A DNA stretch of 64,000 bases from Asterochloris sp. CNOR1 (taxonomy: Eukaryota; Chlorophyta; Trebouxiophyceae; Trebouxiales; Trebouxiaceae): positions 124,001 to 188,000 of the forward strand of contig OZ017747.1 of the NCBI GenBank assembly GCA_963969365.1, in the 5' to 3' direction. A program made the translations under genes and the position numbers. The notes under the pieces are model-generated. The model worked only from the letters and a program-made list of their open reading frames with translations, was not told where the DNA came from and made no database searches. Of this stretch, positions 1 through 64,000 are shown piece by piece (positions within the stretch are counted from its first letter, which is position 1; each line of letters starts with the position of its first letter).

Positions 1-2065
1 CACGTGCTGTACTAGACAACTCTGTACCAGTGCCGTGCCCAGGTCGCCTGTGGCGGGTGCTGACCTGAAGGGCGGCCTGAGGGATGGGGTGCAGCGGCTG
101 CACCTCCACCCGCACTCCTGGGGCAGCCTCCAGCGCCCGCAGACAGGCGTCCTGCTGGCGCGTGGGCAGCTGCCACTCCTTCCGCGTGGGCAGCCAGGTG
201 CACCCTGGCACGCTGCAGGAGGGAAGTGGACAGCTCAGATGCAGGCAGTGGGCAGCCGGGGCACCCTGGGAACGCTGCAGATCGCAGGTGGACAGCTCTG
301 ATGCAGGCAGTGGGCGGCCCGGGTGCTAGGACACGCTGCAGCGGGGAAGTGGACAGCTCAGATGCAGGCAGTGCGCACGCAGCTGCACCCTGGACCGCTG
401 CAGCAGGGAAGTGGACAGCCCTGATGCAGAAAGTGCGCACGCAGCTGCACCCTGGACCGCTGCAGCCTGCAAGTGCAGAGCTTAGATGCAGACAGAGCTC
501 CTGAAGGCACTGTGTACAGTCTGCGGTGCAAGACGACGTCAGGGCGCCCAGCCTGGCGCAGCAGGCTGGAGACCACACCATGCCAATCCCAGCTGTGCTT
601 GCCGACCAACGCCCCACCAGCAGGACCCTTGTTTGGTGTTTCTGCCAGCACTGCAGCCCAGAGTGCCAAGCTGGCAGGTGCTGCAGCTCGCTCTGTCGAG
701 CTCCCCAACATGCTCAGAGGAACAAGCAGACAGCCAGAGACTCAGCCACCCCACTCACCTCCTCAGCGCTGCAATGAGCCGCTCGTGGTAGGCCACACGC
801 AGCAAAAGGTACCCCTCAGGCCCCAGCTGGAACTCTGCACGCATCAGGGGGCCCTGGCCAGGCACGGGTCTCTGCTGCCCTTGCACAGGTGGCCCCTGCT
901 GCTGCCGTGAGCCCTGCGCGGGGCCTGCATTCTCCTGTTGCCGCTGGGGCTGCTGCGTCCCAGCGATGGTGCGAGCAGCACCAGGCTGCTGCCCGTGCTG
1001 GGGCCTGGCCGCTGCAGGCCCTGGCTGCTGGCGAGCGGCGCCTGGGGGAGGCGCAGATGCGGTCATGCTGAACGCTGCAAAGGGCGCGCTGCTGGCGGAG
1101 CTGCTGCCTCCCGAAGCGCCTCTGAGGCAGCCCTGACCTGCCTGAGGCTGCTGGGCACTGGCAAGGCTGGGAACGCTGCACCTTGCGCTCTGCGTCAGCT
1201 CAGCTACCTGACAGGCATGCGTCTGGTGCTGGCCCTGTGCAGGCTGCTGCATGGCACCACTGCCCCACCCTGCCTGGCCAGCAGTGGGGCCCTGGCCCAC
1301 CTGCTGTAGCGGACAGCCTCGCTGCTGCTGGTGTGTGCCGGCACGCGCATGCCGCTGATCCAACAGCTGGTGCTCCGCCTGAGGCGCTGCGCTGTGCACC
1401 CTGGTGTATGGGTTTTCAGGCACTGTCTGATGGGCTGGCTGTGCTCCTGAGTGAGGCAGCTGCTGCGGGCCAGCAGCAGCAGCAGCTGCCAAAGGCTCAT
1501 ACTGTGCATCCTGGCAGCGCAGGGGCCCAAGTGCAGACTGGCAGGCAGAGGACTGCCGTCCCGAGTGCAGAGCAGCATGCTGTGCTCGCGCATGCTGCTG
1601 AGGCTGTTGTGCGCCTGGCAACTGCCGGCTGCCGGCGGCCGCTGCGATAGGTGCTGTGTGGGTTGCAGCTCCCTTGCAGTGTGGCACTGAGGGAGTTGCC
1701 GGGCTGCCAGGCCAGAGCCGCTGCGGCAGCAGGCTTGCTGCGCTGTGCCCGCTGGAGGCAAGGCTGTGCCCACTGCCTGTCCCTGCCTGCAGCAGCTCTC
1801 TGGAAGTTGCAGGGATCCCTGCAGCATGCCATGCAGGCAGTGTTGTGCCAAAGCATACCTTGGGCTTGGTGAAGAGGTCTCGCACCCTCTGCCTGTTGAC
1901 GCCAGTGGCTCTCTTCTGCAGCAGTCCAGGCAGTTGGGTACAGGCTGCCCAACATCTAGAACAAATCAGCAGTGATACCATTGGGGAGCCAGCTGGTCGC
2001 GCAGCGATCCGTGCAGCCAGTGCTTGGGCCACAAAGGCATCAATATCCACCTCCAGATCATCCAT
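1..2065 (-). CDS. SMARCAL1/CHR18-type annealing helicase, N-terminal part with HARP domain (partial, runs off left edge)
   Basis: Two exons are visible. Exon 1 (2065-759) opens MDDLEVDIDAFV and is mostly a long Gln/Ala/Pro-rich, probably disordered stretch. It ends in AEFQLGPEGYLLLRVAYHE and a GTGAGT donor. Exon 2 (212-65) keeps frame and contains KEWQLPTRQQDACLRALEA and VRVEVQPLHPIPQAAL. Joined, they match the HARP domain (aromatic-X-aliphatic YH..LI..L, then W.lP, then VxVxPL.P...A) of plant and animal SMARCAL1 proteins. In that family HARP precedes a SNF2 ATPase that reanneals RPA-coated DNA and remodels stalled forks in the nucleus. The ATPase would lie left of base 1 and is not seen. The intron between the exons holds a 62-bp repeat array carrying extra copies of the exon 2 acceptor. 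The start is the first Met of the open frame; the next gene diverges about 165-220 bp away. HARP is well supported; the family name rests on it alone. Confidence 0.68.
211..490. repeat. Five-copy 61-62 bp tandem array in the HARP intron, with decoy splice acceptors
   Basis: A CGCTGCAG landmark recurs at 211, 273, 334, 396 and 458, giving periods of 61-62 bp. Units share a core reading GTGGACAGCTCAGATGCAGG. On the minus strand each unit ends CTGCAGCG followed by a decayed copy of the first bases of HARP exon 2, whose true acceptor is the copy nearest 212. The array therefore repeats the 3' splice site and exon start rather than anonymous sequence. It also explains the long repetitive antisense reading frame across this stretch. 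Confidence 0.9.
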
Positions 2066-2230
2066 GCGGGCACACAGATGATTGTTTCACCTATAGTAAG
2101 CCACGTGACGCCCTGCAACATGGCTTGAAACTTAGAGGCCTGCTCCGCAACAAAGCCTATTCATCGTGCTCATGCCCACCGGAATACTTCTTGATGGAAG
2201 TTTGAGGTTTCAAATGGAAAGTCAAAGAGC

Positions 2231-3367
2231 TTGGGACTGTGTGCCTACTTAGAGCTTTTCAATCTCACCATAGGTAAGCAGGCTAGAATGAAGTCTGAGC
2301 CCGGCAGTGGCAAGAGGCAAGAGCGCAACTTTGAGATTGTTGTCCACCACATCACCACCAATGAAGACCAGCTGCCTCAGGTCTCGCGGCAGAGCATGGC
2401 GGCTCTGAAGGATGTCTCTGGACACAACATCAAGAAGTACTCAGGCACCCTTCACCACAAGTCAGGCAACCACCATGTACATTTCCTTGTGATGTCTGAG
2501 CCTCCTAAGACCAAGAGCGCTGTCAAAGCCAGTATTGCTGCCTCCATGGCACTCATCTTTGGCACACAAATTGACTCTGTGGAAGGGAAGTTGTTCAATG
2601 AGTTGAAAGCAGATGCTGGACCAGCTCACGGCCTGAAGGGGCTTGGCGACTACAGGTCGCTGTACGTGAACAATAACGACCATGAGAATCACCGCCCAAT
2701 GCATCCTGAGCACAGGACAGTGGAGTTCATGTGTGGTGGAGAATGGAAAATTTCACATGGAGGTGCCAGGAATAGTGCTAGCACGTCCAGCGCTGGACGA
2801 CAAGGGCCAGTGCAAGTGGCAATAGCGGCCATCAGGGCAGGGACTCCAGAGTTGCAGTGCAAAAACTATGAGGATTTCCAGCGTCTGCTGGAAGCCGCTG
2901 CGAAGAGTGTGGGTTGCACCATATATACCTTGCCGAAGGTACCAGGCTTCTTTAGTACTGTGCCCAAGCGTGTGGAGGGTGACTTCGTCCCCAACCCTGC
3001 CTATAATGAGGAGGAGTTCAAGGCCCTACCCAAACAGGAGCAAACCAGCAAGCGGAAGCGCACCATGAAGTATATGCAGGGGCCAGACGGGCTAAGCCTA
3101 AGGGAGGAGGTGGTGGTCAAGCACAACTTTCTGGAGGAACACCCTCCTGATTTTTACAGATTCAGGCTCCTTGAGCCAATCAGAAAGTTGCAGTCTAACA
3201 GGATGCTCACAGTTCCCAAGTTGAAGCAGCTCTATGAGGAGGCATTCATTGATCTGTTCAAGGACTACCCACCTCCTGGATGGACGTCTGGTCGTGCGCC
3301 AGCAAGGGCATGTGTCAGTTACAATCTGCCAGCAGCAGTCATTGCTGATGTGATGAAGGCCAGATGA
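2231..3367 (+). CDS. Unknown single-exon protein with a possible HUH (His-hydrophobic-His) motif
   Basis: A 378-codon open frame without introns, unusual here. Met at 2288 (MKSEPGSGKRQERNFE) is a better start than 2231, because 2231-2287 reads like leader and contains a donor-like GTAAGC. Near the N-terminus, FEIVVHHITTNED is followed about 45 residues later by SGNHHVHFLVMSEPP. A beta-strand plus H-V-H arrangement of this kind is seen in HUH endonucleases (rolling-circle Reps, relaxases, Helitron Rep). A candidate downstream tyrosine region is GDYRSLYVNNND. No helicase domain and no Helitron double-tyrosine motif are visible. The C-terminal half is basic (KRKRTMKYM) and ends YNLPAAVIADVMKAR. 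TGTAA lies about 95 bp past the stop, and a perfect hairpin lies 500 bp downstream. I do not recognise the family. The HUH reading is inference from a short motif; an ordinary lineage-specific protein is equally possible. Confidence 0.5.
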   Translation: MGLCAYLELFNLTIGKQARMKSEPGSGKRQERNFEIVVHHITTNEDQLPQVSRQSMAALKDVSGHNIKKYSGTLHHKSGNHHVHFLVMSEPPKTKSAVKASIAASMALIFGTQIDSVEGKLFNELKADAGPAHGLKGLGDYRSLYVNNNDHENHRPMHPEHRTVEFMCGGEWKISHGGARNSASTSSAGRQGPVQVAIAAIRAGTPELQCKNYEDFQRLLEAAAKSVGCTIYTLPKVPGFFSTVPKRVEGDFVPNPAYNEEEFKALPKQEQTSKRKRTMKYMQGPDGLSLREEVVVKHNFLEEHPPDFYRFRLLEPIRKLQSNRMLTVPKLKQLYEEAFIDLFKDYPPPGWTSGRAPARACVSYNLPAAVIADVMKAR

Positions 3368-3766
3368 TGCAAGCTTGTACACAAGATCATGAACTTTGTC
3401 TGAATCACCATGCCACAGCACAGGTGTGGAAGGTGCGTCCACGTACCACACCGTATGACTCTGTAACAGATGCACAGATTGCGTGCGTGCAGCCCTTCTC
3501 AAGGGCCCAGGAGGTCCCCTTGTGCCACCAGGGATTCAAATGTAGATGCTGCCAGGTCCAAAAAGCCACCACATGTGTTGGTCAGGCCAGCTCCCTCTGA
3601 GAAATACCTTCAAGTGTAGTTCAAGTGTAGTGGAACCTTTGTTGTGCAGTGGCAAGCCAAAAAGGGGGTTGATTGGCCCAGAGAAAGGGTTACGCAGGCT
3701 TGCAGATCTTTAGTTCATGTAGACCAAGATCAGCCTCCAAGAGTGTTTCAAGTCTAGTCTGTCATG

Positions 3767-3790
3767 GGGCAAGCCTTTCAAAGCTTGCCC
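3767..3790. other. Small perfect stem-loop (8-bp arms, 8-nt loop)
   Basis: GGGCAAGC (3767-3774) pairs with GCTTGCCC (3783-3790). It lies between the 3' ends of the HUH-like gene and the convergent recombinase gene. It may act in RNA 3'-end formation or be a remnant of a mobile element; nothing decides. Confidence 0.6.
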
Positions 3791-3871
3791 CCCTGTGTGA
3801 GATCTGATTTTGTGGAGTGAGATCTCACTGTCTGAGTGAACTGTTACACCGCTCAGTAAAGACATGCACCG

Positions 3872-3909
3872 ATGGCTGTCAGCAGAGAAATCTTTCTGCT
3901 GACAGCCAT
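3872..3909. other. Perfect 15-bp stem, 8-nt loop hairpin
   Basis: ATGGCTGTCAGCAGA (3872-3886) pairs exactly with TCTGCTGACAGCCAT (3895-3909). It is followed by an AT-rich run containing TTACA (TGTAA on the minus strand) at 3914 and CTAA at 3922. It sits between two convergent genes. It could be the 3' processing region of the minus-strand recombinase. The hairpin with CTAA some 12 nt later also recalls a Helitron 3' end, but no host T follows and no Helitron helicase is present. Confidence 0.75.
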
Positions 3910-4100
3910 ATTTTTACACATCTAAATCACATTTAAATGTGACCTGTGCAGGTAAATGGCAATAGGAATTGTCAATGCAGATCAGCAAACAATCAAAGGC
4001 TTGCTCAGCTGCTCTGCTTACGCTTGCCAAGCAGCTTGGAGTCATTGCTGTACCTGCTGCATAGCTGCTGCAGTGAGCTGACTGTCCTGGTGGCAGGAAC

Positions 4101-7100
4101 TCACTCACGTTCCATTTGTAAAGCCCTGACCACGTGGTCGGTGTGCACAGCAGCCATGGTGCTTTCCAAGGCATTCATGCGGTTCTGGACCTCAGCAGCA
4201 AGGCCGTTCTCGCATCTTGAGAAGGCCATGCTGCTGGCTCTTGCTTCCTTCTTGCTGCCATGCCACCTGCGGAGGTCTGAAAGCACAGCTGAGATCTTGG
4301 AGAACGCCTCAAATGCTTCTGGAACTGTCTGGACATCTGAGAGCTTCCAGACCTGCAATTCACAAGGCGAAAAGGTCTGACTAGTACACAGGCGCTCAAG
4401 CTGAAAGGCAGTTGACTGCATACCTGTTTCTCGACCCAAAAGGAGTCCCTCTCATTCGAGGCGCTCAGCGCACTGAGGGACTGAGGCGGCAGAGTAACAC
4501 CATAGCTGGCCTGTGAAGCCAGAGGCACCAATGGGACGGGTTAGGCTGATGCTGGAGGCTGAATACTGGAAAGAGGCACCTGAGGCAGCATCACCACCGG
4601 GGCAAAAGGCGTGGCCTCCTTTCCACCCAGAGTCTTGAAGAAGAAAGCCTGCAACATGGAAGGGCAAAGGTTCAGAGAATGGTTGATCTGGACACCTCAA
4701 GGCCACAGCGCTCACCATTGGGTTGGTGAAAAACTCATTTTTGTCTTTGAGAATTCTCTCAGCGGCAATGTGTTTGTCCCATGTCTCTTGCCGCAGCTGC
4801 TTGCCTACAGCGCTCTGCAGAAGGCGACTGGCTGCTGGCGGGATGGTGCGGAGCCACTGGTCCCCATACGACTGAATTCTCAAGCTGGCGTTCTGCACAA
4901 AAACCTGCCGCAGGTAGTCGATGGCACGTAAGGGCGCCAGCAAAGGATGTGCAGGGTGGCGTCGCACGCCAGCTTGGCGCAGGAGCACTGTCAAGCCCGG
5001 GCTGATGCGATCCAGCACATCCTCCTCAGCCTGCAGAACACAATCAGATCAGTTCCCCCATTCCCCAATTTTGGTGATTTGCGTGAGAAGCACTGGCACT
5101 GCAGTGACCTTACCTTGAAATCAGCCTGACCCAAACAATGATTCTCCTTCCAGTCCTGTCCCACCCAGCCAGCCTGTGGGCTGTGTCTAGGTCAAAGATG
5201 CAATACAGGTCTGTGGTGTCAGACTCATGCCTGCATGGCACAACACTGGTCAGCTGGGGATAATGTTGTTCAAAGTGCACAGCATGGCCTGAGTTGCCTA
5301 CCTCGCCGCCATCTTGATCCCCGCCTTGATGATGCCCACATTCTTTGCCGCCTCCACACCATGCTTCTTGAATTTGTGGCTGACTTCCCCTTTCGTTGAG
5401 TACCCATCAAGCCTGCCACAGGGCACACCTGCGATGTAACAAGCCACAGATGTCACCCACAGCCGTGTCCAAAATCTGAAAGCTTTAACGCCCTGGCTCA
5501 CCAGCAAGGTAAAAAGCCTGCCGAAGGTGAACGTTGAGGGTCTGCCCGCTCATGGGCTGATTCCCCTGCATGCTAGGGGCTGCAACAATGTAGTTGGCCA
5601 GATCCTCAAGTTTGATGCCCCTGTGGAAGGTAGCGACAGCCAGGTCGGCAAGCGCTGCCTGAGGACAGATGCGATGGTCTCGATACCTGCGGCAGAGGAA
5701 GCATGAAAACTGAGAACACACTGCAGCAAACTGCCCAAGTGAGTCTGACAACATGAATGCGCATACCTGACGACACCAGGAATAACCACCTGCCCAGGCT
5801 TCACAGTCTTCCCCTGCATGCTACCACAGAGGATTGCCACAGAGGGCGTTGGCCCCACACCATCCTGCGTCCTCAGTGCCAGGCAGCTCCAGGGAAGCTT
5901 GCGCAGGTCATCAGAGCGGCCCAGTGTGGCTGGCATGAAAGTCATTGCCATCCTCAGCAGGTAGGTCCACTGCCACTGTTTCTGCTGAAACGCTGTTAGC
6001 AGGGACTGGCGAAGCTGCCCTGCGCTCAGTGCGGCATCCACCTGCACATTCAAACAGCAACTTGACCCTTGAGAGTCACAAGTAGCGGCTGGGCTTGTGC
6101 CAGCCGAGCTGATGGAACGTTTCAAGACAGACAGAAAATCTCATGGAGAGAAGTGGATCAACAAAGCAGAGCTAGGAAGCATGTCAGTCATCTGTTCAGC
6201 CAACCCTGAGAACACCCAGCGCTGAGACTTCTTGGCCGATGGCAGCCTGGAAGCCATGGTCAGGGCAAAGACGCCAGCTTCAATGATCCAGGCTGAAGCC
6301 AGCCCCCCCACAGTCCACCGACATCGACCTCAAAACAGGGAAGCCCTCTGAGGTCCATACACACCTGAGCTGCCACCTGCGCATTGAGGTTGTCAGCCTG
6401 CATCTCCTTGCCACGTGCACAGACCAAGTCCCTAACTGCCTGAATCTCCAGGGGTGCGGGTACATCTGAGGTGATGCGGCCCTGTGAGTACTGCTCTCTG
6501 CGGACTTCCTTGAGGTGGCACAGATAACCACTGCACACACCAAGCCAAAGTTGGGGAGGGCAAGACTTGAGTGCAGCTCAGACACGGCAGTGGAGTGGCC
6601 TCTCACCCCACACTGCTGAATGAGTATCGAGCACCATGCTGCACTGCCTCATCCACAAGCCATATCGAGAACTCAAGAATCTTGGCCTGGGACATGAGGT
6701 CGCCATCAGGGGACGCCTCCTGCTCACAGTATCTCTGCAAGAATGGGTGTGTGTGAGCGACATGTCCTCGTCAGCATCAAGGGCGCCATGAAGAACGGGA
6801 TCAAAGGCCTACGGTGTCTACCTTCCAGAGCTTGGCAGCGGATTTTCCAGCCTGGACTGTGTTCTGTGGCTGAGCCGCACCATGACGTACATTGATGTGC
6901 TGGGTGCACCAGAGAATACGAGCTTCCTCCTCAGGAGTGTCAGGCATGGTTGCTGCCAAGCCAACTGCTGCGTTTAAGATTGGTGCTCCACTCTGATGGC
7001 CCAAGGTCTCTAAACTGTGCACACCGAGGGCAGACACCGGCACTGGCTGGAGATCATCCACCACGCCAGACAGGTGTCTGCAGGCTTGATTAATGGCCGC

Positions 7101-7944
7101 TCTGAGAGAACGGGGGCTGTCTGGGGAGCAACTGCCATGCAGTTGTGCTATGTAGTCCCCAGCCAGCCCCAGGTTGATGACATGGTAAATGTAGCTGCTG
7201 TACTGAGCAGATGGCAGGACCTTGAGTGCAGCTCAGACACGGCAGTGGAGTGGCTTCTTACCCAACACTGCTGAATGAGTAGCGAGGACCATTCTGTTGC
7301 ACTGCGTCATCTACAAGCCACATCGAGAACTCAAGAATCTTGGCCTGAGACATGAGGTCGCCATCAGTGTACCGGTGCGCCTCCTGCTCACAGTATCTCT
7401 GCACGACCGTGTTTCTGTGAGTGACATGGCCTTGCAAGCCTCAAGGGCGCCATAAGAACAGGAGTAAAGGCCATGCAGCGCCTACCTTCCAGAGCTTGGC
7501 AGCTGATTTCTCAGCCTGGACTGTGTTCTGTGGCTTAGCCGCACCATGACGGGCATTGATGAGCTGGGTGAGCCATAGGATACTGGCTTCTTCCTCAGGA
7601 TTGATAGGCATGGCTGCTGCCAAGCCAACTGCTGCGGCTGGGACTGGTGCTCCATTCTGCTGGCCCAAACTCTCTAAACTGTGCACACCAGGGGCAGAGA
7701 CCGGCACTGGCTGGAGATCATCCACCACTCCAGACAGGTGTCTGCAGGCTTGATTTATGGCCGCTCTGAGGAAAGGGGGGCTGTCTGGGGAGTGATTGCC
7801 ACGCAGTTGTGCTATGTAGTCCCCAGCCAGGCCCAGGCTGATGACATGTTTGATAGCTGCTGTACTCAGCAGATGGCACTTGATAGTGCTGCATGAAGGT
7901 CGATCTAGGGCAACTTGGCGCGCTAGGGTTGCTTGACCTAGCAA
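4101..7944 (-). CDS. Crypton/Ndc10-like tyrosine recombinase (multi-exon, with an internal duplicated exon block)
   Basis: Exon pieces in gene order: 7.9-7.44 kb (GDYIAQLRG...HLSGVVDDLQPVPV), 7.43-7.27 kb (MSQAKILEFSMWLVDDAVQ), 6.53-6.36 kb (YLCHLKEVRREQYSQG), 6.04-5.77 kb, 5.69-5.50 kb, 5.43-5.29 kb, 5.1-4.68 kb and a helical C-terminus to about 4101. GRSDDLRKLPWSCLAL (5.93 kb) fits the first catalytic Arg region of tyrosine recombinases. EVSHKFKKHGVEAAKNVGI (5.35 kb) sits where HxxR and the following helix fall in Crypton and Ndc10_II-like proteins; the second Arg appears as Lys, so strand-exchange activity is doubtful. The first exon block is present twice (6566-7220 and 7221-7885). The copy nearer the start differs by a small indel that shifts frame relative to the other. 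Whether this is a mobile element, its remnant or a domesticated DNA-binding protein cannot be told. Exon joins are tentative. Confidence 0.55.
6566..7885. repeat. Tandem duplication (about 655 bp x 2) inside the recombinase gene
   Basis: Copies at about 6566-7220 and 7221-7885 align throughout with an offset of 654 bp. Landmarks are GTGCAGCTCAGACACGGCAG at 6571 and again at 7225, and the shared block around CACTGGCTGGAGATCATCCA. Each copy carries one exon encoding HLSGVVDDLQPVPV and the following intron and exon (SQAKILEFS). The copies have diverged by substitutions and small indels, so the event is not recent. Confidence 0.9.
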
Positions 7945-8640
7945 TTAGGTCGGGAGTCTGACTGTTGACCACATGAAACACCATTGAGTGACTGCACACC
8001 GGACATGGATCTGGCGGCAAGAGTCCGAAGCTGTAGATTGGCTTGGCCCACCAACATAATGGACACCTTTGCTGTACACTGCCCAGCAGCCAGGCGCAGG
8101 CTCGACACGGAGACCTGCAATTTGCTGAGGTAGAGGGCTTGTTTAGCTGATGTGCCTGCAGCCGTGCATGCTGCAAATGGCTGGCTTTCTTGCTGCAGGC
8201 CTCAGGGAGTTGTATGGACTGGTCTTTCGAGCAGTAGCAGGAAGGGTAGATCACAGAGAGCAGCCAGCAAGAGCACAGGGGGCCCTTCCTCACAGGCAAG
8301 CCATGTGCTGGCTCTGTCCAAGCAGAGGCGTCAGCACAGACCGCCCTGATGTAGTTTAGTGGGAGTGGTAGCCAGTGGAGCAGTGCAGTGCCCCAGTAGG
8401 GTGGTTGCAGCCAGTTCGGGAAACATCTTGTGCCCTCTCTCAGGTGGCAGGCACCGGACCCTGCCGCCCACTGTGCCAGTCAGGCACCCTCCTGCATGCT
8501 GACAGGGTTGACACTGCTGCAGGCTGCATGTCATGGACATGCAAGGTCGTCATGACCGGACACTCTGCCAGGTCTCCTGAGAGTGACCTCTGCATGCTCT
8601 GAGCTGTGCTGTCTTACAACCTCAAGCTGGCAGCTCTTGC
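7945..8640. other. Stretch without an assignable gene
   Basis: No family was recognised. On the minus strand 7.97-8.15 kb reads a short Cys-rich peptide with CRSPCRAC, RCPLCWW and PCPVCSHS, spaced like a small zinc-binding module. It could be an upstream exon of the recombinase, but no splice join could be fixed. Confidence 0.4.
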
Positions 8641-11600
8641 ATGCAGGCGGAGGATTTGCAAAGGGTGAAGGACCGGCTGCACAGAGTCCAGGACAGACTG
8701 GAGGAACTGGAGGAGGAGCTGCTGAAGGACAATCCAGATCAGATTAAGCTGGACCGACTGAAGGAAGCCATGGAGCTGCGGATGCAGCTGAGAAGAAGCT
8801 GCTGAGTGAGCGGGATCGGCTGGAACCCCAGCGTGGAGGTGAGCAGCGCCTGAAGCAGTGGGGCACAGCGCCTGATGCAGGTTGGCAGGCAGCCCACCTT
8901 GTTTGGCCCATCCAGCATCCTGCGGCAAGAGGACCCGTTGGCACCTGAGTTCCCAAATGATGGCGGTGGCTGTGGTGGTCCACCTGCTGGACTTGGCGGC
9001 ACCAGCAGAGGTCGGGGCCATGCACGCAACAGGGCACCTCAGGGCACAGGCTGCATGCATTGATTTGCAGGCTGCGCACCACACCTTGCAGAAGCCCCTC
9101 GTCCCTGCCGCCGCCAAGCTTGGCCATGTACGGGAGATCTGCATGGGGGACATCTGCACTTGCTCTGTCCCCCCCACATGGTATGCCGTGCAAAGGCAAC
9201 TGTTTCCAGTCACCTCACGCTTGTTGAAAGGCGCGGTTGTGGATGCCATGGAGCCAGGTGTGGATGCCTTGGAGCCTGAGCGCCCAGGAAGTATGGCACC
9301 TTTGCCAAAGGCTGGCAGCAGAAAGGCTCGGCAAAGGCGCTGACTGCAATGCAATCCGGGTGGCACTCTTCCAGAAACAGGCGGAGAATCTGGTTGCACA
9401 GATCAAGCAGGCATCAGGTGAGGTTCAGTTGGCATGATGTTGGCAGCGGGCAGCAGGGCAACGCCTGGATGATGCATCTGGCACAGGCACAATCATGCTG
9501 GCCCCCAGTGTGCTGCTGGACAAGGCATGGGGCAGCATCCCCCAGCAGGCAGATGTGAGCTCAGCGCATAAGCTGCTACCTGACAAGCCCTTCCTGCTCT
9601 TGCAGCACTCCAGAGGCCTGCTCAATCCTCCTTGTCCTCCCCAGACGGACCCGAGCCAGGCTTCTTGCCGTTTGCGGCGGCCATCAAGGACGCCAGAGAA
9701 GAGGACGGCTTCCTGGTTGTACCTGCACTTCTTCTTGGCAAGCCAGAGCTGGGAGATCGCATTTTGATTCGCGAGTCCTACCCGATGCTCTGGGCCCGGC
9801 TGCAGCAAGTGCATGATGAGGAAGCCTCCACGAAGTTTGTCATCACCGGCCAGCCAGGCATTGGCAAGAGCTTCTGGCTGATCTGGCTGCTGATCAGGTG
9901 GGGAAGCTGTGTGTGTTGCAGGCTGCCTGAAAGTGTCATCGCTGCGCTCTGATCCAACATGTCATCGCTTGTTGAGCTGAAGGCACGGCTTGTCTAGAAG
10001 CAGGGCCTTGCCAAGCACAGGCTGTGCAGTTCTCCCCTAGCCACAGAGCTGCACACACATTGCCATAGCCGCCCTGGGTGGGCAGGACCAAGTCATGGCC
10101 ATGACACCTGGAGCTGCAAGCAAGCAAGCAGCACTGATACTGCTGCAAGCTCTGCGAGCTGGTGCCTCTGTCACTGTTCCAAAATGGGTCATGGCTTGCT
10201 GGCAGGCTGGTGACGGAGGGCAGGCCTGTGCTGTGGCATGACAGCAGCGGGTACCACCTCTTCATGGAGGACACAGTGTTTAAGGTCAAACCTGAGTCCG
10301 TCTGTCAGGTAGGTCTGGGTCGCACTAAGTAATTGAGGGTGCACAGCAGCGCAAGCTGTGCATTGCTGGCATGTAGGTGTTGCCTGGCAGTCTGCATGCA
10401 TGCAGTTAGAGAACTTATGCGGTACACATTATGGGCAGCTGCCCTCCAAACTCCGCCTTTCTGTTTGCAAATAGAGTGCATCTGCACATTGGTGCCTCAT
10501 GTTGTGCTTGGCAGCATGGCTGCTTGCTGGACTGCCAACAGGCCAGTCCTGAATACAGGCTAGGGGCTGCACCTAGACCATCTGCTTCACCAGCACTGCT
10601 GCCCACACTCCTGTGCTCCTGCAGGTTCTGGGGAGTTTGCCAGTGGTCAAGGGTGGTATCCAGATACAAAGATTTCCTTAAGAGCATGCTTGCTGGCGTT
10701 CTCCACTTCATGCCACCATTTGAGCTTGAGGAACTGATGCAGCTGCGGCCCTGGGGGTTGCCGGGCCAGAAGGAGCTCACAGAGCATGAGGTGAGGTTTG
10801 CACCACACCAGTATAGAGTCGGGGCTGTGCAGATGCCTGCGGCAGTGTCACCCATGCTTTAGACACGTGGCCAAGCTGAAGCAGAGTAGGAAGCTTGCCG
10901 GCGGCACCACATCTCCACGCTCTGTCACATGAGTTTCTTCAGCCTGCTGCAGGTGCACCAACGTTTCAAGAAGATAGGAGGTGTGCCTCGTGATATCTTC
11001 AAGAACTACAGTGCCAGGGAGCGGAGCCTTAAGGTGGCTTTGGCTAACATGGATGTGTCGCAAGTCACCAAGGCCACCTACGCTGCTGACACCTTCTCAG
11101 GTGCCAGCCATCAGCTGATACTCATCACTGTGCCAGAGTGGCGCACAGGTCAGCCCTACATGTCTGCAGCGAGCCACTGGTGCATGTGTTGGGTGCACAC
11201 TCTGGCAGGCAGCACCTTTGCCCCGTGCAGGTGACTTGGAGACTATCAAGGTGAAGCCCAGGACCTCCTATGTGGCCAGATTGATATGGGAAGGGGCCAC
11301 GGACGACGCCAGGCAGGAGCTGTGCATGTGGCTTGTTGCAGGCGTGGTGAGTCAGCGGCTGGTCTGAACAGCCTGCGGCTGCCCAAAGAAAGTTCATGCG
11401 CTTCACCGTCTGATGCTGCTGCAGGCTGGACCTGAAGGCGATACGGGCATGCATGAAACCTTCATGCACTTGTTCCTACCTGACGGGGGAAACATCAAGA
11501 TCAGGTGATGACCGGCTTCAAGTGCAAGCATTGCATGGATTACATGGGCTTCTTTGGTTACTTTCATGTTCTGTTACAGGCTGCTAGATTTTGAATTTGA

Positions 11601-12381
11601 CAGGCAGCGCCCCAAGCAAGGAGGGCGGTCCGGCGCCAAGGCTGCAAAGGCAGGCTCTGGGGAGCTCATCAGCATGCCAGGCTATGAGGTGATGGAGTTC
11701 AACGATGTGAGGCAGCTGCAGCTGGACCCTGAGGTGCCACAGTATTTCCTGCCTGACAGCCCTAACTACGCCGCCGTGGACAGTTTCACATCAGATGGGA
11801 AGCTCTTCAACGCAACACATGGATCGAAGCACGACATGGTTGGCACAATAGTGAGGACCCTGCAGGTCATGCCAGAGCAGTGCGCCCCAAAGTTCTACTG
11901 GGTTGTGGGCACCATGAAGTCCTGGTTAAGCTTTCCTGCAGCTCCCAAGCCCTTTGCTGATAAGCTCACTGCTGCACTGGATGACGACTGCCCCCCAGAC
12001 GAGCCCAGTGCAGAGTTTTGGACCTCTCCTGCGCCAAAGTGGCAGCAGGTGCCCAGGAAGTCGCGGCACCTGCTTGCAAAGCTTGAGCAGTATGTCATGT
12101 TGCTGGAGTATGAACGCTATGCTCATGCAAAGCCTGTTGCAGATGAAACCCCAGAGTTGGATCCGCCATCTTCCCAGGTGCAGCGTTCTGGGGCTCTGCC
12201 CTCAGCCCGTGACTCAGCTTGGGGTGCCTCCAAGCAGCTTCCTTTTCTTGGTCACCACTTCACCTCAAGGCCAAAATGCTGGTGCCGTCCTGCACGCAAG
12301 GCTGTGATGAGGGCTACACTGCATGGCTCTATGTGTATCATACATAGAAACACGCTGCTGCCCCAGACAATACTGAAATGA
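8641..12381 (+). CDS. Crinkler-RHS-type (CR) protein: coiled coil, STAND-like P-loop NTPase, nuclease-like C-terminus
   Basis: Domains in order: an N-terminal charged coiled coil (MQAEDLQRVKDRLHRVQDRL, 8641 on); a linker (ALFQKQAENLVAQIKQASG, 9.37 kb); RILIRESYPMLWARL then the Walker A FVITGQPGIGKSFWLIWLL (9.76-9.9 kb); VSRYKDFLKSMLAGVLHFMP (10.66 kb); FKKIGGVPRDIFKNY (10.97 kb), matching the RF..fGGvPR signature of this NTPase family; and NYAAVDSFTSDGKLFNATHG (11.77 kb), where Crinkler-RHS proteins carry a restriction-endonuclease-fold domain. At least eight exons with GT-AG introns are implied. TGTAA lies about 23 bp past the stop. Such proteins are known from oomycete and fungal effectors, trypanosome RHS loci and plant and algal genomes, and are inferred to act as NTP-driven nucleases in biological conflict. 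Here it sits in a host intron-rich context. It looks broadly whole. Family assignment is firm; function is inference. Confidence 0.72.
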
Positions 12382-12549
12382 TGATCCAGCTGTTATTCAG
12401 CAATGTAACGCTATTGGCTTTCCTGTCACTGCCGGCTTCATCAAATTGCTAATGAACTCCCAGCACAGCACGACAAAACTGACATTGTCAGCCATGGGTA
12501 CCAGGATGTATTGGGACCAGGATGCAAGATGTTGCGTCCTGTGCTGATG

Positions 12550-12745
12550 TGCGCCTTCTATGCCAAAAAACAGTGACCAGCACTGGCTGGAATCATGCAC
12601 AACTCCAGATAGGTTTCTCAAGGCTTCATGAATGGCCGCTGTGAGGGAACTGGGAGCAGCTGGTTTTGTAGTCCTGCTTCGTAGTGCCCAGTCAGCTCCA
12701 GCTGATGACATGCAGCATCAGCCGCAAGCTCAGCACTGCCCTGCT
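12550..12745 (-). pseudogene. Stray decayed fragment of the recombinase first exon
   Basis: The minus strand reads SLTAAIHEALRNLSGVVHDS, clearly related to the recombinase exon at 7.7 kb (RAAINQACRHLSGVVDD) and its duplicate at 7.1 kb. Nucleotide similarity continues through GACCAGCACTGGCTGGAATC and the AGCTGATGACATG block. It is more diverged than the other two copies and lies on the far side of the Crinkler-RHS gene, so recombinase sequences flank that gene on both sides. Confidence 0.75.
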
Positions 12746-13311
12746 GTGCGATGTCTGTCTACAACAAAAACATGTTGGCCGCAACTACATTCCATGCTGC
12801 TTCCCTGAAAGTCTTCTCTTCACCTGTAGTTCATGCTCAGAACGTCTGGAAGTGGGTCTTGAGGTTCATGTGGTATGTTGACACCTGTAATGTACCTCAG
12901 GTGACTTTGAAACGCAGGCAGCTCTGCTGGCCCTGAGCCGGAAGACAGCGATACTTTCACAGGCATGTTGCGGGGTGTCACATGGCCTGTGATAACGAGA
13001 CGTATGAGCGGGGGGGAAGAAGGGGAATTGCAGCAAGCATGCAGACCGGCAGATATCCCGTGCTGGGTACGCTTCCAGTCAGACTTTCTCACAGCATGCT
13101 GGTCAGTGCTGATGTCCTCTGATGTACCTTACCTGTCTTCCGAAGCTTTGCCGGCACAACAAACGGCTGACTCGCCCTCGGTTCATTGATGCTGGCCCAG
13201 GGATCACAAGATGTTACAGCGGATTTAGATGAGGAGTGAGAGTGCTGGTTTTAGGCAATTACCTGTGTAGCCTCGTCAATTGCTCAAGGATGGGATTCCA
13301 AACTACTTCAT
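12746..13311. other. Stretch without a recognised gene
   Basis: No coding similarity was seen. It contains the presumed upstream region of ankyrin copy A; the sequence just before 13324 ends in a CTGCAG acceptor like those of the other ankyrin copies. Confidence 0.5.
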
Positions 13312-14434
13312 ATGTGCTACTGCAGGTGCTTCAAAGCTGCCAATGCTGGGGATCTGCAGTTCCTGCAGTTGAAGGCTCACCCATTTGATGAGGTTCTGCA
13401 TGGGCAGATCAGCTTCGCAGCAGCTGCAGGAGGCCACATGGAAGTGCTGCGGTGGCTAAGCTTGCAGGGCGCTACTCTAAGCCGACAGACATGCACTGGG
13501 GCAGCAGCAGGAGGCCACTTAGTCGTACTCCAGTGGGCATGGGAGCAGGGCGGTCTCTGGGATGAGCGCACCTGTGCAGCTGCCGCGCGGTACTGAAATG
13601 GGCGCGCCAGAACGGCTGTGCCTGGAACCCAAGCACGTGCACGGCTGCGGCAGGAGGGGCCCACCTGGCAGTGCTGCAGTGGGCACGGGAGCAGGGCTGT
13701 CACTGGGATGAGCGAATCTGTGCAGCTGCAGCTGGAGGAGGCCACCTGGCAATGCTGTAGTATGCCCACCAGAACGGCTGTGCCTGGAGCGCAAGCACGT
13801 GTGCGGCTGCAGCCCGAGGAGGCCACCTGGCAGTGCTGCAGTATGCCCGCCAGAACGGCTGTGGCTGGGGTTCAGGCACATGCGAGGCTGCAGGCGAAGG
13901 GGGCCATCTGGCAGTGCTGCAATATGCCCACCAGAACGGGTGTGCCTGGAGCTCAAGAACATGCGAGGCTGCAGCCAGAGGTGGCGACCTGGCTGTGCTG
14001 CTCTTTGCCCACCAGAATGGCTGTGAATGGGTTCCAGGAGCCTGCAGTGCAGCTGCCGGACATGGCAACCTCAGCATTATGAAGTGGTTGCGCCAACATG
14101 GCTGCCCGTGGGATTGGTTCACGAGTATGAAGGCGGCGCTCGCTGACAATCTTGAACTTTTGAGGTGGCTCGTCAGCAGCAACCTCCCTGCCCGTGGTGG
14201 TCCCACCAGGATTGCCAAGAATGGTCCCGACTCCGATTTGGCGCCTGCCTGCATGTGTACCGTGCACAGCAGCAAGCGCCCTTGCCTGCCAGAAAACAAG
14301 CGCAGGCTCGTGCCGCTGCAACAAGGATGACATACGCAGTCCTCTCACTCAGAGCAACTCTGCCTGACAGGATTCCCTATGAAGTTGTGCTCAACATTCT
14401 TAATCTGGCATTTCATGGGGCTGCTGTTGCTTGA
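13312..14434 (+). pseudogene. Ankyrin-repeat gene, copy A (broken)
   Basis: Starts after a CTGCAG acceptor with RCFKAANAGDLQFLQLKAHP, then ankyrin-like repeats of about 27-33 residues of the form GGHLxVLQWAxxxGCxWdxxTCxAAA. It ends with RMTYAVLSLRATLPDRIPYE, the same tail as copy B. Compared with copies B and C the frame is lost near 13590, where about 14 bases of a repeat are missing. A CAG has become TAG in a later repeat near 13758 (LAML*YA), and the tail needs a further frame change. It encodes more repeats than copy B (about eight against six). It is therefore a pseudogene unless spliced in an unexpected way. Confidence 0.75.
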
Positions 14435-16125
14435 ACAGACATTCGGATGACTCCAGCAAAATCAGTTTTGGGCTTTGTTAGCAGATTGCAGGACGCCGGT
14501 ATGCTTACAAGCATTTGAATGCACACCACTGAAATGAAAGCCCTAGTTGTCGCTGGTCTACCTGTGCTGCGTCTCCCTCAACTGATGGCGAAGGAAGACA
14601 GCACGCGCAGCGCTAGGCAGGTGCAAGGCTGGAGCTTTTGAAGGGCATTTCATTGTTGGATGCTGGTGCACATGTGCACTTGTACAAGGCTGCTGAATGC
14701 AACAACATCCCCTGTTGGCAGGGGATACCTGCACAAGCACTAAGGTTGGTGCACTGGGACCTGCCCAGAATGGAGTCTCCAAGGCTAAGCACCCGGGGCT
14801 GCTGCACACACGATGACCAGGCTAGCCAGGTGCACGGGCGGTGCCGCGTCACATGCGTCTTTGAGGAGGCCGCCCGCGCACTCTCCAAAAGGGGTGCCTG
14901 TTTGACGCAGCATGCGGGCTGAGCCAATCTCAGCTGGAGGCACCTGCGCACAGGTAAGGCTGCCTGACAGATTATTTGAGAGGATGGCAGCAGAGGGACC
15001 TGCAGCACAGAGCATTCCGGCTTGTGCTGGCAGGAACCAAGCCTTCACAGATTTGGTGGTGTGCCGGCCACTTGTGTGCGCACAGGTCCGGTGCCTACAG
15101 CGCTGCTGCCTCTTGCCTTGCATGCAGTCGCAGTGCCTTCAGCGCTGGTGGCTGCTGCCTACATAGGTGTCACATGCCCTGTATCAGCAGATGCCCCAGG
15201 GCATACAAAGCTTATCGCTTACAGAACTGCTGGCTGCTGCGTTGCATATACTTGAAGCGCCCTGTACCAGCAGCTGCCCCCAAGGCACAGCGTAGCTCAG
15301 GGTATGTTGTTGTTCAAGCGAATGGGATATGCGGCTACACAGATATGCAACCCGTATTGGGGGCCTGCTTGTGGCAAGATGGTGCCTGAGACACTCTGCT
15401 GCCTGCCTCTTGACTGATGGAGCAATACCAAATGCTGTCACGCTGATCCAGAACATAGCCCATGTTGAGGACTGCACAGTCTGCTCTGCAAGGTGTAGCC
15501 CCACGCTCCCAGCAAATGGCAGACGGCAGGCTCTGCTGTGAGAGGGGCCACTCAAAGCTGCCAATCAAACCGGGTACAGTTGCAGGGGGTGGCTATCAAC
15601 ATGGCTCAGCCTGGGGGGTCACACATGTGAGGCTCATATCCCTTCTGCCAAAGAGGCCAGGGTGAGCACAGGAACCCTTGCTTCCAACCCCCAGCTGTGC
15701 TCCTCTGACTGATGTGTGCAGGCCTGTCCTCGACAGCGATGAACAGCTGAGCCCTGCCTCTTTCAGGCTGCTTTGGATCTGGCTCTGGGCTAGCTTCCAT
15801 GTTGCAAGCTGAGCAGGCAGTGCCTGCACTGCAAACTGGAAGTCTGATTGAGCAGCGTAAGCATCAGGCAGTCAGCAGCGGTAGCAGTCCGGGGTAAGGG
15901 GCAACTCAACCTGGCTGAATTCAATATGAACTTCCCTATTTGATGACGATGTTTCGATGCGGTGCTCCACCTCTGTTCTGTTGGGGTCCTGTTCCCGCCC
16001 TATTCTTTGTTGCCAATGCTATCTGATACCTCTCTTCTGGTCTGCCTTGAGTTCAAACGGCTGGAACCGCTGAACTTTGTTTAGGTCCGGACCAGGAAGA
16101 AGTACAGACATGCAGATATGAAAAA
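14435..16125. repeat. Spacer of duplication unit A (no gene recognised)
   Basis: No protein family was seen. The stretch matches the spacers of units B and C in blocks: 14435-14545 resembles 17010-17150; 15050-15175 resembles 17365-17480; 15546-15890 resembles 17950-18250 and 18790-19130. The block 14540-14680 has another relative at 21445-21600. All reading frames here are short and are shared only as part of the repeat. Confidence 0.7.
15188..15545 (+). repeat. Inverted-repeat arm 1 (partner at 17566-17932)
   Basis: This segment matches 17566-17932 in reverse complement from end to end. Examples are GCCCCAGGGCATACAAAGCT here against AGCTTTGTGTGCCCTGGGGC there, and GAACATAGCCCATGTTGAGG against CCTCAACATGGGCTATGTTC. 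Sequence outside both arms matches in direct orientation, so a segment of about 360 bp was flipped in one duplication unit. Unit C (18410-18790) keeps the orientation of this arm. Confidence 0.9.
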
Positions 16126-17013
16126 GTGAGTGCTGGGCCAGGCAGTTGCATGTGCAGCCTCAATGGCTCAAGAAGCAGACCCCAGCCTCATGTACCTCAG
16201 AACCCTGTTTGCAGGTGCTTAGAAGCTGCCGAAGCTGGGGATCTGCAGTTTCTGCAGTCAAAGGCTCAGCAACTTAATGGGTGTCTGCGAGAGGAGGTCA
16301 GCTACTGCGCAGCGGAAGCAGGGCATCTGGAAGTGCTGCAGTGGTTGCGCCCACAGGACATGGCTCCAGGCCGGGGGACATGCACTGGGGCAGCAGCAGG
16401 AGGCCACTGGGTCGTGCTCCAGTGGGCACGGGAGCAGGGCTGTTACTGGGATGAGTACACCTGTGCAGTTGCCGCAGGCAACGGTCACCTGGCAGTGCTG
16501 CAGTATGCCCACCAGAACGGCTGTGCCTGGAGCTCATGGACGTGCGGGGCTGCAGCCAGAGGTGGCCACCTGGCAGTGCTACAGTTTGCCCACCAGAACG
16601 GCTGTCAATGGAATCCAAGAACCTGCAGTGCAGCTGCTGAAAGTGGCAACCTCAGCATACTAAAGTGGCTGCGCCAACATGGCTGCCCATGGGATAGCTT
16701 CACAAGTCGCGGGGCAGCTGTGTATGGCCATTTTGAACTTTTGAAGTGGGCTCGTCAACAGCAACCTCCCTGCCCTTGGTGGTCACATGGGTCAACCAAC
16801 ACATATGCATATGTGTTGGAGGGGCACAACATCCGCCCCGATGTGCTTGTGTTCCTCCGGCAGCAGCAAGCACCGTTGAACGCCATTTACCTTGCTCAGG
16901 CTCGTGCCGCTGCAACAAGGATGACATACGCAGTTCTCTCACTCAGAGCAGCTCTGCCTGACAGGACTCCCCATGAAGTTGTGCTCAACATCTTGAATCT
17001 GGCATTTTCCTAG
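16126..17013 (+). CDS. Ankyrin-repeat protein, copy B (open reading frame of 295 codons)
   Basis: The only intact member of three tandem copies. After a short leader, a probable acceptor (TTTGCAG before GTGCTT at 16216) precedes CLEAAEAGDLQFLQSKAQQL, so the first 30 residues may belong to an upstream exon or intron. Six or seven ankyrin-like units follow with the pattern AAxxGHLxVLQWAxxxGCxWxxxTC, such as GNGHLAVLQYAHQNGCAWSS. This is the Cys/Trp-containing subtype common in large ankyrin families of algae, protists and giant viruses. The tail VLSLRAALPDRTPHEVVLNI looks like a degenerate F-box-type helix pair, but that is only a resemblance. Ankyrin arrays bind partner proteins; the partner is unknown. 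A 22-nt palindrome with TGTAA in both orientations lies about 90 bp past the stop and is intact only in this copy. Confidence 0.7.
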   Translation: MSAGPGSCMCSLNGSRSRPQPHVPQNPVCRCLEAAEAGDLQFLQSKAQQLNGCLREEVSYCAAEAGHLEVLQWLRPQDMAPGRGTCTGAAAGGHWVVLQWAREQGCYWDEYTCAVAAGNGHLAVLQYAHQNGCAWSSWTCGAAARGGHLAVLQFAHQNGCQWNPRTCSAAAESGNLSILKWLRQHGCPWDSFTSRGAAVYGHFELLKWARQQQPPCPWWSHGSTNTYAYVLEGHNIRPDVLVFLRQQQAPLNAIYLAQARAAATRMTYAVLSLRAALPDRTPHEVVLNILNLAFS

Positions 17014-17098
17014 AGCTGCTGTTTCTTCAGCAGACATTCAGATGACTCCAGCAGAATTAGTTTTGGCTTTATTAGCAGAATTGCAGGATGTCGGCATG

Positions 17099-17120
17099 GT
17101 TCTTGTAACGTTACAAGAAC
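17099..17120. other. 22-nt perfect palindrome containing TGTAA on both strands
   Basis: Centred on TGTAACGTTACA at 17104-17115, every base of 17099-17120 pairs with its mirror. TGTAA is the usual chlorophyte poly(A) signal, so this site could serve transcripts from either side. Copies A and C have only decayed versions. Confidence 0.6.
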
Positions 17121-17565
17121 TTGAATGCACACCACTGAAATGGAAGCCCTTGATGATTGCTCTGATCAAGACAGTTTGAGGCCAACAAGAGTCTGGGGAC
17201 TTGGTCAGGAAAGTGAGGCGTATGGTGTTACATGGACAGCTTTGGCGACTTGTACAACAAGTGAGGCTGTGACCAGGAAGTACACTGCCATGACTGATCA
17301 TGCTTGCTGCATGCTCCTCACAGAAGTTCTCTCTTATGCTGTGCAACAATCAAGCCTTCACAAAGTAGGTGGTGTGCCGGCCACTTGCGTGCACCTATAG
17401 CGCTGCTGGTTGCTGCCTTGCATGCAGTCGCAGCGCCTACAGCGCTGGTGGCTGCTGCCTAGATAGGTGTCACATTGCCCTGTACCAGCAGCTGCCACAA
17501 TGAACAGCAACTATCCACAAAGCTGCTGGCTACTGCCTTGCATGTAGTCACAGAGCCTACAGCAG

Positions 17566-17932
17566 GGCTCTCACAGCAGAGGCTGCTGTCTGCCAGTTGC
17601 TGGGAGCATGGGGCCACACCTTGCACAGCCTGCTGTGCAGTCCTCAACATGGGCTATGTTCTGGATTAGCGCGACAGCAGTTGGTATTGCTGTTTCTAAA
17701 ATCAGTTAGTCAAGAGGCAGGCAGCAGTGTGTCTCAGGCACCATCTTGCCACAAGCAGGGCCTCCAATGCGGGTTGCATATCTGTCAAGCCGCATGTCCC
17801 ATTCGCTTGAACAGCATGCCCTGAGCTACGCTGTGCTTGGGGGCAGCTGCTGGTGCAGGGCGCTTTGAGTATATGCAATGCAGCAGCCAGCAGCTCTGTA
17901 GGCAGTGAAGCTTTGTGTGCCCTGGGGCAGCC
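17566..17932 (-). repeat. Inverted-repeat arm 2 (partner at 15188-15545)
   Basis: Reverse-complement copy of arm 1, embedded in otherwise directly repeated spacer. The junctions lie at the CTCTCACAGCAGAGGCTGCT side (17566) and beside CCTGGGGCAG (17932). Confidence 0.9.
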
Positions 17933-19385
17933 TGCATGTATGCAAGGCAGCGGGCCGGGCCACTCAAGGCTGCCAATCAAAGGCGGTACATTTGCAGGGG
18001 GGTGGCTATCAACATGGCTCAGCCGGGGGGTCACACATGAGAGGCTCGCCTCCCTTCTGCCAAACAGGCCAGGGTGAGCACAGAGACTCTTGTTTCCAAA
18101 CCTCAGCTGTGCCCCGCTGACTCATGTGTCCAGGCCCGTCCTTGACAGCGATGGACAGCTGAGCCTCGTCCTTTCTTGGCTGCTCCTGACCTGGCTCCCT
18201 GGCTGGCTGTTGCACTCTAAGCTGGATCAGGCAGTGCCTGCGCTGCAACCCAACACAGATCTGGTGGCTGCTGCCTTTCATGCAGTCTCAGTGCCCACAG
18301 CGCTAGTGCTGAATGATCGTCACACTGCCCTGTATCAGCGCCTGCTTTAACTCACACAGAGGTCCACTGCCACCACATCTGTTGGCTGCTGCCGTGCATA
18401 TACTGGTGGCTGCTGCTCTGTACCAGCAGCTGCCCCATTGTACAGAAAGCCCTACTGCCTGCAGAGCTGCTAATTGCTGCCTTCCCGGTACCTTAAGCGC
18501 CCTGTACTAGCAGCTGCCCTCAAGCACAGCCTGGCTCAAGGTAGGCTGTCTTAAGTAACGGGGATATGTGTTCACATGGCAGCACGTGGCAGATGCAGCC
18601 AACCACAGCTTACCGAGCATGCATCCGCATGTGGGGGTCTGCGTGTGGTAGAGCCTGCTGCCTGCTAGTCAATTGATTCGTGACATCAACAAAACTGAAT
18701 GCTATGACGCTGTGCACAGGGGCTGTTTCGAGGATGTGGCCCCATGCTCCCAGCAGAAAAGCCGACAGCAGGCTCCTGCTGTAAGAGGGGCCACTCGAAG
18801 TTGGTAATCGATGCAGGTGCAGGTGCATGGGGTAGCTGCCAACATGGCCCAACCCTGACGCTCGCATGTGTGAGGCTTACAGTGCTTTTGCCAGATAGGC
18901 CAGGCTGAGCACGGAAAGCTCCAGCTTTGCACCTTCAGCTGTGCGTCTCTGACAGACATATCCACGCCAGTCCTCAACAGCAATGGGCAGCTGGGCCCTG
19001 TCCCTCTATAGCTGCTCTTGATCCATTATCCTCTGGCTGGCAGCAATGTTGCCTGAGCTGAATCAGGCAGTGCCTGCACTGCATTCAAACAGACTTGAGT
19101 CACCAGCAGGTTGTGAGCAGCAGCGGCAGTCCACAACAGGGGGCAACCTGGCAGAACTGCCCCTTGATTCAGAAGATCTCTGTGTAAAAACGTCGGTCGC
19201 GTGCCGTGCTTCACCTCTGATGTGTCGGGGAGTCCAAGGTTGCTGTTCCCGCATAACTTTTTTTGTTGGTGCTATCTGATACCTTCGATTCTTCCCGAGC
19301 CATTCCGGGACGAACTCAGCCAGTACCCCTGATTTAATGTTGCTGGCTCTGGGAACATTATAGAAGCAATGTCTTTGAGGGATGA

Positions 19386-20276
19386 GTGAGTGCTGGGTTA
19401 GGCCGTTGCATGTGTAGCCTGGTCTTTGCCTCAAGGACCTCAAGGATGGGAACTCAATGTCAGTCACCTCATGAGTGCTCTTGCAGGTGCTATAAAGCCG
19501 CTGAAGCTGGGGATCTGCAGTTCCTGCAGATGAGGCCTCACAAACTTGAGGAGTATCAGCACACGGGGTTCAGCTTCTATGCAGCCCAAGGAGGCCAGCT
19601 GGAAGTGCTGCAGTGATTGTGCCAGCAGGGCATTCCTCTGGACCGGCAGATGTGCACCATGGCGGCAGCAGGAGGCCACTTGGTCGTGCTCCAGTGGGCA
19701 CGGGAGCAGGGCTGCCACTGGGACGAGAACACCTGTGCAGCTGCCGCAGGCAAAGGGCACTTGGCAGTACTGAGATGGGCGCGGCTCCACGGCTGTGCCT
19801 GGCACTCAAGCACGTGCGAGGCTGCAGCCAGAGGAGGCCACCTGGCAGTGCTGCAGTATGCCCACCAGAATGGCTGTGAGTGGGGTCCACATGTCTGCAG
19901 TGCAGCCGCTGAACGCGGCCAGCTCAGCATTCTAAAGTGGGCTGCGCCAACATGGCTGCTGGTGGGACTGCAGGACAATGCTTGAGGCGGCTGCCATTGG
20001 CCATCTTGAACTCTTGAAGTGGGCACGTCAACAGCAACCTCCCTGCCCTTGGTGGTCCCGCCAGCAAATCTATCCATTTTCCAAGTGCAAGCCTGGCTGC
20101 CGTGTGCTTGTGTACCTTGTACAACAGCGAGCGCCCTTGAGTGAGGGCCACCTTGCTCAGGCTCCATGCCGCTGCAACAGGGGATGACATGTGCAGTCCT
20201 TTCACTCAGAGTAGCTCTGCCTGACACGACTCCCCATGAAGTTCTGATGACTATCGTGAGCTTAGCATTTCCCTAG
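19386..20276 (+). pseudogene. Ankyrin-repeat gene, copy C (broken)
   Basis: Follows a TTGCAG acceptor at about 19487 with CYKAAEAGDLQFLQMRPHKL and five to six ankyrin-like repeats parallel to copy B. A TGA stands where copy B has a Trp codon in the first repeat (near 19615). An extra G in AAAGTGGGCTGCGCC (near 19940) shifts the frame before the last repeats. The tail still resembles copy B (LSLRVALPDTTPHEV in a shifted frame). Downstream, 20.28-20.57 kb continues to match the sequence after copy B, marking the right side of the duplication. Confidence 0.75.
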
Positions 20277-20570
20277 AGCTGCTTTTGCTTGAGCAGACTT
20301 TCCGAAGGACCCAAGTATTACTTGTACTTCGTCAACAGACTTCAGGGCGCTACACATATTCTGAAATGCATACATTGTAAGGGAACGCTATGGATGTCTG
20401 CTCCAAAGAGATTTGTTTGACAGGCACTTGAAGGTCTAGGGACCTGGGCAGCAAAGTGAGGCATATGATGCTACATTGAGAGCCCTGCCTGTCTGTTCGC
20501 AAGCAGGGCAGTGAGCAGGAAGTCTACTGCTTGGGCTGATGGTCCTCGTGATAATTCGCTGCTATGCTCT

Positions 20571-22340
20571 GCAAGTGTTGCGGCCTCGCCTGATGGGTTA
20601 AGACAGGCTGCAAGACAGACGAGGAGGCGCAGAAGGCTGACCTTTGTCTACATGTCATGGCTCTTGAGGGCGCAGCTGGTGCACGGCCGCCACCATGGCA
20701 TCACGCTGACCTGCAAATATCAAGTGCAAAATGTCTCCATCAAGCCACTGCACGCAGCAAGGTTGGACAACATGATCCAACAGCACCTCAAAGCAGCACT
20801 TGCCTGGAATGAACTGCACTGCGGTGGGCGTCGCAATCCTCAAGCGTCCTCCTTTTCATAAGCTGTGGCGTGAGCTGTAGCCCCTCTGGACCCATCTGCT
20901 GCGCGCAGACCTCTTGGCCCTCCAACACAAGTGCCAGAGCGACAGAGCACACGTCCTGAATGCCAACTAACTTGCAAGTTGACTGACTGGCCTTGCTGCG
21001 GCTTAGAGCCAGATCTGGGGAAACTGCTGTGGAATGCCAGTCGCATCCCAGGTCCCAGGACGCTTCTAGCAAGTTACGCAGCACCCACAGCTGCCTCTCA
21101 ATCATGGCTGCGCGTCCAGCGCTTGCGGCACCACAGGAGCCCTGCGCTGTGCTAGACCAGAATCTGGACCGCAAGAGGGCAAACAGAAAGCCCTGCACAT
21201 CGAAGAACCTCCCCAGGCAGCAGGTGGTGTGGCCACTGCTGACTCGCCGCCATGCCGCCTGACCAGGCAGTTGCCAGGACACTTGGTCGGCGCAGTGACT
21301 GCCTGCATGACCTTGTGCTGCCAGAGCATGAGTGCCCGTCCAGTGACTCCTGCTCAGGCTGCAGCGCCTTCTGAATCCATGAAGCAGGAGCACTGGGTCG
21401 CTCCTGTGCCTGGGGGAGTGCACCCCAGCTCACAAGATAGCCACAGCAGTTGTCGCTGCTCAGCTTGTGCTGGCCATCTCTCACCTGACGGCCGGGGAAG
21501 ACATACAATGCAGCGCTAGGCAAAAGCCAGGCTGAACTCCTTAGAAGGGCAACCAATCCCTTGGAAGGGCAACAATTGATTGTCAAATGCTGGTGTGTCC
21601 AGCAGCCCTGTGATTCAGGCTTTTAGATGCAACGAACCTGTCGGCCTGCTACCAAGGAGTGCTGCTGCTACTGTTACATGTCAGAGGTCCAGCCCTCACT
21701 GGTGCAGCCCGCTCTGGAGTCACTGCTCACCCCTGCACACACATTCACACCTGGTGAGGGGCGGTGTCCTCATGGTGGGCTCTGCGGCACTGCAGTCTGC
21801 AGCCACGGCCATCAGTCTTTCATCTGAGGCAAGACAGGGCAAGCCAGACTGGCACACAGACGAGGAGCTCTTGTGGGAGCTGGCCTCCTAGGAGACCCTG
21901 GGTAGCTGTGAGACCGTCATGCCACCCTCAAGTACGGAGAGAACAAGCATTATGGCCACAGCTGACACCCATTCAGGGCATCTACAGCTCACCTTGGAAA
22001 GCCCGTATGGTGCGCTCTGGTCACCAGTGGCTGCTGCCAATCCTGATGCTGCTGCTCTGCTGGAAATGAAAGCACAGGTGCTTCTGCAGGGCACATAATG
22101 TTTATCTGGATGGGCTGCTGCCAGATGCAGTAGGGCCACTGAGGTCATGTCTGTGGCGACAGGGAGCCTGCAGCTTGACAGAACGATGCACATTAGAGCC
22201 CTGTCACGGCGCAGCACGACACGCAGACTAGGTTTCACTTTACTGTCTTGGTAAAGCTGCCGTGTTTGCGCAGGCAGGAGCCAGCAGGGCGCCAGTACTG
22301 ATGCAAGATCTCCCTGGCCTCTTCAGATAACCTGATATAT
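20571..22340. other. Stretch with no recognised gene
   Basis: The longest coherent frame is on the minus strand at 20788-21423, including MIERQLWVLRNLLEASWDLG and LVGIQDVCSVALALVLEGQE. It might be exonic but matches no family I know. The block 21445-21600 is a diverged copy of spacer 14540-14680. A plus-strand peptide at 21.77-21.89 kb (DWHTDEELLWELAS) is equally unassigned. Confidence 0.4.
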
Positions 22341-22600
22341 CGCCATGCTGTGCAGATATAAGCACACTGTCGTCAAAGACTTGAAGCCAGGCAAGTCAAG
22401 GTCTTGAACATCACCGTGCTGGCTCCAGATGAGTGCCAGCATCCTGATATGGGACATCTCTGGAAACATGCAGAGGAGATGGGAGAGTGTCAATCTGATG
22501 CTTGGCCTGAAGCCCTACACTGGTCCATGCCCAGTGGCAGACCCCAAAGTTACTTATCAAGGGCCTAGAGAGGCCATCTGAGCCAGACTTCAGTGTTTGC
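22340..22600 (+). pseudogene. Possible decayed OB-fold fragment (SOSS-B/NABP-like)
   Basis: In broken frames it reads TVVKDLKPGKSRVLNITVLA, then ILIWDISGN, then KPYTGP and PSEPDFS. This order recalls SOSS complex subunit B (TfVKDikPG.....i.vL, vsVWDe.Gn, LtLYtG, EvPN.Se). Frame changes separate the pieces and it ends right at the VPS15 start. It may be a remnant or a chance likeness. Confidence 0.25.
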
Positions 22601-22609
22601 TGGGGAGCA

Positions 22610-25600
22610 ATGGGAAACCAATACAGCTCTCATCGCCAGTTGGAGGCAGAGCATCTGGCAGAGCTCCCCAATGTGGTCCTCAAACAGGTGCAGCTCTGAC
22701 ACAAGCAGGCATTCAGTACAGACTTGTGCCTTGCACTAGGCCTCGCCTGGAGCACAACATCTGCAACCATTGGCTGTGTGCTCAGTGCGACACTCATCCT
22801 CTAATGGCTCCACAGGACAGAAGTGCAAGCTATACTGCCAAGTCACATCATTCACGCTGCGCCAGCTGAGGGCCTTCTGTCACAGCGCGCCAGCTCATTG
22901 AGCACAGCACTGGTCAGGCACACAGCAAGTCCCCTTCCCCCTGCAGGTACTGGGCAAAGGACGCTTCTTGAAGACGGTCCTGTGCGTGCACGACACAGGC
23001 GGCCTGGTAGTGGTCAAGGTGTTTTACAAGAGGGAAGATGTCCCAGACCTACGGCCCTATGCCCAGCAGCTGCTGGTCATCAGGTGGGCGCCACCAGCAT
23101 GTGATGTCCGCTGTGACAGGGGAGCTGGCGCAGGCATCACACGCAAGAAGCCGGGGTCGCGCCGTGCAGCCTGCAGGATGCGCCGTGCCGCCTGCTGAGA
23201 GCCTGGGGGCAATCCACTGCCCTGTCCCTGCCTGCAGGCGGCTGCTGGGCATAAAAACCTGGTAGCCCCTGCTTGAATGCCTCACTGCTCAAACCCTCAT
23301 AAACCCTCATGCCTGCTAAAGCCACACCGGTCAATTCCCACTTCCCCAGGAACTTGCCTGCAGGAGGCAGCTGGCAGACATTCCCATGAGCCACGTGTGG
23401 CCCCACCAAGAGTGGCTGGATGCCGATCGCGCCTGCTTCATGTCGCGCCAGTACATCCACTCCAGCCTGTTTCAGCGCCTGAGCACGCGGCCTTTCATGA
23501 CACAGGCTGAGAAGGTAGGCAGCAACGTATCTGGAGGCAGTGCCCGTTGTGGTCATTGGCAGCTTCCTTTCTGTGATGCCGTGGGTTTGGGATGGCCGGC
23601 ATCAGCGTCTCATAGGTGGGGCCTTTCAGACTTCACTGCATGCTTGTCCAGCCTGCTCCAATGCCTCAGGCGTGGCACTTCCAGACGCAGATTGTATGCA
23701 TTTGGCAGCACAGTGATGCCAGCAACTTTCTGCTGCCTGGCAGCCAAATCTTCTTGCAGACACCCCTGGCTCAGCATGTATGTGTTCCCCACAGTATTGC
23801 TGACATGTCTAGTGCGTGTGTGAGCAGTGCCCGTGTGGTGCCCGGTAGCCAGAACCTCATGCAGGCAGCTGCAGCCCAGCAGCATGTCAACAATGTTATG
23901 TGCTTTATCCCACATGCTAGCTTGTCCAGCTCAGGAAGCTCTTGGACGCCACTGTTATGGTTGTGCATCACCTGTCAGCCTTGCTGGGCCAGCTGTGGCA
24001 CTGCCAAGGAAAGGACAGGCTGATGCAGGACACTCTGGCCCTTGCAAACTTGGATGTAACCTCCAAGCATGCTCCTGCCTCACCCGCTGCAGACATAAGT
24101 CTGCATGTGTGATCTGCCTTCGCAGTCATCTTTCCATGCTCCAGCCTTGACTCTGCACTTGCACCGTCCCCTGCAGCACTGGATCACGTTCCAGCTGCTA
24201 CACGCTGTGGCCCAATGCCACGAGCGCAGCGTGTGCCATGGCGACATCAAGACTGAGAACGTGCTGGTCACCTCCTGGAACTGGGTCTTTCTCACCGACT
24301 TCGCTTCCTACAAGCCAGTCAGGGTGCCGGCTGACCACATGGTGAGCCTTCTTCTTGTCTGGCTGCAATGTGGTAGCTGAATATCTTGGGCACATTGCAA
24401 ATCTCTTCCACAAGCCAGTATGGGGGCCGGCCTGTGACAACTTTGGGTGCTGTGAGTTTGTCTCATACTTGCCTGTCAAGATGCCCGCTGACCACACGGT
24501 GAGCTTGTGTGCTTCGTTACATAGGCCCCGGCACCAAGTTTGCCTCCTGCAAAGCTGTCATGATACTTTTGATGCTGCTGGTTTGCTATGAGGTAGATGA
24601 TTGAGGGCCTCCGCTGCAGCTGCAAGATCATATACAATTGTCAGCGTGCCTGAGCTTTGCCTTTAGATTCTGCAGGACAGTGCCTCCTTTCAGATTCGAG
24701 AACACCAATTGCACCTTCCACAAGCCTGTCAGGGCTCTGATCAACTGCGCGATTAGCCTGATGTGGGCAATGTATCTGACTCAGCTTGCTGTGGCAGCTG
24801 CCAAATTTTCAGTGCGTTCTGCTGTGTAGTTCCTTTGCCTGGCTGCCTGCTTGGACCTCTCGAGGCACTTCAGATCTGATTGCAGCGCTCGGCCTCTGCA
24901 CACTCGTCCAAGGCACTTCAAAATTTGCTTGTGACCATGAGCACAACATGCTACAACCAATGTACTAAGCGTCAGTAACTTGTGCTTGCTGCAAGGCTTT
25001 GCCCTGCTGAAACACCATTTCCACACAGGCACGGCCACTTGAACCTGTCGCCACTTAGGCTTGCTGAGGTGACGCGATTTTGGTGCAGAATGACTTCAGT
25101 TACTTCTTCAATCCCAATGGGCGCGAACAGTGCTACATCAGCCCCGAGCGCTTTTACGTAAGCTCAGACGCCCAGGGAATCTGGCGCCAGCAGGCAGCGC
25201 TCCAGCCCAGCATGGTGGGGACTGCCAGCTCAAAGACATCACAACATGCCTTGCACTGCATGCACCATCTTGGTGCCACGTTAGGCAGTCTGGCAGTTTG
25301 ACTCGTGTCATGTCATCAAAGACAATGCATCAGCCCTGCCTGGAAGGCACCAGTTGTTCAAAGAGCCATCCTTACCACTGAGTGTGTACTGGGTAACATG
25401 AGCTGTTGGACATCGCTTTTTGCTGACCTGAAGAGAACGGGCGCTTTGCATTGCACCTGTCATTGCCATGCCACGCCAGGCATTCTAGTACCAATGCCCT
25501 GAGCTGCATGAGCAGGCAGCCCTGCAGCTCAGTCTGGTGGGCACCTGTCGTTCAGACAGTGGCTTGTCATCAATCTGGCTGCACTTGTCATCAATGGGTC

Positions 25601-28600
25601 TTGCTTCGTGATCCTATGTCCCAACGTTAGGCCCTTTTGTTGCTTACTCCAGGGTACCCTTCTTGCTTTGAAAGTGATCAAGCAAACTGCTCACACAAAG
25701 CAATGCAAGGCATACTGCATGTGCCCATGCTGCAGGACGTCTTCTCGGCTGGCTGCGTCATTGCTGAGACCTTTTTGGACGGCAAACCCCTCTTTGATTA
25801 TGCTGCGGTGCGCAATGAGGTTGCGGCATGGGTCTCTTGCTGGTGCTGCCTCAGTCTGCGCTCATGTCTGCGGCAGCACCATGAAATATTAGCAGAGCAC
25901 GTGCTTTAGTAGGGCCACCTCTTGAACTTGCAATAATTGCTGTGTAGTATGACAGGCTGCAGCATGCCCTTGTCATGATGGCGCATTGGTGCCTTTGGCC
26001 TGCCCAGCTTGCCACCTTATCAGCATGAGCATCACATGGCACTTGTCCCTCCTGCCCTGCAGCTCCTGCGCTACCGAGCGGGCAAGTTCGACCCTGCCAG
26101 CATGCTCCATCAGGTCAGCATGAGGCTCCACAGATGAGCAGCATCCTCTGCGGGCACCACTTATGCATGAATCTCCATCAAATCTGTCAATCTTGCATTG
26201 CATTAGATTCAGCACGGGCTGCCACAGCTGCTCATGCATGCCCTTCAGCAGTCTCATGGGACCTTACTCCTCTTGCTTCAGTGAGCAGCACCCCTTGTGC
26301 GTGCTCCTAGAGCGTCTCAAACAGATACTGGAGCACATCTAACTGCAGGCGCCTGCTGCAGCCTGCGGCCTGATCCAGCACATCATGCAGCTGCAGCACG
26401 CCAAGCCACCAGGCGAGCTCTCACCTCCCTCTCCCTGTAGGTACCGGCTGCAGCCCGCAGCCTGATCCTGCACATGGTGCAGCTGAGCCCAGCCAAGCGG
26501 CTGAGCGCTAAAGACTACCTGGCGCGCTGGCAGGACAGCTTTTTCCCCCAGAGCTTTGAGACTTTCCTGCGCCCCTTCATGCGGACCCTTCAGGTGGGCT
26601 GGTGTTGCATCTCTTCGTGTGAATCCTGTGCCTGCTTCATCACAGCTGTGACACCAATGATTCTAGCATCCTCAGAGCTGACCATGGTTGTGATGCAGCT
26701 GGCGCTGAGGTGACGACATGCTGCTGCAGTTGCCTTTTCTCACTCTTCCACAAAACGTGGTGCTGAAAGGATGTCCCTGCTTTATGCATCCAGACCTAAA
26801 GGCATCTGCAGGCTGCCACAAAATGCACCACTGACACTTGCACTGCAATACTGTCAGCAGCCAGAGCTGAGCAATAGCATTGGTGCCAGGCGCCACCATA
26901 TTGCTGCAGAAGCTAGCTGCCAATGCCTGCATTGCAGCAGTGCTGGCAGCGCATGAGCAGGTCAAGGAGCTTTCTTGAAGGTGCCTGCACACTGCTGCAG
27001 ATTCTGGGATGCAGACACTCCCAATTGCAGCTGAACAGTGCTGGCATCAGAACCAACCAAGCCTCTGGTACTGGGTCCAGGTCGCTGTACACTGCTGCAG
27101 GGTCTGGATGCTGATGCTCGCGTTGCAGCAGTGCTGGCGGCGCGGGAACAGGTTATGGAGCTCATGCCAGCCAAGGATGCCACTCCCACCCCCAGCAATG
27201 GCACGGGAGTTGCCAGCAGCCCCTCAGCAGAGAGGTTATTCTCACTGGTTTCCATGGGCAACTGCAGCCAGGACATTCATGTTTCTAGGACTTGCCGCCC
27301 TCATGCGGCTGCCGGTCGCTCCCTTTTGCTCAGCTGAGGAGTACCGGCAGCCAATGACCTTTAGGTTGCCACTTGATTGAGCTGGAGCTTGATTTCACCT
27401 TCACAATTGGTCTGGTGCAACAACCCCCCCACCATTCTGATCATTGACAGGATGATGCCCCAGCACCCTCGTGACTCTAAGCAGTCCTCAGAAAATGGCA
27501 TCTGACTGTTCAACCCCTCTGCATCCAATTGCTACCAGGCAGCTTTGAAGCTTGGTGACCCTGCCTGCAGGCAGCAAGAGGCCACTCCACTGCCAAACCC
27601 CTTGCTGGCCATAAATCAGATGACTGCCGAAGCCATGCTGGCGTCGCCAGACGCCGATCGCGGCTACACGACAGAAGATCTGCTGCACCAGACCCAGAAC
27701 TTGCTGCAGAGCCTGTCAGCGCCGCAGCACTCGGAGGCAGAGGAGCATGGCGCCTTCTTTGCTGCAGACCAGCCCCCAGGCGCAACAGGTGGTCTGCAAG
27801 ACCTGTCTGGTTTGACTGCAACTTGGGCTGTTGCATTCTGGCACCTTGTGAGCTGCAGAGCAGCCCCCAGAGGCAGCAGGCACAGCCCTGCATGTGCGTT
27901 CATCAGGGATCCCCGCATCCTGAGCGGACTACAAAAGGGGGTGAGGCAGCCCTGGACCTGCACTGCATACACCTGCACTGCATGAGTTGTGGTGTCTGTC
28001 TGCTGCAGAGCAGACCTCTGAGGCCTTGGTGAGGGTCTGCATTTGATGTCAGCATGTTTGATGGTGTGAAGTGCCAGCCTCACAGAAGTAGCAAGTAGGC
28101 TCTTGCAAGGCAGCCTGGGCCTTGCACGTCCTGCAGGGGGACTGAGGTGGCCAGCAAGCTGAGTCAGGTAGAACAGAACTTGCCACACTCGTTGCTCAGA
28201 CAGAGAGCATGTTGTGCTGAGTGCTTAGCTCGCTTGAGTGGGCTGCCCATGTTGGCATACTCATGCCAACTCTTGGTTGAAGGTTGGCTGCAAGCTTTGC
28301 AAGCAGAGATGTCTCCCTGGCTGCTGTGCTATCATGACTGGCCGTGAGTGCTGCTGCTGGAATTCTGCACCTGCCGCTCAAACTTGATGTACTCTGTGCT
28401 GCAGAAGAGGACGGGCCTGCAGAAGAGTTGGGGAGTCCGTCCAGCATGTCCGCCCCAGAGCTTGGAGAGGATGAGTTCGTGGAGATACAGGTGAGGCACT
28501 CTTGCCCTGCCTACAAGACAGCTGCAAATGTTGAGTCGGCCTGGCAGGAGCAGCTGCTCACACATATATTCCAGGACTGGCAACTGACTCAGCAAGCAGC

Positions 28601-31600
28601 CTTCAGCCCGCGTTTGGCTTACCCCCCAACCAGTCCTCCCGGCTGCCTTTCGCATGTAGCTGTCAGAAACTGTGTCCAGATGTATGCTTTGTGATCCATC
28701 TGGGTGCAGACGGGGGCCAGAGCAGGCATGGTAGCCTCTACTCTCCTCTGCAGTGAGGCCCTCCTAAAACATTTCTGACACTGGCATGGCAATGTTCAGT
28801 AAGCTTTAATGCTGCTGGCTGCAGGGTCGGGGCCCAGGGCAGGCATGGCAGCCCGTGGAGGGTGCCAGCACCAGCGCCCGCGATGCTGTTGAGGCCCCCT
28901 CCCCTGGCGGGTGGCGGTGGCTCGCTCCCTGGCAGGTTTGTGAATGCAGTCTCGCTGCATTGGGCAAAATGCAGGAGCCAGGTGCACTGACAGTCAGGTT
29001 CTGGTCAACCCCAACCCTAGAGCCCCCGGTCATCTCGACAGATTCCAGCATAACAAGCATGCAAGAGCCCAACGCACTGATAGTATTGTCTAGACATTCT
29101 CAGAATTCTGGCAAGATGAGCAGCACACTCTGCAGCTCCTTGCTTGCTTGAGTGTACAGCAGCGAGCACTGGGGGCACTGCCCATTGTGCAGTTCTTGCA
29201 TTGCTCAGGCTTCAGCAGAGCAACAGGGACTGCTTCCATGTCTTCCCCACCCACATCAGGGGCAGTGTGAAGGGTGGAACAGGCTGCCTGCGGCAGGTGT
29301 GATGTACTGACCACAGGCCCGAGGTCAACGGCATCAATGCTGCCCTTCATCCCCTCTGGCATGCAGTTTGGGAAGGCCTCCGGTGATTTTCTGGCAGCAT
29401 AACGCCTTCCAGCATGCCTGCAGGCACAGGAGATGCCAGGGGAGACCGGCAAGGATGCTTGGGCCTACCTGATTCAGGACTCTGGCACAGGCCAGCAGGG
29501 GCATACCTGGCAGCCACAGGCTGCTGAAGGCTGCTCAAGGAGGCGGCGCCTCTGGAGACGGCGGCGGCTCAGGGGCGTGCGGGAGGAGCAGGTTGGCTAG
29601 GAGTTTGTGCCCACATTGGATTCCTATGACTGCTCTCTGGCATTCTTTTTGTGGCATAGGAGGCAGGCCGTGTTGTGCCTTTGACTGGCCGATGGTCTCA
29701 GGGGTGACTAGGTGAGCCAAAGGCGCGCGCCTTGGGCAGCTGCTCACCTCCAGCTATGAAGCTGCCTGACGCTTCTAGGACTGAGCAGGTCTCCCTCATT
29801 TTTCGTTGTGCATTGCAGGCAAGCATCTGTTGAGTGGGGCAGAAGGCAATCCTCAGGTTGAGTGGGGGATGCAAACTCCTTTTCAGCCCTTGCAGAAATG
29901 CACATCAGGCTGCTGGGCAAGCACAGTGCTTCTTATGAGGTTTCACAGCTTTGATGTTCTCACTTGCAGGGAACGGTGGAGGGGAGGGAACCAGCCCAAA
30001 TCTAGAGTGTTGCATCTGGCGTCAGGCATGCGTCAGTGGCATCTGCAGGAGCCAGCTGAGAGCAGGGCACCAACCTAGCAGCTGTGTTCACACAGTCTGG
30101 CAGTGTTCATGTGCCCTCCTGCAGGGCCCGGCAGCAGGGGAAGGCACCAGCCCCGTCATCATGATTGCTGTGCTGCTGTGCTCGCTGCTGCGCGGGGCGC
30201 GTCTGCAGGAGTCCCGCGTCCAGGCCATGGCCCTCCTCACAGAGATCGCTGCGGGGTGTGATGACGACACCCGCCTGCAGCGCATTGTGCCCTACCTGAT
30301 GGTGAGCAGCTCTGTTCTTGGCTGCTGGGATGTTCTGCCATACCTGTTCTTCATGCCAGACTAACATGCCGTACCTGTTTCATTTACCAGGTAGAGCTAT
30401 GAGCCAGGCGGCAATGAGGTGTAGCTACCTCTCAGCGTTCCTGCCCTGTGTTGTCAAAGGATGTACACGCCAGGCTAGCCACAAAATGTTGGACACGTTC
30501 CTCAGCAAGCATCTTGCAGCCCATCGAGGTCTGGAGGGCTGCCAGCCAGAAGGAAACCATAGCTGCATTGATAACATGGGATTCCCTGGACTGTGTGCAA
30601 ATGCACCTATAGGAGCGTGCATGTTGGTGGCATGGCCAGTCTGAGGACTGCTGTTCAAGGCACACAGGAGGCTGAACATCAGAGCAGCCTCTTTTGCTCT
30701 ACCGCTCCTGGCAACTCAATCCTGTCTTCTTGTGCAAAAACATGCTGACCAACATCTTGCCGTGAATGCACAGGAGATGGTAGGAGAGCCCACAGCAGGA
30801 GTGCGCTGCGCTGCGCTGAGGTCCCTGGCCCGTGTGCTGGCCACTGTGAGCGCTGTGGCCCCAAGCGATGCCAAAATGTTCAATGAGTGAGTGACCCTCA
30901 TGGGGTTGCATCATGGTGTTGCCTTGGACAGAGCCTCAGGGGAGGCAACGCTCCCCCCAGTGAAGGCAACCTCCAGACAATCACAGCCCCTTGCGGCTAA
31001 TCTGCATGTTGCGGCTAATCTGCATGTCCACCCCGGCAGGGGTGCACACTGCTGTTGAACTGGCCCTGAATGATGTTTGTGAGCCAATAGCAGCAACTTT
31101 CTGGCACTTGGGGGGTGGTTGCAGTGGTCGTTGCTGATTCCATTGTTTATGCTCAATGACAAGCTGGGAGGTGTTTCAAGACTCAGTTGATCTACTCAGT
31201 CTCACAGCAGTGTGCGGCGCCCTCTTGATGACTGCAAACACAGCTCTTCTAAAGCACACACAACTCCACCCCCAGTTTGCCCAATCTTCCCTCATTCTGC
31301 CGCCAACCACAAAGAACTGCACAATGTCCCTGCAGGTACATTTTGCCCTCCCTGTCGCTGGTGCCGACAGATCCAGAGGAGTCTGTGTGCGTGGAGTATG
31401 CAGCAGCCCTGCCAGCCATGGCGGCTGCAGCCCACAGGTTCCTTGAGCGCCTGCAGCAGGCCCCCAATGCTGCACCACCAGAGGACACCTCAGACACTGG
31501 GCTGGTGAGCTCCTGCAGTCGTGGCCATCTGGCGACACTGAAGCCTCTCAGCAGTGCCTGTATCCTAAGGGAATGTCGTTGCGCAAGGAAGTGGGCCTGG

Positions 31601-34600
31601 CAGGCACAGCCTTTATTCCTTGCCCTGCAGCAGGGCATGTATGGCCAGGGCAATTTCCAATTTCGTACTGTTGACGTATTCGAGTGGCTGCAGCAGGCAG
31701 GCCTGCACAGTTGATGGCGCAGCTCGCGCCTGCTGCAGGCGCACATTGCCACAGCATGCACCTCTCAACTGAATGCGTCATGTTCTGACAGTTGCTCCTG
31801 CCGCAGGTGCGCTATGATGCCGAGGTGGCTGCCCTCAGGACCTCTGTCGAGAAGGTGGTGCTGGACCTGGTGGTGGGCCCCCGCAGCAGCGTGGCTACCC
31901 GGCGAGCCATCCTGCCTCACATTCACACCCTGGCGGCCTTCATCGGCAGGAGGTGGGTCTCATGTGAAAGTGCAGCACAAATTGTCAGTTATTCATGCAT
32001 TCATGCAGGAGCATGTCACTCCTCATGGTCAGCACGCCGCCAGCTGTTCTGTGCAGCTGAATGGCGACCTGGCAAGCTGTCCTGCCCCGCATCTGTTCTG
32101 ACAATCGTCACAGCAGGCATTGGCGTCGAGGGTTGCTCACCAGCGTCTGCAGTTTGATGATGAGGGCAGATGGAGGTGGGAGGTGTGTGGTGGCTTCCAC
32201 GGCCCGGGGAGCAGCTCAACAGTCTTTCCCCTTGGCAGCTGCTTTTACCAGTCACCTTTTATCATTGTGTTGCTCTGCAGGGAGAGCAACGACTTCCTCC
32301 TGCCGGCCGTCATCACATTCCTCAACTCCCGCGACTGGCAGCTGCGGGCAGCCTTCTTCAGGCACATCAGCGCGATGGGCGCCAGCTCCAATACTGAGGG
32401 TCTGGAGTCCTTCCTGCTGCCCTGCCTGGAGCAGGTGAGACAGAGGGCACCAGCTCAACATCGATGTTGCATCTGGCTTCAGGCATACATCAGATGCATC
32501 TGCAGAGCCAGGTGACAGCAGGGCACCGGCCAAGCAGCTGTGTTGACACAGTCTGTGTGCCTCCGATACTGAGGGTCTGGAGGTCTTCCTGCTGCCCTGC
32601 CTGGAGCATGTGGCCCCCTGCAGGCGTGCGTGAAACGACACGCAATGTCGGGCAGCGGCAGGTCGGTGCAACCATGTCTTCAGCAAAGGGGTGAGCATGC
32701 TCAAAGCCTGTAGCTAAGCAGTTGAGGCTGCTGTAAGGCCTGCCCGGACCAGTAAGTCCTGCATGGAGCTGGCCAGGCAGGGGCAGAAAGCTGCAGCCGA
32801 GCCCCCACTATCCAGGGAGGACGCAGCATGGGGCAGAATGACCACGCCTTTGCAAGCATGCTGCTCGTTCATCCAGCACTGATGCGCATGCTTCGGGTCA
32901 CACAGGCAGTTTCACACAGTGACTGCAAAGTGCTGAATGCTGGATACTGCAGGCTTTGGTGGATGCTGAGGAGACTGTGATTGTGGAGGCCTTGGGGTTT
33001 CTCAGGGAGCTCTGCACATCTAAGCAGATCAGAAAGCCAGCGCTTTTGGCAGCTGCCAAGAAGGTGAGCTTAGGGCAAGTGCTGTTGTCCTCAGCATTTC
33101 TGTAGGAAAAAGCCTCAACTGCAAAGGGGCCCTGAGAGGTCACACCCGATAGAGCTTTCAGATAGGATTGGTGCTGTAGCCCCTATGTCTCATGTCCAAG
33201 TGCAGGTGCATCTTGCTGGTGCAGACTGACATGTTTCAGCTTGTGTGGTTGGCCTGTCATGCAGCTCGCTGGCCTGTCATGCAGCTCAACACCACTTGTC
33301 ACCCACAGCCTGGGGTCATATGATATGATGGCCCACGTTCAAGCTGTATCTGAGTGCAGCAGGGCCAAGACTGTGGCGCAGCATCTACAAAGCATACCCT
33401 GCAGCAGGACAGGTTTGTGGGTTGTGGGCAGCTGCGGCAATGCTGCGCACTGATCTGCCACCCTTCTGCAGCGCAAGATCACTGCTCAGCTGTTGCCATG
33501 GGTGTACCTTGTGGGACGCCGGGCATGGCGTGCTGCCGTCTAAGCCACTGACACTGCTGCTGCCTTGTGCAGTTGCGCCTCACTGTGGCTGCAGCACAAG
33601 GGGAAGCATTCTGGCTGCAGTCCATTCTTTCCATAAGTGGTAGTCCCTGTCCTGTTTGTGTCAGCCACCTAGTGGCTGCTGTGCTGCATTCATGTGCCAG
33701 TGGGCAGGCAGCAACCCTCATGTTGTGAAGCGGGCTACCTGCTCATCAAATCGTTGATGGGCGCAGGTGGTCCTTGTCCTCATGTTGTTGACCAGTCTGC
33801 TGGCGGGCAGTCTGTCCTGCTTGTGGTACCCTTCTGAAGGTGCCCCTGTGCTGTTCAGGTGGCCCCGACTCTGCTGCAGCACCCGTCCACCAGCGTGCGG
33901 GCGGCGGCCATCCTGTTTGTGTCAGCCGCCGCCCGCCACCTGTCGCGGGCAGACTGCTATGCCTTCTTGCTGCCGCTGGTGCTGCCAGCCCTGGAGTCAG
34001 AGCCTCCCGGACTGGAGCACCCAGATGCCATTGCACAGCAGCTGGTTGTACCCAAGCACGCTGCTGGCAGCAATGGCTGGACTGCCAACGGAACGCAGGC
34101 AGCTGGGTGAGGCCTTTGGCACATGGTGCACTGCACAGCAAGTTGTTTGTGCTACAAGGTTGCTGGCTGTGCTGTTACCCCCTTAGGGTGCAGGCTTTAT
34201 CTTGGCTACGTGTCGCATAGTGCTTGTCTGCGTCATGGGGAGAAAGTGCAAAATCTACTTTGCTGCCCACACTGACTGGAGTAGCCCGAAACGAAGCATG
34301 AGGTACTTTTGGCGTTGATCCTGCCTACCGCTGGGAGAGCGCCTGAGTAAGCCTTGGCGCAAGAAGCTGTACTTTGCGGCCTTAAGCCAACTCATCAATA
34401 CCCCTTCCCGGCCTCCACAGGGGGTTCCGTGGCACCTCGCTCAATGGGCACCGCAGGAGCCATGTGGCCGCCCCACCCCAGCCGCCTGTGCCAGTCTCAG
34501 CCCTCTCAGAGAGCTCCCTACAGGCGCACCAGCAGCAGCTGCGCCAAGCCGAGGGCAGGGCTGGGGTTCAGCCATCCCCTGCAGGCTCCAAGCGGGACCC

Positions 34601-37600
34601 TGCTCAGACTGATGGGCGAGTCTCCACGTCAGCCCCCACTTATACCCTGGCCCTGGACCCTGCAGCAGCAGCTGCTTCACCGTCCCACCTTGCTGCAGCG
34701 CTGAGGACAGCCACATCTGCTGCAAAATCAGGGCTAAAGGCGACACGAGGAGCACAGGTGGGTGCGAAGCGTGCGCCTGCATGCGTTTGCCTTCAGATGC
34801 GACCCTTCCTTCATGCTGGCTCTGAATGATGCCTCGGCGGCTGGCTGTCCCATCTTGCTCCCGCGCTGAGGACAGCCACCTTAGATACAAAGGGGCCACA
34901 GGCAGCAGGAAGAGCAGATGTGGCTGTGGGGTGTGCACCTTATGTTGCTACCTTTGTGGTGAGGGGCCCAGTAGACTCAGGCCCTGGACGCTGCAGCAGC
35001 CGCCACTTGCCCACCTCACCTTGAGGCAGCACTGAATGATGGACACCTGTGCTGCAAATAATTGATTGGGAGGCCTGGGCTGGTTTTTCCCATTAGTCCT
35101 CACTGGGCTGGTTTCCTGCATACTCATGAAGTGCTTTTTGCAAGTGCATGCGGTGCTTGGTAGCCTGTGGAGGATGAAGCTTCTGCTTTCATTCTGCCTG
35201 TGACATGGCTCTTGCATCTGTCACCCTGCTGATGGCCGACTGACCTGAGCCAGCCAGTCCGTGCCCTTCGGTGCGCTGCGGCACAGCCCAGCAGCAGGCT
35301 TCTGCCTGCAGTCTGAGCTGCTCCACAAACACCTCTGGTCCTCAAGAGTGCTGGAGCAGTGCATTGCTGCAGTGCAGCAGCTTCAGCCGGAGAGGGACAC
35401 TGAGTCTTGCTCTGCTGCTGGCCTGCCACATGGAGACCTCTGATGCGGTGCAAATTTATCCTGCAGCAGGCGGTTTAAAGTATCGAAACGCCCATCAGCT
35501 GGCTTGCCACACCAACAGTGGACACTGCCTTGCAGCAGGCTCAGCCAGGCAGGGAGCACTCTCTGGCCTATGGCCAATGCGACACCACAGCTGTGCAAGA
35601 GTGCCAGGCTACCCCGCAGAAGAGGGAGTGCCCGTTTATCAAGCTGGATCTGCTGCTGGCCTGACACAGAGCTGAACAAGGCTGACATTGCCTCGCAGGA
35701 GGCGCAACCAGGGCGGGAACGCTCCTCGGCCGATGTGGCTCTCCTGCTGGCTCACGCCACGAGGTCGGGCCGCCCCGCTGGGGAGGCATCAGGAGCGCAC
35801 ATGGCAGGCGTTTTGCAGAGCACGCTGCTGGCAGATGAGGACCAAAGCCTGAGTCTGGGTGAGCCTCATCTGAAAAGCCACCAAGGGGCAAACGTGGGTG
35901 GCTTGGCCAATGTCTGCATGGAGAGCTGGTTGAGGAAGCAAGTCCCTGGCTGCTGCTTGCTTGGCAGCCATGCTGGTGGGCAGCACGCTGTGGCAGGTGT
36001 CTTCAGGGCAGGCCTGCTGCAGAACGCCACTTGCAGGTGAAGACCAGGGTCTGAGTACGGGTGAGGCTCCAGCATGTCAGGAGGCCACTGTAGCTACACC
36101 CACGGCGGCTGTTGACCTTTGCCTGTCGTGGGGGCTTGGGTGACTGGGCGTGCTGTGGGTGTTCATTGACTAGGCAGCTTGTGTGGTTGTGTGGGCTTCT
36201 CCAGCACCATGTCAATGTGTAGGCCTATGCAACCCCTGGCTGATTGTTCTCAGAGGTCGAAGTGGTGAAACAGGGCAGGGTAGTTGGGCTGGCCTGTTGA
36301 TCTCCAGAGTTGTGTGGGCAGATGCCTTCTGGAGAGCAAAAGTTGACATTAATTTGTACTTGTGCTGCAGGTGGCCTCAGTCCCCGTCCAGACCCTGGCA
36401 TTGTCTCGGATGCTCTGGCCGCTGCACTGGAAACAGGCTTGCCAGAGCAGCCGCCTGTCGCCAAGGGCCCCGCCAGCTCCAGAACCATGTGGTGCCCTAA
36501 GGCAAGCCTGTGCAGTTCTTGACTGAGGTTTTGTTGCTCTGGCGTCGTTCTGACGTCACTGGCAATGTGTGCTGAATAGAGAAGTGCCCTCCCTGGCTTG
36601 CGAGCAGGGGCCCTCGCCAGCACGCTTGCAGCTGTCGTTCTGCCACTTGATTATTCCCTTGCATGTCATGCTGCACAGGCAGTCTGCTGGGCAGGCCACA
36701 CTGCTTGCCAGGCGCCGTGCTGGACGCATCTGATGTTGCACAATGGTGTAGGCCATGCCGGTGAGCCAAATGGCAGTCGGTGGTGACTGCTCAGTAGCTA
36801 CCTTATTCAAGCAGTCCAAAATTGTCCAGGGCTGAAGACCAAGAAAACAACATCCCCATCTGTGCAGGGCATTCTTGTTGGCCACATGGCAGAGCACCGG
36901 CGGACAGTGAACCAGCTGGCTGTGTCAGGCAATGGCGCCTTCTTCGCCAGCGCCAGCAATGATGAGACTGTCAAGGTTTGGGACTGCCGTCGCCTGGACA
37001 AGGACGTTTCGTTCTGCAGCAAGCTGACGTATGCATCCCAGGGTGAGTCGTGAAGTGAGCACCTCTGCTGCCGTGCATCAATCGCATTGTGCTGTTGGCA
37101 AACTGGAACATCCAATGTTGGGGGTGGCAAGCCCATACCAACCTGGACAAATAAATGCGTCTTCTGCAGAAAGCTTACATGTGCATCCCCAGGGAGAGGG
37201 CTGTGGCATGGGCTGCCTGCTGATCTCTAGAATTTAGCAGACATACTGACTTTTCCCTTGGAGGGTTTTGATGGGCAGGATTGCTTTGACCAGGCTGCAA
37301 AAGCACATCTCCTTGTGCAGCTGGCTCACATGCGCATCCCGCAGAGAAGGGCTGACAAAAGGGTTCCTGCCTACCTCAATCTCGTGGACTACCACCGCGA
37401 GTGCAGAGTGGTAGTACATGTCCTGGCAGCAGATAGCAATCATCACTGCAGGGTGAGGGGTTGCAGTGGGGTTCACATCCTCTGTGTGCAGCCACCACGC
37501 GGAGCTTGGTCCACAGCAAGTTGACGCAGGCATCACTGAGTAAGCTGCCTAGGAGCTCGCGGGAAACTCTTCCTGGCATGGGGAGCCAAGTTTGTATTGG

Positions 37601-40600
37601 TCCCCTGCCACAAAATCACAGAAGCTTCTTGGCTTGAGGATGTGACAGCCTTCCAGGGCGCGCTGCATGCCTCCCACCCTCTGAGCTAAGCTGACTGCTG
37701 CTCCTGCTGTTGTGCTGCAGGCGGCAAGATCCTGGCCTGCACAGCCTGCGAGGACGGGCAGACGATCGCATCTGGAAGCAGCAACGGCAGCGTGCACGTG
37801 TGGCGCGTGGAGTATGTCACGCGGAACACAGGCATCCCCCACAAGTACACGGGCATCCAGGGTGAGTGGGCAACGGAGTTGAACCGATGACTACATGCTC
37901 GCAAAGCATGTGTTTTACCAACTGAGGGCACCAACAAAACGGTGTGGTGGTTCAGCTGCCAATGCAGGCGTGCTTCACTTGGCTTCAGCAGCACGGCTAC
38001 CCACTTCAGTCTCTGGGCCCCTTGCCCAGGCAGGTGCGTAAGGGGGCACAGATTAAAGTGGGCCAGGTGGTGCCAGAGGAGGGTGTAGGGGCGCAGCTGA
38101 TGCTGCAGCCATGGCTGCATAGCTTCCTCCAGCCAGGCGACCTCATCTTGCCGCACTGTGCCTGCAGACGTATGCATGTGCAGCAAGACTCCTACACTCA
38201 GGACCATGGATGCTGCAGCGGCCGGCCACTCTTACCCCTGGGCCCCCTCCCTGTGCAGGTGTGCATCAAGTGCCCTGCAGAGTGCAGTGAATCAGCTGCC
38301 AACGCAGGCGTCCATCAGTAGGCTCTAGCAGCATGGCCGCTCCCTTCAGTCTCTGCCCCCTTGCCCATGCAGGTCTGCGCCAGGTGGCTCCAGGTGAGGG
38401 CGCGGTGGTCCAGGTGCAGCAGTGGGGCCCCCTGCTGCTGTACAGCACCCAGAGGGGGGGGCTGCACGCCTGGGACCTGCGCATGGACAGGGACGCGTGG
38501 CAGCTGCCAGCCGCCCCCAGCCAGGCAAGTCAAGTGGGAGGGGTCGCTGGACTGTTTCAGGAAGGCCTGCCTGCCTCATGCCAGTGGGCGGCTGGGGACT
38601 GGTTGCTGAGGGAGGGGCTGCTGTGCCATCCAGGGATTCAGGGCTGCTCTCACCTAGGGGAGCTTTGCAGAGGCCGTAATGTGGGATTCACCATGTCTAG
38701 AGGGCGAGTTTTTACTTCAGCATATAAGCAGCGCCTCAGCTCCTGTCTGCCTACATCCAGTGTCCCCAGTCTGCCTAGCCATGCATGTCGAGCATTTGCC
38801 TGTGGCGCCCTCAATGCTTGTGTGTCATTGACACCTTGGAAGCTCACAGACCTTGACCTGTCTGCAGGGCGTGGTGCAGCACATGTGCACGGAGCCATCT
38901 GGGGGCTGCTGGGTCCTCACAGGGAGTTCCAGGGGCCAGATGGCGCTGTGGGACATGAGGTTTCAGCTCCAGGTGGGCCATGGTCTGGCCAAGCGAAGTG
39001 CATCCATCTGCTGCCTTTAGAGCCAGCTGCAGCTCGCGAAGGCAAGCGTGAAGGTACATGTTGAAACAGGCGCCTCCTCTTATTGCAGGTGCTCAACTGG
39101 CGGCACCCCCTGGGCTACCCAGTCAATAGTCTTTCCCTGGCCACAGCAGCTCCTGCCAACCTCGGCCTCACGGCTCCCAGGTAGGGTTTCGACTTGAGTT
39201 GTAGGTCATGCAGTCACAGTCCTGCACCCACAGTTCCACCCGGCAATCTGCGCAGCGCCGGACTGGCCTCTTTGCTCAGAGCCAACTGCTAAAGTAGCAG
39301 CGACAGAGATTGCTGTCGGCGTGCATCTGTGGGACACAAGCTGGCATGTGAGATGTTTTCATTGCTTGTGCTGCAGCGAGGGAGCGTGCCCCTTAGTGTA
39401 TGTGGCAGCAGGGCCACATGAGGTGGGCCTGTGGGACATTGAAGAGGGCAAATGCCACCAGGTGGGCGACTTGCTTCCGAGCTGCAGCGCTGGTGCATGA
39501 TCTCGGAGAGCAGCATGTTGCAGCCAGTTTGGGCCACATGAAACATGATCCTCTGGCCAAGCTGCCACCATGTCAACACCTGCACACGGCCCTGCCTGCT
39601 GGCGCCAAGACAACTCCAAAAAGGAGGTCGAAAGCCAACCTCATACGTTGTGGTGTGGAATTTTGGAAAGTAGGAGACAGCAGTGCGCTGTTGATCTGTG
39701 TGCAAGCAGCTGCAGTGTCTCAACATTTGGGACGCTTTGACGCTGGAAGAGGGTAGAAAGGCTAGATGGGTGCTTTCCTCATAGGACACCCTAGCTGCCC
39801 CAGCCCGCAGGTCACTTGCATACTGCACAGGCAGGCAGCCTTGGCTGCCCAGCAGATGTATTACAGCCATTGGCGCACAAGGGGGGTTGAACCAATGGCA
39901 CTCCTAAATTTTACACAGCCCTGCAGCGCCAAAGAAAACCAAATGGTCTTGCCCCCTGCAGATTATGCGTGTCCTGCCCAGGCAGGCAGCTCAAGCTGCC
40001 CAGCAGATGCAGTCCAAGCTTCGTTCACGCCAAGGGGAAACATGCCTGCACTAGCCTGCAGCGTCAAAGTGGACCCACTTTTGACCTGCCCTCTGCAGGT
40101 CATGCGCGTCCTGCCCCGGCATACCGCCCAGCAGGAGCTGCCGGCAGCGCTGTGCCGCCCGCCCCAGGAGCCCAGCGCCTCCCCCCTGAGTGCCGCCATG
40201 CTGAGCGAGCACCTGGCCGTGCAGGACCTGCAGACGCCTCGGGTCGCGCCAGCAGGGTGAGAGGCCAGCTGTGCTCCAATTATTGCCCTGCCTGAGCGCG
40301 TTGCCGAGCACTCTGCTTGCTGCTGAGGCATGCAGACAGCAAGAGCCGGGCCTGGCCAGCAGGGTGGGGCATTGCGTGAGTGCGTGACTTGTTGCTGAGC
40401 CGTGCACCTGCCCCTCCTGCAGGTGCACAGCTCTGCTGCCAACTGGAGCTGGTCCCCTGCTGACTGGCGGCAGCGACAATGGCCTCCGTCTATGGGACGC
40501 GGCCCACCCAGAGCGCAGCTACATGATCTGCGGGCCGCCCACAGCTCGGGAGGCGCCACGCAGCCTGGGCACCTCTGCAGGCGGCCAGGCCGTGTCCTAC

Positions 40601-41120
40601 ATGTACTCCCACCGCAGTGTGCAGCAGGTGCGGCCAGCCTGACTGCGCTGTGCAATGTGGTCCGGCCGGCTGAGGATTGGGTGGGCCAGTGCTCGCAAAG
40701 TATCAGGCGCCCCACATGCCTTAATCAGATGCTTGTTGTGCCACCTGAGCATCCACTGCAGCATGCAGCTGTCCCTGATCTTTGAGCCACCCTGCTGCTA
40801 ATGGGCATGAAGGCTCACAAAGAGCTCTGGATGCAGTTGCAGGGCCCAGCAGATCATTGCCAGGGCAAGTGAGGGCACATCGGTAATATGGCGACTGCAG
40901 CTCTGCCCACAGGACATATGTTTCCTTGCAGGTGCTGGTGCTTGAGGAGGCCTGTATAGCAGCCAACAGCGACTCAACTGGTGGTGCCACGCCATCCCAC
41001 GCTGACCGAGCGTCTGCCATCTGCCACAACGACGGCATCACCCACATGACAGCAGTAGACCTAACCGAACGCACCCTGCTGTCCTGCGGACACGATGGCA
41101 CAATAAAGGCCTGGCGCTGA
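22610..41120 (+). CDS. VPS15: VPS15 / PIK3R4, regulatory pseudokinase of class III PI3-kinase (complete, about 31 exons)
   Basis: Exon 1 (22610-22687) gives [10 protein letters not shown], the myristoylation start typical of VPS15. The kinase domain follows: [15 protein letters not shown] and VVVKVFYKR (22947-23083), SHVWPHQEW and LSTRPFM (23364-23514), catalytic [16 protein letters not shown] then DFASYKP (24177-24341), [20 protein letters not shown] (25089-25214), [20 protein letters not shown] (25736-25819), 26063-26113 and 26441-26593. HEAT repeats lie at 30125-30301, 30774-30886, 31336-31504 ([17 protein letters not shown]), 31807-31952, 32281-32434, 32953-33063 and 33859-34106. A low-complexity linker (34421-34757, 35699-35858, 36371-36501) leads to WD40 blades: VKVWD (36868-37042), VHVWR (37721-37861), LHAWD (38373-38524), MALWD (38868-38972), VGLWD (39377-39461), LRLWD (40423-40627), IKAWR-stop (40932-41120). 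HGD for HRD and DFA for DFG are family hallmarks. VPS15 scaffolds VPS34 on endosomal and autophagic membranes. Exons at 27.10, 27.57 and 28.40 kb are tentative; two introns use GC donors. Confidence 0.93.
24405..24760 (+). repeat. Exon-edge echoes after VPS15 kinase-loop exon (three copies)
   Basis: The exon ends at 24341 with TACAAGCCAGTCAGGGTGCC, then GGCTGACCACATG and a GTGAGC donor. Decayed copies follow at about 24405-24433 (CACAAGCCAGTATGGGGGCC), 24455-24498 (GCCCGCTGACCACACG plus an intact GTGAGC donor) and 24711-24760 (CACAAGCCTGTCAGGGCTCT). The third intron copy therefore offers a complete decoy 5' splice site. Confidence 0.8.
26349..26411 (+). repeat. Exon-start echo before VPS15 exon at 26441
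   Basis: CTGCAG at 26343 followed by CTGCTGCAGCCTGCGGCCTGA matches the true exon start, CGGCTGCAGCCCGCAGCCTG, 92 bp downstream. The copy continues through ATGCAGCTG and GCCAAGCCACC. It includes its own 3' splice site but contains in-frame breaks. Confidence 0.85.
26910..27145 (+). repeat. Three tandem copies of a VPS15 exon start, one keeping an open frame
   Basis: CTGCAG acceptors precede related exon starts at 26910, 27001 and 27101 (periods 91 and 100 bp). Copy 3 reads [20 protein letters not shown] and is taken as the real exon. Copy 1 reads [20 protein letters not shown] with no break over 20 codons, so it could be an alternative exon. Copy 2 is decayed. Confidence 0.8.
30009..30106 (+). 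repeat. Intronic segment shared with 32464-32553; also an echo of the exon at 30125
   Basis: TGTTGCATCTGGCGTCAGGC to about CAGTCTG is repeated at 32464-32553 in another VPS15 intron 2.45 kb away. Just upstream, 29965-30003 (TTGCAGGGAACGGTGGAGGG then GAGGGAACCAGCCC) is a decayed copy of the acceptor and start of the true exon (CTGCAGGGCCCGGCAGCAGG then GAAGGCACCAGCCCC). Confidence 0.8.
32564..32611 (+). repeat. Echo of the 3' end of VPS15 HEAT exon
   Basis: GATACTGAGGGTCTGGAGGT and CTTCCTGCTGCCCTGCCTGG repeat the end of the exon at 32388-32434 with few changes, 176 bp downstream. The copy has CATGTGG where the exon has its CAGGTGAG donor, so the donor is lost. Confidence 0.88.
37014..37347 (+). 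repeat. Three copies of the end of the first WD40 exon (period about 150 bp)
   Basis: The exon ends CTGCAGCAAGCTGACGTATG and CATCCCAGG at 37042. Copies follow at 37163-37194 (CTGCAGAAAGCTTACATGTG, CATCCCCAGG) and 37315-37347 (GTGCAGCTGGCTCACATGCG, CATCCCGCAG). Flanking AGGGAGAGGGCTG and AGAGAAGGGCTG extend the match into the intron. Confidence 0.88.
37950..38385 (+). repeat. Repeated acceptor region before the third WD40 exon
   Basis: CAGCTGCCAATGCAGGCGT, then an AGCAGCACGGCTACCC block, then CTTCAGTCTCTGGGCCCCTT, CAGGCAGGTGCG at 37953-38040 recurs at 38292-38385 as CAGCTGCCAACGCAGGCGT, AGCAGCATGGCCGC, CTTCAGTCTCTGCCCCCTTG and the real acceptor plus GTCTGCGC. The offset is about 337 bp and a partial third copy lies between. 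Confidence 0.82.
39811..40120 (+). repeat. Three tandem copies of a VPS15 acceptor and exon start
   Basis: The true exon starts at 40099 (CTGCAG then GTCATGCGCGTCCTGCCCCG). Upstream copies start at 39811 (CCGCAG then GTCACTTGCATACTGCACAG) and 39962 (CTGCAG then ATTATGCGTGTCCTGCCCAG). Periods are 151 and 137 bp. Copies 1 and 2 both continue GGCAGGCAGC and CAGCAGATG, so the whole unit, not just the splice site, was duplicated. Confidence 0.9.
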
Positions 41121-42491
41121 TACCGGCCCATCTTTGTTGGATGTTTTGAGACTTCATCTTTATCTGCTTGCAAAGCAGGCAATGGTCAAGTCCCTGTGCT
41201 CAATTTCATGCAAAGTGCTGGCTGCGTTGAAGCAAAGCAACCCCAATCATGCAAGTCTAGCTAGCAAACACAGGTATAGAATGCTGAAGGGAAGCTCCGA
41301 CCACTGCAATATGCTTTCGAGCCTTGAGGTGTGATGGAGACCTTGGATGCTTCCTATGGTCTTACAGTGGCAAGCAAAGAGGGCTCCAGAGGACTGACTG
41401 CAGAGCGCCATATGGCAGGTGACTGTTTGAATCTGCAATGCACATCATCATCTCCTATTTCCTGCTGAGTCTGATGGCTTGTGGACACCTGCTGAATTGG
41501 CGTTGCTGGAGAGCACTTCTGGGGCACACTTCACATGTGAGGCGCTGACCATCAGAGTGATGCTCCAAGTCCCACCCAGCAGGGAGCGTCTGGATGCCAT
41601 TCTGGACACTGCCATGCTTAGCCTCCCCTGCTGCATCACTGGTTGCCAGATCTACAGCCAGCTGGCCCTGTTCTGTCCACCAGGTGACTGTCAGCTATGT
41701 CAGAGACAAGGCATAGGCGTTGCAGCTCTGCGTCATTTTGACCCAGTTCAGGGCCACCCAGTCATGCATGTTTGTCTTTTCGTCCTCCTCCCTTATGGTC
41801 TTCTCATACAACAGCCCATCTTGTAATTGGCTGTGCAGGCAGAAAGTCTGCATGTTGTTCTGGCAACCTTGGCCTGCAACAAAAGCATTTGGTGGGAGCT
41901 CTTGACCCACCATGCTCCCAGTGCTGGCAACAGCTCGACTTGCTGCCAGATCTTCGGAGTACAGGTGTTGCACTTGATGCACAGCTGACAGTCAGGCTGC
42001 ACCTGCACAGTCTGACTGAGGCGGCTATGTGCCTCAAGAAGCAGCATGGCTTACCTTCAAACCAAGGCCTGACATGCTGACCAAGTCTCCACGCCGCTTA
42101 GAAGACGACCACCAGTCCTGCAGCAGCCTGGCCATGTCTGCAGCTTCTACCTCCTCTCTGCACTGTCACCTCACCACTGGCTTGATTGCCTGCTCTAGGA
42201 CTGCTGTTGTCAATTACTGCTTACCATTGTGCTTGGCCTATGCAACCCAGACCAGCAAGCCCCATTTGGTGAGTGCCCACATTGCAGCCACCAACTCAGA
42301 CTCCTGCAATGATCATCTTGGCATGGATCTCAAATTTCCTGGCTGCAGAGATGACTTCTCAGCGCAAGAGGCTGTGGCTGCATCAAAGCATCAAAGGTCG
42401 CCACTACTTTTTGCGAAGCTCTCATCTTGGTGCATGCATTGATTTGTTTCTGTCTGACCCCTAATCTACCTCATCGCCAAGGGACGTTGCC
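41121..42491. other. Intergenic stretch between VPS15 and IFT56
   Basis: No protein family was recognised on either strand. Short frames at 41.48-41.65 kb (+) and 41.70-41.98 kb (-) have no supporting splice pattern or motif. The IFT56 promoter must lie toward the right end, but no element stood out. Confidence 0.5.
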
Positions 42492-45400
42492 ATGATCATC
42501 AGCAAGTCAAGGCAGACCAAACGCCAGGCGGAGCAGGTGTCTCCCGCAATCATGCGCAGATCAGCAGCATGTGGCTCATCTCACTTCTTCAATGCACCTG
42601 CAGACCCCTGCAGACAAGACTAAGCGTAGTGAGCCGAACCTTGAGGATTTCTTGCAGCGGCGTGACTTTTCAGGTATGGCCATCGACCGCTCCTGTGGCA
42701 CCTGCAGGCTGCATGCAAGATGTGCTCACTCAGATGCTGCTGCAGGGGCCATCACTTGGCTGCACTTCAAGCGCCATGGCGCAGCAAAGGACCCCAGAAT
42801 GCAGGAGTGGCTGGCCTACTCTCACTACCACTTTGCCGAGCATGACAAGGTCTGCTTGCCAGCTTCCAGGCTCAGTGGGTGCTTGCTGTCATCAGTGCAG
42901 ACCATTGCAGCACATGCTGCTGTTGCTTCAGCTTGCACATCAGAGGGGTGGGAGAGCGTGCTTCCAAGCGCAGCCTGCATATGCAATCCCCAGACGCATT
43001 TGCAGCTGTGACCATCCTTTGCAGTACATGCTGTAGGGCCTCCTGACCTTCCAACAAGTGGGGGCCTGTGAGCTGCTTGTCATTAAAGTCCAATAGCATT
43101 GCCAGGTACCATTCATCATGACGAAACTTGTGCGTGCAGGCGCTGGCCATCTACAAGCAGCTGCTGGCTGAGGAAGACCCCGACCCTGTATACTACACCT
43201 ATGCTGCAGCCTGCCTCTACTACATGGGCCTGTACAGCGAGGCAGAAAACATGGCGCTGCAGGTGAGCTGCCTCTGAAACTTCTGTCGCGTGTCAGCCTG
43301 GGGCTGGGACAGATGTGGCTTGCAGGTGGGTTGCCTCTAGACCTTATGCCGCTTTCTATGACTTGAGCTGTGCGCTGGACTTGAGCTGCACAGAGGGCAG
43401 GGCACATCAGCTGGGATGCCGACTGTCAGCCTGAGCAGTGCAGAGGCATCTCACCTGCTCTGATTGAGCCCCGGTGCTGCCTGATGCCAGAGTGCAGCTC
43501 AAAGTGAAATTGGCACAAGGTCCAGTACAGACGCCAGGGCACAGCAGGTGGCATGCCTCTGAAGTCACTGTTGCCAAATCCTTATTGCACAGCCTGCCTG
43601 TCCATGCAGGGCCCCAGGTGCGCTTTGCAGACGCGCATCCTCTTCCACTGCGCCCACCAGATGGGCGACGAGGCCAAGCTGATGCAGCACCACCAGCAGC
43701 TGTCTGAGAGCACGGAGGACCAGCTGTCCTTGGCCTCCATCCACTACCTGCGCGGGCACTACCAGGTGGGGTCACCATGCTTGTATACGCGGGTGATGCT
43801 TTGCCTGTTGGCTGCTTGTTCTTCACACAGAACTGCTGGCATTGGCAGCCAAGCACCACAACAGGTGGGGCCCCCATGCTTTCGTGAATGGCTGACGCTT
43901 TGCCTGTTGACTGCTCAAACTTTTCACAGAGTTGCTGGCATTAGCGGCCATGCACTACCTGCAGTGGCACTATAGGGCACCAGATGATGCTGATTGCCAG
44001 TCTCACGGACAGATCCCGTGCCATTGGTGCAGGTGGCCACAGATGCGTACAGGAAGCTAAGCCACGGCAAGCCTATTAACCTGGCCCTTCTCTTCATGGA
44101 TGCCATGGCAGAAAGTCCGCAGATAGACCCACCAGATCTTCGCTGCAGGGGGTGTAGTTGTGTACTAGTACCCTCTGCTACTACACCGCAGGTCCTTTCC
44201 CCATCCTATGGCTGCTAAGCACTGCAAAATCAAATGTTCTTGTCTTTTGCAGGAGGCTACAGACGTGTACAAGCGCCTTCTGCTGGAGCACAGAGAGTTC
44301 CTGGCCCTGAATGTCTACGTGGCGCTGTGCTACTGCAAGCTGGACTACTATGATGTTAGCCTGGAGATCCTGGCAGTCTACTTACAGCAACACCTGGACA
44401 GCGCTGTCGCAGTCAACCTGAAGGCCTGCAACCTGTTCAAGCTTTACACGGGCAAGGCTGCCGAGGCAGAGCTCAAGGTGAGGTACCCCCCTCATCTCAA
44501 CAAGTCTGCATCAGGGGCTGTTACACGTCTGGCGACAACACTGAGAACTCTTGCACAACTGTATGTGAAACAGGGTGAGAAGTTGTCCAATGCAGTTCAG
44601 GCAGCTTTACCTAGAGCGCCAATGGGAAAAATTTTAGTGTCTAATCCTTTCTGCGCAGCAGCTCAATCATCAGTCTGGCTTTCAAAGCAGAGGCTGGATG
44701 CAGGGGCTGTAATGGCAAGAAGTTACCACTCAGCACGCTGACACAGGAGCCTGGTGGTTCTGCCTGCAGGAGCTGGAGAGAGGCAGGGGTTCAAGGTTCA
44801 TGGTGACCTATGATTTTGGTGCCATTGCCTGTAGGGGCTGGAGAGAGGCAGGATTTCATACTGAGGCCGCTGATCCAGAAGTCTCATGTCATTGTCTGCA
44901 GGGCCTGGAGAGGCAGGGGGTCAACATCAGCGACAATGCTCTGGTGCGCCACAACCTGGTGGTCTTCAGGAATGGGGACAGCGCTATGCAGGTCAGCAAG
45001 GGGTTCCACCTGCCTATGTGAATCTTTGGCATGCAAGTGGGCAGGTTCATCACTGAGCAGTCACCTTCCTGGCCTCAGCAGCGTCAATGAGCAGCAGGAA
45101 ACAGGTGCTTCAGCAGACACAGGCGTCAGGTAGGCCACGTAGGGCCAGCTGCTGAGGTGAGCAGCTGCAACAGGGTCAGCAGGCAGTGCCTGTGAGCTGC
45201 GCTTTTGTCGCATTCTCCCCTGCACACCTTGCCACAGCTGCAGCCCAGTATTGCAGCACGTGCAGCACGTGCCAAGTCCGCCTGCCCAGCATGGCGCCCT
45301 TCCAGTTGCAGATGCTGATGAGTGCACCATGTGACACTGCCCCACGCTCCAATCCAGTAGAGTGCCCTGCCTGCTGCAGGTGTTGCCCGGAGGCATGCTC

Positions 45401-48400
45401 AAGTATGCTCAACAACACATCCCATCTCAACAAAGCACCCTGTCTGCTGCAGGTGTTGCCCCCACTGGTGGGCGTCTGCCCAGAGGCGCGCCTGAACATG
45501 GCCATCTACCACCTGCGGCGAGGGGAGGCAGAGCAGGCCTTCAAGGTTGTGAAGGACTTGGACCCGGTGGCACCGCCAGAGTACATCCTCAAAGGTGAGT
45601 CAGGGTACCTCCAGGGCGCGGTCTGCTGAGGATTTCTCAAAGCAGGTGGCTCCACCAAGCGTGACACGCGCACATTCCAGGACACAGCGTGCAGGTGCAA
45701 AGAGAGGAACTCTGAAAGCTGGTGGAAAGGGCATGCACCCTGGGTAACTCCAGGATGCAGTGTTTCAGAGGTTTGCCTGGGACTATTCGAGGATGGATGG
45801 CCTTTGACGGTCCCAAAGTAAGGGTTGAGAGGCAGGTAGGGCATCGCAGCACACAGTGTTGCCGTCACAAAGACTGAATGGGCAGCAGCGCCCCATGTGC
45901 TGCCGGACTGCAGGGTGGTCAAAAGCACTGCCACCTGCACCACGCTGGCTGCTGCATCTCTGAATTGCACCCAGAGATCGTTTCACGGTGGTGGTGTCTG
46001 CATTGCATTGCCTCTGTCTTTGTGTGTTGCCAGGTGCCCACCAGCAGCCCTCTCCTGGCGCTGCTGCCCTGGCATACACAACTGTAGGGCAGCACTCAGT
46101 CTGCTTCTCCATCCTGCACAACCTACCAGCCCCACACTCCTGCCACCTTCTGCAGGCGTGGTGTACGCTGCGGTGGGGCAGCAGCAGCAGTCCCAGGAGT
46201 ACCTGAAGATTGCGCAGCAGTGCTTCCAGCTAGTGGGCTCCTCCGCCACTGAGTGTGACACCATTCCAGGTAGGTCTTACTCAAAAAGCAGCTGCAGCTC
46301 TGCAGATGAAGCCAACATTCTCAGAGCCCAAGGACCAATGCTCCCACGGCATGGCCTTGGACTTCTGAACTGTGGACGTCCTGAGAGTGTCTTGGGTGTC
46401 ATACGTGTCGAGAAGGAGATCGTCAAGGTTCAGTTGCCTGTGGTGGCGTTATTGCTCCATGGCTCTAGGTTGTGCCTGATGGCGTCGCTTGCAGCCATGG
46501 GCTGTGAGAGGAGACCCCTCTGCATGTGTCCACAGCCGTCTCGTGCTGCCCTGATGAGGGGTGATGTGGAATTCAAACAGTGCGGGGGCAGCAGGCTGAT
46601 TTCCTCAGTGTCAGGCAGCACAGCCATGCAGCAGCGCTGCGCTGAGGAGGAAGCTGATGTCCTGGCAGCTCCAGGCAGTACACCAGCGACGCAATGCAGC
46701 GTTCAGGGCCAAGCATTGCCAGCCGAGTCAGGTCAGGGTGCAAAGGCAAACCCCAACGGGTGCAAGTCTGTGGAGCCATGCAGCGGGCAGCAGTGAGCAG
46801 GGCCCCTGACTCACACCTTGTGTCCAGTTGCTGGCCATGGACAGGCCGGGACACCACATGCAGCGCTGTGCAGTGCAGCAGCGTCCCCACATACTGCAGT
46901 TGCTTGCCTTCTAGTGATCCCATGGGACACAAGCCTCAGCGAGGCCAGCAAGCAGCGGCTGCCTTGCCTGCATGGCGTCAGAGCATGGCTGCTGCACAGT
47001 GCATGCCTCTCAGCTCAGAGCCTGTGAAGTGCCCCTGCAGGGCGCCAGTGCATGGCCTGCTGCTTCCACCTGCTGCGGCAGTGGGAGGACGTCCTGGTCT
47101 ACCTCTCCAGCATCCGGTCCTACCTGGCAGAGGACGACGACTTCAACTGGAACTTTGGCATCGCCTCAGCTGCGGGGGAGCAGTGGGGGGATGCAGAGGA
47201 GGGCCTGCTGGCTGTGCGGAACGAGGCCTACTGTGGGGAGCACTGCTACGCGATGTGGCTGGCCAAGACGCACATCATGCGGGGTGGGGTGCTGCTTGTG
47301 AGGTGGCCACATGGCCAAGCAAGCTCAGACTTGCGGGGTCCATGCGGAGCTTGGTTGTATGCACTGCCAAGTGATGTGCCTGGCCAAGATGCACATAATG
47401 CACTTTACATTCTTGCAAAGTGGGGTGGCTGGCTGCTGTAACTGTTCAACGCGGCTTCTGAGTCCAGACCTGGAGCCTGCTGGTCAGCAGTGCCATGCAA
47501 AGTGGCTTTGCAAAGTTGCACACACTGCTGGGTGGAAGTGCTTGTTCAGCGCGGTTGTCCAAGCAGATCCTCATGCAGGATGGCGTGACATTTGCTTGGA
47601 GCCTTTTGGTTGGCACACTCATGCGCTCTGGCAGGACAAGATGCACACCATGCAGAGTGTGCCAGTGGTACAAAGGATGCGTGCAGGGAAGCACTGCCAT
47701 GCCAGGTGACTGGCTAGGCCGCACATCATGCAGAGTACCTGGTTTGGTGGTGGGGAAGGCAGCTGGGAATGGGAACGCTGCTGGCTGAGATTGTAAGGAC
47801 GAGCACAATACCCACACTGTGAGGTGTGTGCTGGCAGATCAGATCGGATCAGCCAGGCTTGCGGAGTGACTGCGACCACCAGGAGTACAGGAGCAGACTC
47901 CCCATGGTGTGAGGCACAATGCAATGTGTGCTGCTGCAGGGAAGCCAAGGGCTGCGTGGGAGCTGTATCTGAGGCAGGGCATAAGCGACAAGTCCCTCCT
48001 CCTGCTGCAGCTCATCGCCAACCAGTGCTATCAGCAGGTGGGTCAAGACATGTTGCATAATGCTGACATGTCCTCTCACAAGAGGCATGAAGCAGCTGTG
48101 TCCCCACCAGCCCTTTAGATTTGGCTGACAGGGTGATGCCCAGGCCGATAATAATTGGGGTAGTCAGAGCAGTGCTGCTGCTGGCGGCTGCAGCCCTGCC
48201 TTACTGTAAGGAAGGTCAAAACTGTCTCTGCAGATGCACTGTCGGAGGTGCTGCCTGCAGGGCCAGTTCTTGTATGCCGCCAAAGCTTTTGACGTGCTGG
48301 AAAGGCTTGATGGCTCCCCAGAGCACTGGGAGGGCAAGCAGGGCGCCTGTGTGGGGGTCCTCCAAATGGTGGCAGCCGGCAAGGAGACGGGTGAAACGCT

Positions 48401-48796
48401 CAGGTCGGCGGACTGGCATGCCAGTGCATGCACCACATGGTCTTGGACCATGATTCTGCCGGTGGTGATTGTTATTTACGAGGCGCACAGAGGCTTGAGC
48501 TGATCATGCCAGGCAGCAGTGGCGTGATACCAGGCATGCCTTGAGACACAGCCTGCAGCAGCTGCACAGACAAATTAGCCTGTCAAGCTGACAGGCTATG
48601 CAGCAGCTGCCTGTGCTCACCCATGACTGTCGACACCTGAGTGTGAAGTAGTCAGCGAATCACTGAGGGATCTCATAACCACCTTCCTGCATGCAGGGAA
48701 GTCCTGACGCTGCTTCAAAATTCATCTCAGGCCAATGCTGACATCATTGTACGGGTCATCAGGAGGTTTGCAGCAGAGAATAGGATAGCCCTCTGA
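42492..48796 (+). CDS. IFT56: IFT56 (TTC26/DYF-13), intraflagellar transport complex B TPR protein (complete, 13 exons)
   Basis: Exons: 42492-42536, 42604-42673, 42746-42849, 43140-43262, 43610-43765, 44253-44477, 44902-44991, 45453-45594, 46156-46269, 47041-47283, 47940-48037, 48261-48403, 48697-48796. All have GT-AG borders, and phases join into 550 codons plus stop, close to the roughly 550-residue size of animal IFT56. Diagnostic runs include [74 protein letters not shown] and [19 protein letters not shown], ending ENRIAL. The protein is a TPR superhelix. In known organisms IFT56 is an IFT-B subunit needed for full ciliary length and for import of certain motility proteins. Its intact frame argues that this lineage keeps, or recently kept, a cilium. 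Several introns carry exon-edge echoes. It ends tail-to-tail with the PPR gene, 377 bp away. Confidence 0.95.
43766..43975 (+). repeat. Two tandem donor-side copies after IFT56 exon 5
   Basis: GTGGGGTCACCATGCTT (43766) recurs as GTGGGGCCCCCATGCTT at 43865, followed in both by GCTTTGCCTGTTG, a CTG rich block and CACAGA.TTGCTGGCATT. After the second copy, CACTACCTGCAGTGGCACTA (about 43953) echoes the exon end CACTACCTGCGCGGGCACTA. The period is 99 bp. Confidence 0.88.
44033..44111 (+). repeat. Decayed extra copy of IFT56 exon 6 start
   Basis: After an acceptor-like GTGCAG it reads [20 protein letters not shown] and FMDAMA. This parallels the true exon at 44253, [20 protein letters not shown] then VYVALC. 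The reading frame is still open over about 26 codons even though the nucleotide copy has drifted, so its use as an alternative exon should not be excluded. Confidence 0.75.
44770..44930 (+). repeat. Three copies of the IFT56 exon 7 acceptor and start
   Basis: CTGCAGGAGCTGGAGAGAGG (exon-like start 44770), CTGTAGGGGCTGGAGAGAGG (44835) and the true CTGCAGGGCCTGGAGAGGCA (44902) give periods of 65 and 67 bp. The true exon lacks the GA duplication seen in both echoes. Confidence 0.88.
45380..45403 (+). repeat. Echo of IFT56 exon 8 acceptor and start
   Basis: CTGCTGCAGGTGTTGCCCGG at 45371 matches the true CTGCTGCAGGTGTTGCCCCC at 45444, 73 bp downstream. This decoy acceptor lies in good context. Confidence 0.85.
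47366..47735 (+). repeat. Four decayed copies of the IFT56 exon 10 end
   Basis: The exon ends ATGTGGCTGGCCAAGACGCA, CATCATGCGGG at 47283. Related stretches occur at 47366-47400 (ATGTGCCTGGCCAAGATGCA), 47490-47528 (AAGTGGCTTTGCAAAGTTGC), 47620-47660 (CTCTGGCAGGACAAGATGCA) and 47693-47735 (TGACTGGCTAGGCCGCACAT). Spacing is roughly 75-130 bp and decay is greater than in the other arrays. Confidence 0.72.
48576..48598. other. Perfect 10-bp stem, 3-nt loop in the last IFT56 intron
   Basis: TAGCCTGTCA (48576-48585) pairs with TGACAGGCTA (48589-48598) around AGC. It may form in the transcript and bring the intron ends together; no further evidence. Confidence 0.6.
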
Positions 48797-49173
48797 TGCA
48801 GCCTGCAGAAGTTAGGGCAGCTAACAGCAGCAGAGAAGGCTTTGTCATGATTTGATGATTTGATGAGTTCATGAAAACATGAATGTGCTTGACTTATTGC
48901 GTCTGGTAAGCAGATTCGTGAGCCAGCAGCTGCTGTGGTTGGTTATCTGGCTGACTCTGGCGTTGTGGGGCAGCTGCAGGGTTCAGGTGCTCTGATGGCA
49001 GCTGAGCGGGCTGGGGATGTGTTTTGGGAGGCTGTATGTACCGTAGCACGCTGTCTGGCAGTCTGCATGGCCACAGCACTGGGTTTAGAAGGGCGTCTCA
49101 TGCAGAGGCAACAAAGAGCTAGGCTGCTGTGCACAATGAGGTACCACACGCAACCTCAAAATACAGGTGACAA

Positions 49174-51217
49174 CTAGAGCTTGTCAAGGTCTTGCATGAG
49201 GTGTACCATGGACCTGCCAAAGCGAGCATACTGCAATGAGCAGGAAGTAGCTTGCCTGATGCCATTAGCCTGGAACTCTTCAATATACGTCCTGGCCAGG
49301 TCCTGGTCCTGGAGGGCGCATGCCTTGACAAGGCTGAAGGCAACGCTGCCATTGGGCCGAAGCCCTTGTGCCCGCATGACCTCCAGCACCCTGCAGGTAT
49401 TAAAGCAGCTGAACATGGGAGCTCAGCAGAAGCAGGCAGCCACAGGTTGCTAGATATCAACGCAGACAATGGTCGTATCAATGCTGGATACAACATTGCC
49501 CGGCAGCAAACTTAAGAGTCCGCAGCCCTGATGGCCAGCATCCACAGCGGCACTTGTGAGTGGCCTGAGGCAGCCAGCCTCACCGGCAGCAATTGTCCAC
49601 GGCACGCTGCTGCGCAAACCAGGCCATGACGGTCTGAAAGCGCTTCACTGAGGGCACCACGCCCAGCTCATAGGAGCGCTTCAGGGCTTCCAGGGCCACC
49701 CCCTGTGCGTTGCAGTAGCGGCATTCCTGCAGGGCACGGGGACAGTCATCGCCGTCAAGTTTTGCGGGAGGTGCCTGTAGCAAGGGTCTCACTTACCTGG
49801 CTGCAGGGCCAGTGGCGGGCTGGGCAAGGTTTGCAGGTGACACAAGCCTTGACTGGTACAAGGCTGAGGACGCAGAGGCCCCTGGAGCATGCACTGCATG
49901 CATTCACACATCATTACTTTTGAGAGCAAGGCCATGGGGCCAGGGAGCAGACCTCATGTGGGACACAACCATGCCTGCGAAAGATTCTGGGAACAGCGGA
50001 CCCGATGAGGGACACGCCCTATCTGCCAGACTCATGTGGGACACCAGCGCCGAAGTCTGTGAAGGGCAGACCTGATGCGGGACACACATTGTGCCAGACC
50101 TGAAGTGGGAGAAACCCTGTGCTTAAAGCTGTGAAGAGCAGACCTGATGCGGGACACACCCTGTGCCTGAAGCTGTGAAGAGCAGAGCTGATGCAGGACA
50201 CACCCTGTGCCTGAAGCTGTGAGCAGCCCAGCGCCTGCTTCGCGCTGCAGTCTGACATGCACCTCTGCCTGCAGCGTCAACAGCCCCTGCTGACACATGA
50301 AACTGAAGCTGTGCTTGCCTGGAAGAAGCGGTCCAGACCATACACCTCGTCCAGCTGCACTTTGCGCGACCTCTCCCTCAGAGCGGTGGCTGAGGTGGCT
50401 GCCCAGGTGGCCAGGGGAGGGGGCCCCAGGCCCTTGCGCTGCCGCCTCAGGAAGGCCCACGCCTCCAGCGCTGCTGCCGCCTCGGCCTCGCTCCTGATGC
50501 GGTTGAAGACTGCCAGCAAGCCGAGCTGGTCTGCAGATAAGGCAAGGAAGGGAACATCGGCTTGCAGCATCCTGCTGGCTTGCAAGGCACAGCCTAGCAG
50601 GTCTCAAGCTGGTAAGCAAGCAGACACTGGAGGATCGTGGCAGCTGTGTCAGGTAGGGCAAGCCAGGCTCAGCTGGTGTGCATGCAGGGAGAAGAAGCCT
50701 GCTTCAGCTTGCACATTGGTGTAGCCTGGGTCTGAAGGCGAGGCAGGGCCATGCTCCTGCCAAGCCACTTTGGCACCAGAACAGAACGCTGGCCTGCAGA
50801 CTTTCGAGCCTCACCTGTGGGCCCATAGGTCTGCAACCGCTGCTGGAAGATCACGTGAGCCTCCTCACTGCTGATGCGCCTGTCCCGCCACCAGGGCTCC
50901 TCAGCCTGCTGTGTCCCAGGGTGGCCTGCTCCTGCAGGTGGTACGAAATGGCTGCAGTGAGGATGTTGCTAGGCAGCTATCGGTAGCAATGCAGCTCATG
51001 CAGAGGCATGCTACGCACCCGGTGACTGCCCTGATCGTGGGTCTTGTGTAAAGCCAGGCTCTGGGGTGTGGCTTTGTCCTTGCCCCGATGTCTGGATTGT
51101 TCGGCAGGCTGCTGTGAACGAACTGCCAAGATGGGGCAGTACAGCAGGGGCTACAGACAGAAAGATTGCATTGAGTGAGCGGGCTCGTCGCAAAGCCGAC
51201 CTCAGGGCCAGCTGCAT
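49174..51217 (-). CDS. Pentatricopeptide-repeat-like protein with predicted mitochondrial leader
   Basis: Five exons: 51217-51013, 50933 to about 50816, 50530-50319, 49726-49584 and about 49397-49174. Exon 1 opens MQLALRSALRRARSLNAIFL then AACRTIQTSG, an Arg-rich, acid-free amphipathic leader of mitochondrial type. Exon 2 gives EEPWWRDRRISSEEAHVIFQ. Exon 3 is helical (LGLLAVFNRIRSEAEAAAAL). Exons 4 and 5 resemble PPR units: ALEALKRSYELGVVPSVKRF and VLEVMRAQGLRPNGSVAFSL, with the G-(L/V)-x-P turn of that family. PPR proteins bind organellar RNA. Only two units are clear, so a related helical-repeat class is possible. The exon 3 donor is GC (AG|GCAAGC). The intron after exon 3 contains a minisatellite. 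It converges on IFT56 and diverges from the kinase gene at 52.1 kb. Confidence 0.6.
49945..50225. repeat. Minisatellite in a PPR-gene intron
   Basis: Degenerate units of about 43-50 bp share GCAGACCTGATGCGGGACAC and CCTGTGCCTGAAGCTGTGAA. The right-hand copies (50.09-50.22 kb) are nearly identical and the left ones (from 49.95 kb, ATGTGGGACAC) more diverged. This suggests recent growth at the right end. Confidence 0.85.
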
Positions 51218-52127
51218 CTTGAAAGCATTGTCACTGGATCATGTGTCAGACAGCTGCTCGTGCAGATGCAGACAAAGCTTGAAGATTGACTTCCCCTTCA
51301 CCTTCTGTCTAAGATTCTCTGGCACCCTCTGCAAGATCACTCTCCTCAAGCAGTGCCCGCCTAAAAACATAGCTTGGCGTCCACGAAGTGAGGCGCTTCG
51401 GTAGAGGTGCAGCACCCTATAGACACTTAGTCAGCAAAGAAGCTCTCCTGCCAGCAGCATGCAGTCGCCATCCACTTGAGCCTGTAGCTGAGCTCTGCTG
51501 GCTCGTCTCACATGTCTGGTTGGCCTTGCTGCAGGCTATCCTGGTTGAACCAACCAGAACTGCGGGCAAGAACCTCACTTTGCAGGGGTGAGGGCTGCAT
51601 GTTGTTGGTGGCTGCACTGGCACAGCCTGCTGTTCTCCGTCTCGCTTTACAGAGCCCAGCCTGGTCCCAGGCTCGGCCAAAAATTGCCTGCCTGTGCACA
51701 GAGGCATCTGCACATTAGAGCCCTCTTGGTGTGTTACATGGGTGACCACAGCATGCAGGCATGTGCACAGCACCAATGCATGCCTCCATCTGTTGATGGG
51801 GTTTTGCTGCAGTCTTTTGTCGAACACTCATGACAGGGGCGTATGGGGTGGACAACTGCTGATGTGCCCTGCTCAAGTAAAACGCTTCTACTGGTGCCGG
51901 CAGACCACTGCCATCACATATCCATCATAGCGGCCTCGATGCTGAGCCTTGGCTTCAGCTTGCTGCACGGGGTGTGCTGTCCACCTTCGCTTCTGTTGCT
52001 GCTCCCATGCAGCTGACTGACAGGGGTTGCCTGTCATCAAGAGGTTGCCTGCAACTGACTGCGCAGGCGCCAGGCAAAGGGACTCCTGCACAGACAGAGG
52101 TTTTTGGGCGTAGTGCAGGAGGCAAGC
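51218..52127. other. Divergent intergenic region
   Basis: It separates the PPR gene (-) from the kinase gene (+) and presumably holds both promoters. No exon, RNA gene or clear motif was seen. Confidence 0.5.
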
Positions 52128-55100
52128 ATGGATGCCCCTGCTTCGCTACAGCCCCTGCGCTCAGTCAAAGGAATGCTGAGCTTCATACCTGCAGGCTGCC
52201 ATGACTGTAGTCCAGCAGTCCACACCAGCAACCCTGCTATCGTGACAGCCTCCCTGCAGATGCTGCTCAGAATGGAACCCCACCTCGAATCTCTGAAGGC
52301 TAACGCCAAGGTGCTGCGGGACGAAGTGACGGCCAACAGGTTCTCAGAGAAGGATCTGCAGCTGCGCTGGGACCAGCGCTGCCATGACTTGGAGGACCTG
52401 AAGGTGGTGTCAAGGGATGGGTTGCGGCGCATGGGGCTAGAAGATTGCTGATCGATCACCCTCAAGCCCGAGACTGAGGGTAAGCCTGGCTGGTTCCCTT
52501 CCCGCATGTGACCTCAGAACATGTGACCTCAAAGACTTGTGCACGAGCCTGCTGATCGCTGGCAACATCAGCAGCATGTTGGGACAGCTGAAACGGAGCA
52601 CCTGCAGCTTGCATCTGTGTGCATTGCTGTGACACCTTCGAATGAGATGCAGCCATTGGCCGGCTGGGGGTGAGGGGCAGATGTGCTGCTGACGAGCAGG
52701 CACCCTCTGTATACGCAACCACAACTGTACCCTGTACAGCCTTACCTGCTGGGCCAAACAATATCTGGCTAGCAGGGGGCAAGGTCTTGTGTGTCACAAG
52801 CAGCCAGGGCCTTTGTGTCTCAGCATCAAGCAGGTATGTAGCTGATTCCCTGAGTGCTGCCCTTACGCTGAGATGTGCTGGAGCCGTCTGGCGGGCGGCA
52901 GCAACACGTGATTCGAGCACATGCCCAAAGGACATCATGCTTGCTGCAAGCGACCTGCTGCTCAATATAAGGGAGCCCATGGCTCTTATGTACCTGGATG
53001 AATACTACCTGGTGACAGCCCTGTGTACCATGTGTACACTACATGTGTAGTTTGGTCCTGCAACTTTGTGAACATGTGCAAGAGACAAGGATACCTGCAG
53101 ACTCCTTGGCACTCAGCCAACTTGCGGCGGACGTAGCTGAGTTTGCAAGGCTGCAAAAGGAGGACAGAAAGCAGCAGGAGGAGTACATGAAGCAGCAGGA
53201 CATGATGCTGATGGAGCCGCGCCAGCAGATGAACAGGAGCACTCAGACTACCCAGCACGAGATTGACATAGGCAAGGTGCGACGCTTATTTTGCCCATTG
53301 CAGCGACTTGTCTTGGCGGCCAGCTTGTACCATGGGGCAATGTCAGCTACATGCTGAGGTGCGCACTGCAGCTGACTGAGCTTGCTTGATGCCAAGGCGC
53401 CAACATCTGCGGATGACACCCCATGCATGCTCACAGTGTGCTCTCAGGCGCACAACAGACCAAGTGCTTTGTGCTGTGCAGGCTTGGTACCAGAGGGCTC
53501 AGGTGGTGGCAATCCCCAGCTTCCTAGTAGCAAGGAATGATCAACATTTGGAAGCTGCAAGCCAGGCCATCATAGATCATTTTGGACCTGTTGAGGAGAC
53601 AGGAGTCAGGTCTCAGGTGAGGCGGCTGGCCACACAGCTTCCAGCGTTGATGGGAACACTTTTGCATTGCCCAGATATGTCTGCTGGGCAGAACTGCATT
53701 GTCCTGGTGAAGCCTGTTCCCAGTGATCTCCTGTCGTATGCCTTGTCTCAGGCAGGCAAGATGTCTGAGCGCATGGGCAGCTCTCACAAGTTGCTCTGCA
53801 ATCCGCAAGGCAGATGAGCCAGACCTGCTCTGAAGTTCTGTTTTGCCGTCCACAAAAGACTCTGGAGTGCTGGCTCAGAGGCAGCTGCTCGGTCCTCCAT
53901 GATCCTTCATCCAAAGCCTCAAGGCCTGATGCAGACAGACATAGCCCCTCATGTGAACAGAACTTATTTTGATGCAGCGAAGGATATGCAGCCTGCCATG
54001 ATGACAGTGCTACAAGCTGTCAGGCAGGCTGTCGCTGATGGTCCACTAGGTCCACTGACAGTGGACACGCACAGTGAGGGCCTCAGGCAGCCAGCTGCCA
54101 AGCCAGATGCCTGCAGCCTGCACTCAACCCTGCCAGCATGGGCCCAAATTGTTGTTTTGTGGAAGTTTGGGGTCAGCAACGCTCCCACTGATTACCACAA
54201 GATGGTAGCTCAGCAGATCAAATGCAGCCGGCATGTGCTGGACAAGCAGCCCCTGCGTAACCTCGTGGTGATGGTCTGCCTGACCATGGATACATTGGAG
54301 CTGCTGTGGGTTGAGAGGACGGGGCAGAGCAGCATTGACGTGTCCAGGAGTGGGCAGCAAGTGCTCAGCTCCTGCCCACAGTCGCCCGGCTTCACGCTGC
54401 TGGTCCAGCTGCTTGCCACCCCTGAGGGGGACCTGGGCTTCCATCTTCCGGCTGAGCCCTCCATTCCTCAGCTTGGCCAGTTCAGCATCAGTGAGCTGCA
54501 GCTGCAGTGCTATGGGACTGCTCCCGAGGGTCATGGCAGCCACGTGTATCAAGTCACAGCTGAGGGCACCCAACGGCACGGCTCTGTGATCCTCAAACTC
54601 CATGACTCAGGGAAGGAGGTGAGACACCCCAACACATCAGGTTCTGGGTGACACCGCCCTGTGATGGGGGGCATGTTCCTGCTGCTTGCTGCCTGTCGAC
54701 ATGTGTGCTGCTGTGTCAGTCCCCTTGCATGCAATGCTGCAGGGTTTGCTGCTTGGCATGCTGCGGGGAGTTCCGCACGTCGTCGAGCTGCTTGCCAGCG
54801 GAAGCTGTGATTACGATGGGATGATGTGGCACGCCATCCTGGTGGCGCCTGTGGTGCAACGGCTGAGCACCAACAGTGGCCTTAAGCTGTTTGCCCAGGT
54901 GAAGGAGTTGCACTGTGCATGCGCTGCTGTTTTGAGAATGCATTGAAGAGCATGAGGTCAGGCACAGCAGCCAGCCAAACCGTCGCAGGCTTGTCCTCAG
55001 TGCTTTAGCTGGACGTGAAGCGACCAGGGATGCAATGCAGGTTGTTGCAGACGTTGCCACAGCCATCGAGAAGTCAGCTGCAGCAGGAGTAGCGCACAGG

Positions 55101-55793
55101 GACATCAAGCCCAGTAATTTTGGGCACATTGAGGGGCGCGGCATTTTGTATGACTACTTGGCAGGCCAGGTCAGTGCAGGACTGTCAATGTCGTCTGCTG
55201 GCATCAGCCTCAGAACCTGTGGCTGCATAGGTATGGCGCCACTCTGCAAGCACAGGATTTTAGCCATGTGGCTGCAGGGCACTCATGTGCCCTGCTCACC
55301 AGCCCAGCTGGCCTGTATGGCAAATGCTTGTGTGTTTGCTCTTGAAATTGACCACACAATATTGTCTTTGCGGTGCACAGGTCATGGCAGAAGATGACTG
55401 GGAGGAGGGCCCTGGTGTGAAAGGTGCCCCAGTCGCCGTCGCCGGCACAGTCACCTTCTCAGCCCTTTCTGTTCTGCACGGTGGTCCCCACACTGTCTGC
55501 AGCATGCTTGAGGGTTTGTACCTCAGTGTGCTGGACATGAGCACTGAGGGGCGCAGCACCAGCCCCCCCTGCCAAGTGTCAGGAAGGCTAGAATGCAGCG
55601 CAGCAGCCAACTGGGCCCGCAGCTGGAGTATGAGCACGACATTGCAGAGCCTGTCAAACCCATGGTCCTGGGTCTGCACTACCTGTTCTTTCAGCCTACC
55701 TCTGGCATCATCAGGCAATACAATGAGAGGGTCACAGCTGCTGATGTACATGCTATTTGCAAGTACTTCGTGCCCAACATCATGGTTGAGTAG
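52128..55793 (+). CDS. FunK1-type (fungal-type) protein kinase
   Basis: The 5' part is tentative: an open stretch from Met 52128 with helical NAKVLRDEVTANRFSEKDLQ, then a charged coil at 53.1-53.28 kb (LQKEDRKQQEEYMKQQDMML). The core is one long frame at 53.9-54.62 kb. WAQIVVLWKFGVSN, PLRNLVVMVCLTMDTLELLW, then VERTGQSSIDVSRSG match the FunK1 pattern of an E/K-type strand, a wR.fv block and a dRSG.. block. YQVTAEGTQRHGSVILKLHD carries the ATP-site lysine. RGVPHVVELLASG is the next exon. GVAHRDIKPSNFGHI (55094) is the catalytic loop, with ILYDYLA where DFG is expected. VAGTVTFSALSVL and DIAEPVKPMVLGLHYLFF complete the lobe. The last part needs a one-base frame change near the C-run at 55565. 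FunK1 kinases are abundant in basidiomycetes and occur in some algae; substrates are unknown. Confidence 0.68.
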
Positions 55794-55826
55794 AAGGTAG
55801 CTGTCTCGATGCGCAGGTCATCTCTG

Positions 55827-55894
55827 ACCTGGAGGCCCATGACAGTGTTACAGCCCACAGGATGCGGCTGTAACACTGTCATGGTCCTCCAGGT
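55827..55894. other. 29-bp near-perfect hairpin just after the kinase stop
   Basis: ACCTGGAGGCCCATGACAGT and GTTACAGCC (55827-55855) pair with GGCTGTAACACTGTCATGGT and CCTCCAGGT (55866-55894), with one mismatch and a 10-nt loop. It begins 34 bp past the stop. Each arm contains TGTAA in one orientation, so it may mark transcript ends, or it may be a tiny inverted-repeat insertion. Confidence 0.85.
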
Positions 55895-56450
55895 GAGAGG
55901 ATATAGCTTCATGAATTCTACATGATTGCAACGAATCAGCAAATCTTCTATACTGTTCACTTAGACATTGGGGGCACAGAGGAGTAGTAGCCTTGTGGTG
56001 CCTCTACCATGAATACCTCAGCTATGACCACTTGCAAGGATGCGCCCAAAGTGCGGTCCTGGTAGCTGTTAGCAATTGTCTTCACATGAATAGGGAGCAG
56101 CAACCTGGCACCAAACATCTCTGGCGGCCTTCAGACTGGCTGTTGAGGATGGCCTCAGATCTAGGCGCCTTCTGCTCCTGTCTGCCTCGTCCAGACAGCA
56201 TCACCCTGCCATCCCCAGGCCACTACTACAGCACATCTTTGAGCTGGCAGAACTGCTTTTGTGAGTGCTGCACTGTTCCCTGTGAAGCAGTTACACACCT
56301 GCAACAGCGCGCCCTTGCCTTTTCTGTGACACTTTTGCAGACTGTAACATTGCAATGCCTGACCTGAAGTGTCAGACATGACAACAATGCTGCCCTGTGT
56401 ACTTTGTTAACTATGCGATTCCAATGCAATTGGGCCCCTGCTGACATACA
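55895..56450. other. Intergenic stretch between convergent genes
   Basis: Somewhat more AT-rich than its surroundings. No gene was recognised. The convergent genes on either side end at 55793 and 56451. Confidence 0.5.
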
Positions 56451-59400
56451 TCAAGACCGTGTGCACTGTAAACAGTTGTCAATGACTTGTTTCATTTCTG
56501 GCAGAGGCGCAGCGATTGACAAGTTGACTTGCGACAAAGCCTCCAGCAGCCCAGAGCCATATGCCTCTGTGATGTGATGGCATGCCAGTAATGCTGTGTC
56601 CCACAGTGCGCAAGCTGAGGCCTGCATTGAGTGGCTATGCTGCAGAGATCCTGCAGCAGAAGCCAGCATATGTGATGCCATGAGCTACCAGTTACTGAGG
56701 AGGGCTCCAAGAAACGCAAGGAAGGTTGTGACGTGCTGCTGATCACAAAACCTCAGCTTCACTTGTGCACATTTTGAGCAATCACTCACCTTCAGATGAG
56801 CTCGTTGCTCTCCGTGACTCCTCCTCCTGCCACAAAAGCTCTTTGTACTTCTGTACCAGCACGAGAGTGGCCACCACGCTGAGAGAGACTGTGGGGAGGT
56901 CAGTGATGCTGCCCGGATATATGCCTCCAGGCAACATGAGGGACGTCTTGGCCCGGCCCTCCCTCTTGACTGACACTGCCAGAGCTGTGAGCGCCCGCAG
57001 TGCCAGGCAGGCCTGCTGGCAGTGGCTGTGCAGCTGCCAGGCTGTCAGGTCCTGCTGGCTGGGGGCATAGTGCACTGCCTGCAGGGCAGATGCAATATGT
57101 TTCTCCCCTGCCTGCTCCAGGTCGAAAAGACGATGTAAGCAACCCGGTGACAAACATCATGCTGGGCACTGCTGCTTGCCAGGACTGCAAGCTCCAGAAT
57201 GGGTGCCCTGCAACCGCTCCTGTTGACAGCCAGCTCACCTGTGAGCCAGCTGGGCTTTGCTTGTGAAGTCTCTCACATGCACAAGACGTTGGAGATTCAC
57301 CTTCCCACAGCCAGGCTCACCGCATATACCCTCTGGCGCACATTCCACTGCGGGGCATGGGGCTGCTGAGGCGCTGCAGCAGATTGAGCCTGCGCCCGAC
57401 TCAGCACTGCAGCTGCGGAGGCTGCCACGGTCTGCAGCTGCAGGTCAGCAAGAGCCCAAGTGAGAGTGGTGGGCGACCTCACAGTCTGCCTCCTGTGAGA
57501 GCGGGGATGGCGGCTTAGCATCCTCCAGGACCACACCGACACTGTTGTCATGTCCAACCTCTTGCTGTCCCCTTGCGCTGGCAGGCCCACAGGAGTAGCT
57601 GCAGAACTCTTTGTTCCAGCCAGGGAGTGACAAATCTAAAGTTATGACCGCCGGGCCCGAAAAATGTGCACTGCTCATGCGTACATCCTGCGGCTCACCT
57701 CATCGAGGCAGGCTGTGCTGGCGATCTGCCACGATGCATACCCACTGCGGCTGTCCAGGAGTGCCTCCCTGCGGACTGCAGCCGGCCCTCTGGCCTCGGA
57801 CACTTCAGCCAGGTCCCGGAAGGCAGCTGCGTGCAGCAGGGGTGCCTGCAGTCGAGCAGCACCTCAACGCTGAGGCTGATGAAGAGCCTGTGCGCTGAGT
57901 CAAAGGCAGCTGCGTGCTGCAGAGGTGCCTGCAGTGCTGGAACTGGTGCATGACTGTGCTCGATGCGAAGGCAGCTGCATGCAGTCAGGGCGCCTGCAGG
58001 CAAGCAGCACTGAGGCGCTGAGGCTCACGAATAGCTCTGCTCGATCTACAGGCGGCTGCCTGCAGCAGAGGCGCCTGCAGGCAAGCAGCAAACTGATGCT
58101 GAGGCTCATGGACGACTGGGCATAGTGCGAAGGGCTCGCTGGTGGGGTACACGCCTCAACACAGAGTCTGGCAGATTGGGATGAACGCTTTTGCCAGCCC
58201 TGAGCAGTATGTCAGCAGGCACCGCTTCACACATACTCCAGCAAGCGCTCAAAAGTCAACCATCAGAAGGCAGGTGGTGCAAGGCAGTGAGCACATCGGG
58301 CTGATGCCGCACCCTGAGACCCCTCAGGGGCTGCCAGCAGTGCTTGCAAGCCTCCACTGTTGCGGAATTTGGACACGTCAGACCATGCAACGCTGAAGAC
58401 TGCCTGGCAGGATGCCGGGCACTATTGAGTGCTGTCCAGCTAAGGCAGGGCCTGGCAAGCATTTAGTGTGATTGAGAGCCCCCACAGCATTGTCGCACCT
58501 TAGCATCCTGCAGGGCTGCCAGCATGTTGCTGTTGTCGTCGCTCCCGCCTTCAGCAAACCTGAGACGCTCGCTCCACACCAGGTTGACCAGGTGGGTCGC
58601 TGCGGGGGCCGTTGTCACAGGTCAGCAACAGCCCTGGCCAAGCCTTGCTGTGGTCACACAAGAGGCTTTCAGCAGCTCCCAGCAGACAATCGCTCAAGGA
58701 AGAAGCTAGGACGGGGCCGAGCACCAAAAGGGGCCACACAAACCCGTCAACCCACAGCTCACCAAGTGTGAATGCCAGGCTCAGCGCAAAGGCCACCAGC
58801 GCCTGCTGCCGGAGGCTGGGCAGAAAGGCCGGCCGCCTGCCAAACGTCAGACGTACTGCAATCCCTGTGCAGGCCTCCAGTGCCAGCCCAGCAGCAGCAT
58901 TCTCAGCAGCCTTGCGCAGCACTGCAGGCATGCATCACATGGGGTCGCAGCAGCACAATTTGTGAGGGCAAGTGCACCCGTCAGAGACAGCTGCACTGAC
59001 CCTGGAAGACCTAGATGTCCCTTTGGGAGAGCTGTGCTGGCACTCGAGAACAGCTCCCTTTGTAGTTTGCGACAGCAACGCTGGCACTTGAGACCAGCTG
59101 CTGCAGCCTGCAGCTGCTATAGATGCAGCACAGCAACTTCTCTGCCAGCAGTGGCAAGGCGATGTGTACACACAGAGTAATTAACAGCAGGGCAGCTGCC
59201 TCAGCTTGCATTGCCACAGGTTCCAGATGTTACAGCTCCTCAGCACCTGGCTACAAGTGCCCTGCAGCAAGATCAGTTGCCCTGCTGTTTTGTGCGTGTG
59301 CCAAAGCTGCTGCATGGTCATAGCCAGCTTCCCCCTCACATGTTTGTTTGCTGCAATGCCAAGGGTGGGTGCAACGAGACAGAGAGGCAGTGATGCCTCA

Positions 59401-61030
59401 GCCTACAGCCGCCACAAAAATGCACATGTAGCCCCCAAATTTCACATTGCAGACCAGCTGCAGTAGCAAAGGACATTTGCAGCAATGGTTATGGAGCACC
59501 TGCCTCAGCCTAGCAGCCACCAAATATTCTCTTTCCCAGGCCCACCTCAGATCCAGCTGCAGATGTAATGCAAACATTCAGACTTCAAGACCAACAGACA
59601 GGTACACAGCTGCCTTAGCCTGCACAACTGCTGCCTCTGAGCGGCCCCCAATCCCCATGCCAGCTGCCATGCGCAAGACTGGTGTGCACACTGGCAGCGC
59701 CTGCTTGACTTACTCTCAGGGACCTCACTCCTAAGCCTAAAAAAGCGTGGCCTGTGCACGATGGGGAACTGCAGCACATCATCTCCCCTGCAGAACACAG
59801 CATTGAAAGTAAGCAGTGACAGCAAAATGTGCACACGATGGTGCCTCCTGGAAAGGGCTGCATCACAGCTCTGCCCCTGCTGGCACATCTGCCACCACAA
59901 GACTCTCAAGGAAAGTCTGCTGGCAGTCGGCACAAGTTGCCTTAACTGCTTCAGTACTGCGTAGCTGTGCTGCAGACACATGGCATGCATATCAGCAAAA
60001 CAAAGGCTGGGTTCACACACCTGGCAATCGTCAGCAGCCAGTGCGCCATGCCAATACAGACGCCCAGGACAGCGCTGCGCCGCCACCCTGCATTACAGAC
60101 AGGTGGCTGCCGATCAAGGTCCGTCTTGACCAGGCTCAGAAGGCTTCCAGAGAGCCTGTGTTGGAACAGGGCTTATTGGCAGACCAGAAAGAATGAGCAT
60201 CTGCACCGGTGAGTGGCAGCATCCCAGTACTGGCCCCTGCCTGGCTATAGCACGACAGGGCAGAGGCCACCATAGAAAAAGCAGGCTGACCTAGAGGGTG
60301 CGGCAGGGCTGCAGTCACAGCCCAGGCTGACAAGGCTCCTGCGATGGCCGCTGCAGCTGCATACAGCGCAGCCCTGCCAGCACTGCGGCGAGTGGACAGG
60401 CGGCTCCTGAGCCTGACCACTGAGCTGCTGCTGAGAAGCATGGCCATGCGCTGGCGTGCCAGGGAGACCAAGTGGGGCAGGCTCCTCATGAACGGCACCG
60501 GGCTGCACAGGCGGGTGAGCCAGATGCCGAGCAGGGCTGCTGGCCTGCAGCAGGATCACTGTGTCAGCGTAGCTGCCTCGGCAGGCAGCAGCGGGATGTG
60601 ACAGCCACTGCCTGGGAAGCTGGCAGCCGTGTTGTCGCAGGATGCATGTCAAGTCTGCCATGCAGTGCCAGCACCAAACAGCACGGAGATCAATTGACTG
60701 GATCAATGAAGCTCACCTGATCAGCCAATTAGGCATCCTAACTCTGAAAGGCTCAGGCTCAGTGGCTAACAGGGCCGCCAGGTGAGCCAGCTGCACCAAT
60801 ACTGCTAGCAAAGCAAGTCCAAGAGAACCTCCCCAGACCTTCAGGGACAGAAGATTTCGCAGGCTGGACCAGGGATGCAACAGGCTCCCTCTGCCAGCTG
60901 CCAGACATGGAACAACGGCCAATGTGCCTGTGATGAGCAGCCACAACGCAGCACCAGCCAGTCGCCATGCCAGTACTTGCTGCTTGAAGGCCTGATAAGG
61001 ATCTGCAGCCATCTGTATCCACTCTGGCAA
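56451..61030 (-). CDS. Multi-pass membrane protein, probable nucleoporin NDC1
   Basis: Exon 1 (61030-60717) starts MPEWIQMAADPYQ and has two hydrophobic segments (LAGAALWLLITGTLAVVPCL; GGSLGLALLAVLVQLAHLAA). Exon 2 (about 60551-60291) has LLGIWLTRLCSPVPF and a third (ALYAAAAAIAGALSAWAVTA). Exon 3 (about 60085-60022) reads SAVLGVCIGMAHWLLTIA. Further exons lie at about 59.8 kb, 58.93-58.75 kb, 58.61-58.50 kb (THLVNLVWSERLRFAEG) and 57.78-57.70 kb, where LLDSRSGYASWQIASTACL fits the dl..R..if...g..W..i...c motif of NDC1. The C-terminal region has ALRALTALAVSVKREGRAKT (57.0 kb) and a final exon WDTALLACHHITEAYGSGLL to the stop at 56451. NDC1 anchors the nuclear pore complex in the pore membrane. 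Topology and motif order agree, but no single signature is decisive. Divergent from the GT77-like gene, 240 bp away. Confidence 0.48.
57818..58103. repeat. Four-copy tandem array (64-82 bp units) in the NDC1-like gene
   Basis: GGCAGCTGCGTGCAGCAGGG, GGCAGCTGCGTGCTGCAGAG, GGCAGCTGCATGCAGTCAGG and GGCGGCTGCCTGCAGCAGAG start successive units at about 57822, 57904, 57968 and 58049. Each is followed by a GTGCCTGCAG or GCGCCTGCAG site and GCTGAGGCT. The left-most unit abuts the predicted exon at 57.78 kb, so these are probably minus-strand acceptor-side echoes. Confidence 0.82.
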
Positions 61031-61270
61031 GTCAACATTCGACTTCTCTTCTAACTGATTGCAGTAGCACTAGCTTCGGGATCTGTGCTGACCTGCTCAC
61101 ATCCTAAGAATCAGATGCCACTGCAACTTTACACCCCAGATCATTTTAGGTCGCCTTGGCGCCATCTCTTGCAGCATCGATTGGGGCAGCCATAGTATCA
61201 GCTTTGCAGCCAGCCTATGATTCTCGGCATGTATCGTTGTCCCTGACAATCATTGGAGGGTTCACCATCC

Positions 61271-64000
61271 ATGAAGAGGTCCCCAGTGGTCTTGGGAGCA
61301 TTTCTCCTCTTGTTTGCTGTGTCAGGCATGGTCCTGATGCGCCAGGTGAGCCATCCCGATGTGTGTCTCCATACGATATAGAGCAGCTACTACATTATGG
61401 CCAGTGCATATCGTGCACCCCGAGGTGACAGGACTGTGACCTGCAGCGTGCACGCAAAGACGGTGGCCTTTGAGAGTCAGCACGTCACCTTCAATGTGTC
61501 TGCCCCTGCAGCAAAGCTACCTCTCAGCAGCAGCAGGGACTGCTGCTGGCCTGAATGCCGATCGCACAGAAAATAGCACGCTCTGGCACCAAGTGTGGCA
61601 CCTCAGCCAGAACGCGTCCAGCGCAGAGCACTTCTTTGACAGCCTCAGCAGGAGCGGCATCCTGCTGCAGCGGCCAGGCCAGGCTGTCAGAGCTGGTGCC
61701 CTCCCGGCACAGGCAGCAGCAGCTGATGCTACTAGGGCCAGCCCCAGCACTCACCAGGCAGTGGACACCACACCCCTGTCAAGTGGGACACATAGTGGTG
61801 CAACAGGTGAGGGCTGCGATGTCGCCTGCAAGACAAGTACACAGCAACAAGGCCTCTGTCCTGTTGTTGCCACCAGCCATAGTGCATCAGCCGGATTACA
61901 GCCAACATGGCGTCAAAGCTATAGGTTTGGTTGACACCGATGGAGGCATTAGAAAAGACCAATGCATGCCAACCTGGCTGCTCCTCCTGGTGATGGAGAG
62001 GCCAGTGTTGAGCCAATCCCTGCAGGTGCTCAGCAGAGCACTGGCCCACCTCAGGCAAGGACTGATGAGCCCACTGTGCACACGCAACCCACTGCCACGA
62101 CAGCCGGGAGCGACCAGCCCCTGGCCGACCCTGCAGACCCTGCTGTACCCCAAGCTGCCAAGGTCACAGCCGAGGCAGCCCAGCCAGGGACAATTGGCAG
62201 CCTTCCTCCAGGTGGGCTGCTTGGCAGCTAATGACTGATGATGGTTCTGAGCCCTGATCCTCCAATGCTGGCCACAAGCATGCCTGCTCTACATGGATGC
62301 CTCTGTCCCCTGCCAGCGAGTCTGGCATGACCGTCCTGCCCAACAGGCTGGAGAGCAAATGCTGCTGCAGGCCAGCAGGTGTCAGCATCTGGCCATCTCC
62401 TTCCGCACCTCTCCAAGGGCTTGGCCCAGCAGCACAGCCGCGAGGACTTGCTGTTTGTGACCTGGACCAACCAGCACTTTGTGCCCTTTGCCGCCAACTG
62501 GGCGCACTATGCTCGCGCAGCAGGCATCAATAATTTTCTCGTGGGTGAGCTGCTGCCTTGTGCCTGCAGGTGTCTTTCTGGCCTCACTTGTTGCTGGGAG
62601 TAGATGGCAGCAGTGAAGCCACTTCCAGGCCCATGCCTCACAGCAGAGGCCTGCCAGTGAGCTGCCTGCCCCCTGCAACTGAACTTAAGGCTGCATCAGC
62701 TTCAGCTGCTGTTTGGCAAGTCTGGGTGCAGAGGGCTGTCAATGAGTGGCCTGCCAATGTTCAGACGGGTGGCTTCACAGGCGCACCCACTGCTGATGTG
62801 AGCTGCATCTGAGTTTCTGCTGCTGGGCACGCCATGCTCCAGCTGACATGCAAGCGGATGGGTGCACAGCTGGATGGCCTGTCAGAGGCTGTCAAGCTCT
62901 CACAGCAGCTGTGCAACAGAATTCTTTGCATTTAGAGTTAAGCCTCTGCTGCTGCATGCAGGTGCACTGGACGAGGCAGCAGGACAGCAACTGACCCAGC
63001 AGGGCATCCCCGCCTTTGCCATGTTCGACGTGCAGAGCGGCTCAGCTGGGCTGCCCACAGGTGTGCTGGGGCTGAATCAGTTGAGCATCTTATGAGGATG
63101 TCAGCAGCAGGCCTGGATACTGTGAACTCAGCGCCAAACCCTTTTGAAACACGCCCAGGCCTCCTCCTGCTGGTGCGCACGCTTGGCCCTAGCTGTGCCT
63201 CTCATGCAGCATGCCTATCCCAACTGTGGCACATGGTCCATGACCATGTGTGAATGCTGCCGCTGGCAGCTGATGACATGGCCTGTGGGGTTACACAGGC
63301 AAGGCTTGGCTGTAGACAGTACATCTCAGACTGCACCGTGTACAGCCAAGGGGCAGCATTGTTCCACGTTGCGTTTGGGGCGGAGGCACAGCCTGGCCCC
63401 ACTGCTCCCAAATGGCATGCACACTGCTCCCAGGCGTGCATCCATTTCTGCACCCAACCTGCAGGCAGACGATTGCTGCCATCTGACAGAAACCATGGAA
63501 TGCAGGCGACATGGTCTGGGGCGGAGGAGACTTCCACAAGATGGGGCGCCGAAAGGTGGCGCTGGCGCGGCAGCTGGCAGGCTTTGCGATGCAGGTGGTC
63601 ATCTGCGATGTGGACACGGTAGGTCGTTCTCAGGGTTTCTGCTCACGGCACCTTCCAGACGGCACCTGGGAGCCTCTGATGTTCAACTGGTCATGTGCAC
63701 TGCCGACATGCTGATGGGTCGCAGTTACATAGGTGTTTGCTGACGGCACCTACTTGGAGCCATCTAGCCCACTCTGAGCTGCAGGTGGTCATCTGCAACA
63801 TGTACATGGTGTTGCTGACATAACCTTCCTGAAAAGCCCTGGGTGCAGCTGGCCTAGACTGAGCTGCAGGTAAATATCTGACCATGGACACTTGATTGGG
63901 TGACTCAAAGGTTATGCTGGAAGAGGTTCACGCTGCCTGCGGCACCTGCAACCTTCTGTCTGTGGTCAGGGGCCATGTGCTGTTGGACTCGGGACTTGGT
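61271..64000 (+). CDS. GT77-like (RRA/XEG113-type) arabinosyl/xylosyltransferase, type II membrane protein (partial, runs off right edge)
   Basis: Exon 1 (61271-61345) gives MKRSPVVLGAFLLLFAVSGM and VLMRQ, a Golgi-type signal anchor. Exon 2 (61512-61806) and about 61.95-62.22 kb give a Ser/Thr/Pro-rich stem. The catalytic PF03407-type domain follows: EDLLFVTWTNQHFVPFAANW then GINNFLVG (to 62544), ALDEAAGQQLTQQGIPAFAM (62962-63060) and DMVWGGGDFHKMGRRKVALA then VVICDVDT (63506-63618). VVICDVDT is the metal-binding DxD motif, and F-HKMG is a family hallmark. Plant and algal relatives add arabinose or xylose to hydroxyproline-rich or other wall glycoproteins in the Golgi. The rest of the domain lies past base 64000. 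Stem exon borders are uncertain. The intron after 63618 carries echoes of the DxD exon. Confidence 0.82.
63684..63895 (+). repeat. Three echoes of the GT77-like DxD exon
   Basis: The exon contains GCAGGTGGTCATCTGCGATG (63591). Copies follow at 63684-63713 (CAACTGGTCATGTGCACTGC), 63781-63812 (GCAGGTGGTCATCTGCAACA, nearly unchanged, with TGTACATGGTG) and about 63866-63895 (GCAGGTAAATATCTGACCAT). Spacing is about 85-98 bp. Linking sequence (GGCACCT, TGCTGACGGCACCT) is also shared. Confidence 0.88.

Follow-up and report, generated by a model that had tools for sequence, protein, structure and literature searches.

The window, by which we mean the whole 64,000-nucleotide stretch of Asterochloris sp. 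CNOR1 DNA analysed here, has a GC content of 57% and contains predicted genes for VPS15 and IFT56 together with a SMARCAL1-like, an NDC1-like (56.3–60.7 kb) and a GT77-like gene (61.3–63.8 kb; the last two together occupy 56291..63823). The GT77-like name fits the Pfam domain Nucleotid_trans (E 1.3e-9), and Pfam support was not found for the names SMARCAL1 and NDC1. A sequence-only reading had proposed that introns throughout positions 1–64000, in all five of these genes, carry decayed copies of the neighbouring exon edges. Such copies are indeed present in three of them (Table 1): VPS15, with ten affected exon edges, IFT56, with four (read by eye, the exons having been checked against the Chlamydomonas homolog 8bd7_E), and the SMARCAL1-like gene, with one array. 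The NDC1-like and GT77-like genes do not conform, as their introns of at least 80 bp hold no edge copy above a score of 24, and the mobile/ankyrin region at about 2–21.6 kb is a separate matter.

Table 1. Predicted genes, exon edges and their local copies, in coordinates of the 64,000-nt window
Feature	Position	Strand	Support
62-bp × 5 array; outer copy reaches into predicted exon edge of SMARCAL1-like gene	186..498	-	
VPS15 gene (kinase, HEAT, WD40 parts), predicted in three pieces	22610..41120	+	Joined prediction vs human PIK3R4 chains, E 2.3e-121
Copies of VPS15 donor edge 24301-24360	24402..24504	+	
Weak copy (score 29) of VPS15 donor edge 25189-25257, lag 322	25511..25585	+	
Copy of VPS15 acceptor edge 26430-26509, lag 92	26338..26421	+	26330-26600 single-place in genome
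Copy of VPS15 acceptor edge 26978-27162, lag ~180-191	26799..26971	+	
Copy of VPS15 donor edge 27748-27789, lag 91	27839..27880	+	
Copy of VPS15 acceptor edge 28793-28853, lag ~120	28673..28736	+	
Weak copy (score 28) of VPS15 exon stretch 31399-31477, lag 290	31689..31756	+	
Copy (92%) of VPS15 32386-32437, spanning predicted donor (exon model uncertain here), lag 175	32561..32612	+	
Copy of VPS15 acceptor edge 33798-33989, lag 267	33531..33712	+	
Copy of VPS15 donor edge 36993-37105, lag ~149	37142..37248	+	
Intron-only local duplication without exon edge, lag 340; same process	37942..38374	+	
Copy of VPS15 acceptor edge 39995-40148, lag 151	39844..40004	+	
IFT56 gene, best test case, 12 introns kept	42592..48796	+	Predicted protein vs Chlamydomonas IFT56 8bd7_E, E 1.1e-193
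IFT56 donor edge (exon end 43765 and intron start), source of two downstream copies	43723..43808	+	Pair 43763-43859/43862-43958, 75%, lag 99
Two decayed copies of IFT56 43765 donor edge in intron	43862..44001	+	Further copy 43934-44001, lag 211; 43720-43970 single-place in genome
Two decayed copies of acceptor edge of IFT56 exon starting 44902, spacing ~65 bp	44761..44858	+	Pair 44761-44793/44826-44858, 88%
Copy of acceptor edge of IFT56 exon starting 45453	45365..45402	+	24 bp at 96%, lag 73
IFT56 donor-side exon edge, source	47235..47283	+	
Copy of 47235-47283 edge, 85%, lag 121	47361..47401	+	47230-47410 single-place in genome
Second copy of 47235-47283 edge, 80%, lag 451	47686..47731	+	Self-comparison
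Local repeat array in NDC1-like gene	57819..58110		

The scan covered the window and 22 further loci of 10 kb at fixed coordinates (18 contigs, 482 introns in total), with introns and exon edges as predicted by a self-trained, home-made gene finder; length-matched foreign introns (n = 1928) and reverse-complemented introns (n = 482) served as controls for the edge-copy score. At a score of at least 30, a copy of the adjacent exon edge was found in 47 of the 482 introns, compared with 1/1928 foreign and 3/482 reverse-complemented introns (4/1928 foreign introns at a score of at least 28). This clear excess over foreign introns establishes that the phenomenon is real and extends past the window; counting the window among the 23 loci, edge copies occur in 13. 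Within the window, where 93 predicted introns of at least 80 bp outside 3–21.6 kb were scored, edge copies occur in 15 introns at a score of at least 26, 14 at 28 and 13 at 30, which confirms the observation in essence. Four loci had been kept out of the training of the gene finder, and 5 of their 76 introns have an edge copy, all five in a single locus. For the 40 kb of the window and the 18 loci of 10 kb so compared, local repeats in direct orientation at lags of about 60–500 bp were also far more numerous than inverted repeats or than repeats in dinucleotide-shuffled sequence. An apparent gap in direct repeats at lags of 30–60 in a BLAST self-comparison was at least partly a BLAST effect, since an ungapped lag scan found some there, both in the window and in the other loci; the rows of that scan for the loci were inflated by a 200-base N run in one locus (L030) and were excluded from the counts.

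Since the gene models are home-made, the excess could in principle be an artefact of false exons called inside intronic repeats. The gene finder did place false mini-exons inside repeats (in IFT56, RuvBL2 and Rpn11), and a dropped mini-exon lies within 97 of the 285 introns obtained by merging. Yet the effect persists when only reliable exons are used (48/285 introns, against 2/1425 and 1/285 in the controls) and in genes checked against homologs: in six homology-supported genes, exon edges are involved in 16 of the 18 local repeat groups that we delineated, and HSP70B, whose gene model needed no correction, has two edge copies. An artefact is therefore highly improbable.

The copies are direct and local, with lags mostly of 60–300 bp; they often lie head-to-tail, an order that is clear in only part of the 58 rows compared, and in many of these rows the aligned length is close to the lag. 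The period was described earlier as constant within each array, which holds for the five 62-bp units at 186–498 and for the spacing of about 65–67 bp at 44770–44902 (the third copy at 44902 and the true exon there being judged by eye against 8bd7_E), but not for the IFT56 lags of 121 and 451, which are not multiples; likewise, the range given for the periods, 62 to 180 bp, is exceeded by lags of up to several hundred base pairs. Whole-exon copying was not seen: matches become rarer away from the edges, with 48/570 tiles at 0–40 bp from the junction, 7/536 at 40–80 bp and 0/803 beyond, a fall-off expected if the units are near 100 bp. The intron side of the junction is copied too, with an extension score of at least 8 in 25 of 41 cases versus 15% of controls, and of at least 20 in 10 of 41 versus 0.1%.

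The local origin previously suggested, as opposed to one dispersed family, agrees with a genome search, which skips very common words, in which all three units tested (two IFT56 stretches and one from VPS15) occupy a single place. Together with the 1/1928 foreign introns, this leaves membership in a dispersed repeat or introner family almost certainly excluded. Introners resemble the present case in that many introns of one genome are affected, but they reportedly form dispersed families, whereas the units tested here are local and unique (PMC9860276).

Tandem duplication models of intron gain had also been invoked. In the model of Rogers and the ATP2A1 case of Hellsten et al., as recounted in another paper, an exon segment with AGGT is duplicated to form a new intron; both there and here a local tandem duplication within a gene leaves the mRNA unchanged through splicing (PMC4974935). 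The direct tandem copies around introns and the strong CAG/GT and CTGCAG/G sites are what traces of such gains might look like. Against this, 0/282 introns tested have their donor and acceptor at one register of two copies of an exon segment (0.2 expected by chance), and the copies contain pre-existing intron sequence. Intron gain is thus an extremely unlikely source of the copies: in contrast to that model, an existing junction is duplicated here and an existing intron grows (PMC4974935).

Mismatches in the copies are spread almost evenly over codon positions (22/20/26%), and 133 of 158 indels shift the frame, so that an open reading frame is not kept. CpG retention is 0.59 versus 0.79, and C>T plus G>A changes outnumber T>C plus A>G changes (229 vs 132), although the high GC content of exons may explain some of this imbalance. 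CpG loss, substitution asymmetry, codon positions and frameshifts all suggest that it is the intron copy that decays. Decay without codon constraint leaves conserved alternative exons, another of the early proposals, unsupported. Selection for a role as alternative exons or as regulatory decoy splice sites might be suggested by the splice dinucleotides kept in many of the copies (AG in 19/26, GT in 11/21) and by the use of several as mini-exons by the gene finder, for example 45380-45402 and two in RuvBL2. The extra peptides are, however, missing from the aligned homologs, as is the one encoded by the part of the 45365-45402 copy called as exon, which is missing from 8bd7_E. The acceptor motif (-5 to -1) is retained at 122/135 bases (0.90), and selection on decoy acceptors was considered on this basis and rejected, as TGCAG inside exon parts is kept equally (140/157, 0.89) and the retention looks compositional. 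Overall, a selected function of this kind is very unlikely.

A different question is why exon edges are so prominent. In raw counts, 47 of 60 independent loci are exon–intron, against 22 ± 3.5 with rotated annotation, and 9 are intron–intron, against 26; at an identity of at least 85% there are still 11 exon-edge loci and 2 intron-only ones. These counts, with the 16/18 repeat groups above, would suit a scenario in which ~100-bp tandem duplications truly arise, or are kept, more often at splice junctions in this algal lineage. The cause could be DNA damage tied to transcription or splicing, or the usefulness of a spare splice site; introns would then lengthen mostly by copying their own junctions again and again, via an undescribed mechanism linked to transcription or splicing. 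Per search space, however, direct-repeat densities are similar at a threshold of 20 (2.63 within introns and 2.32 exon–intron per million pairs) and higher within introns at stricter thresholds, although independence is incomplete, as intron parts of edge arrays and secondary copies are counted as intron–intron. An age-structured neutral simulation, in which the mixture of ages was free and was fitted to the scores of the exon edges (a hand-counted histogram of 22, 16, 9 and 4), predicts 10–21 intron-only loci and so reproduces the ratio, 16 being observed at lags of at least 20 and 9 of these at lags of at least 60. A neutral model with a constant birth rate fails, predicting 50–57 intron-only loci; the explanation therefore works only if most events are old or if young copies are lost early. 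Further, the donor GT is retained in just 11/21 copies and the retention of the acceptor motif looks compositional. A strong birth bias at exon edges was accordingly dropped as the main reading, and we regard hot spots at junctions, by birth or retention, as unlikely. The preference for exon edges is probably for the most part a matter of survivorship: with the exon copy under selection, exon–intron pairs fade more slowly than intron–intron pairs, and the locus-level excess matches such selection acting on old duplications, without showing exon edges to be special birth sites.

The data are probably best explained by growth of introns through local tandem duplication at near-random places, mostly long ago, with edges recognisable through selection on the exon copy. 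Short genic stretches, mostly of about 60–300 bp, would be duplicated in tandem at near-random positions. Where a duplication straddles an exon–intron junction, the splice site adjoining the exon would stay in use, the mRNA would be unchanged, and the extra copy would become intronic and lengthen the intron by one unit. This copy would then decay neutrally, CpG sites fastest, while the exon copy is kept by selection, and exon–intron pairs, diverging more slowly, would now make up most of the recognisable duplications. A role in intron growth, as first suggested, is supported by intron length, with a median of 380 bp for introns with an edge copy versus 223 bp. Neutral local duplication would account for the similar densities and, with old events, for the simulated numbers, yet random placement is exceeded by the raw counts favouring edges (47/60, 11 vs 2, 16/18), and it does not predict the clustering of edge copies by locus, which is stronger than intron length explains (p 0.004). 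Fixation would have been neutral and the duplications may date back about 0.2–0.25 substitutions per site; by extrapolation, the fitted models imply some 295–353 events, each adding 135 bp on average, in gene bodies whose introns total 117 kb, which may amount to about a third of intron DNA.

When introns lengthen by means other than transposon insertion, the traces fade and the process is difficult to document; at an exon edge, one copy of the pair is preserved for comparison, which leaves a readable fossil record of local duplication. Zhuo et al. reportedly described in 2007 introns from tandem arrays in human genes, with splice sites inside local tandem repeats, and presented this as an origin of introns, whereas the decayed edge copies here would represent intron growth. 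In the potato RdRp gene, an existing intron–exon structure with its splice signals was duplicated, much as here, and an 83-bp duplication inside an intron was also noted; that single case added a new intron and exon, whereas here about a tenth of introns are affected (PMC4974935). Tandem exon duplication giving mutually exclusive exons likewise copies exon sequence into a neighbouring intron, but involves whole, maintained exons, whereas only edges, mostly shorter than about 80 bp and decaying out of frame, are copied here (PMC6071210). Genome-wide exon-edge copies in introns were not described among the literature matches listed, which include few subscription papers and are weak evidence of absence. 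Edge copies mislead gene finders into adding mini-exons, as with the two copies so used in RuvBL2, which matters for the annotation of such genomes; the mini-exon 44770-44802, retained in our IFT56 model, is probably false as well.

The genome of Asterochloris sp. CNOR1 spans 56.4 Mb over 21 contigs, including 18 large ones, and its genes are intron-rich; the window occupies positions 124001-188000 of contig OZ017747.1. Gene structures were obtained for the window and for 22 sampled loci of 10 kb, one of which (L030) includes 200 N bases, using a purpose-written small gene finder. Label-free training on the window and 18 of the 10-kb loci (coordinates 500001-510000 of the respective contigs) settled on the donor CAG/GTGAG and the acceptor CTGCAG/G. 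IFT56, VPS15 and a GT77-like gene are among its predictions in the window; the names SMARCAL1-like and NDC1-like come from an earlier sequence-only reading, and Pfam gave no match to either.

In 40 kb of the window and 180 kb of the loci, direct local repeats greatly exceed inverted repeats and shuffled sequence. We aligned the terminal 60 bases of each exon (last or first, free of intron bases) with its own intron, for 565 predicted introns from which those shorter than 80 bp or containing N were excluded. The decayed exon-edge copies that the sequence-only reading reported in neighbouring introns are indeed present: 47 of 482 introns match at a score of at least 30, compared with 1 of 1928 length-matched introns of other loci and 3 of the same 482 when reverse-complemented. 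The window alone contributes 13 of 93 introns, and four loci outside the training set contribute 5 of 76, all from L029. When only exons of at least 60 bp with a good coding score were retained (371 of 653) and the introns around the discarded ones merged, 48 of 285 merged introns matched; the counts for foreign and reverse-complemented introns were 2 of 1425 and 1 of 285, respectively. Matches are concentrated at the junction, with 48 of 570 exon tiles at 0-40 bp, 7 of 536 at 40-80 bp and 0 of 803 beyond.

Six genes were checked individually: IFT56, which aligns nearly end to end with Chlamydomonas IFT56; RuvBL2, Rpn11, IFT144 and HSP70B, which were compared with solved homologs; and LACS, identified by its Pfam match alone. 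Their 54 kept introns yielded 16 edge repeat groups and two intron-only groups, one of which scores below the 36 bits applied elsewhere. For two of the 16, both in IFT56, the automatic exon overlap is small or involves a false exon, so these were judged by visual inspection. In IFT56, four edges are duplicated in the adjoining intron, some at two or three sites. Several peptides inserted by the gene finder and missing from the homologs overlap edge copies, most clearly in RuvBL2. The copies also claimed for the NDC1-like and GT77-like genes could not be recovered, none scoring above 24.

The copies are direct, mostly 60-300 bp distant, and evenly divided between donor and acceptor sides (29 versus 29 rows); in many cases the aligned length approximates the lag between copies, as in a head-to-tail arrangement. 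Among 41 junction-reaching copies, the intron-side extension scores at least 8 in 25 (15% of controls) and at least 20 in 10 (0.1% of controls). Since the intron side is also copied, the duplicated unit is junction-spanning DNA (or unspliced sequence), and copying of the exon alone is ruled out. Each of three units searched against the whole genome occurs in a single place. The period, proposed to be constant within arrays, varies in some of them, and the signature of intron gain by duplication of an AGGT-containing exon segment was found in 0 of 282 introns. Tandem duplication is an established source of introns and duplicated exons (PMC4974935, PMC2891723 and PMC6071210); the literature searched yielded no description of a genome in which about one tenth of introns visibly bear copies of their own junctions.

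Mismatches in exon copies are spread over the three codon positions (22, 20 and 26%), and most indels (133 of 158) are frame-shifting. CpG sites are retained less often than other sites (0.59 versus 0.79), and changes from exon to copy are mainly C>T and G>A (229 versus 132 in reverse, an asymmetry to which GC-rich exons may contribute); this pattern suggests that it is the intron copy that decays. In the window and loci, CpG observed/expected is 0.32 in introns and 0.49 in exons, which, together with the CpG-heavy decay, is suggestive of cytosine methylation. Of 21 donor copies, 11 still have GT; of 26 acceptor copies, 19 still have AG. The acceptor motif survives better than the donor, yet to the same degree as TGCAG within exon parts (0.89).

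Sixty independent repeat loci in gene bodies comprise 47 exon-intron, 9 intron-intron and 4 exon-exon pairs, against means of 22, 26 and 12 under rotated annotation. The exon-intron excess persists at 85% identity or more (11 versus 2). Under neutrality, simulation with uniformly distributed ages yields a ratio of roughly 1:1. The excess is what would be anticipated if duplications were preferentially born or kept at splice junctions. We nevertheless consider such a bias unlikely to be the main cause. Per million pairs, the direct-over-inverted excess is of comparable size for intron-intron and exon-intron matches (2.63 versus 2.32 at threshold 20, 1.11 versus 0.64 when the threshold is 30), in a test whose intron-intron class also takes in the intronic portions of edge arrays and their secondary copies. 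Furthermore, models with an age distribution fitted to exon-edge locus scores (51 loci at threshold 18), assuming Jukes-Cantor change, uniform placement, lags up to 270 and no CpG heterogeneity, predict 10-21 intron-only loci, a range that includes the 16 observed at lags of at least 20 (9 of these have lags of at least 60, among them 44761, which homology places at an edge). A constant birth rate predicts 50-57 such loci and fits the score distribution poorly. Thus, local tandem duplication probably occurs with near-random placement, the exon-edge preference being mainly survivorship of pairs with a selected exon copy: selection on the exon would hold one copy fixed, so that exon-intron pairs would diverge more slowly and outlast the others. 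The fitted simulations require mainly old events, at approximately 0.2-0.25 substitutions per site; the scarcity of young pairs could reflect an ancient wave of duplication, recombinational loss of perfect repeats while still young, or rapid early CpG decay.

Introns with an edge copy have a median length of 380 bp, versus 223 bp for the others. By extrapolation, the fitted models would imply approximately 295-353 events with a mean of 135 bp, or about one third of the 117 kb of intron in gene bodies. Repeats that can be detected directly account for 6,103 of the 116,905 intron bases, which understates their extent, since those of L027-L030 did not enter the count. At least one edge copy is found in 13 of the 23 loci (window included), and clustering by locus exceeds that in a length-stratified shuffle (p 0.004), with, for example, 5 of 15 introns in L029 and 0 of 23 in L025. 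Several other features of the window are included in the table below.

Window positions of repeat groups and other features
Position	Feature	Observation
2288-3367	Single-exon ORF, possibly a mobile-element gene	Sole match, sub-threshold, to MobL relaxase (E 0.098)
4005-9127	Multi-exon gene prediction	No Pfam match; holds the 654-bp duplication
6556-7216 / 7210-7878	Direct duplication, 654 bp	86% identical
13230-20530	Ankyrin-repeat gene copies	One prediction matches Ank_4 (E 6.4e-10); 425-base query from the region matches 68 genomic places, itself included; 81/162-bp tandem repeats look like protein repeats rather than exon-edge copies
15192-15544 / 17568-17929	Inverted copies between ankyrin genes	87% identical
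43763; 44761	IFT56 edge repeat groups	Judged by eye
55822-55899	Imperfect palindrome, 78 bases	Matches its reverse complement at 86% identity
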